From: Owenia fusiformis
Taxonomy: Eukaryota > Annelida > Polychaeta > Sabellida > Oweniidae
Assembly (NCBI GenBank): GCA_903813345.2
Contig: CAIIXF020000003.1
Span: 4,609,815 to 4,673,814, forward strand
Length of the DNA stretch: 64,000 bases
Direction of reading: 5' to 3'
Below the pieces are notes generated by a model, which saw only the letters and a program-made list of their open reading frames with translations, ran no database searches and had not been told where the DNA came from. A program made the position numbers and the translations under genes. Shown piece after piece: positions 1 to 64,000 of this stretch (its first letter is position 1; the number at the start of each line of letters is the position of its first letter).

Positions 1-771
1 TCTGATATGAATAATATTCATTGGATATATCAATATGCATGTCAGTATCATAAAAGAGTCTCCAATAACACAGATGATAATTATATGTGCTTTGCGTAGG
101 TTTTTAATAAAACTTTGTGAATAACTGGTCAGTTTTGCCTTTTCTGAAAAGTGGGAACAATTCTTTTGTCACTTGAGTAGCTGTGAGGGTTATGCAATTG
201 CTCACCTCTGACATGTTCCTTCTTCCCTACTCTTAAATCAAAATGATCATTCTGGGTATTGTTTAATTTGGTATTAACACAATATTTTTCTGGTAAACCC
301 CAGATGTAAATACCTCTTGTCAACTGGATATTATTTTATAATATGTTTATAGCAATCAACATGTTCATTAAAGCTTTGAAATAAAGAATACTTGAAAAAG
401 TAGCGGCGAAATTAACATGTGTATATTTAAGAAAAGGGGCTCCTATCCAACATTGACTGGTTTAATGCATTAACATTGTGGTTTTCACCTATAAACTTTA
501 CATAAGATAAATAGTGACTGAACTATGATCAGTGAAAGTTTGGTGCATTTTAGAAGAAAAATGATTTGGACCACCCTGTAGATAAGATTTAAAATGATAT
601 ATGACAGATACTATGATGACACTGGTATATGTCTGCCTAGGGGGGGGGCATACTTTCGGGACACCCTGTAGGTACTAGAAGACAACCATGGTGTTATTTA
701 GAACAATACTACAGGTTTTTAAATGGACTATATAGGGGTCATACCTTTTGGCGGATGGATATGGAACCTCA
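1..771. other. Left-edge non-coding sequence
   Basis: AT-rich sequence with no convincing exon. It contains one truncated transposon end at 588-668, and a short motif near 562-577 (ttggaccaccctgta) that recurs at about 50.6 kb, probably the end of another dispersed element. The rest is featureless to my reading. Confidence 0.5.
588..668. mobile_element. Truncated end of a Tc1/mariner-type MITE
   Basis: This stretch matches the right end of the complete element at 16244-16888: the same run from an AAAATGATATATGA motif through TGTCTGCCTAG, a poly-G tract, and the terminal CTTTCGGGACACCCTG followed by TA. The left end is missing, so this is a fragment. Seen directly by comparing the two sites. 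Confidence 0.8.
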
Positions 772-3700
772 TACCTTGTTCAAATGTATGTCAATTACAT
801 AGTTCCATTATAAATATGAGATGGAATATTGAATTAATGTTCTTGAATGGTCTACGAATGAGTAATTGCTATTTGTTCAAATGTATGTCATTCATAGTTC
901 ATAGTTCCATAATAAATATGAGATGGAATATTGCATTGATGTTGAATGGTCTATGAATTGCTATTTGTTCAAATGTATGCCATACCACATAGTTCCATTA
1001 TAAATATGAGATGGAATATTGAATTAATGTTCTTGAATGGTCTACGAATGAGTAATTGCTATTTGTTCAAATGTATGCCATACATAGTTCCATTATAAAT
1101 ATGAGATGGAATATTGAATTGATGTTCTTGAATGGTCTACAAATGAGTAATTGCTATTTGTTCAAATGTATGCCATACATAGTTCCTTTATAAATATGAG
1201 ATGGAATATTGAAATGATGTTCTTGAATGGTCTACGAATGAGTAATTGCTATTTGTTCAAATGTATGCCATACATAGTTCCATTAATATGAGATGGAATA
1301 TTGAATTAATGTTCTTGAATGATCTATGAATGAAATTGCTATTTATTCAAATGCTTGTCATACATAGTTCCATTAATATGAGATGGAATATTGAATTAAT
1401 GTTCTTGAATGATCTATGAATGAGTAATTGCTATTTGTTCAAATGTATGTCATTCATAGTTCATAGTTCCATAATAAATATGAGATGGAATATTGCATTG
1501 ATGTTGAATGGTCTATGAATTGCTATTTGTTCAAATGTATGCCATACATAGCTCCTTTATAAATATGAGATGGAATATTGAATTAATGTTTTTGAATGGT
1601 CTATGAATGAGTAATTGCTATTTGTTCAAATGTATGCCATACATAGTTCCAATATAAATATGAGATGGAATATTGAATTAGTGTTCTTGAATGGTCTATG
1701 AATAATTGCTATTTGTTCAAATGTATGCCATACATAGTTCCTTTATAAATATGAGATGAAATATTGAATTGATGTTCTTGAATGGTCTATGAATAATTGC
1801 TATTTGTTCAAATGTATGTCATACATAGTTCCATTATAAATATGAGATGGAATATTGAATTAGTGTTCTTGAATGGTCTATGAATGAGTAATTGCTATTT
1901 GTTCAAATGTATGTCATACATAGTTCCATTATAAATATGAGATGGAATATTGAATTAGTGTTCTTGAATGGTCTATGAATGAGTAATTGCTATTTGTTCA
2001 AATGTATGCCATACATAGTTCCATTAATATGAGATGGAATATTGAATTAATGTTCTTGAATGTTCTATGAATGAGTAATTGCTATTTGTTCAAATGTATG
2101 TCATACATAGTTCCTTTATAAATATGAGATGGAATATTGAATTAGTGTTCTTGAATGGTCTATGAATGAGTAATTGCTATTTGTTCAAATGTATGCCATA
2201 CATAGTTCCATTATAAATATGAGATGGAATATTGAATTAGTGTTCTTGAATGGTCTATGAATGAGTAATTGCTATTTGTTCAAATGTATGTCATACATAG
2301 TTCCATTATAAATATGAGATGGAATATTGAATTAGTGTTCTTGAATGGTCTATGAATGAGTAATTGCTATTTGTTCAAATGTATGTCATACATAGTTCCT
2401 TTATAAATATGAGATGAAATATTGAATTGATGTTCTTGAATGGTCTATGAATGAGTAATTGCTATTTGTTCAAATGTATGCCATACATAGTTCCATTATA
2501 AATATGAGATGGAATATTGAATTAGTGTTCTTGAATGGTCTATGAATGAGTAATTGCTATTTGTTCAAATGTATGCCATACATAGTTCCATTATAAATAT
2601 GAGATGGAATATTGAATTAGTGTTCTTGAATGGTCTATGAATGAGTAATTGCTATTTGTTCAAATGTATGTCATACATAGTTCCATTATAAATATGAGAT
2701 GGAATATTGAATTAGTGTTTTTGAATGGTCTATGAATGAGTAATTGCTATTTGTTCAAATGTATGTCATACATAGTTCCTTTATAAATATGAGATGAAAT
2801 ATTGAATTGATGTTCTTGAATGGTCTATGAATGAGTAATTGCTATTTGTTCAAATGTATGCCATACATAGTTCCATTATAAATATGAGATGAAATATTGA
2901 ATTAGTGTTCTTGAATGGTCTATGAATGAGTAATTGCTATTTGTTCAAATGTATGTCATACATAGTTCCTTTATAAATATGAGATGGAATATTGATTAAT
3001 GTTCTTGAATGGTCTATGAATGAGTAATTGCTATTTGTTCAAATGTATGTCATACATAGTTCCATTATAAATATGAGATGGAATATTGAATTAGTGTTCT
3101 TGAATGGTCTATGAATGAGTAATTGCTATTTGTTCAAATGTATGTCATACATAGTTCCTTTATAAATATGAGATGAAATATTGAATTGATGTTCTTGAAT
3201 GGTCTATGAATGAGTAATTGCTATTTGTTCAAATGTATGTCATACATAGTTCCATTATAAATATGAGATGGAATATTGAATTAGTGTTCTTGAATGGTCT
3301 ATGAATAATTGCTATTTGTTCAAATGTATGCCATACATAGTTCCATTATAAATATGAGATGGAATATTGAATTAGTGTTCTTGAATGGTCTATGAATGAG
3401 TAATTGCTATTTGTTCAAATGTATGTCATACATAGTTCCTTTATAAATATGAGATGGAATATTGATTAATGTTCTTGAATGGTCTATGAATGAGTAATTG
3501 CTATTTGTTCAAATGTATGTCATACATAGTTCCATTGTAAATATGAGATGGAATATTGAATTAGTGTTCTTGAATGGTCTATGAATGAGTAATTGCTATT
3601 TGTTCAAATGTATGTCATACATAGTTCCATTATAAATATGAGATGGAATATTGAATTAGTGTTCTTGAATGGTCTATGAATGAGTAATTGCTATTTGTTC

Positions 3701-6700
3701 AAATGTATGCCATACATAGTTCCAATATAAATATGAGATGGAATATTGAATTAGTGTTCTTGAATGGTCTATGAATAATTGCTATTTGTTCAAATGTATG
3801 TCATACATAGTTCCATTAATATGAGATGGAATATTGAATTAGTGTTCTTGAATGGTCTATGAATGAGTAATTGCTATTTGTTCAAATGTATGTCATTCAT
3901 AGTTCATAGTTCCATAATAAATATGAGATGGAATATTGCATTGATGTTGAATGGTCTATGAATTGCTATTTGTTCAAATGCTTGTCATACATAGTTCCAT
4001 TATAAATATGAGATGGAATATTGAATTAATGTTCTAGAATGGTCTATGAATGAGTAATTGCTATTTGTTCAAATGTATGTCATTCATAGTTCATAGTTCC
4101 TTAATAAATATGAGATGGAATATTGCATTGATGTTGAATGGTCTATGAATTGCTATTTGTTCAAATGTTTGCCATACATAGTTCCTTTATAAATATGAGA
4201 TGGAATATTGAATTGATGTTCTTGAATGGTCTACAAATGAGTAATTGCTATTTGTTCAAATGTATGTCATACATAGTTCCATTAATATGAGATGGAATAT
4301 TGAATTAATGTTCTTGAATGGTCTACGAATGAGTAATTGCTATTTGTTCAAATGTATGCCATACATAGTTCCAATATAAATATGAGATGGAATATTGAAT
4401 TAATGTTCTTGAATGGTCTATGAATGAGTAATTGCTATTTGTTCAAATGTATGTCATACATAGTTCATAGTTCCATAATAAATATGAGATGGAATATTGC
4501 ATTGATGTTGAATGGTCTATGAATTGCTATTTGTTCAAATGTATGCCATACATAGCTCCTTTATAAATATGAGATGGAATATTGAATTAATGTTCTTGAA
4601 TGGTCTACGAATGAGTAATTGCTATTTGTTCAAATGTTTGCCATACATAGTTCCATTGTAAATATGAGATGGAATATTGAATTAATGTTCTTGAATGGTC
4701 TACGAATGAGTAATTGCTATTTGGTCAAATGTTTGCCATACATAGTTCCATTGTAAATATGAGATGGAATATTGAATTAATGTTCTTGAATGGTCTACGA
4801 ATGAGTAATTGCTATTTGTTCAAATGTTTGCCATACATAGTTCCTTTATAAATATGAGATGGAATATTGAATTAATGTTCTTGAATGGTCTACGAATGAG
4901 TAATTGCTATTTGTTCAAATGTATGTCATACATAGTTCCTTTATAAATATGAGATGGAATATTGATTAATGTTCTTGAATGGTCTATGAATGAGTAATTG
5001 CTATTTGTTCAAATGTATGCCATACATAGTTCCATTATAAATATGAGATGAAATATTGAATTGATGTTCTTGAATGGTCTACGAATGAGTAATTGCTATT
5101 TGTTCAAATGTATGCCATACATAGTTCCATTATAAATATGAGATGAAATATTGAATTGATGTTCTTGAATGGTCTACGAATGAGTAATTGCTATTTGTTC
5201 AAATGTATGTCATACATAGTTCCTTTATAAATATGAGATGGAATATTGATTAATGTTCTTGAATGGTCTATGAATGAGTAATTGCTATTTGTTCAAATGT
5301 ATGCCATACATAGTTCCATTATAAATATGAGATGGAATATTGAATTAATGTTTTTGAATGGTCTATGAATGAGTAATTGCTATTTGTTCAAATGTATGCC
5401 ATACATAGTTCCAATATAAATATGAGATGGAATATTGAATTAGTGTTCTTGAATGGTCTATGAATAATTGCTATTTGTTCAAATGTATGCCATACATAGC
5501 TCCTTTATAAATATGAGATGGAATATTGAATTAATGTTCTGGAATGGTCTATGAATAAATAATTGCTATTTGTTCAAATGTATGTCATACATAGTTCCAT
5601 TATAAATATGAGATGGAATATTGAATTAGTGTTCTTGAATGGTCTATGAATAATTGCTATTTGTTCAAATGTATGTCATACATAGTTCCATTAATATGAG
5701 ATGGAATATTGAATTAGTGTTCTTGAATGGTCTATGAATGAGTAATTGCTATTTGTTCAAATGTATGCCATACATAGTTCCAATATAAATATGAGATGGA
5801 ATATTGAATTAGTGTTCTTGAATGGTCTATGAATGAGTAATTGCTATTTGTTCAAATGTATGTCATACATAGTTCCATTAATATGAGATGGAATATTGAA
5901 TTAGTGTTCTTGAATGGTCTACGAATGAGTAATTGCTATTTGTTAAAATGTATGTCATTTATAGTTCATAGTTCCATAATAAATATGAGATGGAATATTG
6001 CATTGATGTTGAATGCTCTATGAATTGCTATTTGTTCAAATGTTTGCCATACATAGTTCCATTGTAAATATGAGATGGAATATTGAATTAATGTTCTTGA
6101 ATGGTCTACGAATGAGTAATTGCTATTTGTTAAAATGTATGTCATTCATAGTTCATAGTTCCATAATAAATATGAGATGGAATATTGCATTGATGTTGAA
6201 TGGTCTATGAATTGCTATTTGTTCAAATGTATGTCATACATAGTTCCATTAATATGAGATGGGATATTGAATTAGTGTTCTTGAATGGTCTATGAATAAT
6301 TGCTATTTGTTCAAATGTATGCCATACATAGCTCCTTTATAAATATGAGATGGAATATTGAATTAATGTTCTTGAATGGTCTATGAATGAGTAATTGCTA
6401 TTTGTTCAAATGTATGCCATACATAGCTCCTTTATAAATATGAGATGGAATATTGAATTAATGTTCTTGAATGGTCTACGAATGAGTAATTGCTATTTGT
6501 TCAAATGTATGTCATACATAGTTCCATTATAAATATGAGATGGAATATTGAATTAATGTTCTTGAATGGTCTATGAATAAATAATTGCTATTTGTTCAAA
6601 TGTATGTCATACATAGTTCCATTATAAATATGAGATGAAATATTGAATTAATGCTCTTGAATGGTCTACGAATGAGTAATTGCTATTTGTTCAAATGTAT

Positions 6701-8516
6701 GCCATACATAGTTCCATTATAAATATGAGATGGAATATTGAATTAATGTTCTTGAATGGTCTACGAATGAGTAATTGCTATTTGTTAAAATGTATGTCAT
6801 TTATAGTTCATAGTTCCATAATAAATATGAGATGGAATATTGCATTGATGTTGAATGGTCTATGAATTGCTATTTGTTCAAATGTTTGCCATACATAGTT
6901 CCATTGTAAATATGAGATGGAATATTGAATTAATGTTCTTGAATGGTCTACGAATGAGTAATTGCTATTTGTTAAAATGTATGTCATTCATAGTTCATAG
7001 TTCCATAATAAATATGAGATGGAATATTGCATTGATGTTGAATGGTCTATGAATTGCTATTTGTTCAAATGTTTGCCATACATAGTTCCATTAATATGAG
7101 ATGGAATATTGAATTAATGTTCTTGAATGGTCTATGAATGAGTAATTGCTATTTGTTCAAATGTATGTCATACATAGTTCATAGTTCCATAATAAATATG
7201 AGATGGAATATTGCATTGATGTTGAATGGTCTATGAATTGCTATTTGTTCAAATGTATGCCATACATAGCTCCTTTATAAATATGAGATGGAATATTGAA
7301 TTAATGTTCTTGAATGGTCTACGAATGAGTAATTGCTATTTGTTCAAATGTATGTCATTCATAGTTCATAGTTCCATAATAAATATGAGATGGAATATTG
7401 AATTAGTGTTCTTGAATGGTCTACGAATGAGTAATTGCTATTTGTTAAAATGTATGTCATTTATAGTTCATAGTTCCTTAATAAATATGAGATGGAATAT
7501 TGCATTGATGTTGAATGGTCTATGAATTGCTATTTGTTCAAATGTATGCCATACATAGTTCCATAAATATGAGATGGAATATTGAATTAATGTTCTTGAA
7601 TGGTCTATGAATGAGTAATTGCTATTTGTTCAAATGTATGTCATACATAGTTCCTTTATAAATATGAGATGGAATATTGAATTAATGTTTTTGAATGGTC
7701 TATGAATGAGTAATTGCTATTTGTTCAAATGTTTGCCATACATAGTTCCATTGTAAATATGAGATGGAATATTGAATTAATGTTCTTGAATGGTCTACGA
7801 ATGAGTAATTGCTATTTGTTCAAATGTATGTCATACATAGTTCCATTAATATGAGATGGAATATTGAATTAATGTTCTTGAATGGTCTATGAATGAGTAA
7901 TTGCTATTTGTTCAAATGTATGTCATTCATAGTTCATAGTTCCATAATAAATATGAGATGGAATATTGCATTGATGTTGAATGGTCTATGAATTGCTATT
8001 TGTTCAAATGTATGCCATACATAGCTCCTTTATAAATATGAGATGGAATATTGAATTAATGTTCTAGAATGGTCTATGATTGAGTAATTGCTATTTGTTC
8101 AAATGTATGTCATACAGAGTTCCAATATAAAATATGAGATGGAATATTGAATTAGTGTTCTTGAATGGTCTATGAATGAGTAATTGCTATTTGTTCAAAT
8201 GTATGCCATACATAGTTCCAATATAAATATGAGATGGAATATTGAATTAGTGTTCTTGAATGGTCTATGAATGAGTAATTGCTATTTGTTCAAATGTATG
8301 CCATACATAGTTCCATTATAAATATGAGATGGAATATTGAATTAGTGTTCTTGAATGGTCTATGAATGAGTAATTGCTATTTGTTCAAATGTATGCCATA
8401 CATAGTTCCAATATAAATATGAGATGGAATATTGAATTGATGTTCTTGAATGGTCTATGAATGAGTAATTGCTATTTGTTCAAATGTATGTCATTCATGG
8501 TTCATAGTTCCATAAT
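772..8516. repeat. 7.7-kb minisatellite, unit about 95 bp
   Basis: About 80 head-to-tail copies of a unit that reads approximately TTGTTCAAATGTATG, CATACATAGTTCC, ATAAATATGAGATGGAATATT, then CTTGAATGGTCTATGAATGA. Copies differ by point changes and by a few recurrent variants: a short form lacking TATAA before ATATGAGATGG, a form with CATTCATAGTTCATAGTTCC, and a form with TTGCATTGATGTTGAATGG. The variants occur in runs and in higher-order groups, which suggests block duplication. Short reading frames inside it are a by-product of the repeat. No splice site or exon of a recognised gene is embedded in the unit. Confidence 0.97.
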
Positions 8517-8729
8517 GGAACACCACTTGTGTATATTGGTGTTTGGAACACCACTTGTGTATATTGGTGTTTGGAACACCACTTGTGTATATTGATGTTT
8601 GGAACACCACTTGTGTATATTGGTGTTTGGAACACCACTTGTGTATATTGGTGTTTGGAACACCACTTGTGTATATTGGTGTTTGGAACACCACTTGTGT
8701 ATATTGGTGTTTGGAACACCACATGTGTA
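8517..8729. repeat. 28-bp tandem array
   Basis: Seven to eight near-perfect copies of a 28-bp unit beginning GGAACACCACTTGTGTATAT. It directly follows the last copy of the 95-bp array and begins inside its GTTCC motif. The unit lacks stop codons in several frames, so ORFs on both strands here are artefacts. Confidence 0.97.
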
Positions 8730-9796
8730 TTATTCAGATACAAAAATTATAAAACTCATATATATAATTAAGTTTATTTTTATTTTAATCAAAATACATA
8801 TGTAACCTTAAAGTGCTTTTGTTGAAATAAGCATTTTAGGTGAAACATCAAAACGTAGGAAAATGCTAAAATAGATAATACTTCGGGTTGGATAATGGAT
8901 ATGTTGTATGAAAATATAAATGCTAATGGATTGTTACAAAAGTATGAATTTGAAAAGAAATAAACTTCTTAAGATCGTTATGCTAATTACAAAAATATAA
9001 TAATATAAAAGATATACAATATAAATTGTTCAATGCTATAATGTGAAAAGGGAAGTGTTACATTGGCAGAATGGAAAGGGGACTTTTGGTGACTTCAGGA
9101 ATAGCCCAGTTCTTAAAAGGGGGATGTTAAACAATTTTCAGTTCTTTGATCTGATTCCTAATTGTCAGTATTAAGACTTTCTCTGTGTAAAGTGGATAGA
9201 AGAGAAGACTGGATAAATGTGAAGTCTAAAAGTATTGTTGCCATGCATGTAAGGCATCTAGCTGTCAGTCTCTTAGTTAACTGTGATGAATGCAAATGTT
9301 TATACTATGTTGATGTATCCCATTATATTACATGTGACCAATCCAACCTAATCCAAGCACCGAATTTCACCACGGCTAGCTGAAAAACAAATTTATACAT
9401 TTTAAATAATGCTAAAAAAATGCTTAATTTTCTGTATTATTAAACCAATACAATTAATAAAGAATTTTAATATAAAAATCAAAGTTTACATGTTAAACAA
9501 ATTTTATTTTCTGTTTAGGACAAAATCAATTCAAAATGTGGGTATCAAATGAAATCAGATATTTAATTTAAATAATGTATTTGTAATATTCATTAAAGTG
9601 ATGTCACTGTCTTGCTCATGAACATATCGCTGATTCTGAGGAGGATGGGGCTGTAGACTGTTTAAAGCTAATTTTCAATGAATATTGGTATTAAGAGACT
9701 TTTGATAGAAACTTGTTTGAGCTTACAAACATGAACTTTATCACTTTAATTTTGGAATCCAGAAATATGATTTGAAATGATAATTTTTGAGAAACT
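8730..9796. other. Intergenic 3' flank of gene A
   Basis: AT-rich sequence of about 1.1 kb between the 28-bp array and the 3' end of gene A. I see no exon with good splice signals, no array and no clear transposon end. A 73-codon plus-strand frame from 9162 has no recognisable domain. Confidence 0.5.
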
Positions 9797-9802
9797 TTTA
9801 TT
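9797..9802 (-). promoter_or_regulatory. Polyadenylation signal of gene A
   Basis: AATAAA on the minus strand, about 20 nt past the gene A stop codon. A canonical hexamer in the right orientation close to the stop supports the end of the gene model. Confidence 0.7.
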
Positions 9803-9820
9803 CAAATAATGGTAATTATG

Positions 9821-12800
9821 TTATTTAAGGATTTTAGAGCAAATAAATTTATTTTGATGTTTCTTACAATATTGCTTGTTGGCCTCCTCGCAGAGTTTAC
9901 CATAAGAGCCGTCATCGATTATATTACTCAGTGCCTTGTTAAGCTTCTTTATTAATGGATTTCCCACCTTCAGCATAAATGCTGGACCTACATGAAATTA
10001 AAGAAAAAATCATATTTTGAGAGTGCATGGGTTTTGTGCGCTCATTATAAATGCTGAGGCTCTAATAGAGAAGAAAATATTTAAAAAGTTTATATTTTAT
10101 GTATTTTATAAATCATGAATCACCTAGTACTAGTTTATAGACTGGGGTTAAAGGGCCTCAACTAGTATATAGACTAGGATTAAAGGGACTCATCTAGTAT
10201 ATAGACTAGGATTAAAGGGACTCAACTAGTATATAGACTAGGATTAAAGGGACTCAACTAGTATATAGACTACGGTAAAAGGGACTTACTTTGTTAATTG
10301 ACAAGAGTTAAATGGACTAAACATGTACATGTACACCCCCAAAATGCAATCTGATTTTCGACACCGTTTCGGTGCCAAACTTCAGTGCCGTTTCGGCACC
10401 AAATGGACTGACTAGTCCGGTAGCAAATTTTGGTGTCGAAAGGTTTCGGTGCTGAAACGGTGCCGGAACAGCGCCGAATTTTTCGATGCCGAAACAGTGC
10501 CGAATTATATTGGCTGTGTATAAAGAGTAGAGTTAAACGTAATCTGCTCGTACTCTAATATGAGTTAAAGGCATCTATCCAGTATATAGAATAAAGTTAA
10601 AGGGACTCACCTCTGTTATTCCAGCTGCAGTCAAAGCTAGAACCAACATGAATGTCATCTGGTGCAACAAACGTGTCCCTGCTCCCCAACATTAAATCTA
10701 TCTAAAAACAAAAAGAACGCAAATGCCCTTTATATAAAATGCAAACCAAACAACTGATTTGAACTCCCCTTGAAGGAAATTTTAGATCATAATACCACAA
10801 AAACATAATATATCTACTTGTTCATTTTCACACTATTGGAGTTAAGCTAGGAGACAAACCTTTTGATCGCGCAATGCAACAACCATATCTTTGTAACTCT
10901 CAAAGAAAACTGAAGTGAAGTCATTTACATCATTTCCAGTTTCTCTAGCCAGACATTGCTTGCTAACAGACCAACCACTGATGAAACCTGCAAACAATAT
11001 ATAGTGATTAAAGGGGCACAAAAGAATAGAAACGAGTTATCTCTCAAAGAAAACTGATGAGAAGTCATTCACATCATTTTCTAGTCTCTCTAGTCAGACA
11101 TTGTTTGCTAACAGACCAACCACTGATGAAACCTGCAGACAATAATATTTAGTGATTAAATGGGCTCCAAAGCATAGAGACAAGTTGAATGATAACTTTT
11201 GTCGCAACATACCATATACAACATAAAGTACACAATGTCATATAAAATACATAATGATTCTGTATGGGATTCAGGATATAGGGATTATCCCATAACAAAT
11301 ATAAAACATCTGATTGAGAGTTTACAAATGCTTGACAGACTGCTCTTACACATTGTACTCATTTATATTACGCTATGTACGCATAGGTTAGCATTTGACA
11401 GTAATTACTGTTGAACTTATATTTCTGCAAAAGTGACCTTCAAATCTAATGATAAAGTGCAAATACAGCACTAGAATATTACTTAGATTTGACTATTACA
11501 TGTAAACATATTTTAGAATTTAATTACTAGTATTACATGCAGTGTTGAACTTAAACTTAGATTAAAGTAACCTTCTAAGCATACAGTATGACTTAGCAAA
11601 AAATATGTAGAACTCATACTTTACTATGGTTGTGTTTTGCCACACCATGTCAAGAAATAAAGTAGGTCATTTTTACATATGTTATGTTATCCATGAGACT
11701 AGGTATGAAGCAGGCATGCCATGGGGCAGTTGAAACAACTCCCTCACAAATACACATTTGAATCTTGATCACAACATTTCAAGCTAGAATTTAGTTGTCT
11801 GAACTTATAAGAAGTTATAAGCGATAAACAAATGTAATAAATGACTTTGCATAAATCTTTTCAACTGAAATAGGTTCTCATGAACAAATTTTGGGATAAA
11901 AATGCATCTTGTTATATTTAAAATCAGAAATAGATTGGCCATATAAATTTTGACTCCAACAGGAAAAAGGAAATAAAAATATCTTACCTATTTTTAATCC
12001 CTTTACATCATCCTCTTTGAATTCGTCATTTCGACTCTTCAGCCAGAAAGCATTGGCATTATCTGCCTTTGCGAATGAAAGTGTGAAGTTGAAACTGTTG
12101 AATCTGCGAGGATAAGGCCAGTAGCCAATACATGCAGAGTAGTAATCATCAAGAAGCCCTAGAACCAAATAAGAAGGGTGAACAATATAATACAGGAAAT
12201 GTAATATCAGGTAGCACTGATAAGGCCAGTAGCCAATACATGCGGAGTAGTAATCATCAAGAAGCCCTTGAACCAAATAAGAAGGGTGAACAATATAATA
12301 CAGGCAGTGTAATATCAGGTAGTACTGATAAGGCCAGTAGCCAATACATGCGGAGTAGTAATCATCAAGAAGCCCTAGAACAAAATAAGAAGGGTGAACA
12401 ATATAATACAGGCAGTGTAATATCAGGTAGTACTGATAAGGCCAGTAGCCAATACATGCGGAGTAGTAATCATCAAGAAATACTAGAACCAAATAAGAAG
12501 GGTGAACAATATAATACAGGCAGTGTAATATCAGCTAGTACTAAATGCAATCAATTGTGGTTGGTTAATGCATGATTCTTTATTCTTTATTCCAAAGTAG
12601 AAATCCATATGTACAAACCTTTTCCAGGGAATTCCACATCTCCTTCAGTTTCCCAACAGTTGGCATAGCGATCCATGACATAGTAACACTTTAAATCAGC
12701 CTCATCGCACACTGAAACATATTGAAATGACGACATAGTAACACTTTAAATCAGCCTCATCGCACACTGAAAAGTATTGAAATTATGACATAGTGACAGT

Positions 12801-15800
12801 TTAAATCAGCCTCATCGCACACTGACACATATTGAAATTATGACATAGTAACACTTTAAATCAGCCTCATCGCACACTGAAACATATTGAAATTATGACA
12901 TAGTGACACTTTAAATCAGCCTCATCGCACGATGAAACATATTGAAATTATGACATAGTGACACTTTAAATCAGCCTCATCGAACACTGAAACATATTGC
13001 AATTATGACATAGTAACACTTTAAATCAGCCTCATCGCACACTGAAACATATTGAAATTTTGACATAGTGACACTTTAAATCAGCCTCATCGCACACTGA
13101 AACATATTGAAATTATGACATAGTAACACTTTAAATCAGCCTCATCGCACACTGAAACGTATTGAAATTACGACATCGTAACACTTTAAATCAACCTCAT
13201 CGCACACTGAAACGTATTGAAATTACGACATCGTAACACTTTAAATCAACCTCATCGCACACTGAAACGTATTGAAATTATGACATAGTAACACTTTAAA
13301 TCAGCCTCATCGCACACTGAAACGTATTGAAATTATGACATAGTAACACTTTAAATCAGCCTCATCGCACACTGAAACATATTGAAATTATGACAAAGTA
13401 ACACTTTAAATCAGCCTCATTGCACACTGAAACATATTGAAATTATGACAAAGTAACACTTTAAATCAACCTCATCGCACACTGAAACGTATTGTAATAA
13501 CGACATCGTAACACTTTAAATCAACCTCATCGCACACTGAAACGTATTGAAATTACGACATCGTAACACTTTAAATCAACCTCATCGCACACTGAAACGT
13601 ATTGAAATTATGACATAGTAACACTTTAAATCAGCCTCATTGCACACTGAAACATATTGAAATTATGACATAGTAACACTTTAAATCAGCCTCATTGCAC
13701 ACTGAAACATATTGAAATTATGACATAGTAACACTTTAAATCAGCCTCATTGCACAAACGTATTGAAATTACGACATAGTAACACTTTAAATCAGCCTCA
13801 TTGCACACTGAAACATATTGAAATTATGACATAGTGACACTTTAAATCAGCCTTATCGCACACTCATCGCAAATTCACACAAGGCATTAACATGACAAAA
13901 TGTCACCACCTAAAACAATTTGGTCAATTTAAAGCAAGTTGGAAAATACCTTTTGACCTTAAGAAGAACTTCTGAGAACATGTAGATGATTTTGAAAAAA
14001 AAATTAGTCAATTTGAAGCAAGTTGAAAAAAGACCTTTTTGACCTTGAGAAGGTCATTGAAAGTCAAAGGTCAAATCTAAAGACAGATTTGAACTTCTGA
14101 GAACTTGTAAAGTCAAATTTGAACTTCTGAAAAGATGTAGATGATTTTGAAAAAAAAATTAGGTCAATTTGAAGCAAGTTGAAAACATACCTTTTTTGAC
14201 CTTGAGAAGGTCATTAAAGGTCAAATGTCAAATCTAAAGTCAGATTTGAATTTCTGAGAACATGTAGATGATTTTGAAAAAAAAATTAGTCAATTTGAAG
14301 CAAGTTGAAAAAAGACCTTTTTGACCTTTTTTGACCTTGAGAAGGTCATTGAAGGTCAAATGTCAAATCTAAAGTCATATTTGAATTTCTGAGAACATGT
14401 AGATGATTTTGAAAAAAAAATTTAGTCAATTTGAAGCAAGTTGAAAAAAGACCTTTTTGACCTTTTTGACTTTGAGAAGGTCATTGAAGGTCAAATGTCA
14501 AATCTAAAGTCATATTTGAATTTCTGAGAACATGTAGATGATTTTGAAAAAAAAATTTAGTCAATTTGAAGCAAGTTGAAAATAGACCTTTTTGACCTTT
14601 TTTGACATTGAGAAGGTCATTGAAGGTCAAATGTCAAATCTTAAGTCAAATCTTAAGTCAGATTTGAATTTCTGAGAACACGTAGATGATTTTGAAAAAA
14701 AAATTTAGTCAATTTGAAGCAAGTTGAAAACAGACCTTTTTGACCTTTTTTGACCTTGAGAAGGTCATTGAAGGTCAAATGTCAAATCTAAAGTCAGATT
14801 TGAAGGTCAAATGTCAAATCTAAAGTCAGATTTGAATTTCTGAGAACATGGAGATGATTTTGAAAAAAAATTTAGTCAATGTGAAGCAAGTTGAAAAAAG
14901 ACCTTTTTGACCTTGAGAAGGTCATTGAAAGTCAAATGTCAAATCTAAAGTCAGATTTGAACTTCTGAGAACATGTAGATGATTTAGAAAAAAATTGAAG
15001 TCAGTCTAAACAGTATTTGTTAAGTTATAGGAAGTTGTAAGAAATTGTTACAGACGCCGGACGCCAGACGCCGTACGCCAACCACCAACCGCCGTCGCAA
15101 AAAAACTGAGACCATAACAATATGTCACCACTTTTGGTGGTGACATAAAAAAAACTGAGACCATAACAATATGTCACCACTTTTGGTGGTGACATAAAAA
15201 TCAAATATGTTCAGTTTAAAAATTATTCCAGAATTTACATCAAAATCTTCAAAATGCCATGTATTAAACAACTCTTAAATGCAGTATTGTCATGAAAAAA
15301 TAATCATATATATTTTCTACACACTAATGGCCTAGTCACATAGCCCGGCCGATGTCCGGCATCGGTAGAGCTTGGTGGATTTTTTTGGTGCCACCGAGCT
15401 CTCCTCATCGGAAGCAGAGCTCGGTGACGTGAACGGACTCCGTCCGGACATCTTCAGGCGAGTCTGTCTCAAAATGGTAGTTTTTTCTACCGATGTGGCA
15501 GCAACTACCGGCCAGAGGTCGGCCGGACATCGGAAGGAATACGGCCGGTATCCGAGCAGGTAACAGGACACCGTGCGATCGCCGGCCGGGTTGTTAACGG
15601 GCTTTGAACAGTGACCGGCCGATGCTCTGTCCAACATCGGCCGGACTTCGAAGTTAAATTTCACCGAGCTACCACCGATGCGGTTTTAAGCAACAAACGC
15701 CACGGATGTCCGGCCGGTGTCCGGCCGGTGTTCGGCCAAGTTCGGTGAAAATTGCATCGCTGGCTCATCGTAACCTCATCGGCCGGGCTATGTGACTAGG

Positions 15801-17696
15801 CCATAAGTTAAAAAATATTTTAACTTACATGCATTCATGAGATCTATATGGAACCCTGTGATACGACCTGTCTCTGGAGAACTGCAATAAAACAAAAGTG
15901 CAATGATAAACTAATACCCGCTATGGCTCAGTGGCAGAGAGAGTCAAGGCTACCAATGTCGCTTGGCCCCGGGTTCGATTCCCGGTTCAGACAAGTTTTT
16001 TTGTGCGTTATGTAATTCTGGGTGTTTGACTGAGTGGTTCACGACTCGTATAAAAGGCTGTGGTGTGTACCTGTATGTCTGTGTACCTGTGCACATAAAA
16101 GAAAACAGGGCTCCTCCAAGGAGGGGTTTCTGGCTCTATCTTCGAGTGTAAAATACGTAAAATACGGAATATACCAATGAGGTATTGCTCGCCAAATATG
16201 GCGGTAACCAAGATATAATAAAATAATAATAAGGTGCAATATACAGGGTGTCCCGAAAGTATGGGGCCCCCCCTAGGCAGACATATACCAGTGTCGTCAT
16301 AGTATGTATCATATATCATTTTAAAGCTCACACAAAGTTACATTGATTCACCAAGTATCATGGTTCAACTCTCAAATGTGAAAAAATTACAGGCATTTGA
16401 AAATTTAGTGTTTGGTCAAAATGAAGTTCAATTTTACACCAAATCACTAGTCAATGTGTCCTTCCGGGCCATTGTAACAGCAGCAATTCTTTTCGGGTCG
16501 GATGGATATTGAGTTGGAAAAAGAGAATGGTGAGGGTAGAAACTCTAAGGAAACTCTTCTAAAGTGCCTTAACAGGTTTTAAGAGGGTTATAAAATTCCA
16601 CACCCCTATTTGAAGGGCTTTTAAGGTCATATCTGAAAATAATTGGTGCTGTTAACATGGCCAAGGGGGACTCATTGACTAGTAATGTGGAGTAAAATTG
16701 GACTTTATTTTGACAAAACACTAACTTTTAAAATGACTGTAACTTTTTCCCACTTGGGAGTTAAACCATGATACTTGGCAAATCAATGTAACTTTGGATA
16801 AGCTTTAAAATGATATATGAGACATACTATGAGGACACTGGAATATGTCTGCCTAGGGGGGGGGGGCCCATACTTTCGGGACGCCCTGTATACAGTATAT
16901 GCACAAGTCACATGTGGAACCCTGTGATATGACCCGACTCTGGAAAATTTAAGTAAAACAATGGAGCAATGTATATTCAAGTGCAATGCTTATGTACACT
17001 GTATATGTTCACGTCAACAGGAGATATTTCTACACACTTTCATAGAAACAATACAGTGTGTTCTTACATGTGTTCATATGGGCCAAAATCATCTCCAACA
17101 CAAAAATAGTAAATAGGTTTTTCTTCATCATCGTCCTCTTCACTTGATTTGGATTCGTGTGATGAGCTATGATCGTGTCCTTCATGGTGATGGTGCACAT
17201 CTCCATAGTAGAAGTGATGGCTACTGCCACTGGGGCGGTCCCTGGGAGAATCTGCCTGCATCTTTCCCTCCCCGGTTTTAAATTTCTCGCCCCACCCCCA
17301 AGCTGTAATGTCAAAGTTAGTATCCATATTATTTATATAAAATGTATATAATATTCACAATCAAAAGATTATATTCCTTGAAATTAAACACTCATAAATA
17401 CAAGCTTCTGTTTAATATTATAATATAAGTCTTAGATCATATATAAGAACTGAGTCTCAGTAATCGAATGCGAGTCAATGTTACATCAAATACAATTTTC
17501 ATTGAAATTATACTTGGGTTATGAAGACATATCCAAGACAACCATTTCAAAAACTTAAGTATTTAGCTTGAAGTTCTATAGGCCTAACAAAACAATTGCT
17601 TCAAAAAGATGAGAAATATAAGAATAATCACAATGATACAGAAACATTCTTACCTGATACAGCACCAATTAACATTAAGATTATGACAGCCTTCAT
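9821..17696 (-). CDS. Gene A: secreted protein with bacterial-type family 3 solute-binding domain, 326 aa
   Basis: Eight exons: 17696-17654, 17302-17068, 15881-15829, 12711-12619, 12158-11988, 10987-10860, 10701-10611, 9987-9821. All introns are GT-AG, phases agree, and the CDS is 981 nt. Residues 1-14 (MKAVIILMLIGAVS) are a signal peptide, cleaved near Ala15-Trp16. Residues 43-63 are His-rich (HH, HHHH, HxH) and 69-75 are all acidic; this linker may bind metal. From about 79 to 320 the chain reads as a type 2 periplasmic-binding fold: FCVGDDFGPYEH, then GRITGFHIDLMNALC (the usual GFDVDL motif), DDYYSACIGYWPYPRR, KADNANAFWL, the second-lobe start VKGLKIGFISGWS, IDLMLGSRD, and the end MLKVGNPLIKKLNKAL. 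It belongs by motif to the SBP_bac_3 family, whose bacterial members bind amino acids for ABC import; similar animal proteins exist in lophotrochozoan annotations. There is no membrane segment, so it is probably extracellular; the ligand is unknown. Many extra cysteines suggest disulphides. Confidence 0.9.
10123..10315 (-). repeat. 35-bp array derived from the gene A exon 7 donor side
   Basis: About five units in intron 7. Read on the coding strand each is close to TTGAGTCCCTTTAATCC then CTATATACTAG. The true intron start after exon 7 (10610 downward) reads GTGAGTCCCTTTAAC then CTATATACTGG, so the repeat is a copy of the first 30 or so intron bases with GTGAGT mutated to GTTGAGT. The array sits about 300 bp from the real donor. 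Confidence 0.8.
10355..10510. repeat. Self-complementary GC-richer island in intron 7
   Basis: Repeated forms of TTTCGGTGCC and its complement GGCACCGAAA occur several times in both orientations within 150 bp, so the segment can fold back on itself. It may be a short foldback transposon remnant; I cannot define its ends. Confidence 0.45.
11044..11142 (-). pseudogene. Extra copy of the 5' part of gene A exon 6
   Basis: In intron 5, about 60-150 bp upstream (transcript sense) of exon 6, the acceptor and first 95 or so bases of exon 6 are repeated: a CAG acceptor followed by GTTTCATCAGTGGTTGGTC. The copy carries base changes and a small indel around the codons for EThrGlyAsn, so it is out of frame if read through. 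It ends where exon 6 sequence gives way to intron. Confidence 0.85.
11160..11980. other. Rest of gene A intron 5
   Basis: AT-rich intronic sequence of about 800 bp between exon 5 and the duplicated exon 6 fragment. I see no array, transposon end or extra exon in it. Confidence 0.5.
12112..12545 (-). repeat. 108-bp array spanning the gene A exon 5 acceptor
   Basis: The true acceptor (AG at 12160-12159) plus the first 46 or so bases of exon 5 are followed upstream by three more copies at exact 108-bp steps (landmark at 12121, 12229, 12337, 12445). Each copy contains a CTAG or CAAG acceptor and the coding segment for LDDYYSACIGYWPY, then intron-like sequence. Because 108 is divisible by three and the unit has no stop in that frame, the reading frame is open through all four copies into the real exon. 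Confidence 0.93.
12668..13870 (-). repeat. 55-bp array spanning the gene A exon 4 acceptor
   Basis: About 21 extra head-to-tail copies of a 55-bp unit lie immediately upstream of exon 4. Each unit holds the acceptor (TTTCAG on the coding strand) and the first 35 or so exon bases starting TGTGCGATGAGGCTG. The unit length is not a multiple of three, so use of another acceptor would generally shift the frame. Copies are 90% or more alike, with linked variants (for example CATCGTAACAC) in blocks. Confidence 0.95.
13900..15195. mobile_element. Non-autonomous TIR element with internal tandem repeats
   Basis: Bounded by ATGTCACCACC at the left and GGTGGTGACAT at the right. Inside are about eight copies of a 130-165 bp unit rich in TTTTTGACCTTGAGAAGGTC, AATCTAAAGTCAGATTTGAA and TCAATTTGAAGCAAGTTG. 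The right end has a GC-rich stretch of ACGCC repeats and a 48-bp tail present twice (15099-15146, 15148-15195), each ending in the hairpin ATGTCACCAC/GTGGTGACAT. Related units recur near 46.3 kb, 47.3 kb and 60.6 kb, so it is a dispersed family. It lies in gene A intron 3. The superfamily is not clear. Confidence 0.75.
15328..15803. mobile_element. 476-bp MITE with TAA target duplication (PIF/Harbinger-like)
   Basis: Ends are inverted repeats of about 27 bp: TGGCCTAGTCACATAGCCCG at the left and its complement at the right. TAA flanks both sides (15325-15327 and 15804-15806), a 3-bp duplication as PIF/Harbinger elements make. The interior is GC-rich with many CGGCCGG motifs and no transposase. 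Its right edge is about 25 bp from the exon 3 donor of gene A. The 110-codon frame inside is not a gene. Confidence 0.85.
15920..16232 (+). mobile_element. tRNA-derived SINE
   Basis: The head has a polymerase III A box (TGGCTCAGTGGC, 15924-15935) and B box (GGTTCGATTCC, 15972-15982) at tRNA-like spacing. A body of about 230 bp and an AATAATAATAA tail follow. It sits in gene A intron 2. The tail runs directly into the TA target of the next element. Confidence 0.8.
16244..16888. mobile_element. 645-bp Tc1/mariner-type MITE
   Basis: Terminal inverted repeats of about 80 bp start CAGGGTGTCCCGAAAGTATG at the left and end CATACTTTCGGGACGCCCTG at the right, both flanked by TA (16242-16243, 16889-16890). 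TA duplication and this end sequence fit Tc1/mariner. There is no transposase. Another fragment lies at 588-668. Confidence 0.88.
16913..16971 (-). pseudogene. Extra copy of gene A exon 3 acceptor and 5' part
   Basis: On the coding strand it reads through an acceptor-like CCAG, a shortened start, and ATCACAGGGTTCCA, matching exon 3 (15881 downward). It carries changes that make it unusable as written. It lies about 1 kb upstream of the true exon 3, and the SINE and the mariner MITE lie between the two copies. Confidence 0.8.
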
Positions 17697-17751
17697 TGTG
17701 GACTCTTTCCAATTGCTAATGTAGATGTAATGTTTAAATGGGGGACATGTT

Positions 17752-17759
17752 CTTTTATA
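17752..17759 (-). promoter_or_regulatory. TATA box of gene A
   Basis: TATAAAAG on the minus strand, about 56 nt upstream of the start codon at 17696. A TSS some 25-30 nt downstream would leave a short 5' leader. This supports the start and a regulated, TATA-type promoter. Confidence 0.65.
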
Positions 17760-17764
17760 CACTA

Positions 17765-18720
17765 ATTGAAAGGGAGTGTCTCATGAATTGTAAAACAAAT
17801 AATTTAGAGGGAAGATTCAAAATTTGACGATGAATATTTGAGGAAAACTGAACCCAACTCAACCAACTGAGAAATCACATATTTCAAACCAATTATGTTT
17901 CAGTATTAAAATATTATGAATTACCGATAAATATTTAATGGAAAGAACGACAGCAATAATGAAAAGTTCATTCTAATGAGGACAGTATAACTGCTTTACT
18001 GTTAAGAGTCAACCCCCCCCCATATGTAACACTGGCGGGTCCAAGGGGCCCATACCCCTCCCCCTTGGGTGGAGTCAGAGAGAAAATTGTGTAGGGCCTC
18101 AATAAGGGGGCCTTTTTGATTTTTGATTACATGGTTTTTTAAGTTCAAATTATCATAACATTTTTTCGCGCAAGCATTTGAAATGTGGGCATCCCTCTTG
18201 TTGGATTCTGGGTCCGCCAGCACGTAATTACAAGATCTCTTTGAAGAATAAATGGATAATTCTTTCATACTTGTTTTTTAATTAATTTGTTTGTTTTCTT
18301 GAATTGCTGATATGGTCCCCAAAGATATATAAGGACAAACTGATTAAAAACAAAACAAAAGTCAGTCTTAAATGTAAACAGCATAAACTAAAACAAGTGA
18401 CCCCATTATTTCTTTAGATTGATAACATATAATTAATATGTATTATAGGTCAATTATATCAAGTCATTAAGTCTCACAGAGTATCACGTTAATGATGTCA
18501 AGAAACTTTGAACTATTTTTTGACTTTTAGAGCTGAGGTGAGGGCAAAGTCAGCCTTTGTTTATGAGACATGGGATTAATCAGCACTGATTTACTCTTTT
18601 CAAAATATAGATTGCGTCTGCACTGAGATTATCCTTTGAAATAGAATGAATATTACATGTAGTTCAATGAAAATTCAGATAACCAATCAGAATTAAAATT
18701 AATCAGAATTACAGAAAATG
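17765..18720. other. Intergenic 5' flank of gene A
   Basis: AT-rich upstream sequence. A segment near 18005-18260 starts with a poly-C run and CCCTTGG-rich sequence, and looks like a fragment of a dispersed repeat, but I cannot define its ends. No exon recognised. Confidence 0.4.
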
Positions 18721-19065
18721 TTATGCCACCATAAGTAGTTGTAAGTTGTTTCTAAAAAATTCATGAAATGCCAATTGACATGTTACGTCCCCATAAGTAA
18801 ATGGCATTTGGTTCATATATAAACTCCTATGAAATGTCAATAGACATATTATGCCCCCATAAGTAAATGGCATTTGGTTCATATAAAAACTCCCATGAAA
18901 TGTCAATTGACATGTTATGCCCACATAAGTAGATGGCATTGGCTCATATAAAAACTCCTATGAAATGTCAATAGACATATTATGCCCCCATAAGTAAATG
19001 GCATTTGGTTCATATACAAACTCCCATGAAACGTCAATTGGCATGTTATGCCCCCATAAGAAGTT
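18721..19065. repeat. 62-bp tandem array
   Basis: About five and a half copies of a unit containing ATGCCCCCATAAGTAAATGG, CATTTGGTTCATATA and ATGAAATGTCAATTGACAT. No splice site or exon seen in it. Confidence 0.92.
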
Positions 19066-19910
19066 CAATATAATAATTTTTGCAATTCTTGATATTCAAG
19101 AGTTTTGGCGAATCAAAGAATGAACAATAGACAATATAATTTCTTTAATATATATTTTACATTATCAATAACAGCCTCGTAAAAATAACAATATAATGAA
19201 ATATGAAAATCTGATTATATACTAGAATATTAATCAATAAAAAGGAATCTTTAACAGTCTTGGGTAATATATGAAGAATACAAAGCTAACTAGTCTAGAT
19301 GTTTTTTACATGTACAGCGAAACCATTATATTCCAAACACTAGTGACATCCGCTAAAAGTGTAACACCTCAAGGTTTTTAACAAGGAAGTCTGTTGCAGA
19401 ATAAGAAACAGATGTAAAAAGTGTTGACATTGAGAGAAGTTCATATTCCAGAGGTGTTATACAGGTTTCACTGTGGATATAATATAATACAATGCTTAAC
19501 TGTTTTTTTTTTCATTGGGTGGATCCATATTCAGAACAGTGATCATCTTTTAACACCTAAAGAGTATATATAAGACTGCCATTCAATTTTAGACTTCTAT
19601 TCCAGTTTCTTGAAATATGGTTTTCAAAATATCCATTAAGCCCAAATCAAAACATTCTGGTCCAGCCAAATGTTTCCAGTGCAAAATGGAAGATATTGTT
19701 ACCAAAATCTAAGACAAGGTTCTGAATATGACAATTTACTGCAGTCCTATTAAACACACATACATGTACCTATTCAATCATATTATTAATATATGTGTAC
19801 TCCCATACTTATATCTGTATATAAAATAGTGTAATACATAAACTTATGTATGCAATGGATGCAAGCCTATGCTGTATGTACATCCTACACTTTCTCATCA
19901 ATTGCACATG
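19066..19910. other. Intergenic sequence between two arrays
   Basis: About 850 bp of AT-rich sequence with no supported gene. Nothing recognised. Confidence 0.45.
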
Positions 19911-22273
19911 TGTAGTTGAGTACTTATTTACATGACTTGTAGTTGAGTACTTGTATACATGACCTGTAGTTGAGTACTTGTATACATGACCTGTAGTTGA
20001 GTACATGTATACATGACATGTAGTTGAGTACATGTATACATGACCTGTAGTTGAATACTTGTATACATGACCTGTAGTTGAGTACATGTATACATGACAT
20101 GTAGTTGAGTACATGTATACATGACCTGTAGTTGAGTACATGTATACATGACATGTAGCTGAGTACATGTATACATGACATGTCGTTGAGTACATGTATA
20201 CATGACTTGTAGTTGAGTACTTGTATACATCACCTGTAGTTGAGTACATGTATACATGACTTGTAGTTAAGTACATGTATACATCACCTGTAGTTGAGTA
20301 CATATATACATGACCTGTAGTTGAGTACATGTATATATGACCTGTAGTTGAGTACATGTAGACATGACTTGTAATTAAGTACATGTATACATGACCTGTA
20401 GTTGAGTACATGTATACATGACCTGTAGTTGAGGACATGTATATATGACCTGTAGTTGAGTACATGAATATATGACCTGTAGTTGAGTACATGTAGACAT
20501 GACTTGTAGTTAAGTACTTGTATACATGACCTGTTGTTGAGTACATGTATTTATGACTTGTAGTTGAGTACATGTATACATGACCTGTAGTTGAGTACAT
20601 GTATACATGACCTGTAGTGGAGTACTTGTATACATGACCTGTAGTTGAGTACATGTATACATGACATGTAGTTGAGTACATGTATACATGACCTGTAGTT
20701 GAGTACTTGTATACATGACCTATAGTTGAGTACATGTATACATGACCTGTAGTTGAGTACATGTATACATGACCTGTAGTTGAGTACATGTATACATGAC
20801 ATGTAGCTGAGTACATGTATACATGACATGTAGTTGAGTACATGTACACATGACTTGTAGTTGAGTACTTGTATACATGACCTATAGTTGAGTACATGTA
20901 TACATGACCTGTAGTTGAGTACATGTATACATGACTTGTAGTTGAGTACATGTATACATGACCTGTAGTTGAGTACATATATACATGACCTGTAGTTGAG
21001 TACATGTATATATGACCTGTAGTTGAGTACATGTAGACATGACTTGTAGTTAAGTACTTGTATACATGACCTGTAGTTGAGTACATGTATTTATGACCTG
21101 TAGTTGAGTACATGTATACATGACCTGTAGTTGAGTACATGTATACATGACCTGTAGTGGAGTACTTGTATACATGACCTGTAGTTGAGTACATGTATAC
21201 ATGACATGTATTTGAGTACATGTATACATGACATGTAGCTGAGTACATGTACACATGACATGTAGTTGAGTACATGTATACATGACTTGTAGTTGAGTAC
21301 CTGTATACATGACCTATAGTTGAGTACATGTATACATGACCTGTAGTTGAGTACATGTATACATGACTTGTAGTTGAGTACATGTATATATGACCTGTAG
21401 TTGAGTACATGTAGACATGACTTGTAGTTAAGTACATGTATACATGACCTGTAGTTGAGTACATGTATACATGACCTGTAGTTGAGTACATGTAGACATG
21501 ACTTGTAGTTAAGTACATGTATACATGACCTGTAGTTGAGTACATGTATACATGACCTGTAGTTGAGTACATGTATATATGACCTGTAGTTAAGTACATG
21601 TATACATGACCTGCAGTTGAGTACATGTATACATGACCTGTAGTTGAGTACATGTATATATGACCTGTAGTTGAGTACATGTATACATGACCTGTAGTTG
21701 AGTACTTGTATACATGACCTGTAGTTGAGTACATGTATACATGACCTGTAGTTGAGTACATGTAGACATGACTTGTAGTCAAGTACATGTATACATGACC
21801 TGTAGTTGAGTACATGTATACATGACCTGTAGTTGAGTACATGTATGTATGACCTGTAGTTGAGTACATGTATACATGACCTGTAGTTGAGTACTTGTAT
21901 ACATGACCTGAAGTTGAGTACATGTATACATGACCTGCAGTTGAGTACATGTATACATGATTTGTAGTTAAGTACATGCATACATGACCTGTAGTTGAGT
22001 ACATGTATACATGACCTGTAGTTGAGTACATGTATATATGACCTGTAGTTGAGTACATGTATACATGACCTGTAGTTGAGTATTTGTATACATGACCTAT
22101 AGTTGAGTGCATGTATACATGACCTGTAGTTGAGTACATGTATACATGACTTTTAGTTAAGTACATGTATACATGACCTGTAGTTGAGTACATGTATACA
22201 AGACCTGTAGTTGAGTACATGTATATATGACCTGTAGTTGAGTACATGTATACATGACCTGTAGTTGAGTACA
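19911..22273. repeat. 2.4-kb minisatellite, 27-bp unit
   Basis: Close to 88 copies of TAGTTGAGTACATGTATACA plus TGACCTG. The unit is partly palindromic (CATGTATACATG). Variants (TTGTATAC, TATATATG, TAGACATG, GACATGTAG) recur in the same order in blocks of several hundred bases, showing segmental duplication inside the array. All three minus-strand frames are open because the unit has no stop on that strand and 27 is divisible by three. Confidence 0.97.
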
Positions 22274-22490
22274 GTAGTGTTAACAATATATCGTCTTAAA
22301 TCTAAGATACTCATGTTATTGAAAATATTATATACAAAAATTGGATATAAAAGCAAATAGTAAATGTAAGCATTTGAAGTCTTAGTGTCTGTATGATGAA
22401 TGTTTTATATGATATACAAAAAAATTATTATGTATAAGTGAAAATATTCTAGGTCAATACTTCATTCTTCTCTTTATTATTTTACAGATA

Positions 22491-22526
22491 CTTTTATAGA
22501 TATGGATCTGAAGTTGCTAGGCACCA
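22491..22526 (+). pseudogene. Inverted fragment of gene B exon 13 acceptor
   Basis: The plus strand here reads TTTTATAGATATGGATCTGA then AGTTGCTAGGCACCA. Gene B exon 13 has the same junction on the minus strand (TTTTATAG, ATATGGATCTGAAG). It is thus an inverted copy of an acceptor and about 27 exon bases, about 1 kb beyond the end of gene B. Confidence 0.75.
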
Positions 22527-22529
22527 CTT

Positions 22530-23340
22530 TGCGTATTTTCAATGTTTTTTGGCAAAATAAAGACTTTCATTTGAATTGTATAGAATGTCCAATGTATTGA
22601 TAAGAACCTTATCTTTCATTTGACACCAACACCAGCTCAAAAGGACCACATCAAAGCTTACGATAATTAATAAAAAAACATTTTCGATCTGTCAAGCTTA
22701 TATATCAAGTTTTTATCAATGTCATTAAAAGATGGCAAAGTTGTTTGTTTTACATGATACATTCATTTTTATAGAAGTGTCACCATCTTTTAAAGCAAAA
22801 GTAATTTAAAACATGCACTTTGTTTAGCATGTGCATGCACTACTAATGATCTCTGAACTTCAAATGCTTTTTTCTATGTGAGTTATTTTTTCTCTTGGTT
22901 CAATATTAAAGCAAATCAAACTTTGTTTCATATTTGAGCAAGTGTGCGAGTAACATGTTCCAATGATTATTTTTTTCTTCTAAATTAAGTATAGTGGGGC
23001 TTTAAATAAGTAATAAACAGTAAACACCCTGCACTGTAGTTCAAACAGTTATCAAAATTAATAAAATGTTAACATTGATTTTTATTTCAAATGTATCTTT
23101 TCTGCTCTTCCCGAGGTTTCTTTTAGATACCATTCAAATTGAATAAATTAATAAGCAAATTATTGGAAATTATAATTGGAACATGAAACTGGTTCGAAAT
23201 AGGTAATTTTGGTAAAAAAAGCAGAGAAAAGTCCTTATTTTTGAAGTTAATGAAAACCATGCATTATATCTATTGCAACATTATGATTAAGAAACTGCAC
23301 AATTGTAATCAATAATTGAATGGAAAAATTTCCTCAGATT
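22530..23340. other. Intergenic 3' flank of gene B
   Basis: AT-rich sequence with no supported coding region or array. Confidence 0.45.
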
Positions 23341-23345
23341 GGCAC

Positions 23346-23351
23346 TTTATT
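23346..23351 (-). promoter_or_regulatory. Polyadenylation signal of gene B
   Basis: AATAAA on the minus strand about 100 nt past the stop at 23448. Consistent with the end of the gene model. Confidence 0.6.
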
Positions 23352-23447
23352 CAATTAAATTGATTATTATCAAAATAACCATGGTCTGTTTATATAACTC
23401 TGAGTTGGAATGAGGCCAGGTACGGACATGTTTTTCATTACTTCATT

Positions 23448-26400
23448 CTAATCTTTTGATGACATCATCTTATTGGCGGAGATTTGTTTGTTTTGGTAGA
23501 TAACTGTTGCCATGGAATCTGAACATTCTCCTCTCCGACTCTTGGACTGAAATAAGAACAGGTTATATGTCTTGAACAAACCTGCAAGCCAGGATGTAAC
23601 TGCCCACACCAATCAGGGCAAGAAAATGTTAATACATATATATAAGGCTAATTATATGTTTAATGCTGAGGGTAACATGTGTATCACCTTTGCAAAATAC
23701 CTTTATGAAATAATTGAAAAGAGATCAACAACTATATTATCAATATAAATATATACATGTAGGTGTAGGCTAATAGTAGTTGTTGGTATATATCTAATGA
23801 TCAGTCAATCACATTATATTGTCATTATATGCCATGTAAAATTTGCATTGTATGTTATTGTAATTGTATGTATAGTTTTAGTTTTATTTTATCATGTTTA
23901 TTTGCTGTACACTCACCCGAAAGGGATTTTTAGTACAATAAAGCATTGAATAATATATCCATTTATCACTTTTCAGGTATGAAAGCACTTACCTTCATTG
24001 CAAGTAATGCCTTCTTCTTTGACCGTGGAGGGGCAGAGTTACCCTTACTAGGTGGCGCCACCATATCAGCACAGTCTGCCTCCTCGTGAATTTCATCAGG
24101 TCCCTCATCATCACTATATGACCTTCCATAAGCCGTTCTTTCACTCTACAATACAACAACGTTTCTCTACAAAAGGTCTATTACATGAATTTCATCAGGC
24201 CCCTCATCATCACTGTATGACCTTCCATAAGCCGTTCTTTCACTCTACAATACAACAACGTTTCTCTACAAAATGTCTATTACATGAATTTCATCAGGCC
24301 CCTCATCATCACTGTATGACCTTCCATAAGCCGTTCTTTCACTCTACAATACAACAACGTTTCTCTACAAAAGGTATATTACATGAATTTCATCAGGCCC
24401 CTCATCATCACTGTATGACCTTCCATAAGCCGTCCTTTCACTCTACAATACAACAACGTTTCTCTACAAAAGGTCTATTACATGAATTTCATCAGGCCCC
24501 TCATCATCACTGTATGACCTTCCATAAGCCGTTCTTTCACTCTACAATACAACAACGTTTCTCTACAAAAGGTCTATTACATGAATTTCATCAGGCCCCT
24601 CATCATCACTGTATGACCTTCCATAAGCCGTTCTTTCACTCTACAATACAACAACGTTTCTCTACAAAAGGTCTATTACATGAATTTCATCAGGCCCCTC
24701 ATCATCACTGTATGACCTTCCATAAGCCGTCCTTTCACTCTACAATACAACAACGTTTCTCTACAAAAGGTCTATTACATGAATTTCATCAGGCCCCTCA
24801 TCATCACTGTATGACCTTCCATAAGCCGTCCTTTCACTCTACAATACAACAACGTTTCTCTACAAAAGGTCTATTACATGAATTTCATCAGGCCCCTCAT
24901 CATCACTGTATGACCTTCCATAAGCCGTCCTTTCACTCTACAATACAACAACGTTTCTCTACAAAAGGTCTATTACATGAATTTCATCAGGCCCCTCATC
25001 ATCACTGTATGACCTTCCATAAGCCGTTCTTTCACTCTACAATACAACAACGTTTCTCTACAAAAGGTCTATTACATGAATTTCATCAGGCCCCTCATCA
25101 TCACTGTATGACCTTCCATAAGCCGTTCTTTCACTCTACAATACAACAACGTTTCTCTACAAAAGGTCTATTACATGAAGTTCATCAGGCCCCTCATCAT
25201 CACTGTATGACCTTCCATAAGCCGTTCTTTCACTCTACAATACAACAACGTTTCTCTACAAAAGGTCTATTACATGAAATTCAACATAGATTTTTTTTAT
25301 TTAGTTTCAAAATGAACTATGAACTAATTTATTTCTAATTTGACTGGTATACACTTGGAGTTTACTTTTTTTTGTAAGGTTCCATTACAACTTTTGGTCC
25401 TTTCCCTTTGGAACTTGAAAATTTGATTGATTACATTTTCAGGAATACTGATTAAAAATGTAAAGTTATCACATGCATTATGATTATAAAGGATTCAATA
25501 CAATATAATACAATACATAAAACAATACAAAACACTATCATATGATCTGTAAAATGAAGCCCGCTGATTTGTCAGTTCTTGTCCTGTACCAATGTGTATT
25601 GCTACTGTAACTGAGACTGTCCTTTCACCTTGTATTGGTATGGGATTAATGGTACAGCACAAGAAATGAACAATCAGAGGGCCTCATTTTAGAGATCAGA
25701 CAATAAAATAGAATACAATACACTATAACAACTATAATGTTCTTACTGTTTGTGCTCGGTTAATGTGTTCTTCCATTGGTGCCACATGGGAAAACCAAGC
25801 CTTGTAAATACCCCTCGATGATTTGTCTTTCTTCCTAAAACACAGATTCCATTAATGTTTGAGCGCTACAATGGGCATATCTAGGCATAAGACATTTTAG
25901 ACATTTCTCAATTAAAACTTTGGAAATGCAATCTAAATATAGTTAGATGCCTCCTCAAGGTTAAATTTGCCTCACATCTTGATTTTAGCCTCACAAAATA
26001 TTGTATCCTGGTTTTGGCCCTTGTTTCATGAGCAGTGAGGATCTACATCTGACCTTTAAGATTTGTTGATATGTTTATTCCCAGAAACTTATAGGAACAG
26101 GCAGGAACACCAGTCCCATATAAAACCCCAAATACTCTTAATTCAGATAATTTCTTAATTAATTTTATTTAAACTTATCTAGGACTCTTATTTGAGTGAC
26201 ACCTATAATGCCACTGGCAACTTGACAAAAGTTCTTGATAAAAGTCATGATGAAGTTTAAAGTGTACTCACGTTGCTCTAGACATAAGTCGCTGATGCAT
26301 CATAGAGTGAAGTCTTGACCTGGAATATTCCCCCTCTGTGGCTAGCCTAGCTGACATCTGGGCCGCATTGGTTCCTAGTAACTTCAGATCCATATCTATA

Positions 26401-29400
26401 AAATCAAAAGAAGAGTGAAGTCTTGACCTGGAATATTCCCCCTCTGTGGCTAGCCTAGCTGACATCTGGGCCGCATTGGTCCCTTAGCTACTTCAGATCC
26501 ATATCTATAAAATCAAGAGAAGAGTGAAATCTTGTCCTGGACTATTCTCCCTCTGTGGCTAGCCTAGCTGACATCTGGGCCGCATTCGTACCAAGCAACT
26601 TCAGATCCATATCTATAAAATCAAGAGAAGAGTGAAGTCTTGACCTGGAATATTCCCCCTCTGTGGCTAGCCTAGCTGACATCTGGGCCGCATTCGTACC
26701 AAGCAACTTCAGATCCATATCTATAAAATCAAGAGAAGAGTGAAATCTTGTCCTGGACTATTCTCCCTCTGTGGCTAGCCTAGCTGACATCTGGGCCGCA
26801 TTCGTACCAAGCAACTTCAGATCCATATCTATAAAATCAAGAGAAGAGTGAAGTCTTGACCTGGAATATTCCCCCTCTGTGGCTAGCCTAGCTGACATCT
26901 GGGCCGCATTGGTCCCTTAGCTACTTCAGATCCATATCTATAAAATCAAGAGAAGAGTGAAATCTTGTCCTGGACTATTCTCCCTCTGTGGCTAGCCTAG
27001 CTGACATCTGGGCCGCATTGGTTCCTAGTAACTTCAGATCCATATCTATAAAATCAAGAGAAGAGTAAAGTCTTGACCTAGAATATTCTCCCTCTGTGTC
27101 TAGCCTAACTGACACCTGGGCCAAGCAACTTTAGATCCATATCTATAAAATAATAAAGAGAAGAGTGAAGTCTTGACCTAGAATATTCCCCCTCTGTGGC
27201 TAGCCTAGCTGACATCTGGGCCACATTGGTTCCTAGTAACTTCAGATCCATATCTATAAAATCAAGAGAAGAGTGAAGTCTTGACCTAGAATATTCCCCC
27301 TCTGTGGCTAGCCTAGCTGACATCTGGGCCAAGCAACTTCAGATCCATATCTATAAAATAATAAAGAGAAGAGTGAAGTCTTGACCTAGAATATTCCCCC
27401 TCTGTGGCTAGCCTAACTGACATCTGGGCCGCATTGGTTCCTAGTAACTTCAGATCCATATCTATAAAATCAAGAGAAGAGTGAAGTCTTGACCTAGAAT
27501 ATTCCCCCTCTGTGGCTAGCCTAACTGACATCTGGGCCAAGCAACTTTAGATCCATATCTACAAAATAAGGAGATCTTTCAGTTTCTCAGTGTTTTATAA
27601 AAATCATGTTATGTGTGAACAATTCAAGAATATTAAGCATTCTGACGATGGACAAAAATGTAAACTATTTCAATCGTTGAGCTTTAGTATGGTTTATTTA
27701 TCTAAAGAACTGCACATATAGTAAAACCTGTACATTTGACAACTCAATTAACCCAAAACTGTTGCCTGCTGGGAATATTTGTGTATGGTTCCCTAATTAC
27801 TCTGCCCAGCCTCAACCAAGCATGACTTATTATACTGTAAGCCTATAATTAGGTCACCATGTAAACGTATGGACATTAAATTAAGTCATTCTTCATTCAT
27901 GTTCTTTGTAATATTTGTTATAGGTTTCCATCACCTTTCAGCAACAACATTGTAGATAATAATCACTTTTTTCAGCAAAAATATTGCTTTGTAAAAGATT
28001 TCAGGAACATACCACATACATACTCACTTTTTTCAGCAACATTCCTGTCCTTTGTGACTGGTTTAACCATAGAGAGAACCCTAAGAGCTTGGGCACCATT
28101 GGTGTCAGTGTAATTGATTTGGAGCTGGAATGGTAGCTCAGTGAGGTCATCATCCAAGACCGCACTCTGGTTACTGTTGCTAGGAGCTGCAGTGGCGCCC
28201 TCTTGTGTTGCTTGGTCAGTCTCCATAGATTCCTCTGAAAATATAAGTGCATAAGGTACTTGAGTGAAATAGTACTCTGGAGTCAAATCATTATATCTTT
28301 TCTTTAATTTGCATTTTGGGTTTTGTCTCAAAATAGGCATCATTTTTGAACTATTAGAATTTTCTTCAAAATTGCCTTTTTTTCGAAAGATTAGCTCCAA
28401 ATTTAAAAAATGCTCTTGTTTGTTTTACAATTTTATCTTTAATAAGTTTATTTTTTTACATCAGCTTTTATTATTTACCTTCAACTTTGATTTTTACTTT
28501 CCACTTTTCAATTACTAAATTGTTGAATTTTTACCTTCAGCTACAGTTGCAGCAGGTTGATTGGATTGTGGTTTACTTCTCACTCCATATTCAAATGTAA
28601 TTTCCGTATCACGAGTGACATTGCCCACTTGCCTAACTGTTTTGCTCTGTTTTGATGCTTCATTACGGAAATATCTAAAAAAATTAAAAATGGTTATTAA
28701 CTCAAATGGACAATTTCATTAGGATTTTTGAGAACACTTTTTCTCAACGGTCCATCTCTGATTTTTGATTCTTTTAATACAGTGTATGATATGCAGTTTC
28801 ATAAGGACGTGACTAGTTATCTTATACATGTACTACTTTTGAGATACATGTTCAATATTTCAACTAATGTCTCATGTTGAAAATGACTAAAATTGGACAT
28901 TCATTAAAATATATTTTTAGGAGTTAAAAAAGTTACACTTACAGTCCTCTGTGTAGAAGTAATGTAGCAGTGACATTTGTCGCAATAATCTGATCAGCTA
29001 AGATGTTTCCAAACTCTTCTGTGAGTTTCAGGGGGTCGACAATATTAACTTGGCCTCCAGTCTGATCTGACACATTGCCCAATTCAACCATTTTACAGTC
29101 AGTTCCTTTGATGCTTATCACAGATACAGAGACTCTGCAATAAAGATTTATATGTAATATGAGTTTCAGGGGGTCACCAATGTTAACTTGGCCACCAGTC
29201 TGATCTGACACATTGCCAAATTCAACCATTTTACAGTCAGTTCCTTTTATGCTTATCACAGATACAGAGACTCCGCAATAAACATTTGTATGTAATATGA
29301 CTTTCAGGGGATTGACAATGTTAACTTGGCCTCCAGTCTGATCTGACACATTGCCAAATTCAACCATTTTACAGTCAGTTCCTTTTATGCTTATCACAGA

Positions 29401-32400
29401 TACAGAGACTCTGCAATAAAGATTTATATGTAATATCAATAATATGAGTTACAGGGGGTCAACAATATTAACTTGGCCACCAGTCTGATCTGACACATTG
29501 CCAAATTCAACCATTTTACAGTCAGTTCCTTTTATGCTTATCACAGATACAGAGACTCTGCAATAAAGATTTATATGTAATATGAGTTTCAGGGGGTCAA
29601 CAATGTTAACTTGGCCACCAGTCTGATCTGACACATTGCCAAATTCAACCATTTTACAGTCAGTTCCTTTTATGCTTATCACAGATACAGAGACTCCGCA
29701 ATAAACATTTGTATGTAATATGACTTTCAGGGGATTGACAATATTAACTTGGCCTCCAGTCTGATCTGACACATTGCCAAATTCAACCATTTTACAGTCA
29801 GTTCCTTTGATGCTTATCACAGATACAGAGACTCTGCAATAAAGATTTATATGTAATATCAATAATATGAGTTACAGGGGGTCAACACTATTAACTTGGC
29901 CACCAGTCTGATCTGACACATTGCCAAATTCAACCATTTACAGTCAGTTCCTTTTATGCTTATCACAGATACAGAGACTCTGCAATAAAGATTTATATGT
30001 AATATGAGTTTCAGGGGGTCGACAATATTAACTTGGCCACCAGTCAGATCTGACACATTGCCCAATTCAACCATTTTACAGTCAGTTCCTTTGATGCTTA
30101 TCACAGATACAGAGACTCCGCAATAAACATTTGTATGTAATATGAGCTTTAAAGGGTCACCAATGTTAACTTGGCCACCAGTCTGATCTGACACATTGCC
30201 AAATTCAACCATTTTACAGTCAGTTCCTTTTATGCTTATCACAGATACAGAGACTCCGCAATAAACATTTGTATGTAATATGAGCTTTAAAGGGTCGACA
30301 ATGTTAACTTGGCCACCAGTCTGATCTGACACATTGCCAAATTCAACCATTTTACAGTCAGTTCCTTTTATGCTTATCACAGATACAGAGACTCCGCAAT
30401 AAAGATTAAATCTTGATTCCAAATGTTACGCCATGCAAATTAATGATTCTATTCAACCAAAAATAAATGCTTACCTTTTGAGTAGAGCATGTTGGGCAAC
30501 TTCCCCATTGAATAACTGTGATATTCTATGATAGTGTAGAACTACCTTAAGGGTAATACAGAATGCTTGCAACTTCCCCGTTGAATAACTGTGATATTCT
30601 ATGATAGTGCAGAACTACCTTAAGGGTAATACAGAATGCTTGCAACTTCCCCGTTGAATAACTGTGATATTCTATGATAGTGTAGAACTACCTTAAGAGT
30701 AATACAGAATGCTTGCAACTTCCCCGTTGAATAACTGTGATATTCTATGATAGTGCAGAACTACCTTAAGAGTAATACAGAATGCTTGCAACTTCCCCGT
30801 TGAATAACTGTGATATTCTATGATAGTGCAGAACTACCTTAAGGGTAATACAGAATGCTTGCCCTTTGAGTAGAGCATGTTGGGCAACTTCCCCATTGAA
30901 TAACTGTGATATTCTATGATAGTGCAGAACTACCTTAAGAGGTACAACAAAATGCATACCCATTGGGTAGAGCATGTTGGGCAACTTCCCCATTGAATAA
31001 CTGTGATATTATATGATAGTGTAGAATTACCTTAAGGGTAATACAGAATGCTTACCCTTTGAGTAGAGCATGTTAGGCAACTTCCCCATTAAATAACTGT
31101 GATATTCTATGATAGTTCAGAACTACCTTAAGAGGTATAAAAAAATGCATACTCAATGGGTAGAGCATGTTGGGCAACTTCCCCATTGAATAACTGTGAT
31201 ATTCTTTGATAGTAAAAGAACTTCCTTAAGGGTAATAAAGAATGCTTACCCTTTTAGTAGAGCATGTTGGGCAACTTCCCTATTGAATAACTGTGATATT
31301 CTATGATAGTGCAGAACAACCTTAAGGGTAATAAAGAATGCTTACCCTTTGAGTAGAGCATGTTTGGCAACTTCCCCATTGAATAACTGTGATATTCTAT
31401 GATAGTGCAGAACTACCTTAAGGGTAATACAGAATGCTTACCCTTTTAGTAGAGCATGTTGGGCAACTTCCCCATTAAACAACTGTGATATTCTATGATA
31501 GTTCAGAACTACCTTAAGGGTAATACAGAATGCTTACCCTTTTAGTAGAGCATGTTGGGCAACTTCCCAATTGAATAACTGTGATATTCTATGATAGTTC
31601 AGAACTACCTTAAGAGGTATAACAAAATGCATACCCAATGGGTAGAGCATGTTGGGCAACTTCCCAATTGAATAACTGTGATATTCTATGATAGTGCAGA
31701 ACTACCTTAAGGGTAATACAGAATGTTTACCTTTTGAGTAGAGCATGTTGGGCATCTTCCCCATTGAATAACTGTGATATTCTATGATAGTGCAGAACTA
31801 CCTTAAGGGCAATAAAGAATGCTTACCCTTTTAGTAGAGCATGTTGGGCAACTTCCCTATTGAATAACTGTGATATTCTATGATAGTGCAGAACAACCTT
31901 AAGGGTAATAAAGAATGCTTACCCTTTGAGTAGAGCATGTTGGGCAACTTCCCTGTTGAATAACTGTGATATTCTATGATAGTGCAGAACTACCTTAAGG
32001 GTAATAAAGAATGCTTACCCTTTAAGTAGAGCATGTTGGGCAACTTCCCAATTGAATAACTGTGATATTGTATGATAGTTCAGAACTACCTTAAGGGTAA
32101 TACAGAATGCTTACCCTTTTAGTAGAGCATGTTGGGCAACTTCCCAATTGAATAACTGTGATATTTTATGATAGTTCAGAACTACCTTAAGAGGTATAAC
32201 AAAATGCATACCCAATGGGTAGAGCATGTTGGGCAACTTCCCCATTGAATAACTGTGATATTCTTTGATAGTAAAAGAACTACCTTAAGGGTAATAAAGA
32301 ATGCTTACCCTTTTAGTAGAGCATGTTGGGCAACTTCCCCATTGAATAACTGTGATATTCTATGATAGTGCAGAACAACCTTAAGGGTAATAAAGAATGC

Positions 32401-35400
32401 TTATCATTTGAGTAGAGCATGTTGGGCAACTTCCCTATTGAATAACTGTGATATTATATGATAGTGTAGAATTACCTTAAGGATAATACAGAATGCTTAC
32501 CCTTTGAGTAGAGCATGTTAGGCAACTTCCCCATTAAATAACTGTGATATTCTATGATAGTGCAGAACTACCTTAAGGGTAATACAGAATGCTTACCCTT
32601 TGAGTAGAGCATGTTGGGCAACTTCCCTGATGAATAACTGTGATATTCTATGATAGTGCAGAACTACCTTAAGGATAATACAGAATGCTTACCCTTTGAG
32701 TAAAGCATGTTGGGCAACTTCTCCATAGAATAACTGTGCAGTTTCAAGCAACTCATCAGTTTCAGAATTTGCCTGGAGAGAACCTAAACCAACATTAGCT
32801 TTGCCATCTGTGCAGATTATGACCTTTGACCCTGGACATTGACCTGCCATGGAAACAGCCAATAGGAGGCCAGGACCAAGCGCTGTGGCTCCACCTTCCT
32901 CTAGTCTGAAATTATCAAATAAAAAAAGCCTAAGTTAGAAGTTAACATTTTCCACATCATAAAATAATGACTTAAATAGGTTTAAACCTGTGTAAGTGGA
33001 ACACCTCTGATGTCCTCATAATAGTGTTATACTTGGTAAATGGGAGATGTTCCATTTAAAGGGACTTGTTTAAACCAGAACAACGGCAACGCCAAAGCGT
33101 AGCGAATCCCATCGAACAGAAATGGCTGGCATTTTTACAAACGAAATATATTGCAAACTTTAAAATGGTGGCCAATTTTCATAATGGCTGCCTTCTACCA
33201 AAAGTGTCATTAGACAGTGTGCCATGCTTATAGTATTCACATACCAAATATGAACAAAATCGCTCCACTACTTTTCAACTTACAGCAAAAATCGTAAAAT
33301 AACGAGTAAAGGCCGAGTAAAATATGTTTAAATGGCGGCCATTTTTCAAAATGGCCACCTTCTACCAAAAGTGTCATTAGACAGTGTATCATGCTTATAG
33401 TATCCACATATCAAATATGAAAAAAATAGCTCCACCACTTTTCGAGTTATAGTTAAATACGTTAAAATGGTGGCCATTTTTCACCTTCTACCAAAAGTGT
33501 CATTAGACAGTGTGCCATGCTTATATTATTCACATAACAAATATGAAAAAATTTGCTCCACTACTTTTCGAGTTATAGTAAAATACGTTAAAATGGCGGC
33601 CATTTTTCAAAATGGCCACTTTCTACCAAAAGTATCATTAGACAGTGTGCCATGCTTATAGTATTCACAAACCAAATATGAACAAAATCGCTCCACTACT
33701 TTTTGAGTTAAAGTAAAATATGTTAAAATGGCGGCCATTTTTCAAAATGGCCGCCATTTTGAGAAATGGCCGCCTCCTACCAAAAATGTCATTAGACAGT
33801 GAGCCATGCTTATAGTATTCACATACCAAATATGAACAAAATCGCTCAACTACTTCTTGAGTTATAGCAAAAAACGTAAAATAACGAGTAAAGGCCTCCA
33901 TTTTTCAAGATGGCTGCCATGTGCTTCTTTAATATCTACATTTCTAGCTTTATCAATGTCCTTTATAATTTTCCACATTTAAAACATATTGCTATTACAG
34001 TTTTACATATGCACCTAAATTACTGTAAAATCGGCACTAAAATGGCCGCCATATTTTAATGAGCGGCCATTTTGAAAATCGGCTTTCGAGCAGAACTTCT
34101 ACACCCATAGGGTATATGTGTACAAAATATGAACAAAATCAGGCCAATGGTATTTGAGTTATTGCCCGGACGGACGTACGTACGTACGTACGTACGGACG
34201 GACGGACGGACGGACGGAGGCGTTCCCTATATCCCTCCGAACTTCGTTCGATGGGATAATTAAGAGATATGTAACTTGACTTTTAAAAGTAGTTCACATA
34301 ATAATAGAGGTGTTCCACTTACAGAGGTGATTCACGCACACTTTATTGTACTGCAAACCCTTTCCTTTAAGGAATATTTGAAACATCAAATAAATGAATA
34401 CTCACTGATAGATCTTATCGGAGAGAATGTGTTTGGAGTCTTTGATTGGCTGAGGGAGGGGGGCTTCAGCTCCAATTTTGATGAGTTCTTCTTTGTTACT
34501 GAGTTTATCACCAGCTATTGTAACAGGCTCATTAGTGCCATCTCCGATGACACACACCTTCAAGCACAAGTGTTGATAAGTTATTTAAGTATTGATAGGT
34601 TATTCAAGTGTTGATTGGATAGTAAAGTGTTGATGAGTAGTTCAAGTATTGATTGGTTATCTCACTGTTGGTAATTTAATTGTTGAATGGTTATTTAATT
34701 GTTGATAGATTATTTAGGTGTTGATTGCTTATTTAATATTTGAATGGATATTTAAGTTTTGATAGATTATTTAAGTGTTGATAGGTTATTCAAGTGTTAA
34801 TTGGATAATTAATTGTTGATAGATTATTTAAGTGTTGATTGCTTATTTAAGCATTGATTGTTTATTTACCTCACTATCAAATGTCACTAAGGCTGCTCTT
34901 CTTGTTGGGAATTCTTTCATCATGTCATCTAGTTGATGTCCAACTGCTGCTTGAACACCCTGTAGTCTAGAGACATACGTAACATTTCTTCTCTCCCCTG
35001 AAATATAATAATTTTATCTAATCTGCTGCCTGGACACCCTGTAGTCTGAAGACATATGTAACATTTCTTCACTCTCCTGAAAATTATGAACAATTTTAAT
35101 GTGCTACTTCTTCCCTCCCCTTAAAATTTTGATTTATTTCATTATTTATGATCCTCATAAAAGCCCATGGTTCCTTACCTGGTAAATGTTGATCTTCTCG
35201 CATTTCATTAAAAGACTGCATTCTGTCCAACCGTCTACGTTCTGTTCCCCGTAAGTTGAATCTCCCTGGGACCTAAAACAATTAAACCTCAATTAATTAA
35301 GTAGCTATCATTTTTTATGTGCTAACCAGGGACCTTTATTATTATGCGCTTACTCTGTTGATATACACTAACTTCTGTTGTTCCACATTAACCTTTGTTG

Positions 35401-38400
35401 CTACACACTAACTTCTGTTGTTCTACACTTACCTCTGTTGTTTCACACTAACCTCTGTTGCTACACACTAACCTTTGTTGCCCTACACTAACTTCTGTTG
35501 TTCCACACTAACCTCTGTTGCTACACACAAACCTTTGTTGTTCTACACTCACCTCTGCTGCTATACACCAGCCTCTGTTGTTCTAGACTAACCTCTGCTT
35601 CTATAAACTAACCTCTGTTGTTCTACACTCACCTCTGTTGCTACACACAAACCTCTGTTGTTCTACACTCACCTCTGTTGCTATACACCAGCCTCTGTTG
35701 TTCTACACTAACCTCTGCTTCAATTCTATAAACTAACCTCTGTTGTTCCACACTAACCTTCTGTTGTTCCACACTAACCTCTGTTGTTCTACACTAACCT
35801 TCTGTTGTTCTATACTAACCTCTGTTGTTCCACACTAACCTCTGTTGTTCCACACTAACCTCTGTTGTTCCACACTAACCTCTGTTGTTCTACACTAACC
35901 TTCTGTTGTTCTATACTAACCTTCTGTTGTTCCACACAAACCTCTGTTGTTCCACACTAACCTCTGTTGTTCTACACTAACCTTCTGTTGTTCTATACTA
36001 ACCTTCTGTTGTTCTATACTATCCTCTGTTATTCCACACTAACCTCTGTCGCTACACACATACCTCTGTTGTTCTACACTCACCTCTGTTGCTATACACC
36101 AGCCTCTGTTGTTCTACACTAACCTCTGCTTCTATAAACTAACCTCTGCTTCTATAAACTAACCTCTGTTGTTCTACACTAACCTCTGTTGCTACACACA
36201 AAGCTCTGTTGTTCCACACTAACCTCTGTCGCTACACACAAACCTCTGTTGTTCTACACTCACCTCTGTTGCTATACACCAGCCTCTGTTGTTCTACACT
36301 AACCTCTGCTTCTATAAACTAACCTCTGTTGTTCTACACTAACCTCTGTTGTTACACACTAACCTCTGTTGTTTCACATTAGCCTCTGTTGTTCCACACT
36401 AACCTCTGTTGTTCTACACTAACCTCTGTTGTTCTACACTAACCTTCTGTTGTTCTATACTAACCTCTGTTGTTCCACACTAACCTCTGTTGTTCCACAC
36501 TAACCTCTGTTGTTCCACACTAACCTCTGTTGTTCCACACTAACCTCTGTTGTTCTACACTAACCTTCTGTTGTTCTATACTAACCTCTGTTGTTCCACA
36601 CTAACCTTCTGTTGTTCCACACTAACCTCTGTTGTTCTATACTAACCTTCTGTTGTTCTATACTAACCTCTGTTGTTCCACACTAACCTCTGTTGTTCCA
36701 CACTAACCTCTGTTGTTCCACACTAACCTCTATTGTTCCACACTAACCTCTGTTGTTCCACACTAACCTCTGTTGTTACACACTAACCTCTGTTGTTTCA
36801 CACTAACCTCTGTTGTTCCACACTAACCTCTGTTGTTCTACACTAACCTTCTGTTGTTCTATACTAACCTCTGTTGTTCCACACTAACCTTCTGTTGTTC
36901 CACACTAACCTCTGTTGTTCTATACTAACCTTCTGTTGTTCTACACTAACCTCTGTTGTTCCACACTAACCTCTGTTGTTCTACACTAACCTCTGTTGTT
37001 ACACACTAACCTCTGTTGTTTCACACTAACCTCTGTTGTTCCACACTAACCTCTGTTGTTCTACACTAACCTTCTGTTGTTCTATACTAACCTCTGTTGT
37101 TCCACACTAACCTCTGTTGTTCCACACTAACCTCTGTTGTTCCACACTAACCTCTGTCGCTACACACAAACCTCTGTTGTTCTACACTCACCTCTGTTGC
37201 TATACACCAGCCTCTGTTGTTCTACACTAACCTCTGCTTCTATAAACTAACCTCTGTTGTTCTACACTAACCTCTGTTGTTACACACTAACCTCTGTTGT
37301 TTCACACTAACCTCTGTTGTTCCACACTAACCTCTGTTGTTCTACACTAACCTTCTGTTGTTCTATACTAACCTCTGTTGTTCCACACTAACCTCTGTTG
37401 TTCCACACTAACCTCTGTTGTTCCACACTAACCTCTGTTGTTCTACACTAACCTTCTGTTGTTCTATACTAACCTCTGTTGTTCCACACTAACCTCTGTT
37501 GTTCCACACTAACCTCTGTTGTTCCACACTAACCTTTGTTGTTCCACACTAACCTCTGTTGTTCTACACTAACCTTCTGTTGTTCTATACTAACCTCTGT
37601 TGTTCCACACTAACCTCTGTTGTTCCACACTAACCTCTGTTGTTCCACACTAACCTCTGTTGTTCCACACTAACCTCTGTTGTTCTACACTAACCTTCTG
37701 TTGTTCTATACTAACCTCTGTTGTTCCACACTAACCTCTGTTGTTCCACACTAACCTCTGTTGTTCCACACTAACCTTTGTTGTTCCACACTAACCTCTG
37801 TTGTTCTACACTAACCTTCTGTTGTTCTATACTAACCTCTGTTGTTCCACACTAACCTCTGTTGTTCCACACTAACCTCTGTTGTTCCACACTAACCTTT
37901 GTTGTTCCACACTAACCTCTGTTGTTCTACACTAACCTTCTGTTGTTCTATACTAACCTCTGTTGTTCCACATTAACCTCTGTTGTTCCACACTAACCTC
38001 TGTTGTTCCACACTAACCTCTGTTGTTCTACACTAACCTTCTGTTGTTCTATACTAACCTCTGTTGTTATGCACATACTGCCAGACGTATCCACACAGAA
38101 TACTACCAGAGACTCATCTGTCCCAGACAAACCAGATCCTCTCGTAGCAGGTGCGGGCTGAATCATATATGTCACGTCATTGGTTAATGGGATTTCCTCA
38201 TCCATGATGTCGACAATATTGGCTTTGTTACAGAATTCACATTTCCACTCCTAATCATAAGAAATATATAAATTAGACATGTACATATTGTATAACTGTA
38301 GGTTGAAGAATCATACATTTGTAGGCCTTGAATCATCATAGTCTCAGTCCTAACCATTAGACAGGTGTACATGTACCATTGACACACCAAAATTGTCTTC

Positions 38401-41400
38401 ATCCATGATAAAATCATAGATTGATGAAAGTGGTCAAGGTTTGAGAACAGAACAAATCTTAGAAAACAACTCGAATCTGCGTAACAATGTTTTCAAGAAA
38501 TGGATTCTGAAGAAATGCATTTTGGGAAATATTTTACCTGCTTATAGGGAAACACATAATTATATTATGTTCCCCTACAAAATGCATTTGGGAAATATTT
38601 TTACCTGCTTATGGGGAAACCCTTAATTTTATAATGTTCCCCTACAAAATTGTTTTTAACACTGCAAGGTAACACACTAGATCCCACTGATTGGAAATAC
38701 AATTTTGAATACAATTTTGCAATTTTCACAATTACTCAACCTGTATAACATAAGAAATGTTACCTTTTCATCTGAGTTCTCTCTATTGTTAAGCTTAGAG
38801 ATATGAGATAGTAAGGCCCCACAGGAGCAATACATTAACCTTTATAACATTTATATTTATAAGAAATGTTACCTTTTCATCTGAGTTCTCTCTATTGTTA
38901 AGCTAAGAGATATGAGATAGTAAGGCCCCACAGGAGCAATACATTAACCTTTATAACATTTATATTTATAAGAAATGTTACCTTTTCATCTGAGTTCTCT
39001 CTATTGTTAAGCTTAGAGATATGAGATAGTAGGGCCCCGCAGGAGCAATACGTGGCATCCCCAGTGTGCATATTGCTAGGTTTTACCAACGTATCAAACT
39101 TGACTTGAACAACATTGGTATCAGCTCTGCGGTATTTCTTGGCATATTCTTTAGTGGGCTTCTCTATTAAAAGCAAAAACGAGATAGTCAACTTGATTTA
39201 TTGACTGTACATATGATTAAAATATTGAGTAGAACCAGACATGTTTAATTGTATGTGAAGACTCTTGCAATCTTAACTAGAAAAACAGCAACTCCACGGA
39301 AATCCCACCAAACAAAAGATATTTTGATTATTAGTGGCCATTTTGAAAATTCCTTCTTGAACAGAGCTCGTTTGTCACAAGGCATCAACATATAAAATGT
39401 AAACCATATCCCTCAATTTGCATCAAAGATTAGATAACATTCCTTTTTTTAAGAAAAATGGCAGCCATTTTGAAATTCCCTCCAACAGGTAAACCGTTAA
39501 CATTTGTTGTGTTATGAATTAAAAAGTCATACAACAACATAAATCACAAAAACTGCATGTTTACCTTCAGAGTTAGATGATGCAGATCTCCAATGATTGG
39601 TTGGTTTTCTTTTGTATTTCTTTGGGGGATTATCATAGACTGCAACAGCTGCATCACTAGGTGTGGGGTTATCATACATAGGATCATTAGGAACTGCATC
39701 ATTGCCAACAGAATCAGTAGTAGCATTATCATATGTAGCAGAGGATGTAGCTCCTACATTTATAAAATAAACACAATTCATCATATAGACTGCAAGGGGT
39801 TATCATACATAGGATCATTAGGAACTGCATCATTGCCAACAGAATCAGTAGTAGCATTATCATATGTAGCAGAGGATGTAGCTCCTACATTTATAAAATA
39901 AACACAATTCATCATATAGACTGCAAGGGGTTATCATACATAGGATCATTTGGTATTACATCATTGCCAACAGAATCAGTAGTAGCATTATCATATGTAG
40001 CAGAGGATGTAGCTCCTACATTTATAAAATAAACACAATTTATCATATAGACTGCAAGGGGTTATCATATATAGGATCATTTGGTATTACATCATTGCCA
40101 ACAGAATCAGTAGTAGCATTATCATATGTAGCAGAGGATGTAGCTCCTACATTTATAAAATAAACACAATTCATCATATAGACTGCAAGGGGTTATCATA
40201 CATAGGACCATTTGGTATTGCATCATTGCCAACAGCATCAGTAGTAGCATTATCATATATAGCAGAGGATGTAGCTTCTACATTTATAAAATAAACACAA
40301 TTTATCATATAGACTGCAAGGGGTTATCATATATAGGATCATTTGGTATTACATCATTGCCAACAGAATCAGTAGTAGCATTGTCATATGTAGCAGAGGA
40401 TGTAACTCCTACATTTATAAAATGAACACAATTTATACCCTGATAAATACCAGTATTATTGTAGACAACCTACTGGTTCAAAATATTTGAGAATTTTCCA
40501 ACAAAACAATTATAGTCTTCAATAATCATATCAGAAAAATTCAACCTGGGGCCTCAGTCGTAACAGCAGTACATCTACATTGCCAAATACAAATTACAGT
40601 CAACAAGTGATTCATAAAATATATTAATATTGTAAGAACCGCTGATAGAAAGATGCTTGTACAGGTCAGCTTCCTTAGCTCAAAGGACAACTGAAATAGT
40701 AATTTAAACCTAAAGGAACCGATTTTATTTAATAATGAATATATTTAGACATGTCATCTAACCAGTTATGTGGCAACTGTTTCATTTTACTACATGTGGT
40801 AGCTGTTAAATATATATAAGCAATATTTAAATGTTTTGTGATGCTGTTGGCCCCAATGTGACTTTTCACTTGCCCCCACATGGCCCAACTGAATCTTATT
40901 ATCATAATTCCAATATGTTTTGTTATTTGTTTACACAACAATCGTCACATCGTGATTACCAAGAAATCAATTAATATGACGTCACTGATCACATGGGGCC
41001 AATCTGGCTGATCAGTTTATTTTATAATACTGTTGCTAGACTCTTAACGGTAATTTATCATTTATTTTATTATGGTTAACGCTAGAACTCTACATTGGGC
41101 TTACAATGCTGAGAACCGCATTTTTATAGTTTCAAGTTGAGAAAACCTATTTCAGCTGTGCTTTAAGCTTAGTTGGCTGGAGTTGATAGAGTAGCAGACT
41201 TTGAGTCTAAGATTCTCACACAGCACTGCAGTATTTAGCAGCACTTCTGCAGACTTTCTTTTGTGTCCGAGTCTGACTTGTTACACTTTGTTTAGACATG
41301 AGTCATTCCTCTCGAGTCTTTGCAATATTTTTATTCAATTAAGTCAATTAAGATTTTATGTGAATTACTGACAACATGCAAATTATGCAATAATATTAGA

Positions 41401-44400
41401 AACTATAATTCTATTCTAACTCACACTTAAGAAACATAACATTTACTAGCATGTGGCTCTGCGGCTGCGTGTTGCAGAAAAACCGAGTGTATTATTTGTA
41501 CAATAATGTTATCGTATGTACATGCTGGTTGCCAAAATGTGGCTCTGCGGCTGCGTCGCCGCTGGAAAATATACAAAAATGTTAATAATGGACAATTGAT
41601 TAGCTTACTCGATAATGTAGTAAAAACAAATCTCATTATCAAAATTAAAAAATTTCCGACCACCTGTAAAACCTTTTCTATCTTTAGCATCACACACTCA
41701 TTAATGCCCATTATTATTCTGTTGAGAACATGATGCTAAAAATCTTTGAAATCCTCAACAATTGAGGTTAAAGGAAAAAGGTTTGTCCGAAAAATTTTCA
41801 TTATATTTTAAAGACATTTACTTAGTTTATCTCGCCGCTTAAAGCCGAAGTGATCTTATTCACGAATACATACACCGTTCACCCAGTAATACTGCATTCA
41901 CAATTACCGTTCTATTTTCATAACGTTAAACGACCAAATAGAAATCATTTTCTTGCTAATTCGTACTACGTGACTCAAACGCAATAAAATACATTTCTAT
42001 TCTAACTCACACTTAAGAAACATAACATTTACTAGCATGTGGCTCTGCGGCTGCGTGAAGTGTTAAAGTAAGCGAAAATTATATTGATTATTAAGCACAG
42101 ACATTTACCTAAACTGTTGAGTAAGATTCTTAAAATACAAAAATCTTAAAATACAGGTTTTATAATTATAATCCTAAATTCTTTGAAACACTTAATCCTT
42201 TTTTACAACGTGTGCTGGATAAAACCATCTTTAACAGTCTCCTATCTGAAATGCCTTTCTTTGCGGCCATTTGCGGGGTCTTAAATATTGCGTTCTAAAC
42301 AACGTACCATGTCACCACATGACTTAAATGCCTTTACAATAAATTATCTGCACCTTGTGTAGCTTATAGCTTTATCACTAAACTTTAACACATATGATTT
42401 TGTGATATAAAATTGCTCTAAAAACGAATTTTCATTGCTTATGTTTGCTTCTTTTAAATCATCTTATATTATAAAGTTACTGGACAAAAATCTGAGCATG
42501 TTGCTACAATGACGCACTTGCTACCTTCCTATATACTGTTTTTAAATATCTTATATTGATACAAATATTAGTGTCATAAAACAACAGTCTGAATTTCTAA
42601 TATGACAAATATCATCAAATCTGAGAAAACCTTGCTAAACCAAGAGCTATGATAAATGTAAACACAAATTTTAAACAAATCTGAATTAACATGTGATCTG
42701 ATAAAAAACTGTATTATTATGTTGTAAATGTGTGTTTATTAGAAGTCGGTTTCTCTAGTGTTCGTTAGGCTGATTCCACTACTGTCTAATGTCAATGATT
42801 TTCAAAAATCATGTCTTAGCTGATAAAATACATACTTCGGGGCAATTGTTTACCCACGTTGACCGTCTGTCGAAAGCACTGCTGTATGACCCTATTGTGC
42901 TTGTGGCTTTGCTGCCTAAATCACACCCGGAAGCTTCTCTTTAAGCTGTCTTAAATCTGGATGCTCAAGTTGTCGTTTTTCATTGAGTGATTTGGTAGCC
43001 ACTGAAAACCAGTATCTGTACTTTTCAAACATATATACTCAATCTCATTTTATTACAAAGACAACAAAACATGCATAGGCCAAATACAATATATGCCATT
43101 TAACAATGCGCCATCCAGATATCTGCTATGTTAGCTCTTTCTATAATTCCGCAGCCGTAATAAATCCCCTTTTTTTGTTGAACCATCGATGAGCTTCTTT
43201 GTCTGCTTCATTTTCCCCATCATTGTTTGTGCGGTCATCTTGCCTGAAACTTTCACTGACTGATTGGTATCTATTTATCTACTTAAAAGATTATAGATTA
43301 CATAAAATTATCGCTTATATTCATTGAATAAGATTATTCAACTTACAGATAATGATATGATAATATAGGTTTCTTTGTATTTGTTATATTTATTTGTAAC
43401 CTTCATAAATTAGCTTTTGATATCCTGCCAAAGTATCACAACCAGCCCCACTCTGGTCTTCTTAAATGATTACTTCAATTTTAATCTGACAAAAGTTCCT
43501 TACCCTTTTTCTAAACTATGCATGCCTCATACAAATGGCCGTTTGTTCTGCAAATGTATGGTCCGCTTTCTCGTCAATTCCTTTGTTGTCTATGTACTGT
43601 TGTTTGTGCCCATTTTTCTTCCAAATTATGTTGTTTTTTCTTTGAATTGATAGAAAGTTTTTCTGTTTAGAGTGATTATTCTTAGCTTCATTTTATTTTC
43701 CGTTTGTTGGGATTTGTTTCCGAGAATTCCTTCAGTAGGCTTGTGCCTGCATGGCCGTATTATTTTCAAGGTGACGATTCTGAGTTGGTAGTAACTAACG
43801 TCCGTTTATCTCGCCGCTTAAAGCCGAAGTGATCTTATTCACGAATACATACACCGATCACCCAGTAATACTGCATTCACAATTACCGTTCTATTTTCAT
43901 AACGTTAAACGACCAAATAGAAATCATTTTCTTGCTAATTCGTACTACGTGACTCAAACGCAATAAAATACAATTTCACACATGGAAACGATTGCAAAAC
44001 TTAGTAAAAAAATCTTTTACCTTTAGATGATCTGAAAAGTTTTCCAAAGATGCCTTTACGAGATTTGACAGGTGGAGTAGTACTAGTAGCAGGGGAGGAT
44101 TGGGCCTTACCAAGCACTCTTGTGTACACTGCATCATCATTGTCTGAGTCATCACTATCACTACAAATACAGTATTATAAAAACATGTGATTCCTCATGT
44201 GTATCTGAAAATCATATACTAGGGTTCTTTTTTAACATGCCTTTTGCATAACATGTCCCTTGATAGAACCTCCACTAGTCTACTACAGTACTTGATCAAA
44301 TGCTATTGCAGGCCTACTAACTGCCCCGCAATAAAAATTTGTCACGCATTTGCTGAAGAAATTACCCTGCGCACAGAGTCTAGTTATAAACTACCCTCTG

Positions 44401-45102
44401 CCTACAGTGCCTAGTATAGACTACATTACAGTTTAGCAGCCCTCCCAAAGATTGATTCCTTTGACAGACCGGGTAATTAATCATTTCAAATCTACCACGC
44501 TGACCCATTCTCAACCAATCAGTGAAGTGGAAGGAACATGTGTTAAATACTTCCTCATTAACTATGCCATGATGTCAGAGGAAATGACCATATAGAAAGT
44601 CGTCTGATTTCGACGACAATCTTTGATTGGCTTGGTGAGATCAGAGATTTATTGTAAACTGAAAGAGTGAAGACGGAGCTCTCTTTTAAGAAGTGAAGTC
44701 GAACGAATATAGGGAATGAAGAAATGGAAGTCACACTCATTTTTTGTTTGACAGAATATGTCACCCAAATATGCAAAAATATTTCATGAGAATAAACATC
44801 AAAATAAGGAATGCAGAAAACTGGTGGTAGAGCCCATGATTCAGCTTACCAATACTTTGTCTGGGCCCGTGCCATAGACTTTATGACCATATAGTTATTA
44901 TTTTGGTGGAAGAAGCTGTTATCTGCCTAAGTTCCTGTTCATCATGATAAACAGCTAGATCATGAATATGATTCAATCGCTTTCGTTTATGATGTAAATT
45001 TAGTTCTGACCTGAGTGTCATTCCACGTTCATATTCGTCATCTGACACACATTCTTCGTCCGAATGGTCATAACGGAAGACATGTGAGGATGCGAAATTC
45101 AT
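23448..45102 (-). CDS. Gene B: Sec23/24-like zinc finger plus von Willebrand A protein, 794 aa
   Basis: Sixteen exons: 45102-45011, 44160-44021, 39753-39565, 39163-38982, 38250-38059, 35272-35179, 34997-34870, 34557-34406, 32905-32693, 29134-28943, 28674-28535, 28234-28028, 26395-26272, 25834-25747, 24145-23993, 23546-23448. All are GT-AG with matching phases; CDS 2385 nt. There is no signal peptide, so it is probably cytosolic. Residues 1-78 are acidic then basic (KSRKGIFGKLFRSSKG). Residues 78-140 carry three YDN motifs (two YDNP), possible SH2-binding tyrosines. A CxC (180-182) and WKCEFCNKAN (203-212) form a four-Cys zinc finger as in Sec23/Sec24. A VWA domain follows, with MIDAS parts DTSGS (255-259), GGAT (394-397) and TDG (422-424), then beta-rich and helical segments. 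From memory, proteins with this layout are annotated in invertebrates as circularly permutated Ras protein 1-like, but no P-loop or other GTPase motif is visible. Function unknown. Exon 13 could use other copies of its acceptor. Confidence 0.9.
24146..25290 (-). repeat. 99-bp array spanning the gene B exon 15 acceptor
   Basis: Eleven full extra copies plus a partial one at 99-bp steps upstream of exon 15. Each holds the acceptor (TTGTATTGTAG) and the first 60 or so exon bases (AGTGAAAGAACGGCTTATGG onward), then AATTCATGTAATAGACC. Copies differ at only a few positions. An in-frame TAG in the intronic part stops read-through. The long plus-strand frame over this array is a shadow. Confidence 0.96.
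25330..25740. other. Rest of gene B intron 14
   Basis: About 400 bp of AT-rich intronic sequence between exon 14 and the 99-bp array. Nothing further recognised. Confidence 0.45.
26396..27565 (-). repeat. 105-110 bp array spanning the gene B exon 13 acceptor
   Basis: About eleven extra copies upstream of exon 13. Each holds CTATAG, ATATGGATCTGAAG and coding sequence up to SerArgLeuHisSer, followed by TCTCTTGATTTTATAG-like intron. The nearest extra copy is in frame with the real exon; some others carry TAG in place of the Leu codon or lack the ThrAsnAla codons, so they are broken. Variants alternate in a two-copy pattern over 26.5-27.0 kb. Confidence 0.94.
27570..28020. other. Distal part of gene B intron 12
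   Basis: About 450 bp of AT-rich intron with no array, exon or transposon end that I can see. Confidence 0.45.
29135..30421 (-). repeat. 138-bp array spanning the gene B exon 10 acceptor
   Basis: Nine extra copies upstream of exon 10, mostly at 138-bp steps, with two about 150 bp. Each holds TTTATTGCAG, then the first 100 or so exon bases coding from ValSerValSerValIleSer to ValAspProLeuLys, then a short intron-like piece. 138 is divisible by three and the nearest two extra copies stay open in frame into exon 10; the longer copies have TAA after the Leu codon. Confidence 0.96.
30478..32692 (-). repeat. Array of about two dozen units spanning the gene B exon 9 donor
   Basis: Units contain the last 50 or so bases of exon 9 (GAAGTTGCCCAACATGCT, CTACTCAAAGG), the donor GTAAGC, and about 40 bp of intron. 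Two size classes occur: about 92 bp and, at 30.54-30.85 kb, about 72 bp lacking the stretch with the donor. Some units have AGTATGCAT-like or ATAAGC variants at the donor. Exon 9 has its real donor at 32692-32691. Confidence 0.93.
33068..34262. mobile_element. Dispersed repeat element with internal GGCGGCCATTTT units
   Basis: Begins near ACAACGGCAACGCCAAAGCG and ends near a run of ACGTACGTACG and GGACGGACGG followed by TTCGTTCGATGGGAT. TCCCATCGAAC occurs near both ends in opposite orientation, suggesting inverted termini. Inside are five or so 130-bp units with AAATGGCGGCCATTTTTCA, GTGTCATTAGACAGTG and CATACCAAATATGAACAAAA. It lies in gene B intron 8. A related copy in the opposite orientation is at 47.95-48.89 kb. 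Confidence 0.75.
34567..34866. repeat. Degenerate short tandem repeat next to gene B exon 8 acceptor
   Basis: Many imperfect copies of a 17-20 bp unit like TTATTTAAGTGTTGATAGG fill intron 7, starting a few bases from the exon 8 acceptor and ending at the exon 7 donor. Unlike the other arrays the unit does not include the splice junction. Confidence 0.8.
35022..35084 (-). pseudogene. Extra copy of gene B exon 7 acceptor and 5' part
   Basis: Immediately upstream of exon 7, one extra copy of its acceptor region and first 55 or so bases (coding strand: CTGAAGAAATGTTACATATG-like start, then CTACAGGGTGTCCAGGCAGC). Minor differences from exon 7. A single duplication, not an array. Confidence 0.85.
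35345..38058 (-). repeat. 2.7-kb minisatellite made of the gene B exon 5 splice donor
   Basis: Roughly 130 units of 20-21 bp. On the coding strand the unit is GGAACAACAGAGGTTAGTGT. The real exon 5 ends ATAACAACAGAG followed by GTTAGTAT (junction 38059/38058), so each unit reproduces the last 9 or so exon bases and the donor. One-base-longer units (AGAAGGTTAGTG) and variants (GTAGCAACAGAGG, ATAGAAGCAGAGG) recur in higher-order blocks of several hundred bases. It fills almost all of intron 5. Confidence 0.96.
38510..38650. repeat. Two-copy tandem repeat in gene B intron 4
   Basis: Two copies of about 70 bp containing AAATGCATTTGGGAAATATT, ACCTGCTTATGGGGAAAC and ATGTTCCCCTACAAAAT. No splice site inside. 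Confidence 0.8.
38758..38981 (-). repeat. 109-bp array spanning the gene B exon 4 donor
   Basis: Two extra copies downstream (transcript sense) of exon 4 at exact 109-bp steps (landmark 38759, 38868, 38977). Each contains the last 80 or so exon bases (TGGGGCCTTACTATCTC to GATGAAAAG) and the GTAACA donor with about 25 bp of intron. Confidence 0.93.
39754..40440 (-). repeat. 131-bp array spanning the gene B exon 3 acceptor
   Basis: Five extra copies at exact 131-bp steps upstream of exon 3. Each has TATAAATGTAG followed by GAGCTACATCCTCTGCTACA and about 95 bases of exon 3, then some 35 bp of intron. 131 is not a multiple of three. A few copies have small changes in the exon part. Confidence 0.95.
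40445..41410. other. Part of gene B intron 2
   Basis: About 1 kb of AT-rich intronic sequence with no feature that I can support. Confidence 0.45.
41411..42057. repeat. 62-bp direct repeat pair in gene B intron 2
   Basis: A 62-bp segment with CTATTCTAACTCACACTTAA and GTGGCTCTGCGGCTGCGTG occurs at 41411-41471 and again at 41998-42057; a third short copy of ATGTGGCTCTGCGGCTGCGT lies at about 41539. The second copy directly follows the left 169-bp repeat described separately. Confidence 0.85.
41824..43974. repeat. 169-bp direct repeats 2 kb apart in gene B intron 2
   Basis: The segments at 41825-41993 and 43804-43973 are nearly identical, starting GTTTATCTCGCCGCTTAAAG and ending CGCAATAAAATACA, with one or two mismatches. 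The 1.8 kb between them has no reverse transcriptase, integrase or other recognisable coding sequence. They could be short LTRs of a gutted element or the trace of a segmental duplication. No TG...CA ends and no primer-binding site are visible, so an LTR label is not supported. Confidence 0.7.
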
Positions 45103-45214
45103 CTCTTGTATTGTCTTCCTTTTAAATGGCGTTATTACGCTGTTTTAGGTGTTAATCTCAAAAGAAATAAAATGTTGCTGATATTTCCAAAATAAATGAT
45201 GTCGAAGAACACCG

Positions 45215-45222
45215 ACTTCCGG
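45215..45222 (-). promoter_or_regulatory. ETS-type motif upstream of gene B
   Basis: CCGGAAGT on the minus strand about 115 nt upstream of the gene B start codon. Such sites are common in TATA-less housekeeping promoters in animals. No TATA box is seen near. Inference from motif only. Confidence 0.4.
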
Positions 45223-45239
45223 TTACGATGTAGTCCGCT

Positions 45240-45985
45240 GAGAATAAAGTGCGGTGCAGATACTTGTTCCTTTTTCTATTCTTTCAAATACCTGGACAAT
45301 TTCTCAACATTTCTCAAAACCTAGGGGTATATCTAAACTTTAAACACTCGCTCAAAGAAGCTTAGAGGCTGTAACATGTTTCCAAACAAAATAGTGTTGT
45401 TATTTTATAAATAGCAGAGGACTATTTTCATCTCAAAATAGAAATTAGGTCACAACTTTGTAACAACATGGATGACATCTATAAATGAAATCTATGAATA
45501 AAATACAGACGTTTCAAGTTTTGCCACTACTAGACGTGGATCTACGGCTCTAGTGACTTCTTTGACTATCGGAGTTTTTATAGGGTCACTAGAGCTAGAC
45601 AAATCTCAGATATATAAATGAAGGCCCAGAGGCGCATAATGCACCTATGCCACTACTTGCAATTGATTGGCTTCAGGCTCGTATCGGTTAGGGGGGGGGG
45701 GGGGTAGCCTGAGGGCAAGTGAGGGGCTTGGGGGCCCAATATTTCCTAAACAAGAAAATGCAGCAAACTCCTCGAAGTCGAGCTCTCCAAGTCAAAAGGT
45801 GCCCAGGCCCTGATACCGGTGGGCTCTGGTGAAGAGCACCGTGACACAGGAGCATAACTACCGATTAACTCCATTTTCCTCTAATTTAATCGGCTTTAAT
45901 CGCAATCATTTCGATATCTGCTTGACCTAAAACTATGTACGGAAAGAGTATGCTACAAAGTAGCAACAAAATGCAGAAATACATG
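45240..45985. other. Intergenic sequence upstream of gene B
   Basis: About 750 bp including a poly-G tract near 45690. No supported gene or complete element. Confidence 0.45.
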
Positions 45986-45988
45986 TGA

Positions 45989-47950
45989 GCAATGTAACAG
46001 ATTTAAGTGTCCCCCGGTGGTCAGTGTCCGTGGGACAGCCAACCCTAGGGATCGGGGTCCTACGTCTGCACCGTTTATATTGTATTGTATGTTATATTGT
46101 CTCAATAGATTGTAGTATTCTCTATTGTATCCTATTATTATTGGTGCCCATTTTTTCATTTTCAAGCTAGTTTTTATAGATATTCTTTATTTATTTTTTT
46201 ATTTATTCCTCCTAACCACTTTTCTCCTACTTCTAGCTAGGTCTGAGATAACTCTTATATGCTTCTACTAAGGACCTGAGCTGCACTTGGCAGGGAAGGA
46301 ATTTTTATCTAGGTCAAGGTCAAAGGCCAAATCTAGGCCCAAATCAGAGTTTTTTAAGTTTCTCAGATTTCGTCTTCATATTTCATGATTTCTTGCAATG
46401 AATTAAAGTGTAACTAGATAAGCATTCCCTACAAATTGCTTAATATATGTTTGCGTTCAATTTTTACCGTTTTTGAGATAATTGACGTAAAAAAAATTGG
46501 TCATATTGCTTCAAATTGACCAATTTATTTTTAAAAATCATCTACAAGTCCCGGGAACTCAAATCTGACCTTTCTTTTGACCTTCTGGGTTCAAATTTAG
46601 GTTTATTTAATCACAAAAAGACCCACTGATGTCTAAGAAAGTCAAAGATAAGTATCGATATGGTGAACTGAATTCAACAATGTTTTTCTCTTAAACCATT
46701 TATAGGAAACATTCTGTAAAAAACACGGTCCTTTATGTAATGTTGACTGATTGGCAACAATTTATCGCAAAAATAATGTATATATATTTTAAATAACTAT
46801 TGTTTTTTTGTTCCTTTTTACGAATTCTTGAGAATGAAATAAAATGTCTTTCCGAACCTTGTTGGAACAAAATAGCATAAACAACATTTTCTTAGACCTC
46901 TCAATATTATAGTTATACAAAGAAAATTTTGGTTGATTGAACAAAAAGTATCCAAAAACTTAAAACAAAACCCCTAAAATAGATAAAAATTAAGATAAAC
47001 CTTTCATTTCATTAACAAGATACTTATTTAAAATCAACCAAACTTTCCTTTGTGCAACTGCAATATCGAGAGACCTAAACACGTTGTGTTTATATGTCGT
47101 TTTGTTCCAATGAGGTTCGGATAGATATTTTCATCCAAAAGATGACCATTAAATGGACGATGTGTAAAATTTTCAGAATGTTTTGATGACTGGTTTAAGA
47201 GAAACGCGTGTTCAAAAAGTTCATCATATCGATACCACACCTTTGCAAGGTCAAATGTCAAGGTCATCAAACTAAATCACAAACTGTGTTTTCTTAGTTT
47301 CTCAAAGTTGATGATTACAAATCAATATTTTTTGATGAAAGTCAGAATATATATTCCACTAAAGGTTCTACACATATAAGCAATTGACTATCCATTAAAA
47401 TTGTGCGACAGTTTTGAGATATTAGACCTCAAAAACTGAAAAAAGGTCACATTTTGAAACTTTTCAAGACTAAATTTCAACTTGCTTCAAATTGACCAAA
47501 CATTTTTTAAGATCATCAAAACTATTCGAACGACCCTTGTATTTAGGAGTACATATACGCGATAAAATGTGACCTATGTTCATTAGTAGTAGAGGACAGT
47601 GATGCAGAGTCATTAAGGTTAATGTAGGCTCACTTGATGTCTATGCAAATAAAAGCAATAATATACTTACATTTTGTGAATTGTGTTATATTTGGTCTAT
47701 ATTTAACGTGACAGAGTAGTGCTCGATGATTTATTAATGATAAAACGCATTATTAGTTAATACATAAATAAAGGGGGGGGGGGCACTAAAAACTAGCTTT
47801 CGAATGATGCTGGTTTTTAGTGTCCCCAAGGGGACATTCAAAACTTCAAGGGGGACACTTAAAACTTGGAGTTAACTGTCCGACGGACAAGCATCCCCAG
47901 GGTTAACTGTCCCACGGACACTGGCCACCGGGGACAATTAGATCTGTTAC
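45989..47950. mobile_element. 2-kb TIR element
   Basis: Diverged inverted repeats of about 60 bp: left TGTAACAGATTTAAGTGTCC then CAGTGTCCGTGGGACAG, right their complement ending AGATCTGTTACA. The interior has no transposase but carries units related to the GACCTTGAGAAGGTC family (46311-46600 and 47205-47530). Probably an old non-autonomous DNA transposon that holds other repeats. Confidence 0.65.
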
Positions 47951-48888
47951 ACCGCCATTTTAACGTATTTTACTATAACTCGAAAAGTAGTGAAGCGATT
48001 TTGTTCATATTTGGTATGTGAATACTAAAAGCATGGTACATTGTCTAATGACACTTTTGGTAGAAGGTGGCCATTTTGAAAAATGGCCGCCATTTTAAGG
48101 TATTTTACTTTAACTGGAAAAGTAGTGGAGCGATTTTGTTTATATTTGGTATGTGAATACTAAAAGCATGGTACATTGTCTAATGACACTTTTGGTAGAA
48201 GGTGGCCATTTTGAAAAATGGCCCCATTTTAACGTATTTTACTATAACTGGAAAAGTAGTAGAGCGATTTTGTTCATATTTGGTATGTTTCATATTTTAT
48301 ATGTGAATACTATAAGCATGGCACACTGTCTAATGACACTTGGGGTAGTAGGCGGCCATTTTGAAAAATGGCCACCATTTTTACGTTTTTTACTATAACT
48401 TGAAATGTAGTGAAGCGATTTTGTTCATATTTGATATGTGAATACTCATGAGCCTTGCACACTGTCTCATGACACTTCAGATAGTAGGCGGCCATTTTAA
48501 AAAATGGCTGTCAATCAATTTTTTACTATAACTCGAAAAGTAGTGGAGCGATTTTGTTCATATTTGATATGGGAATACTTTAAGCATGGCACATTGTCTC
48601 ATAAAACTTTGGGGAGTAGTCGGCCATTTTGAAAAATGGCCACCATTTTTATGTGTGTTATTTTACAAGTACTTGTGTGTGATTTTTCAAAAATTTTATA
48701 GGTGGCTACTAAAAAGGATATTATTTCTTCTGATGACAACTTGGCTAGTGAGCAACCATTTTGGAAATGGTGGCCTTTCTGGTGTGTTGTTTTATAATAT
48801 TTGCTATATATTTCGTTTGTAAAAATGCCAGCCATTTCTGTTCGATGGGATTCGCTACGCTTTGGCGTTGCCGTTGTTCTGGTTTAAC
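47951..48888. mobile_element. Inverted, truncated copy of the GGCGGCCATTTT element
   Basis: Related to 33068-34262 but in the opposite orientation, ending with TTCGATGGGATTCGCTACGC and GTTGCCGTTGTTCTGG. It has five or six of the internal units and lacks the ACGT-rich end. It abuts the 2-kb TIR element. Confidence 0.75.
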
Positions 48889-50127
48889 CTATTGTTTTAG
48901 CTTTTTATTACCTAACACTGTTTTTAGCTCATGAACTTGTGTTGATGTTCATGTTTTAACTTTCTCGTACTAACCCGCGATATAATGATCAGTAAAATTG
49001 ATCAATCGTGTATTCAAATGATGATGACTTAGAAAACACTCTTCTGTAAGGAATACCTGCTTTACAAGTTATAGAACGTCTTTCAAAATATGCATAACAT
49101 TTCAATTTTTCAGTCTGTACCCCAATGTATTTATCAATACAATTCATTACAACACCGCAAACATCTCCTTCACACGAGCCTTCATTTTTTTAAAATGATC
49201 TCTTGTGTGTAGTACTGTAGTAGTGCAACCCACTTTTCACAAAGTGTATGTTTTTGAATAACTCTTGATTTAAAGATGGCGTATGACGTCTTTGAAAATG
49301 ATGTCTATTAGTATACTGTATATGATATTGAATATTTCTTACTAAGCTGAACTATCAACTCCCCAAGCATTACATGTATATAGGGTGTTCAATCACAAGG
49401 TTTAAATAATCTGCATTGTTTCACTGGACAACGATTTTAACAAAGGAAAAATGTTCTGATTTCTCTTTAGTTTTCATTCTCCATTTATGAGTCATTTGAT
49501 CCATATTCAGAATGATACTTTGACCTCACACTCATGAATGTAAACACATGGAGGGATTGTACACAGTTTTCGATGGTCATCAGGTCATCAAGAGGTCACG
49601 GTTCACAATCCTATCTGTGGATTGTAAAATTGAGATATTGATATATAAACTTCAAAATGAGAAATCTCCAGTATTCCACAGTAAAATGTATGTTGACATT
49701 ATCAAAGTCTCAAGGTAAGATAGTGATCTTGATGATGATATTTTTTAAATTTTGACAAAACTGCCTTACATTTGTTCTGTGTGGCTTTAAGTTACAATTG
49801 ATGTACACACTTAATTTAATAGATGAAGATGGATATATATTAATTGCACAAGGTTAATCATAAAATTAAGATTAATAAGAAACTTTATTTTAACTTTCTA
49901 TATACTATATGAAATGTTGAAAATAGTCAAGCAATCGGAAATACATTTACAACTTTAACACAGTCATTTTGTGCGTTTGATCAAACGTCTATCGTAGGAC
50001 GAATTTACTACATTTGTGTGGAATTCATTTGATATTCATTTTATTGGATTTAAATAATAATTAGAAGTTTTTCTATGTTTAAATAAAAACGGATATTTAC
50101 ACTTATTAGCATATATATTAAATATAT
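48889..50127. other. Intergenic 5' flank of gene C
   Basis: AT-rich sequence with no supported gene. A TATATATTAAATATATATG tract lies just upstream of the first gene C start codon and may hold a TATA element, but it is too AT-rich to call. Confidence 0.4.
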
Positions 50128-53100
50128 ATGAATAAAATGATTAAAAGTGAAGTCAACAGATTATTTTCAATCCTAATTGTTATGTGGTGGTCAGAGGTGA
50201 ATGCTCAGAATACACGGATTGGTTGTTTACCATTATTTCGGGAGTTTCGGGAGAAACTTGGAATCAGATGTGCTGATGACCCGCTGCCAAATGAATCAAT
50301 AGACCCTGACTCAGGTAAGACTCATTTCCTAGTATTAATCGTAATCAATTCAATACTACTAGTATACTACATAGACCATTGAGTGAAGTTGGGTCACACA
50401 AGGGCATAAATCAAGATCTTCACTGGAACGTATCCTGTTGCTTTTCTAAACGTATCGACAATACTATGGCCATAGGTATACTATAATATCTGAATGTATG
50501 CTGTTGTTGTCTCTACGACACGTAGAGATTGACATTTGAATTAAATAATGGCATGGTTAAGGAAAAATCGTCTACATATTTTTAACAGTGTTTTACTATT
50601 TTGGACCACCCTGTATATTTCATGCATAGAAACGAGTGTTTTTAATTGATTACTAATTGTGAATATCATTTTGTTTACTCCTTAAAGTAGTTTGACTAAT
50701 GAAGTTCAATTTAAAGCGGTAATAAACCCTGAGTGTGATTTATTAAATGGTCGAAACGTCAAATTGGTTTAGCAGATGATCAACAAACGACGTAATGAAA
50801 CACATTTAATATTCTTTCATAGTATTAAATCAGGACAAACTTAAACCTTAATTTATATTTATCAAAATGATATTTTCCGCATCAATGCCTTACCTTAACA
50901 TTTTCATTATTGGACCTGACATTTGTAGAACGTACTTTATGTATGCATTATGGATTTTCAAAACTGTACAATGCGTCTCAAAAAACGCAACAAACAAAAG
51001 AAATTGACGTACATCAAAACCAGTGATAATTTCAATAAATCTACCATGAAGCCACGTGTCTTCCATTTCCAATGATATATCATTTGTTCATATCCGATCA
51101 TGGACCACTGAATAATCATTGTTTCTTCGCACATGGGTAAAAATGCCTTTGTGCCAAGTTATGAAATATCCTAAATCAACTAATCCTTATTATGCAATCA
51201 GATAAAGCATTATGTAATGGGGCTGAGGATTAACTTTTGGTCACAAGACTTACATAACATAATACATTTCAAAACTTAGTTCTTCTTAGAAAAAAAGATT
51301 TTACTTTATGTGCTCATCAGTATCCATGATAATTCAGTTAACAACACGCCATGCGTCCAAAAAGAAGTGGCATACTCTTGCATGATTACGTTCTATTCCT
51401 TGCCGATCATTTCTCTGCTGATAGATGTTGACTCTTCTCTCAATGTCACGCACATCGTTTTGAATCATTGTGGGTTCTGGTGATTCACTGTCGTATTGTG
51501 AAATGTCCAAAACTTGGTCCAGAGCAGACATTGGACCATTGTGCGAAATGAATGATTATTCAGTGACCCATGGTCACATATATCATTAGAAAGAGGAGAC
51601 ATATGGCGTTTTTTTAGGCACACTGTATATGTGTTAATCCAATACTGGCAAATCGCAAATACAGAGGTACTGAATATAAGTAGCTGCTCAAATCAGTACA
51701 GCTATTTTGGATATTAATAAACCTTGTCTAGTAGATAGTTTGAGTGAGAGATTCGCCTTAATTAACACCGCATCACATAAAGCAATCTAGATTCTTAAAG
51801 AATGTCAACAAGTACAGCCACATGCTAACAAATGAGACGTTTTGTTTGACGTAAACGGTCAAAGAACATTATTATCTATGTTTTCAGAATACATATTTGC
51901 ATGTATTTTCTATATTAAAAAGGCCTTACCAATTGACACAAGAGTTAACAATAAACACAATATCATCCATATTGAGAAAAAACACATCTGTTTCATTATT
52001 AAAAACATCATCTTTGTCCATTGTTGTTCTTTCTCTTTTGGATTCTGTACAAGATGAATCAAACTCATTTCTTCATACTTCAAAAATGGATATTAACAAT
52101 TTGCGTATTTTTGTCAGTTCAATTAAATCACAAAACAGCAGCTATGCAAAGCGAGAAATATGGACATGTGGTACGAGCATTCGCGTTTGATCATACACCA
52201 GAGGAAATCAAACAACGGAATGCTAACATAAGAATAAGCAAACACTCCGGTAAGGATATTTACACACGATGATCAAAGATGTGTTTGGTTACGTGACTAG
52301 ATCGTAAATAGTCAGATATTTAAACTTTGCAAAAATTGATTTCGCGTCTCTAAATAAGATCTCCGTTTATGTATCTTTTAATCCCGATTTCAAATCAGAT
52401 TTCATATAAACTAATTACATTGTTAGATTAATACAATCAACATAAACATAAAACATAAACTTAAAGGCAGAACCAGATCTATAAGCGATGACTAAATTTC
52501 AAGCAACATGTACAATTGGCCAACCGATATATTCCTTACAATCTCAAATTTAATTTCCCCCAAAAGATCTGCGATATGATACCAATGGTGAAGTTGTCAA
52601 AGTTTCAATGTGCAAAAATGGGGGAAATGTTTAAATTCTCACAAATAATAAATATGGTAACCATTTTTAGGACACATAAAAGTGTAGTGTATATTTCTTC
52701 TTCAAACTTTTAGGGTTTAAAGATATGATATATGATGATATACGATATATCACTTGTAATATGATCAAAGAGATCGGTCTATTGGAAGTGTCCGTGTAAG
52801 AAGCCTCCTTTATTTATTTATCACCCCTCGTATAACAGTGAGTAAGTTAATATTCGGTATATACAAAGTATTGCTAATAGTAATTTGCAATCCCAATAAC
52901 GAAACGTATGTGGTTACATCTATATTCAATATCAACACACGACGCTCATTCAACGCCTTCCCGGCTTATCCATGACGTCAGTCGGATATTTTATATTTTA
53001 CTAACTTACTGGACGCTACGCAGTGTTGAACACTCCAATAACAATAGCTACGGCAAAGATATTTGAACATAAACGACCTTCGATAAATGATCCAAATGGG

Positions 53101-55702
53101 ATTTCTGATTGTCAAATTTGTGGACGGAAGTGCAAAATACCTGGACTTATTCGCGCATGCGTATGTCTCCAAACGTTTTGTTGATTCTCCGGATCCCCAA
53201 TCATTAATTGGCAGTACACAACATGTAAAACAAAGCAAAACATATAATGCTCTTTTCAGTATTAAGAAATAATTAAAATGAATTAATTGAAACTGAACTA
53301 ATTGATGCAATAACACTTTCTTTGATATCAAGTATTATGAGCGTGTTCAAAAAGTTTACTTTACACTTTTGAAAGTGACACAAAAATGTTTATTTCAGTT
53401 TGTTCCACTGTCAATCAGAGGTACTTGGCTGACCCCGAGGACAAATGTAAGTACTACGAGTGTGACTCATTGGGACGCTACGAGCTGAAGGACTGCCCAT
53501 CAGGAATGTCTGTTCCCATTTTTCTCCGCAAGGCGGCAGAGGAGGGAAAGTCATCATCTAAACCAGTGTGCAAACAAATATCGAATGCGTGCAGGAAATC
53601 ACTGGCGGAGTTGAACGAAGCAGTCCAAGGAAACTTTACAAGTAAGTGAAAGTTAAGTTTATTATTTTTATTCCCATCATTTTTTGACTTTTACAATTTG
53701 TTATTAAAAACGTGTTACTCTTTATCAGGTCTCCAGGATTCATTTAATCCATCTATATGTTTCAAAAAGAAGTACAGCATTAGTAGCAACGTCTCCGTAA
53801 ATGAATAAAAATAGAGTTCATGTTATCCGACAGTATAGAAATAGTTTGTGAATAATACATATAGTTCATTCTGACTTATCAGAGTCTCTTTCTTTCTACA
53901 GCTTGTGAGAGACTCTAATTATCATAAGAAAAACATGTCCCGAGCAAGCACATTCTCCAAGTAAATCAATGCACTTGGAGGAATGCACACGCCAACGAAT
54001 GTTACATGTATATATTTCCGTTATAAATAATTTTATCATCGTTGTTATCTACAGTTGTGATTTTTTGTATTTTACAACGTTTAGCTTTTTATCATGACGG
54101 ATCGCCAAGAACTGCATGTTCCTTTCATTGAGATAATATGTTTTAGAGATGCAAGCTATAAACTCAAACAAAAATTCAAACTACCCGCCATTATTTTGAT
54201 TGCACAAGACGAAATTTCCGTTTCCGGAGAACACTTTGAAGGAGAATTCTTGAAAAATCGCTCGAATTTTCACAAGGGGTTTCATGCATTTCTATTGCTT
54301 TGTCTAAGTCTCATTCAAAAATATACTCAAATCCGATACCATAATTATAAATTAAAATGAAAACATTAGACTCGCCAGACAAGATGATTAAACCGTTTCA
54401 AGCATTGGTGATTTGAGTTAAAGTGTGGATTTTTATATAAATGTAAGTCGGCATGTATTCGACAGTTAATGTACACATATGATGTATGCATTAACGTCTT
54501 ACCTAAATATCAATTCGTGACTATCATATTTGGATTTCAAAAATAAAGTTGGAAGTTACAGTGGAAGGAGATTACCGAAAACGTCAATCACATCCAAATA
54601 TCCGAACGACGTCAAGTATTAACAATACACTTGTCGTGTATCTCGAACAAGGCAAGGTTCTGTGATCCAGCAATGTGTATTCCGAAAGAAATACTTCACA
54701 AATATCAACAATTTTCATTGAGTCGGAGATTACATTCGATATTAGAACTTTCAAAATATTTACTTCAACCAAGGATCGTAAGAACTTGAAACATGTTGCT
54801 AGTTTTTCAATCCGCATATCCTCAATTACATTCTTTGACAAGGATGAACCCATTTGAAAAATGGGGTTCCTTAATTATTTTTCACAACTACCCTTGAAAT
54901 ACACTTTCTACAGTCATTATTCCACAGTCTCTTGGTTTCAAAGAAGGAAGTATAGAGACTGTGGATCCAACAATTCATATTACACACTTGTTAAAAGCTT
55001 GCTACTTTATGCATTTGGCGATCGCAATTTGAATTTTTTTTGAATTTATAATATTCATATTTATTTGCAGTCCAGAAAGAAAGGCGATGTGGTATTGATT
55101 TGTTGTGGGTCGTTGACGTGAGTTGTAGCATCACAGCGGATGACAGACAGCGTGTGAAAAACTTCGTACTAAATACGATAGATCGATTTAAAATAAAAGG
55201 CACTAACTTCGTTCAAGTCGGTGGTGTGACGTATGATGGTGTGATTCACGACATCATGTACTTGAGTGAAACTGTCAACAAACCGGGAACAATGCGTCGC
55301 TTTACAACACGGTATGTCGATGAGCCCAAAAAGTGTCACACCGCCACAAACAAAGCCCTACAAACAATACACGACTTCTATCTTGATCCGCTTAACGGGA
55401 ATCGACCCGATTTTCCAGATATTCTTATTGTTATGACAGACGGTAAAACTTATCTCGGGAGAAAGGGAGATAATAAACAGGCGCGAGAAGAAACGGAGTT
55501 GTATGGTCGACTGATACGGGAGGAGAAGGGAGTTTCAAGTTTCGTCGTAGGCCTACCCAACAGGCAGACTGGTGAATTTGCAGGGCAAAAAGAATGGTTA
55601 CAAATAGCAGGGACTGAAGAGAGAATATTTCTGATTTCTAAATTCGAAGAACTTGAAAGTCGAGTCGATGAAATTGCACAAAGCGCATGCCCAGACTCAT
55701 GA
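50128..55702 (+). CDS. Gene C: secreted CBM14 plus von Willebrand A protein, 353 aa
   Basis: Exons 50128-50314, 53399-53641 and 55071-55702; GT-AG introns, phase 1 at both junctions, CDS 1062 nt. Residues 1-26 are a signal peptide ending near SEVNA. Exon 2 encodes a type 2 chitin-binding (CBM14, peritrophin-A-like) domain: six cysteines over about residues 64-130 with KYYEC, the aromatic-rich motif, and CPSG. Exon 3 encodes a VWA domain with MIDAS parts DVSCS (159-163), the Thr region near 234-236, and TDG (266-268). The chain ends without a membrane segment, so it is secreted. Known molluscan shell-matrix proteins of the Pif/BMSP type join VWA and chitin-binding domains, so a role in a chitin-containing extracellular matrix or shell is likely, but this is inference. 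The start at 50137 is also possible. A second candidate first exon lies at 52054. Confidence 0.82.
50969..51625. mobile_element. Degenerate MITE with TA-flanked inverted ends
   Basis: Left end CAATGCGTCTCAAAAAACGC, right end complement of CAGTGTGCCTAAAAAAACGC, each next to TA. Internal segments at about 51060-51140 and 51525-51600 are also inverted copies (CACTGAATAATCATT, AATGATATAT). Ends resemble Tc1/mariner. Sits in gene C intron 1. Two short minus-strand frames inside (for example 51334-51531) have no recognisable transposase motif. Confidence 0.6.
52054..52249 (+). CDS. Alternative first exon of gene C
   Basis: An ATG at 52054 opens a frame encoding a hydrophobic leader (FILQKWILTICVFLSVQL) and about 40 more residues, ending at a good donor (CCG then GTAAGG at 52250) in phase 1, the same phase as exon 1. 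It can join the CBM14 exon at 53399 in frame. The mature part is unlike that of exon 1. Most likely an alternative promoter and signal-peptide exon; it might instead be the remnant first exon of a duplicated gene. Confidence 0.55.
53642..55070. other. Gene C intron 2
   Basis: 1.4 kb of AT-rich intron. No tandem array and no copy of the exon junctions, in contrast to genes A and B. A 88-codon frame at 54094 has no recognised domain. Confidence 0.6.
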
Positions 55703-55966
55703 TATAGTTCAACCGCTGATTTTGGGGCAAATGTAATCAATCGGAATATTAGGATCAAGGGTAATATTGGGAAAACTTCTTGAAGTTGCAAGGTTCACAA
55801 TTTATCTACCAAGATTAAATTATATCCATGGTTTACGACAACTTAGTAGTAGTTCTCAATTTTACAAAAATAATGTGATGGTAACTAGATCAATAATCTA
55901 AACACTTGTTTTATCATTTGATAGTTAAGATCGTAGTGCACGTGTTATAATCTTTGTAAAAGATTT

Positions 55967-55972
55967 AATAAA
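55967..55972 (+). promoter_or_regulatory. Polyadenylation signal of gene C
   Basis: AATAAA about 265 nt past the gene C stop codon, in the coding orientation. Confidence 0.5.
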
Positions 55973-57612
55973 TAGGTAATATTTAGGTAATCAGGGTTGA
56001 ATATATAGGTCAAACCATGTTATTGGTATAAGCTGGTAACGGAAAAGTGAAAGAATTCTGTCAGTCCAGATCAATTGACAGTTATCACTATATAATGCTG
56101 ATGCACGTAAAGTCTGATTTTAAGAAAACTATTAGAAGCACTTCGAAAAACTTTGTTGACTATTTGACTCAACGGTGAAGGTCATATAAATGCTGTAAAT
56201 GCAAAAGAAGATAGAGAGAGGATATCCTTTGTTTTTTAGGGATACCATTTTTATCCATGAGGGGATATCGCCTATATCCACGAGCGGGCGCAGCGAATGA
56301 GTCGAGATCGGCCATATCCAAGAGTCATAGGATATCATATTTATCCCATGGTCGCTATTTTTCTATGGATTAAAAATATTTGACCTAAAAGTTGTTGTTT
56401 TCTAATTTTTTAATTTTATTTTCTTTGAACTATTTTTACAAAATGATTGCATGAAAAATAACTCATTTTTACTGAGCACATATTCTTGGAAATAAATTGT
56501 TGCAGATCAAACAGCTGGGTGGTTATTTGGAGCCAAATTCAAAACTAATGAAAAAATCGTATCCAACGGATAGTATTTTTAAAGACGTCATAATGAGTTG
56601 GATACGGATTTAATATATATGTAATATCCATCTGATAAATTATGTGTTATGTTCAACAAAGCAGCATTTTCTTCGCCGTCAACTCTTCTCGTTGAAGTGA
56701 GGTCCATGTTGAAGTATTTCATATGCTTTTTGTGAATGGTATTGAACATTTTGTAAATCCGATTTGTGTCATTTCTTCAAGAAAGCGTGTATTTGTGTAG
56801 GTCGTGAACTTTCTTGTTTCTTTTTTTAAAGTGTTTCCTTATTCTCACGACTCTTACACTATTTTACGCGAAAATGATGATCTATCATTAGATTAAAAAC
56901 ATAAGGTATAATTTTAAATCGATATCCAATAGTCTTTGTGGAATAAATGAAGATCAAATCGGGGGCTCTCTCTGGGAAAAGAATCCTTCAATTCGGCGGG
57001 GGGTTCTTCTGGGGATTTTTGCATATCGCGAATATAATGTGTAGCAAATTGACCCGGGGGTGGCACTCTCGCTTAAAATGCATGTAGCAGATATTAAGTG
57101 TTTTACAGTATTTGGACAGACGTTGTTACTGCGAATGTCCAAAAGTCTAAGAAATAAATGAATAAATGAATGATCTTCATTAGACACCCTTTCGCCAAGC
57201 AATCTGAATTAATCTGCGGGGACCTTTATCAAAACCACTCTACCATATACCCGTAAAAAATATATTTCAGCTAAGATTAAGGAGAGAACCCCAATACTAC
57301 ACTTTCGATAGCGGTCGTTTTTTATATATCATACCAATAAATTTATATAAGACCTAACAATGACTTTTATTACAATGTCAGAAAAAGTATGCAACAAATA
57401 GTGAAAAGGTTGATTATCGATGGCCCATGTTAAAATCTCTAAAATAAAAAAAATTGTCTATCAACTTTGAAATTTCATTTTTTGAAAATGTAACTTCTGG
57501 TTCGAAGAGATTCCCCAAATTTTCCAATTTATGTTGAAATCACTTTGCTATCCTAACGCATTCTGATTTATCTGAGAGTCTCTTTTTATATAAGCCTGAT
57601 TTTGTCTATTCC
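55973..57612. other. Intergenic sequence
   Basis: No supported gene. Between about 56215 and 56345 a segment with GGATATCC-like ends and CGAGCGGGCGCAGCGAATGA looks like a short dispersed palindromic repeat; its borders are unclear. Confidence 0.4.
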
Positions 57613-57960
57613 AAGGGATAATACAAACTGTGGATCCCACAATGATCTCAACAGTTTGTCGGACCAATACGGACTGTGGATCGTATGGACTAATACAGAC
57701 TGTGGATCGTATGGACTAATACAGGCTGTGGATCGTATTGACTAAAACCGACTGTGGATCCCACAATGATCTCAACAGTGTGTACGGACTAATACGGACT
57801 GTGGATCGTATGGACTAATACAGACTGTGGATCGCATGGACTAATACAGGCTGTGGATCGTATGGACTAAAACCGACTGTGGATCCCACAATGATCTCAA
57901 CAGTTTGTACGGACTAATACAGACTGTGGAACCCACAATGACCTCAACAGTTTGTATGGA
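57613..57960. repeat. Short composite tandem array
   Basis: About eleven imperfect units of 26-48 bp built from GGACTAATACAGACTGTGGATC and, in three of them, GGATCCCACAATGATCTCAA plus CAGTTTGTA. The longer units recur at near-regular spacing, giving a higher-order repeat of about 130 bp. Confidence 0.88.
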
Positions 57961-58225
57961 CGACAAGATAATATTCGTTGACTTTGTCAACAATGTTCCA
58001 ATCGATCTAGCAATAAAGCATTTAAGGCATTGTTTTAATTTCAGATTTATTACTATAAAATCGGTCCTTCACTTTATATCGTCATATTAATGTTCAACAT
58101 TATAAACATTATGGTATAGTTTATGGATAGATTTATAAACAAAACACGTATTTGTGTGCACATATTACTAATTACTTGGTATTATCGATATACAATTTAT
58201 ATCTCTGTTGGTAGTTGTTCGGTAC

Positions 58226-60179
58226 CACTGTATGTACAGAGATCGCCTAGTATTAAAAGTGGGTGATCAAAGACTCGACAAGATGCGCAAAATTCAAATA
58301 TCTTGTAACGGTTATTTTTAAAAGATTTATTTGTGTTTATATTACACGCTACTGGTGATTCAATAAGGTTTTGTAGGCACAAGAACACCCATATGCTTTG
58401 AAAAATATATATTACTTTGACCATTTTTCGTATATGTGATTGATTTTACGATGTAAAGATATAAATGCGATATAATATGTGCTGTTTTATTTAAAAAGCT
58501 TTAATATCAAAAACAATAGAAGATTTTTACTCACTTTAATTTTTTATACTTAGGTAGGGTCTTGGGCTTCCATTTGACCATGACAAAGTTCACGTTTCCT
58601 CTTAAATAACATGGAATAAATATTTTAACACAGAAATGAATTAATCGGCCTATAGCGTGAGTTTCAGCAGATCATACACTATATGCTTTAAAGGGAAGAA
58701 AAATGGGGTTTCATGCAAAATGTATGTCCAAATTAAAATAAACATGTACATCACCGTTCATTGATTCATTCGATTAAATGGTCACTGTGTGCGTATATTT
58801 TGTTATTCTGTCTATGTTTGAATACAATATGATATGTACACTGTACACTGCTAAGAGAAAAACCTCTTGAAGCGTAACACCTTATAAATGGAACAGTTTT
58901 TAAAGTCACATTTCAGTCCATTTATTCTACCCTCTGATTCCAAGGTATGAAAACTTAACACCTTGGCATCCAAGATGATTGTCGAATTGTAATGCAAGAA
59001 TTGAATAAATCATAAATGAAAATGTATGTCACTGTATCATCCATTGTCATGATTGTGGTTGTTATGGACATGGGGTCTCATAATAAACTTATTAAATCTG
59101 AATTGTACACTTTCTATTTCATTGGGGAGTTAAATCATTCTTTTGCAGCAAGGTATCAATAAGTTATAGAAAAATGTAATGACCTTCAGTAGATGCCAAT
59201 AGTCAGTTCCCAGTTTCACCACGAGGTGGCTAACTTGGGTCATATGTAAATGATAGGTATAGGGGAAAGCTGCTCTATAGTTCAATATTCAGAAGATTTA
59301 TTGATCAATTTTCAACTAAGGTGTATAGGTGATTATCTTGAAAATGTTAGAATTGTATGTAATCGAATGCAAAATAAACGCCCAGTGGGCGTTTTTAGAG
59401 AAACAAAGTGAAATGAATACTCTGCTATTCTAGACAGCCTTATGTGGATGGGCTGAGGAAAAGTTCCAGTTTAGGCTTTGGTCATATGTACATTAAAGAT
59501 TTGTTTGATTTATAATTAAAACCAAATCTTTACTTGTCAAGCTCATAGTTCTTCTAATCATTCTAAATTTGCCTCTATTTTCAATAATCTTTCTCATCTT
59601 CATCATTTCATCTTCATGGTGTTCTATAAGGTGATTTATAATGTTTTGAAATTTAACAGTTCGTAGTGAAGGACAATAGAAACATGTAAATCCAACCACT
59701 CTGAAATGCAAAGAACATATCATTAGAATCCACATGGTAAAATCACTCACTTGGCTGATCATAATTTTTTTTATAACATCCTCCTTACTCGATACTGAAG
59801 GGGAGTTGGGACGTCTGATATGCATGTAATGTTAAGTTTTATGTATATTAACCATAGATGATATTGGTTTTGTGGTTTTGGCAATCTAAAAACAGAAAAT
59901 TTTGTGAAAAATACATTTTCGTTCGACGGGTTTTTGATTTTGCTTCTTTTATCAACTCAGTTCAGGTATTTCGGTTGATTTAATCACTGAATCCTGTTAC
60001 CAAATGAATCTTGAGTCTCTTATACAGCATATGGAATACCATCTGTAGGTAAAATGACTTTAAACTGGTAAAGAGAAGACAAACAAACATACCTTTCCTC
60101 CGACATTTTGCATTTTGCGCATCTTGTCGAGTCTTTGATCACCCACTTTTAATACTAGGCGATCTCTGTACATACAGTG
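58226..60179. mobile_element. 1954-bp DNA transposon with perfect 68-bp TIRs and 5-bp target duplication
   Basis: The ends are inverted repeats identical over the first 68 bp, starting CACTGTATGTACAGAGATCG. GGTAC flanks both sides (58221-58225 and 60180-60184). Five-bp duplications and ends starting CAC are features of Transib-type and RAG-related elements (Transib consensus CACWATG), so that group is the best guess. No DDE transposase frame is present; the interior holds a small two-exon frame on the minus strand and a hairpin AAACGCCCA/TGGGCGTTT near 59375. Confidence 0.85.
59534..60106 (-). CDS. Candidate two-exon zinc-finger frame inside the transposon
   Basis: A short first exon (60106-60093) starts at an ATG just inside the right TIR, MSEE plus two bases, with a GTATGT donor. 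It joins in frame to 59700-59534 after a TTTCAG acceptor. Exon 2 encodes GFTCFYCPSLRTV and NHLIEHH, a CxxC...HxxxH zinc-finger-like motif, then a basic segment (RGKFRMIRRT). If not spliced at 59533 the frame runs to a stop at 59493. It could be the 5' end of a deleted transposase gene or a transposon-borne accessory protein. No family recognised. Confidence 0.4.
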
Positions 60180-60604
60180 GGTACGTTCTTATGTATCCGA
60201 AGGCACAATAACCATGAACGAAATGCTCATAGATAGACAGAATTTACTACTACGGTAGAACTCTCCTTACTTTTTGTACCATTGAGATGCATTTTAAATT
60301 GACAAAGTTTATATTAGATTTTCTCAAATCACGTACAGCCCATCGATTTTCAGAGAATTTCAGAGAAATATAGGAAACATCTACTTCATGTCAAAAAAAT
60401 TTCAACAAAAATATCCCATGAAAATCAAAAGTTCAGCTCTCTTATATAGTTGGAGTGTCAAAACGCCATCATATTTATGTACGCTTATGTACATATATTA
60501 AGATAGTGATGAGGTATACCATTGCAGTCGCCAAACAGGTTCTAAATAGAACTACGTTCCTTATACCACGAAACAATGTCATAGTTGCTCACAATATTGT
60601 GAAT

Positions 60605-60900
60605 CTTTTTTTGACCCTGAGAAGGTCATTAAAAAACAACATCTCAAATCTATGGCCAAATTTGAAGTTTCGAGAACTTGCAGATGTTTTAAAAAAATGG
60701 TCAATTTGAAGCAAGTTGAAAAAATCATTTTTGACCTAAGAAGGTCATGAAGGTGAAATCTCAAATCTCAAATCAGATTTGTTCTTCTGAGAACTTGTAG
60801 ATGATTTTGAAAAAATTGGTCAATTTGAAGCTAGTTGAAAAATACTTTCTTAACCTTGAGAAGGTCATTGAAGGTCAAATCTTAAATCTTTAGCCAAAAC
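60605..60900. repeat. Dispersed GACCTTGAGAAGGTC-family repeat
   Basis: Two to three degenerate units matching the interior of the element at 13900-15195 (TTGACCTTGAGAAGGTCATT, GTCAATTTGAAGCAAGTTG). No terminal repeats are visible, so this is a fragment. Confidence 0.75.
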
Positions 60901-61548
60901 GAAAATGAGGCTTTTTGCTGCAGGTGTCGACTTTTGGGTTGCAACCGAAGATACTTCAAGAAAAGCCGGAGACTGCCGAAGATTTTATTGGCAAACGAAG
61001 TTGGCCGAGGGTACAACGAATGGGAAGAGGACGTTTCTAATTGGTCAAAAAGAGAGGCTCGGCATTCTCCGTCAGATTAAATCGGCAAAATTCGGTTGCA
61101 TTGCTTACCCTCGGTTGCATGGCACAACCTCGATTGAATGGAAAAGATGCTGTCCCTTTTGCTGCAACTCTTATCATTGTTCAAGGTTCGACACAGAGCT
61201 CGAGACAAACCACATGTATCTTCACAGACATGCAAACATCAAGTATGCATAGATTTCTTCTATCAAAATTTTCACAAAATTTCCTTTCCTATTGTTAAAA
61301 ATTGACTTTATGAACAAAGTTTCACTCCCGATATATTCACTATTCCACTTGTGTCGAGGTATTGTGAAATATACAGGGTGTCAAAAAGAAAAACAGGACT
61401 GAAGAAAAAGGTGAATACCAGTGCTCCCTAGCTTAAGATTTCCGAGCAAAATACAGATTCTTCTTTAGTAGGGTCGAAGTATATTCAGCAATCCTCAATT
61501 GCGGTTCAAAAATCGTACCTTCGAGAATACGACATTTTGTTACCGAAA
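60901..61548. other. Intergenic sequence
   Basis: A 115-codon plus-strand frame at 60905 starts inside a repeat fragment and has no domain I recognise. A TACAGGGTGTCAAAAAGAAA motif near 61374 looks like one end of a further mariner-type element, but no partner end was found. Confidence 0.4.
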
Positions 61549-62530
61549 CGGATTCGTTTTCGTAAAACAGCTTGATGAGTTTCACAATAATGGCAAAGAG
61601 AAACACGAATAAAGTATATAAGTTTGTAAATGAATCCGTTTTCGTAAAACAGCTTGATGAGGTTCACAATAATGGCAAAGAAAAATACGAATAAAGTATA
61701 CTAGTTTGTAAAACAGCTTGATGAGTTTCACAATAATGGCAAAGAGAAACACGAATAAAGTATAGTTTTAACGGATCCGTTTTCGTAAAACAGCTTGATG
61801 AGTTTCACAATAATGGCAAAGAGAAACACGAATAAAGTATAGTTTTAACGGATCCGTTTTCGTAAAACAGCTTGATGAGTTTCACAATAATGGCAAAGAG
61901 AAACACGAATAAAGTATAGATTTAACGGATCCGTTTTCGTAAAACAGCTTGATGAGTTTCACAATAATGGCAAATAAAAACACGAATAAGTATACTAGTT
62001 TGTAAAACAGCTTGATGAGTTTCACAATAATGGCAAAGAGAAACACGAATAAAGTATAGATTTAACGGATCCGTTTTCGTAAAACAGCTTGATGAGTTTC
62101 ACAATAATGGCAAAGAGAAACACGAATAAAGTATAGATTTAACGGATTCGTTTTCGTAAAACAGCTTGATGAGTTTCACAATAATGGCAAAGAGAAACAC
62201 GAATAAAGTATAGTTTTAACGGATCCGTTTTCGTAAAACAGCTTGATGAGTTTCACAATAATGGCAAAGAGAAACACGAATAAAGTATAGTTTTAACGGA
62301 TCCGTTTTCGTAAAACAGCTTGATGAGTTTCACAATAATGGCAAAGAGAAACACTAATAAAGTATAGTTTTAACGGATCCGTTTTCGTAAAACAGCTTGA
62401 TGAGTTTCACAATAATGGCAAAGAGAAACACGAATAAAGTATACTAGTTTGTAAATGGATCCGTTTTCGTAAAACAGCTTGATGAGTTTCACAACAGCGG
62501 CAAAGAGAAACACTAATACAGTACAGTTTA
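61549..62530. repeat. 77-bp tandem array
   Basis: About twelve to thirteen copies of a unit containing GGATCCGTTTTCGTAAAACA, GCTTGATGAGTTTCACAATA and ATGGCAAAGAGAAACACGAA. Most are about 77 bp; a few are about 62 bp, lacking the GGATCCGTTTTC segment and having ACTAGTTTGTAAAACAGC instead. CGTTTTCG/CGAAAACG-type symmetry and the ATAAAG are constant. Confidence 0.95.
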
Positions 62531-63056
62531 AATTTTTCTGGCGACTTTAGAATAATCGTTTAAAGAGAAATCAGAATTGATATTTGAAGAGCTTGGTAGG
62601 AGGCAGCTATAACATTTTATTTCAATATGCAACACTTTAGAAACATCTGGTTAAACACGTCAATAACCTCATTCGAAATCATAACCACGAAGCGTTTAAA
62701 TTCTTTCAAATTCTTTCGTGTAAATCCTATCAGTAATAAAAACATTTGAAGACTTTAGGAAATATACCATTAAAGTGATGCCTCGTTTCCTTTAATGCTT
62801 AATCTGTTTTGCGTACTCATAAAATGATTACTGACTGCTTTAATTAAGAAGTTACATACTACAGCAGCTAGATAAACTATAGGAAAATAGTATTTACGGG
62901 GATGTTCTAGTTAATCACTTCCAGATCATAAAATGGTGTCCTCGGAACTCAAGCATGAATAATTACATGTGAAAATTACATGGGGGATTATGTACTATTT
63001 TAGTATACTTTAGTCGTTAAAACATGCTTATCATTTTCTGATCATAGTTTTGTTAA
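62531..63056. other. Intergenic sequence
   Basis: About 500 bp of AT-rich sequence between the 77-bp array and the foldback element. Nothing recognised. Confidence 0.45.
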
Positions 63057-63798
63057 GGTGCCATGGACGTAAACAGGAAATGACAAAACGAAAAATGACA
63101 AAACCATGCTGGATTTTGACATTTTTTTGAACCAAAATATCAGAGTTCTGTTTGGACCTCCAGTCAGTTTAACTGGTTCCACATATCATTTACATGACTG
63201 GGAACAAAATGGAAATGGTCAGAATGACCATAAACATGATGCATGAAATACGGTAACCTTTTCAGCCCTCTGAAAATGTGACTGGAAAATAGCTAAAAGT
63301 GAGTGCTCAGGAAAGGTCAATGAACAGAATCTTTTGATTTTTTCAGAAAACGTGCCCGATATACTGCTCTAAATGATACAATCTTTTAACTTTTAAAAAA
63401 TTGTCTGAAACAATAATGACTGTAGTAAAAAGGAAAATAGATTGATTTTCAATTCAGTTTTTTTCAGTTTTTTCTTTTTCTAAGAATGATATCAATTTTT
63501 TTTAAATTGTGTCATTTAGAGCAATATATTGGGCACATTTTCTGAAAAAGTCAAAAGATTCTGTTCAGTGACCTTTCATGAGCACCTACTCTCAGCTATT
63601 TTTCAGTCACATTTTCAGAAAAGGTTATTTCATCATGTTAATGGTCATTCTGACCATTTCCATTGTTTTCCCGGTCATGTAAATGATATGTGGAACTAGT
63701 TAAACTGACTGGCGGTCCAAACAGAACTCTGTTATCTTGTTTCAAAACAATTTCAAAAACTTTTTGTTTTGTCATTTCCCGTTAACTTCCATGGCACC
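63057..63798. mobile_element. 742-bp foldback element with TAA target duplication
   Basis: Almost the whole length is one imperfect inverted repeat with a centre near 63430. The ends are GGTGCCATGGA and TCCATGGCACC, flanked by TAA (63054-63056, 63799-63801). The arms share, for example, CAGAGTTCTGTTTGGAC and AATGGTCATTCTGACCATTT. No coding capacity. A TAA duplication fits PIF/Harbinger, though the end sequence does not settle it. Confidence 0.85.
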
Positions 63799-64000
63799 TA
63801 AATACTTGTGACTAATTGGCAAAGACAAATTCAAGAAAAACTATGACACATGAAAACTGCACATATGATATTTTTATATTCCAGGGTTTCAAATATAGTG
63901 TTGCCCGATTCATCTTGTTTGTATCGAAATGAGCAGAAGTCATAATTACATATTATGATCTATCATTATTCACGGTGTCATTCCTTGTTACATCATTAAA

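Follow-up and report, generated by a model that had tools for sequence, protein, structure and literature searches.

Introns of two neighbouring genes in the analyzed stretch of the Owenia fusiformis genome (64,000 nucleotides, hereafter the window) contain tandem copies of the ends of their own exons. This raises the question whether repeat arrays arise preferentially at splice junctions and, if so, what brings them there. Other sequences of the genome agree with this species: two syt1 primers printed in PMC8111721, the reverse one taken without its presumed adapter, each match once, at sites separated by 32 kb on the same strand of contig C11, and the haemoglobin-linker family PF16915, an annelid family, has three matches; the elav1 forward primer, in contrast, lacks an exact match, for which an intron or a polymorphism may account. 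Gene A (positions 9821-17696, minus strand) was modelled with 8 exons encoding 326 aa, and gene B (23448-45102, minus strand) with 16 exons encoding 794 aa. Gene C (50128-55702, plus strand; 4 exons modelled, 397 aa) served for comparison. In all three models the exons join at GT-AG borders, and the frame is open from ATG to stop. The product of gene A matches the Pfam profile PF00497 (solute-binding protein family 3) with E 7.5e-9, and that of gene B matches PF04811 (Sec23/Sec24-trunk) with E 1.1e-6; the match of the latter to the VWA profile PF13519 scores 26.9 bits, just below the cut-off of 27. Gene C encodes a VWA protein according to PF00092. In the predicted models of genes A and B, the intact frames are obtained by joining the exons at their exon-proximal splice sites.

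The arrays are 'mirage' minisatellites, that is, tandem units composed of an exon edge, its splice site, and the adjoining intron sequence. A self-BLAST search with the 100 bases surrounding every junction (50 in genes A, B, and C) revealed spanning same-strand copies at 12 of the 44 junctions of genes A and B, or at 13 if the donor of A exon 7, a weak copy at 76% identity, is included; none was found at the 6 junctions of gene C. The affected junctions are nine acceptors (A exons 3, 4, 5, and 6; B exons 3, 7, 10, 13, and 15) and three donors (B exons 4, 5, and 9), and 11 of the 22 introns of genes A and B are affected. These junctions, together with the extra copy at A exon 7, are the ones listed in a preliminary description of the locus, which also correctly gave at least 11 affected introns, unit lengths of 20-138 bp, and the lack of junction arrays in gene C. 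Nine of the 12 junctions carry arrays of approximately 3 to 134 copies, and the other three (A exons 3 and 6, B exon 7) have single extra copies.

All features of genes A and B described here are on the minus strand. In gene A, the acceptor of exon 4 has an array at 12675-13864, with approximately 22 copies of a 55-bp unit that consists of 37 bp of exon and 18 bp of intron, and the acceptor of exon 5 has four copies of a 108-bp unit at 12111-12542. The acceptor junction of exon 3 has one extra copy 1 kb upstream within the intron (16912-16971; 80% identical), and the acceptor junction of exon 6 also has one (11083-11185; 86% identical). The 32-bp array in intron 7 (10129-10322) is 76-80% identical to the exon 7 donor region, mostly to its intron side. 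The four exon 5 copies share one open frame of 218 codons (11881-12534), and thus the use of an upstream acceptor would add 36-residue repeats.

In gene B, arrays are present at the acceptors of exon 3 (39665-40433; 131-bp unit, 5.9 copies), exon 10 (29022-30407; 138-bp unit, 10 copies), exon 13 (26304-27565; 108-bp unit, approximately 12 copies), and exon 15 (24087-25283; 99-bp unit, 12 copies), and at the donors of exon 4 (38750-39051; 109-bp unit, 2.8 copies), exon 5 (35353-38068), and exon 9 (30496-32738; 96-bp unit, approximately 23 copies). The exon 5 unit is only 20 bp long, 10 bp of exon and 10 bp of intron, and its approximately 134 copies occupy 97% of intron 5. In the exon 9 array, the copies farthest out are a 73-bp variant lacking the junction. 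The donor array and the acceptor array of intron 9 have different units and are located nearly back to back. Own-junction arrays fill 97-98% of introns 5 and 9 and constitute 48.8% of the intron sequence of gene B. The single extra copy of the exon 7 acceptor junction (35027-35098) is 85% identical.

Other arrays in the same introns do not include a junction. A 19-bp array (34568-34868) nearly fills B intron 7 (34558-34869, 312 bp), starting 1 base inside the donor and stopping approximately 10 bases before exon 8, so that neither junction is spanned. All remaining junction-free arrays had been attributed to transposons. This does not hold for the array at 38513-38650, located in the same B intron as the exon 4 array, which by eye appears to be plain intron. 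Several further repeats were observed in the window. B intron 2 contains direct repeats of approximately 150 bp around approximately 2 kb (41830-43965), by eye resembling a terminal-repeat element. Past the 3' end of gene A, approximately 82 copies of a 95-bp unit extend over 7.7 kb (776-8503) and are followed by a 28-bp array (8516-8730), and approximately 87 copies of a 27-bp unit lie between genes A and B (19911-22273). An inverted copy of the B exon 13 acceptor with the start of the exon is found outside the gene on the opposite strand (22443-22526; 84 bases, 74%, with a core of 33 of 35 bases).

The simplest explanation is chance: arrays are born uniformly, and exon-dense genes catch some of them at junctions. 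The preliminary description considered chance placement unlikely on the grounds that exons make up less than a tenth of the gene length. In fact, they account for 12.5% of gene A and 11.0% of gene B, and for 17 and 20%, respectively, after collapsing each array to one unit. A 100-bp unit placed in gene B with its arrays collapsed has a chance of approximately 0.25 to contain a junction, and hence the argument from exon size was too strong. The conclusion itself is retained on other grounds. In our null model, each array was collapsed to one unit and placed randomly in the same gene, never wholly inside an exon. Among the 19 arrays of genes A, B, and C, nine span a junction vs. 3.17 expected (P 0.0009), and with five arrays labelled by eye as transposons removed, nine of 14 vs. 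2.41 expected (P 4e-5). A weaker, point-wise comparison yielded a same-gene copy at 13 of the 50 junctions vs. 85 of 653 intron points (P 0.014), most of the copy-bearing intron points being, by eye, transposons or the junction copies themselves.

The excess is also observed in other genes of the same genome. The sample comprised stretches around Pfam exon matches of CCT chaperonins, myosin heads, and, later, adaptins, each family having been picked before its repeats were seen; the Sec1 family was excluded because it had too few exon matches. The exon matches placed were 52 of the 60 listed for CCT, 69 of 92 for myosin, and 35 of 38 for adaptin, some clusters having been omitted for length or sparseness. 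An automated test with the ends of Pfam exon matches as the only landmarks covered 156 exon matches in 39 loci; locus L008, which has no exon match, lies outside it. In this test, 16 of 94 arrays extend across an exon edge vs. 5.71 expected (P 6.5e-5), and for periods of at least 25 the numbers are 13 of 44 vs. 4.63 (P 2e-4). The strength of the effect differs between families: nine of 42 vs. 2.74 for CCT (P 7e-4), four of 18 vs. 1.32 for adaptin (P 0.028), and three of 34 vs. 1.65 for myosin (P 0.22). Two junction arrays were found in five P450 genes (2/18 vs. 0.78, P 0.18).

A fuller exon annotation of 29 of the loci, from CCT and myosin genes, combined cross-comparison with reading by eye. 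With it, 15 of 41 arrays with periods of at least 25 are on junctions vs. 4.50 expected (P 2.5e-6; P 0.0086 if the expectation is doubled for missed exons). Ten arrays were read by eye for this annotation, and five of them span a junction: L019 at 3731 and L027 at 5802, also found by cross-comparison, and L019 at 2037 and 6131 and L020 at 3285, found by eye only. A large CCT array extending across L008 and L007 entered this count twice, with one hit and one miss. When automated junctions alone replace the by-eye annotation, the count is 10 of 76 vs. 3.50 (P 0.0014). For adaptins, the automated junction caller gives three of 18 vs. 1.09 (P 0.08); it misses the array in L033, where no donor was called and which was counted with the exon-match ends. 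Individual genes may be strongly affected: one CCT gene has a 105-bp donor unit in approximately 49 copies, and one myosin gene has three separate junction arrays.

Thus, junction arrays occur in several unrelated families, at both donors and acceptors, more often than random placement allows, and each has its own unit. The excess over chance supposed in the preliminary description is seen both in the window and in the independent genes. Since the counts are approximately three times the expectation in both, we consider chance quite improbable.

An assembly artefact, in which repeats near exons are falsely expanded, would find an argument in a two-copy duplication of 30 bp in L004, whose copies are identical. 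However, the copies within the nine window arrays mutually agree at only 87-98%, and the genome matches of the B exon 9 and exon 10 units are 86-97% identical; a misplaced read would not give such divergence. Moreover, the junction arrays are spread over nine contigs, and for comparable arrays in lancelets RT-PCR data are described in the available text of PMC3087553. False expansion is therefore a very improbable cause.

Transposon-like sequence, recognized by eye in some introns of genes A and B, could suggest introner-like mobile introns or transposon units inserted at junctions. However, a search of the whole genome (498 Mb) with the B exon 9 and exon 10 units, which may skip very common words, returned 24 and 10 matches, respectively, all from the unit's own array, and thus no dispersal. 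In addition, each unit includes the coding edge of its own exon. We regard such an origin as extremely improbable. For the two units searched, the earlier assertion that each array arose independently at its own junction is supported, in that their arrays appear local.

The position and structure of the arrays provide further constraints. In the CCT and myosin loci, array units cover 5.3% of intron bases within 10 bp of a junction, 4.2% at 10-25 bp, and 3.1% at 25-50 bp, followed by 0.8% at 50-100 bp, 1.1-1.6% at 100-800 bp, and 3.0% beyond 800 bp; much of the last share we take to be transposon-borne. Pooling with the window gives 7.2, 5.7, 3.9, 0.7, 1.3-2.2, and 2.8%. Relative to junctions, the 47 arrays that do not span one are distributed uniformly (mean percentile 0.48, KS P 0.82), and hence there is no general crowding of repeats near exons. 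One array of this kind, with seven copies of a 136-bp unit (L012, 813-1765), stops 4 bases before a CCT exon and does not include the junction. Unit anatomy was scored in 24 junction arrays, a set to which the adaptin, P450, and two short-unit arrays were not added. Both boundary types are affected, with 12 donors and 12 acceptors. The unit is 20-154 bp long in 23 arrays and 260 bp in one, and the exon contributes a mean of 0.61 of the unit, with a non-uniform distribution (KS P 0.011) and units skewed into the exon.

One explanation of this profile is that the junction itself is a mutational target, with breaks on both sides of it and repair that duplicates the segment between them. The target might be a nucleosome edge, a co-transcriptional splicing complex, or the end of an R-loop; repair of breaks at R-loops was also a candidate in the preliminary description. 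Such targeting would agree with the sharp enrichment at junctions and with the indifference of non-spanning arrays to junction distance. On the other hand, donors are affected as often as acceptors (12 arrays each) despite their different sequence and chemistry, and the unit is displaced toward the exon rather than centred on the junction. We take junction-specific breakage seriously as a possible, although doubtful, alternative.

The explanation that we find best, with a confidence slightly short of even, combines exon-biased small tandem duplication, a splicing filter, and minisatellite growth. Exons would be frequent sites of small tandem duplications of 20-260 bp, whose most plausible origin is a staggered break, formed by two nearby nicks, that is filled in and rejoined. 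Selection would purge duplications that lie wholly within an exon. A duplication across an exon edge would do no harm provided that the spliceosome keeps to the exon-proximal site, since the extra copy is then spliced out. The surviving arrays would then grow by ordinary minisatellite turnover, each intron becoming longer as its own ends are multiplied. On this view, what looks like a preference for splice sites would be a duplication bias toward exons, seen after splicing has acted as a filter. The skew of units into the exon is what exon-biased birth predicts, and this skew together with the trough at 50-100 bp fits births over exons filtered by selection. With donors and acceptors affected symmetrically, a cause linked to only one type of splice site is disfavoured. 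Roughly estimated from the density profile, births over exons would have to be about six times as frequent as in introns.

Findings in other systems bear on exon-biased duplication. The available text of PMC8355091 attributes small duplications to the filling in of 3' overhangs where DNA is broken, with nearby nicks as a possible source of the breaks. The Pol alpha-primase fill-in reported there produces local, homology-independent duplications of up to approximately 100 bp and is a plausible first step. The duplications covered by that text come from induced breaks and tumours and are not tied to splice junctions, and Owenia units longer than 100 bp exceed what is called small there. In human cells, PMC6925131 gives odds ratios of 1.65-3.14 for single-strand breaks in exons and 1.16-1.27 in introns; against an exon bias, SNP-associated breaks are depleted from exons in the same map. 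Other observations also speak against the model. The enrichment is uneven, stronger in CCT and adaptin than in myosin and P450, and the share of units beyond 800 bp in CCT and myosin is as high as at 25-50 bp. The skew of units into the exon was obtained from 24 arrays, at a P of 0.01. If exon-biased duplication is correct, arrays are to be expected inside untranslated exons.

Since the exon-proximal site gives an intact protein in genes A and B, the spliceosome would, judging by the sequence, have to bypass up to approximately 134 copies there. The splice signals of these copies bear on yet another explanation, proposed in the preliminary description, namely, selection for spare or decoy splice sites, either as a safeguard in case the splice site mutates or for regulation. 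GT or AG is kept in approximately 92% of 343 extra copies, and the dinucleotide is more identical than the other positions in 16 of the 20 arrays showing a difference. However, this excess is not significant (Wilcoxon P 0.053); the identities of the dinucleotide and of the other positions are 0.953 vs. 0.898 when weighted by copies and 0.945 vs. 0.939 when unweighted. AG is lost in four of the eight scored extra copies of the B exon 10 array, and in one array of L004 the dinucleotide is kept in none of three copies. Furthermore, splicing at one of the spare sites, donor or acceptor, would put intron sequence into mRNA. Unit lengths show no frame preference, nine of the 24 being multiples of 3, that is, near one third; this disagrees with spare sites and led us to reject a use of the units in frame or at the protein level. 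With the signal lost from half or all of the scored copies in some arrays, spare-site selection is weakly disfavoured; we consider it unlikely, and a less likely cause than junction-specific breakage.

Germ-line methylation was considered as a requirement for junction arrays and dropped. In 35 genes, all 14 with junction arrays had an exon CpG o/e of at most 0.46, and 14 of 29 genes vs. 0 of six at 0.50 or above were affected, with the threshold set after looking at the data. Rank tests of CpG o/e in this set of genes gave no significant result (P 0.39 and 0.83). The five P450 genes served as a prospective test of the methylation idea, and one of them (L044), with a coding CpG o/e of 0.83, has a donor array, which shows that junction arrays do not require methylation.

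The preliminary description knew of no described counterpart, but this structure has been named in amphioxus, and the original mirage paper is reportedly that of Canestro in 2002. In the available texts of PMC3087553 and PMC3902484, mirages are described in Adh3, the globins BflGb6 and BflGb9, troponin C, and PGBD5. As in Owenia, tandem repeats extend there across exon-intron boundaries at both 5' and 3' borders, and many, although not all, copies keep the splice signals. The units are 10-72 bp in Adh3 and 150-160 bp in the globins, similar to the range seen here. Splicing is reported there to be undisturbed, in keeping with the proposed splicing filter, and length or somatic instability is also reported. 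Unlike the lancelet cases, the arrays described here are from an annelid, occur in several unrelated families, reach approximately 134 copies and 97-98% of an intron, and were tested against a null model; they are known from the sequence of one assembly.

Boundary repeats are known in human paralogues as well. The available text of PMC2812944 describes variable repeats in segmental duplications, with 53 modifications inside exons and 27 at the boundaries of exons and introns, which we count in favour of exon-biased duplication. The boundary minisatellites lengthen introns there too, but they belong to young primate paralogues, with units of approximately 30 bp, four copies on average, and often alternative splicing, whereas the Owenia arrays are much longer and affect conserved genes too. 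Novel introns of Drosophila, as presented in PMC2891723, likewise involve tandem duplication of splice signals, at proto-splice sites; in that case duplication in an exon creates a new intron, whereas in Owenia the copies pile up in existing introns. A non-exhaustive literature search yielded no report of junction-spanning arrays in an annelid. Thus, the kind of array is already known from lancelet and human, and what is new is the distant phylum, the several unrelated conserved families, the longer arrays, the null test, and the anatomy.

With these data, what was an oddity of a few lancelet genes becomes open to testing in a very distantly related animal that is maintained in the laboratory, and a route is provided to ask what breaks germ-line DNA at exons and how introns lengthen. 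Tentatively, and with confidence well below even, we suggest that a general animal process duplicates stretches of exons at several times the intron rate and that splicing hides the edge-straddling products, so that introns grow from their own ends in annelids, lancelets, and perhaps other animals. If so, the history of exon-directed breakage in the germ line could be read from junction arrays, which would also be a main contributor to the length of introns in such genomes (in gene B, 49% of the intron sequence). A spliceosome choosing among dozens of near-identical sites would argue for strong exon definition.

A repeated structure of another type was observed upstream of one myosin gene, where one and the same stretch of the myosin head (approximately positions 18-84) is matched twelve times within 8 kb (G000:C9:37986009-37994334); this is perhaps a large group of mutually exclusive exons.
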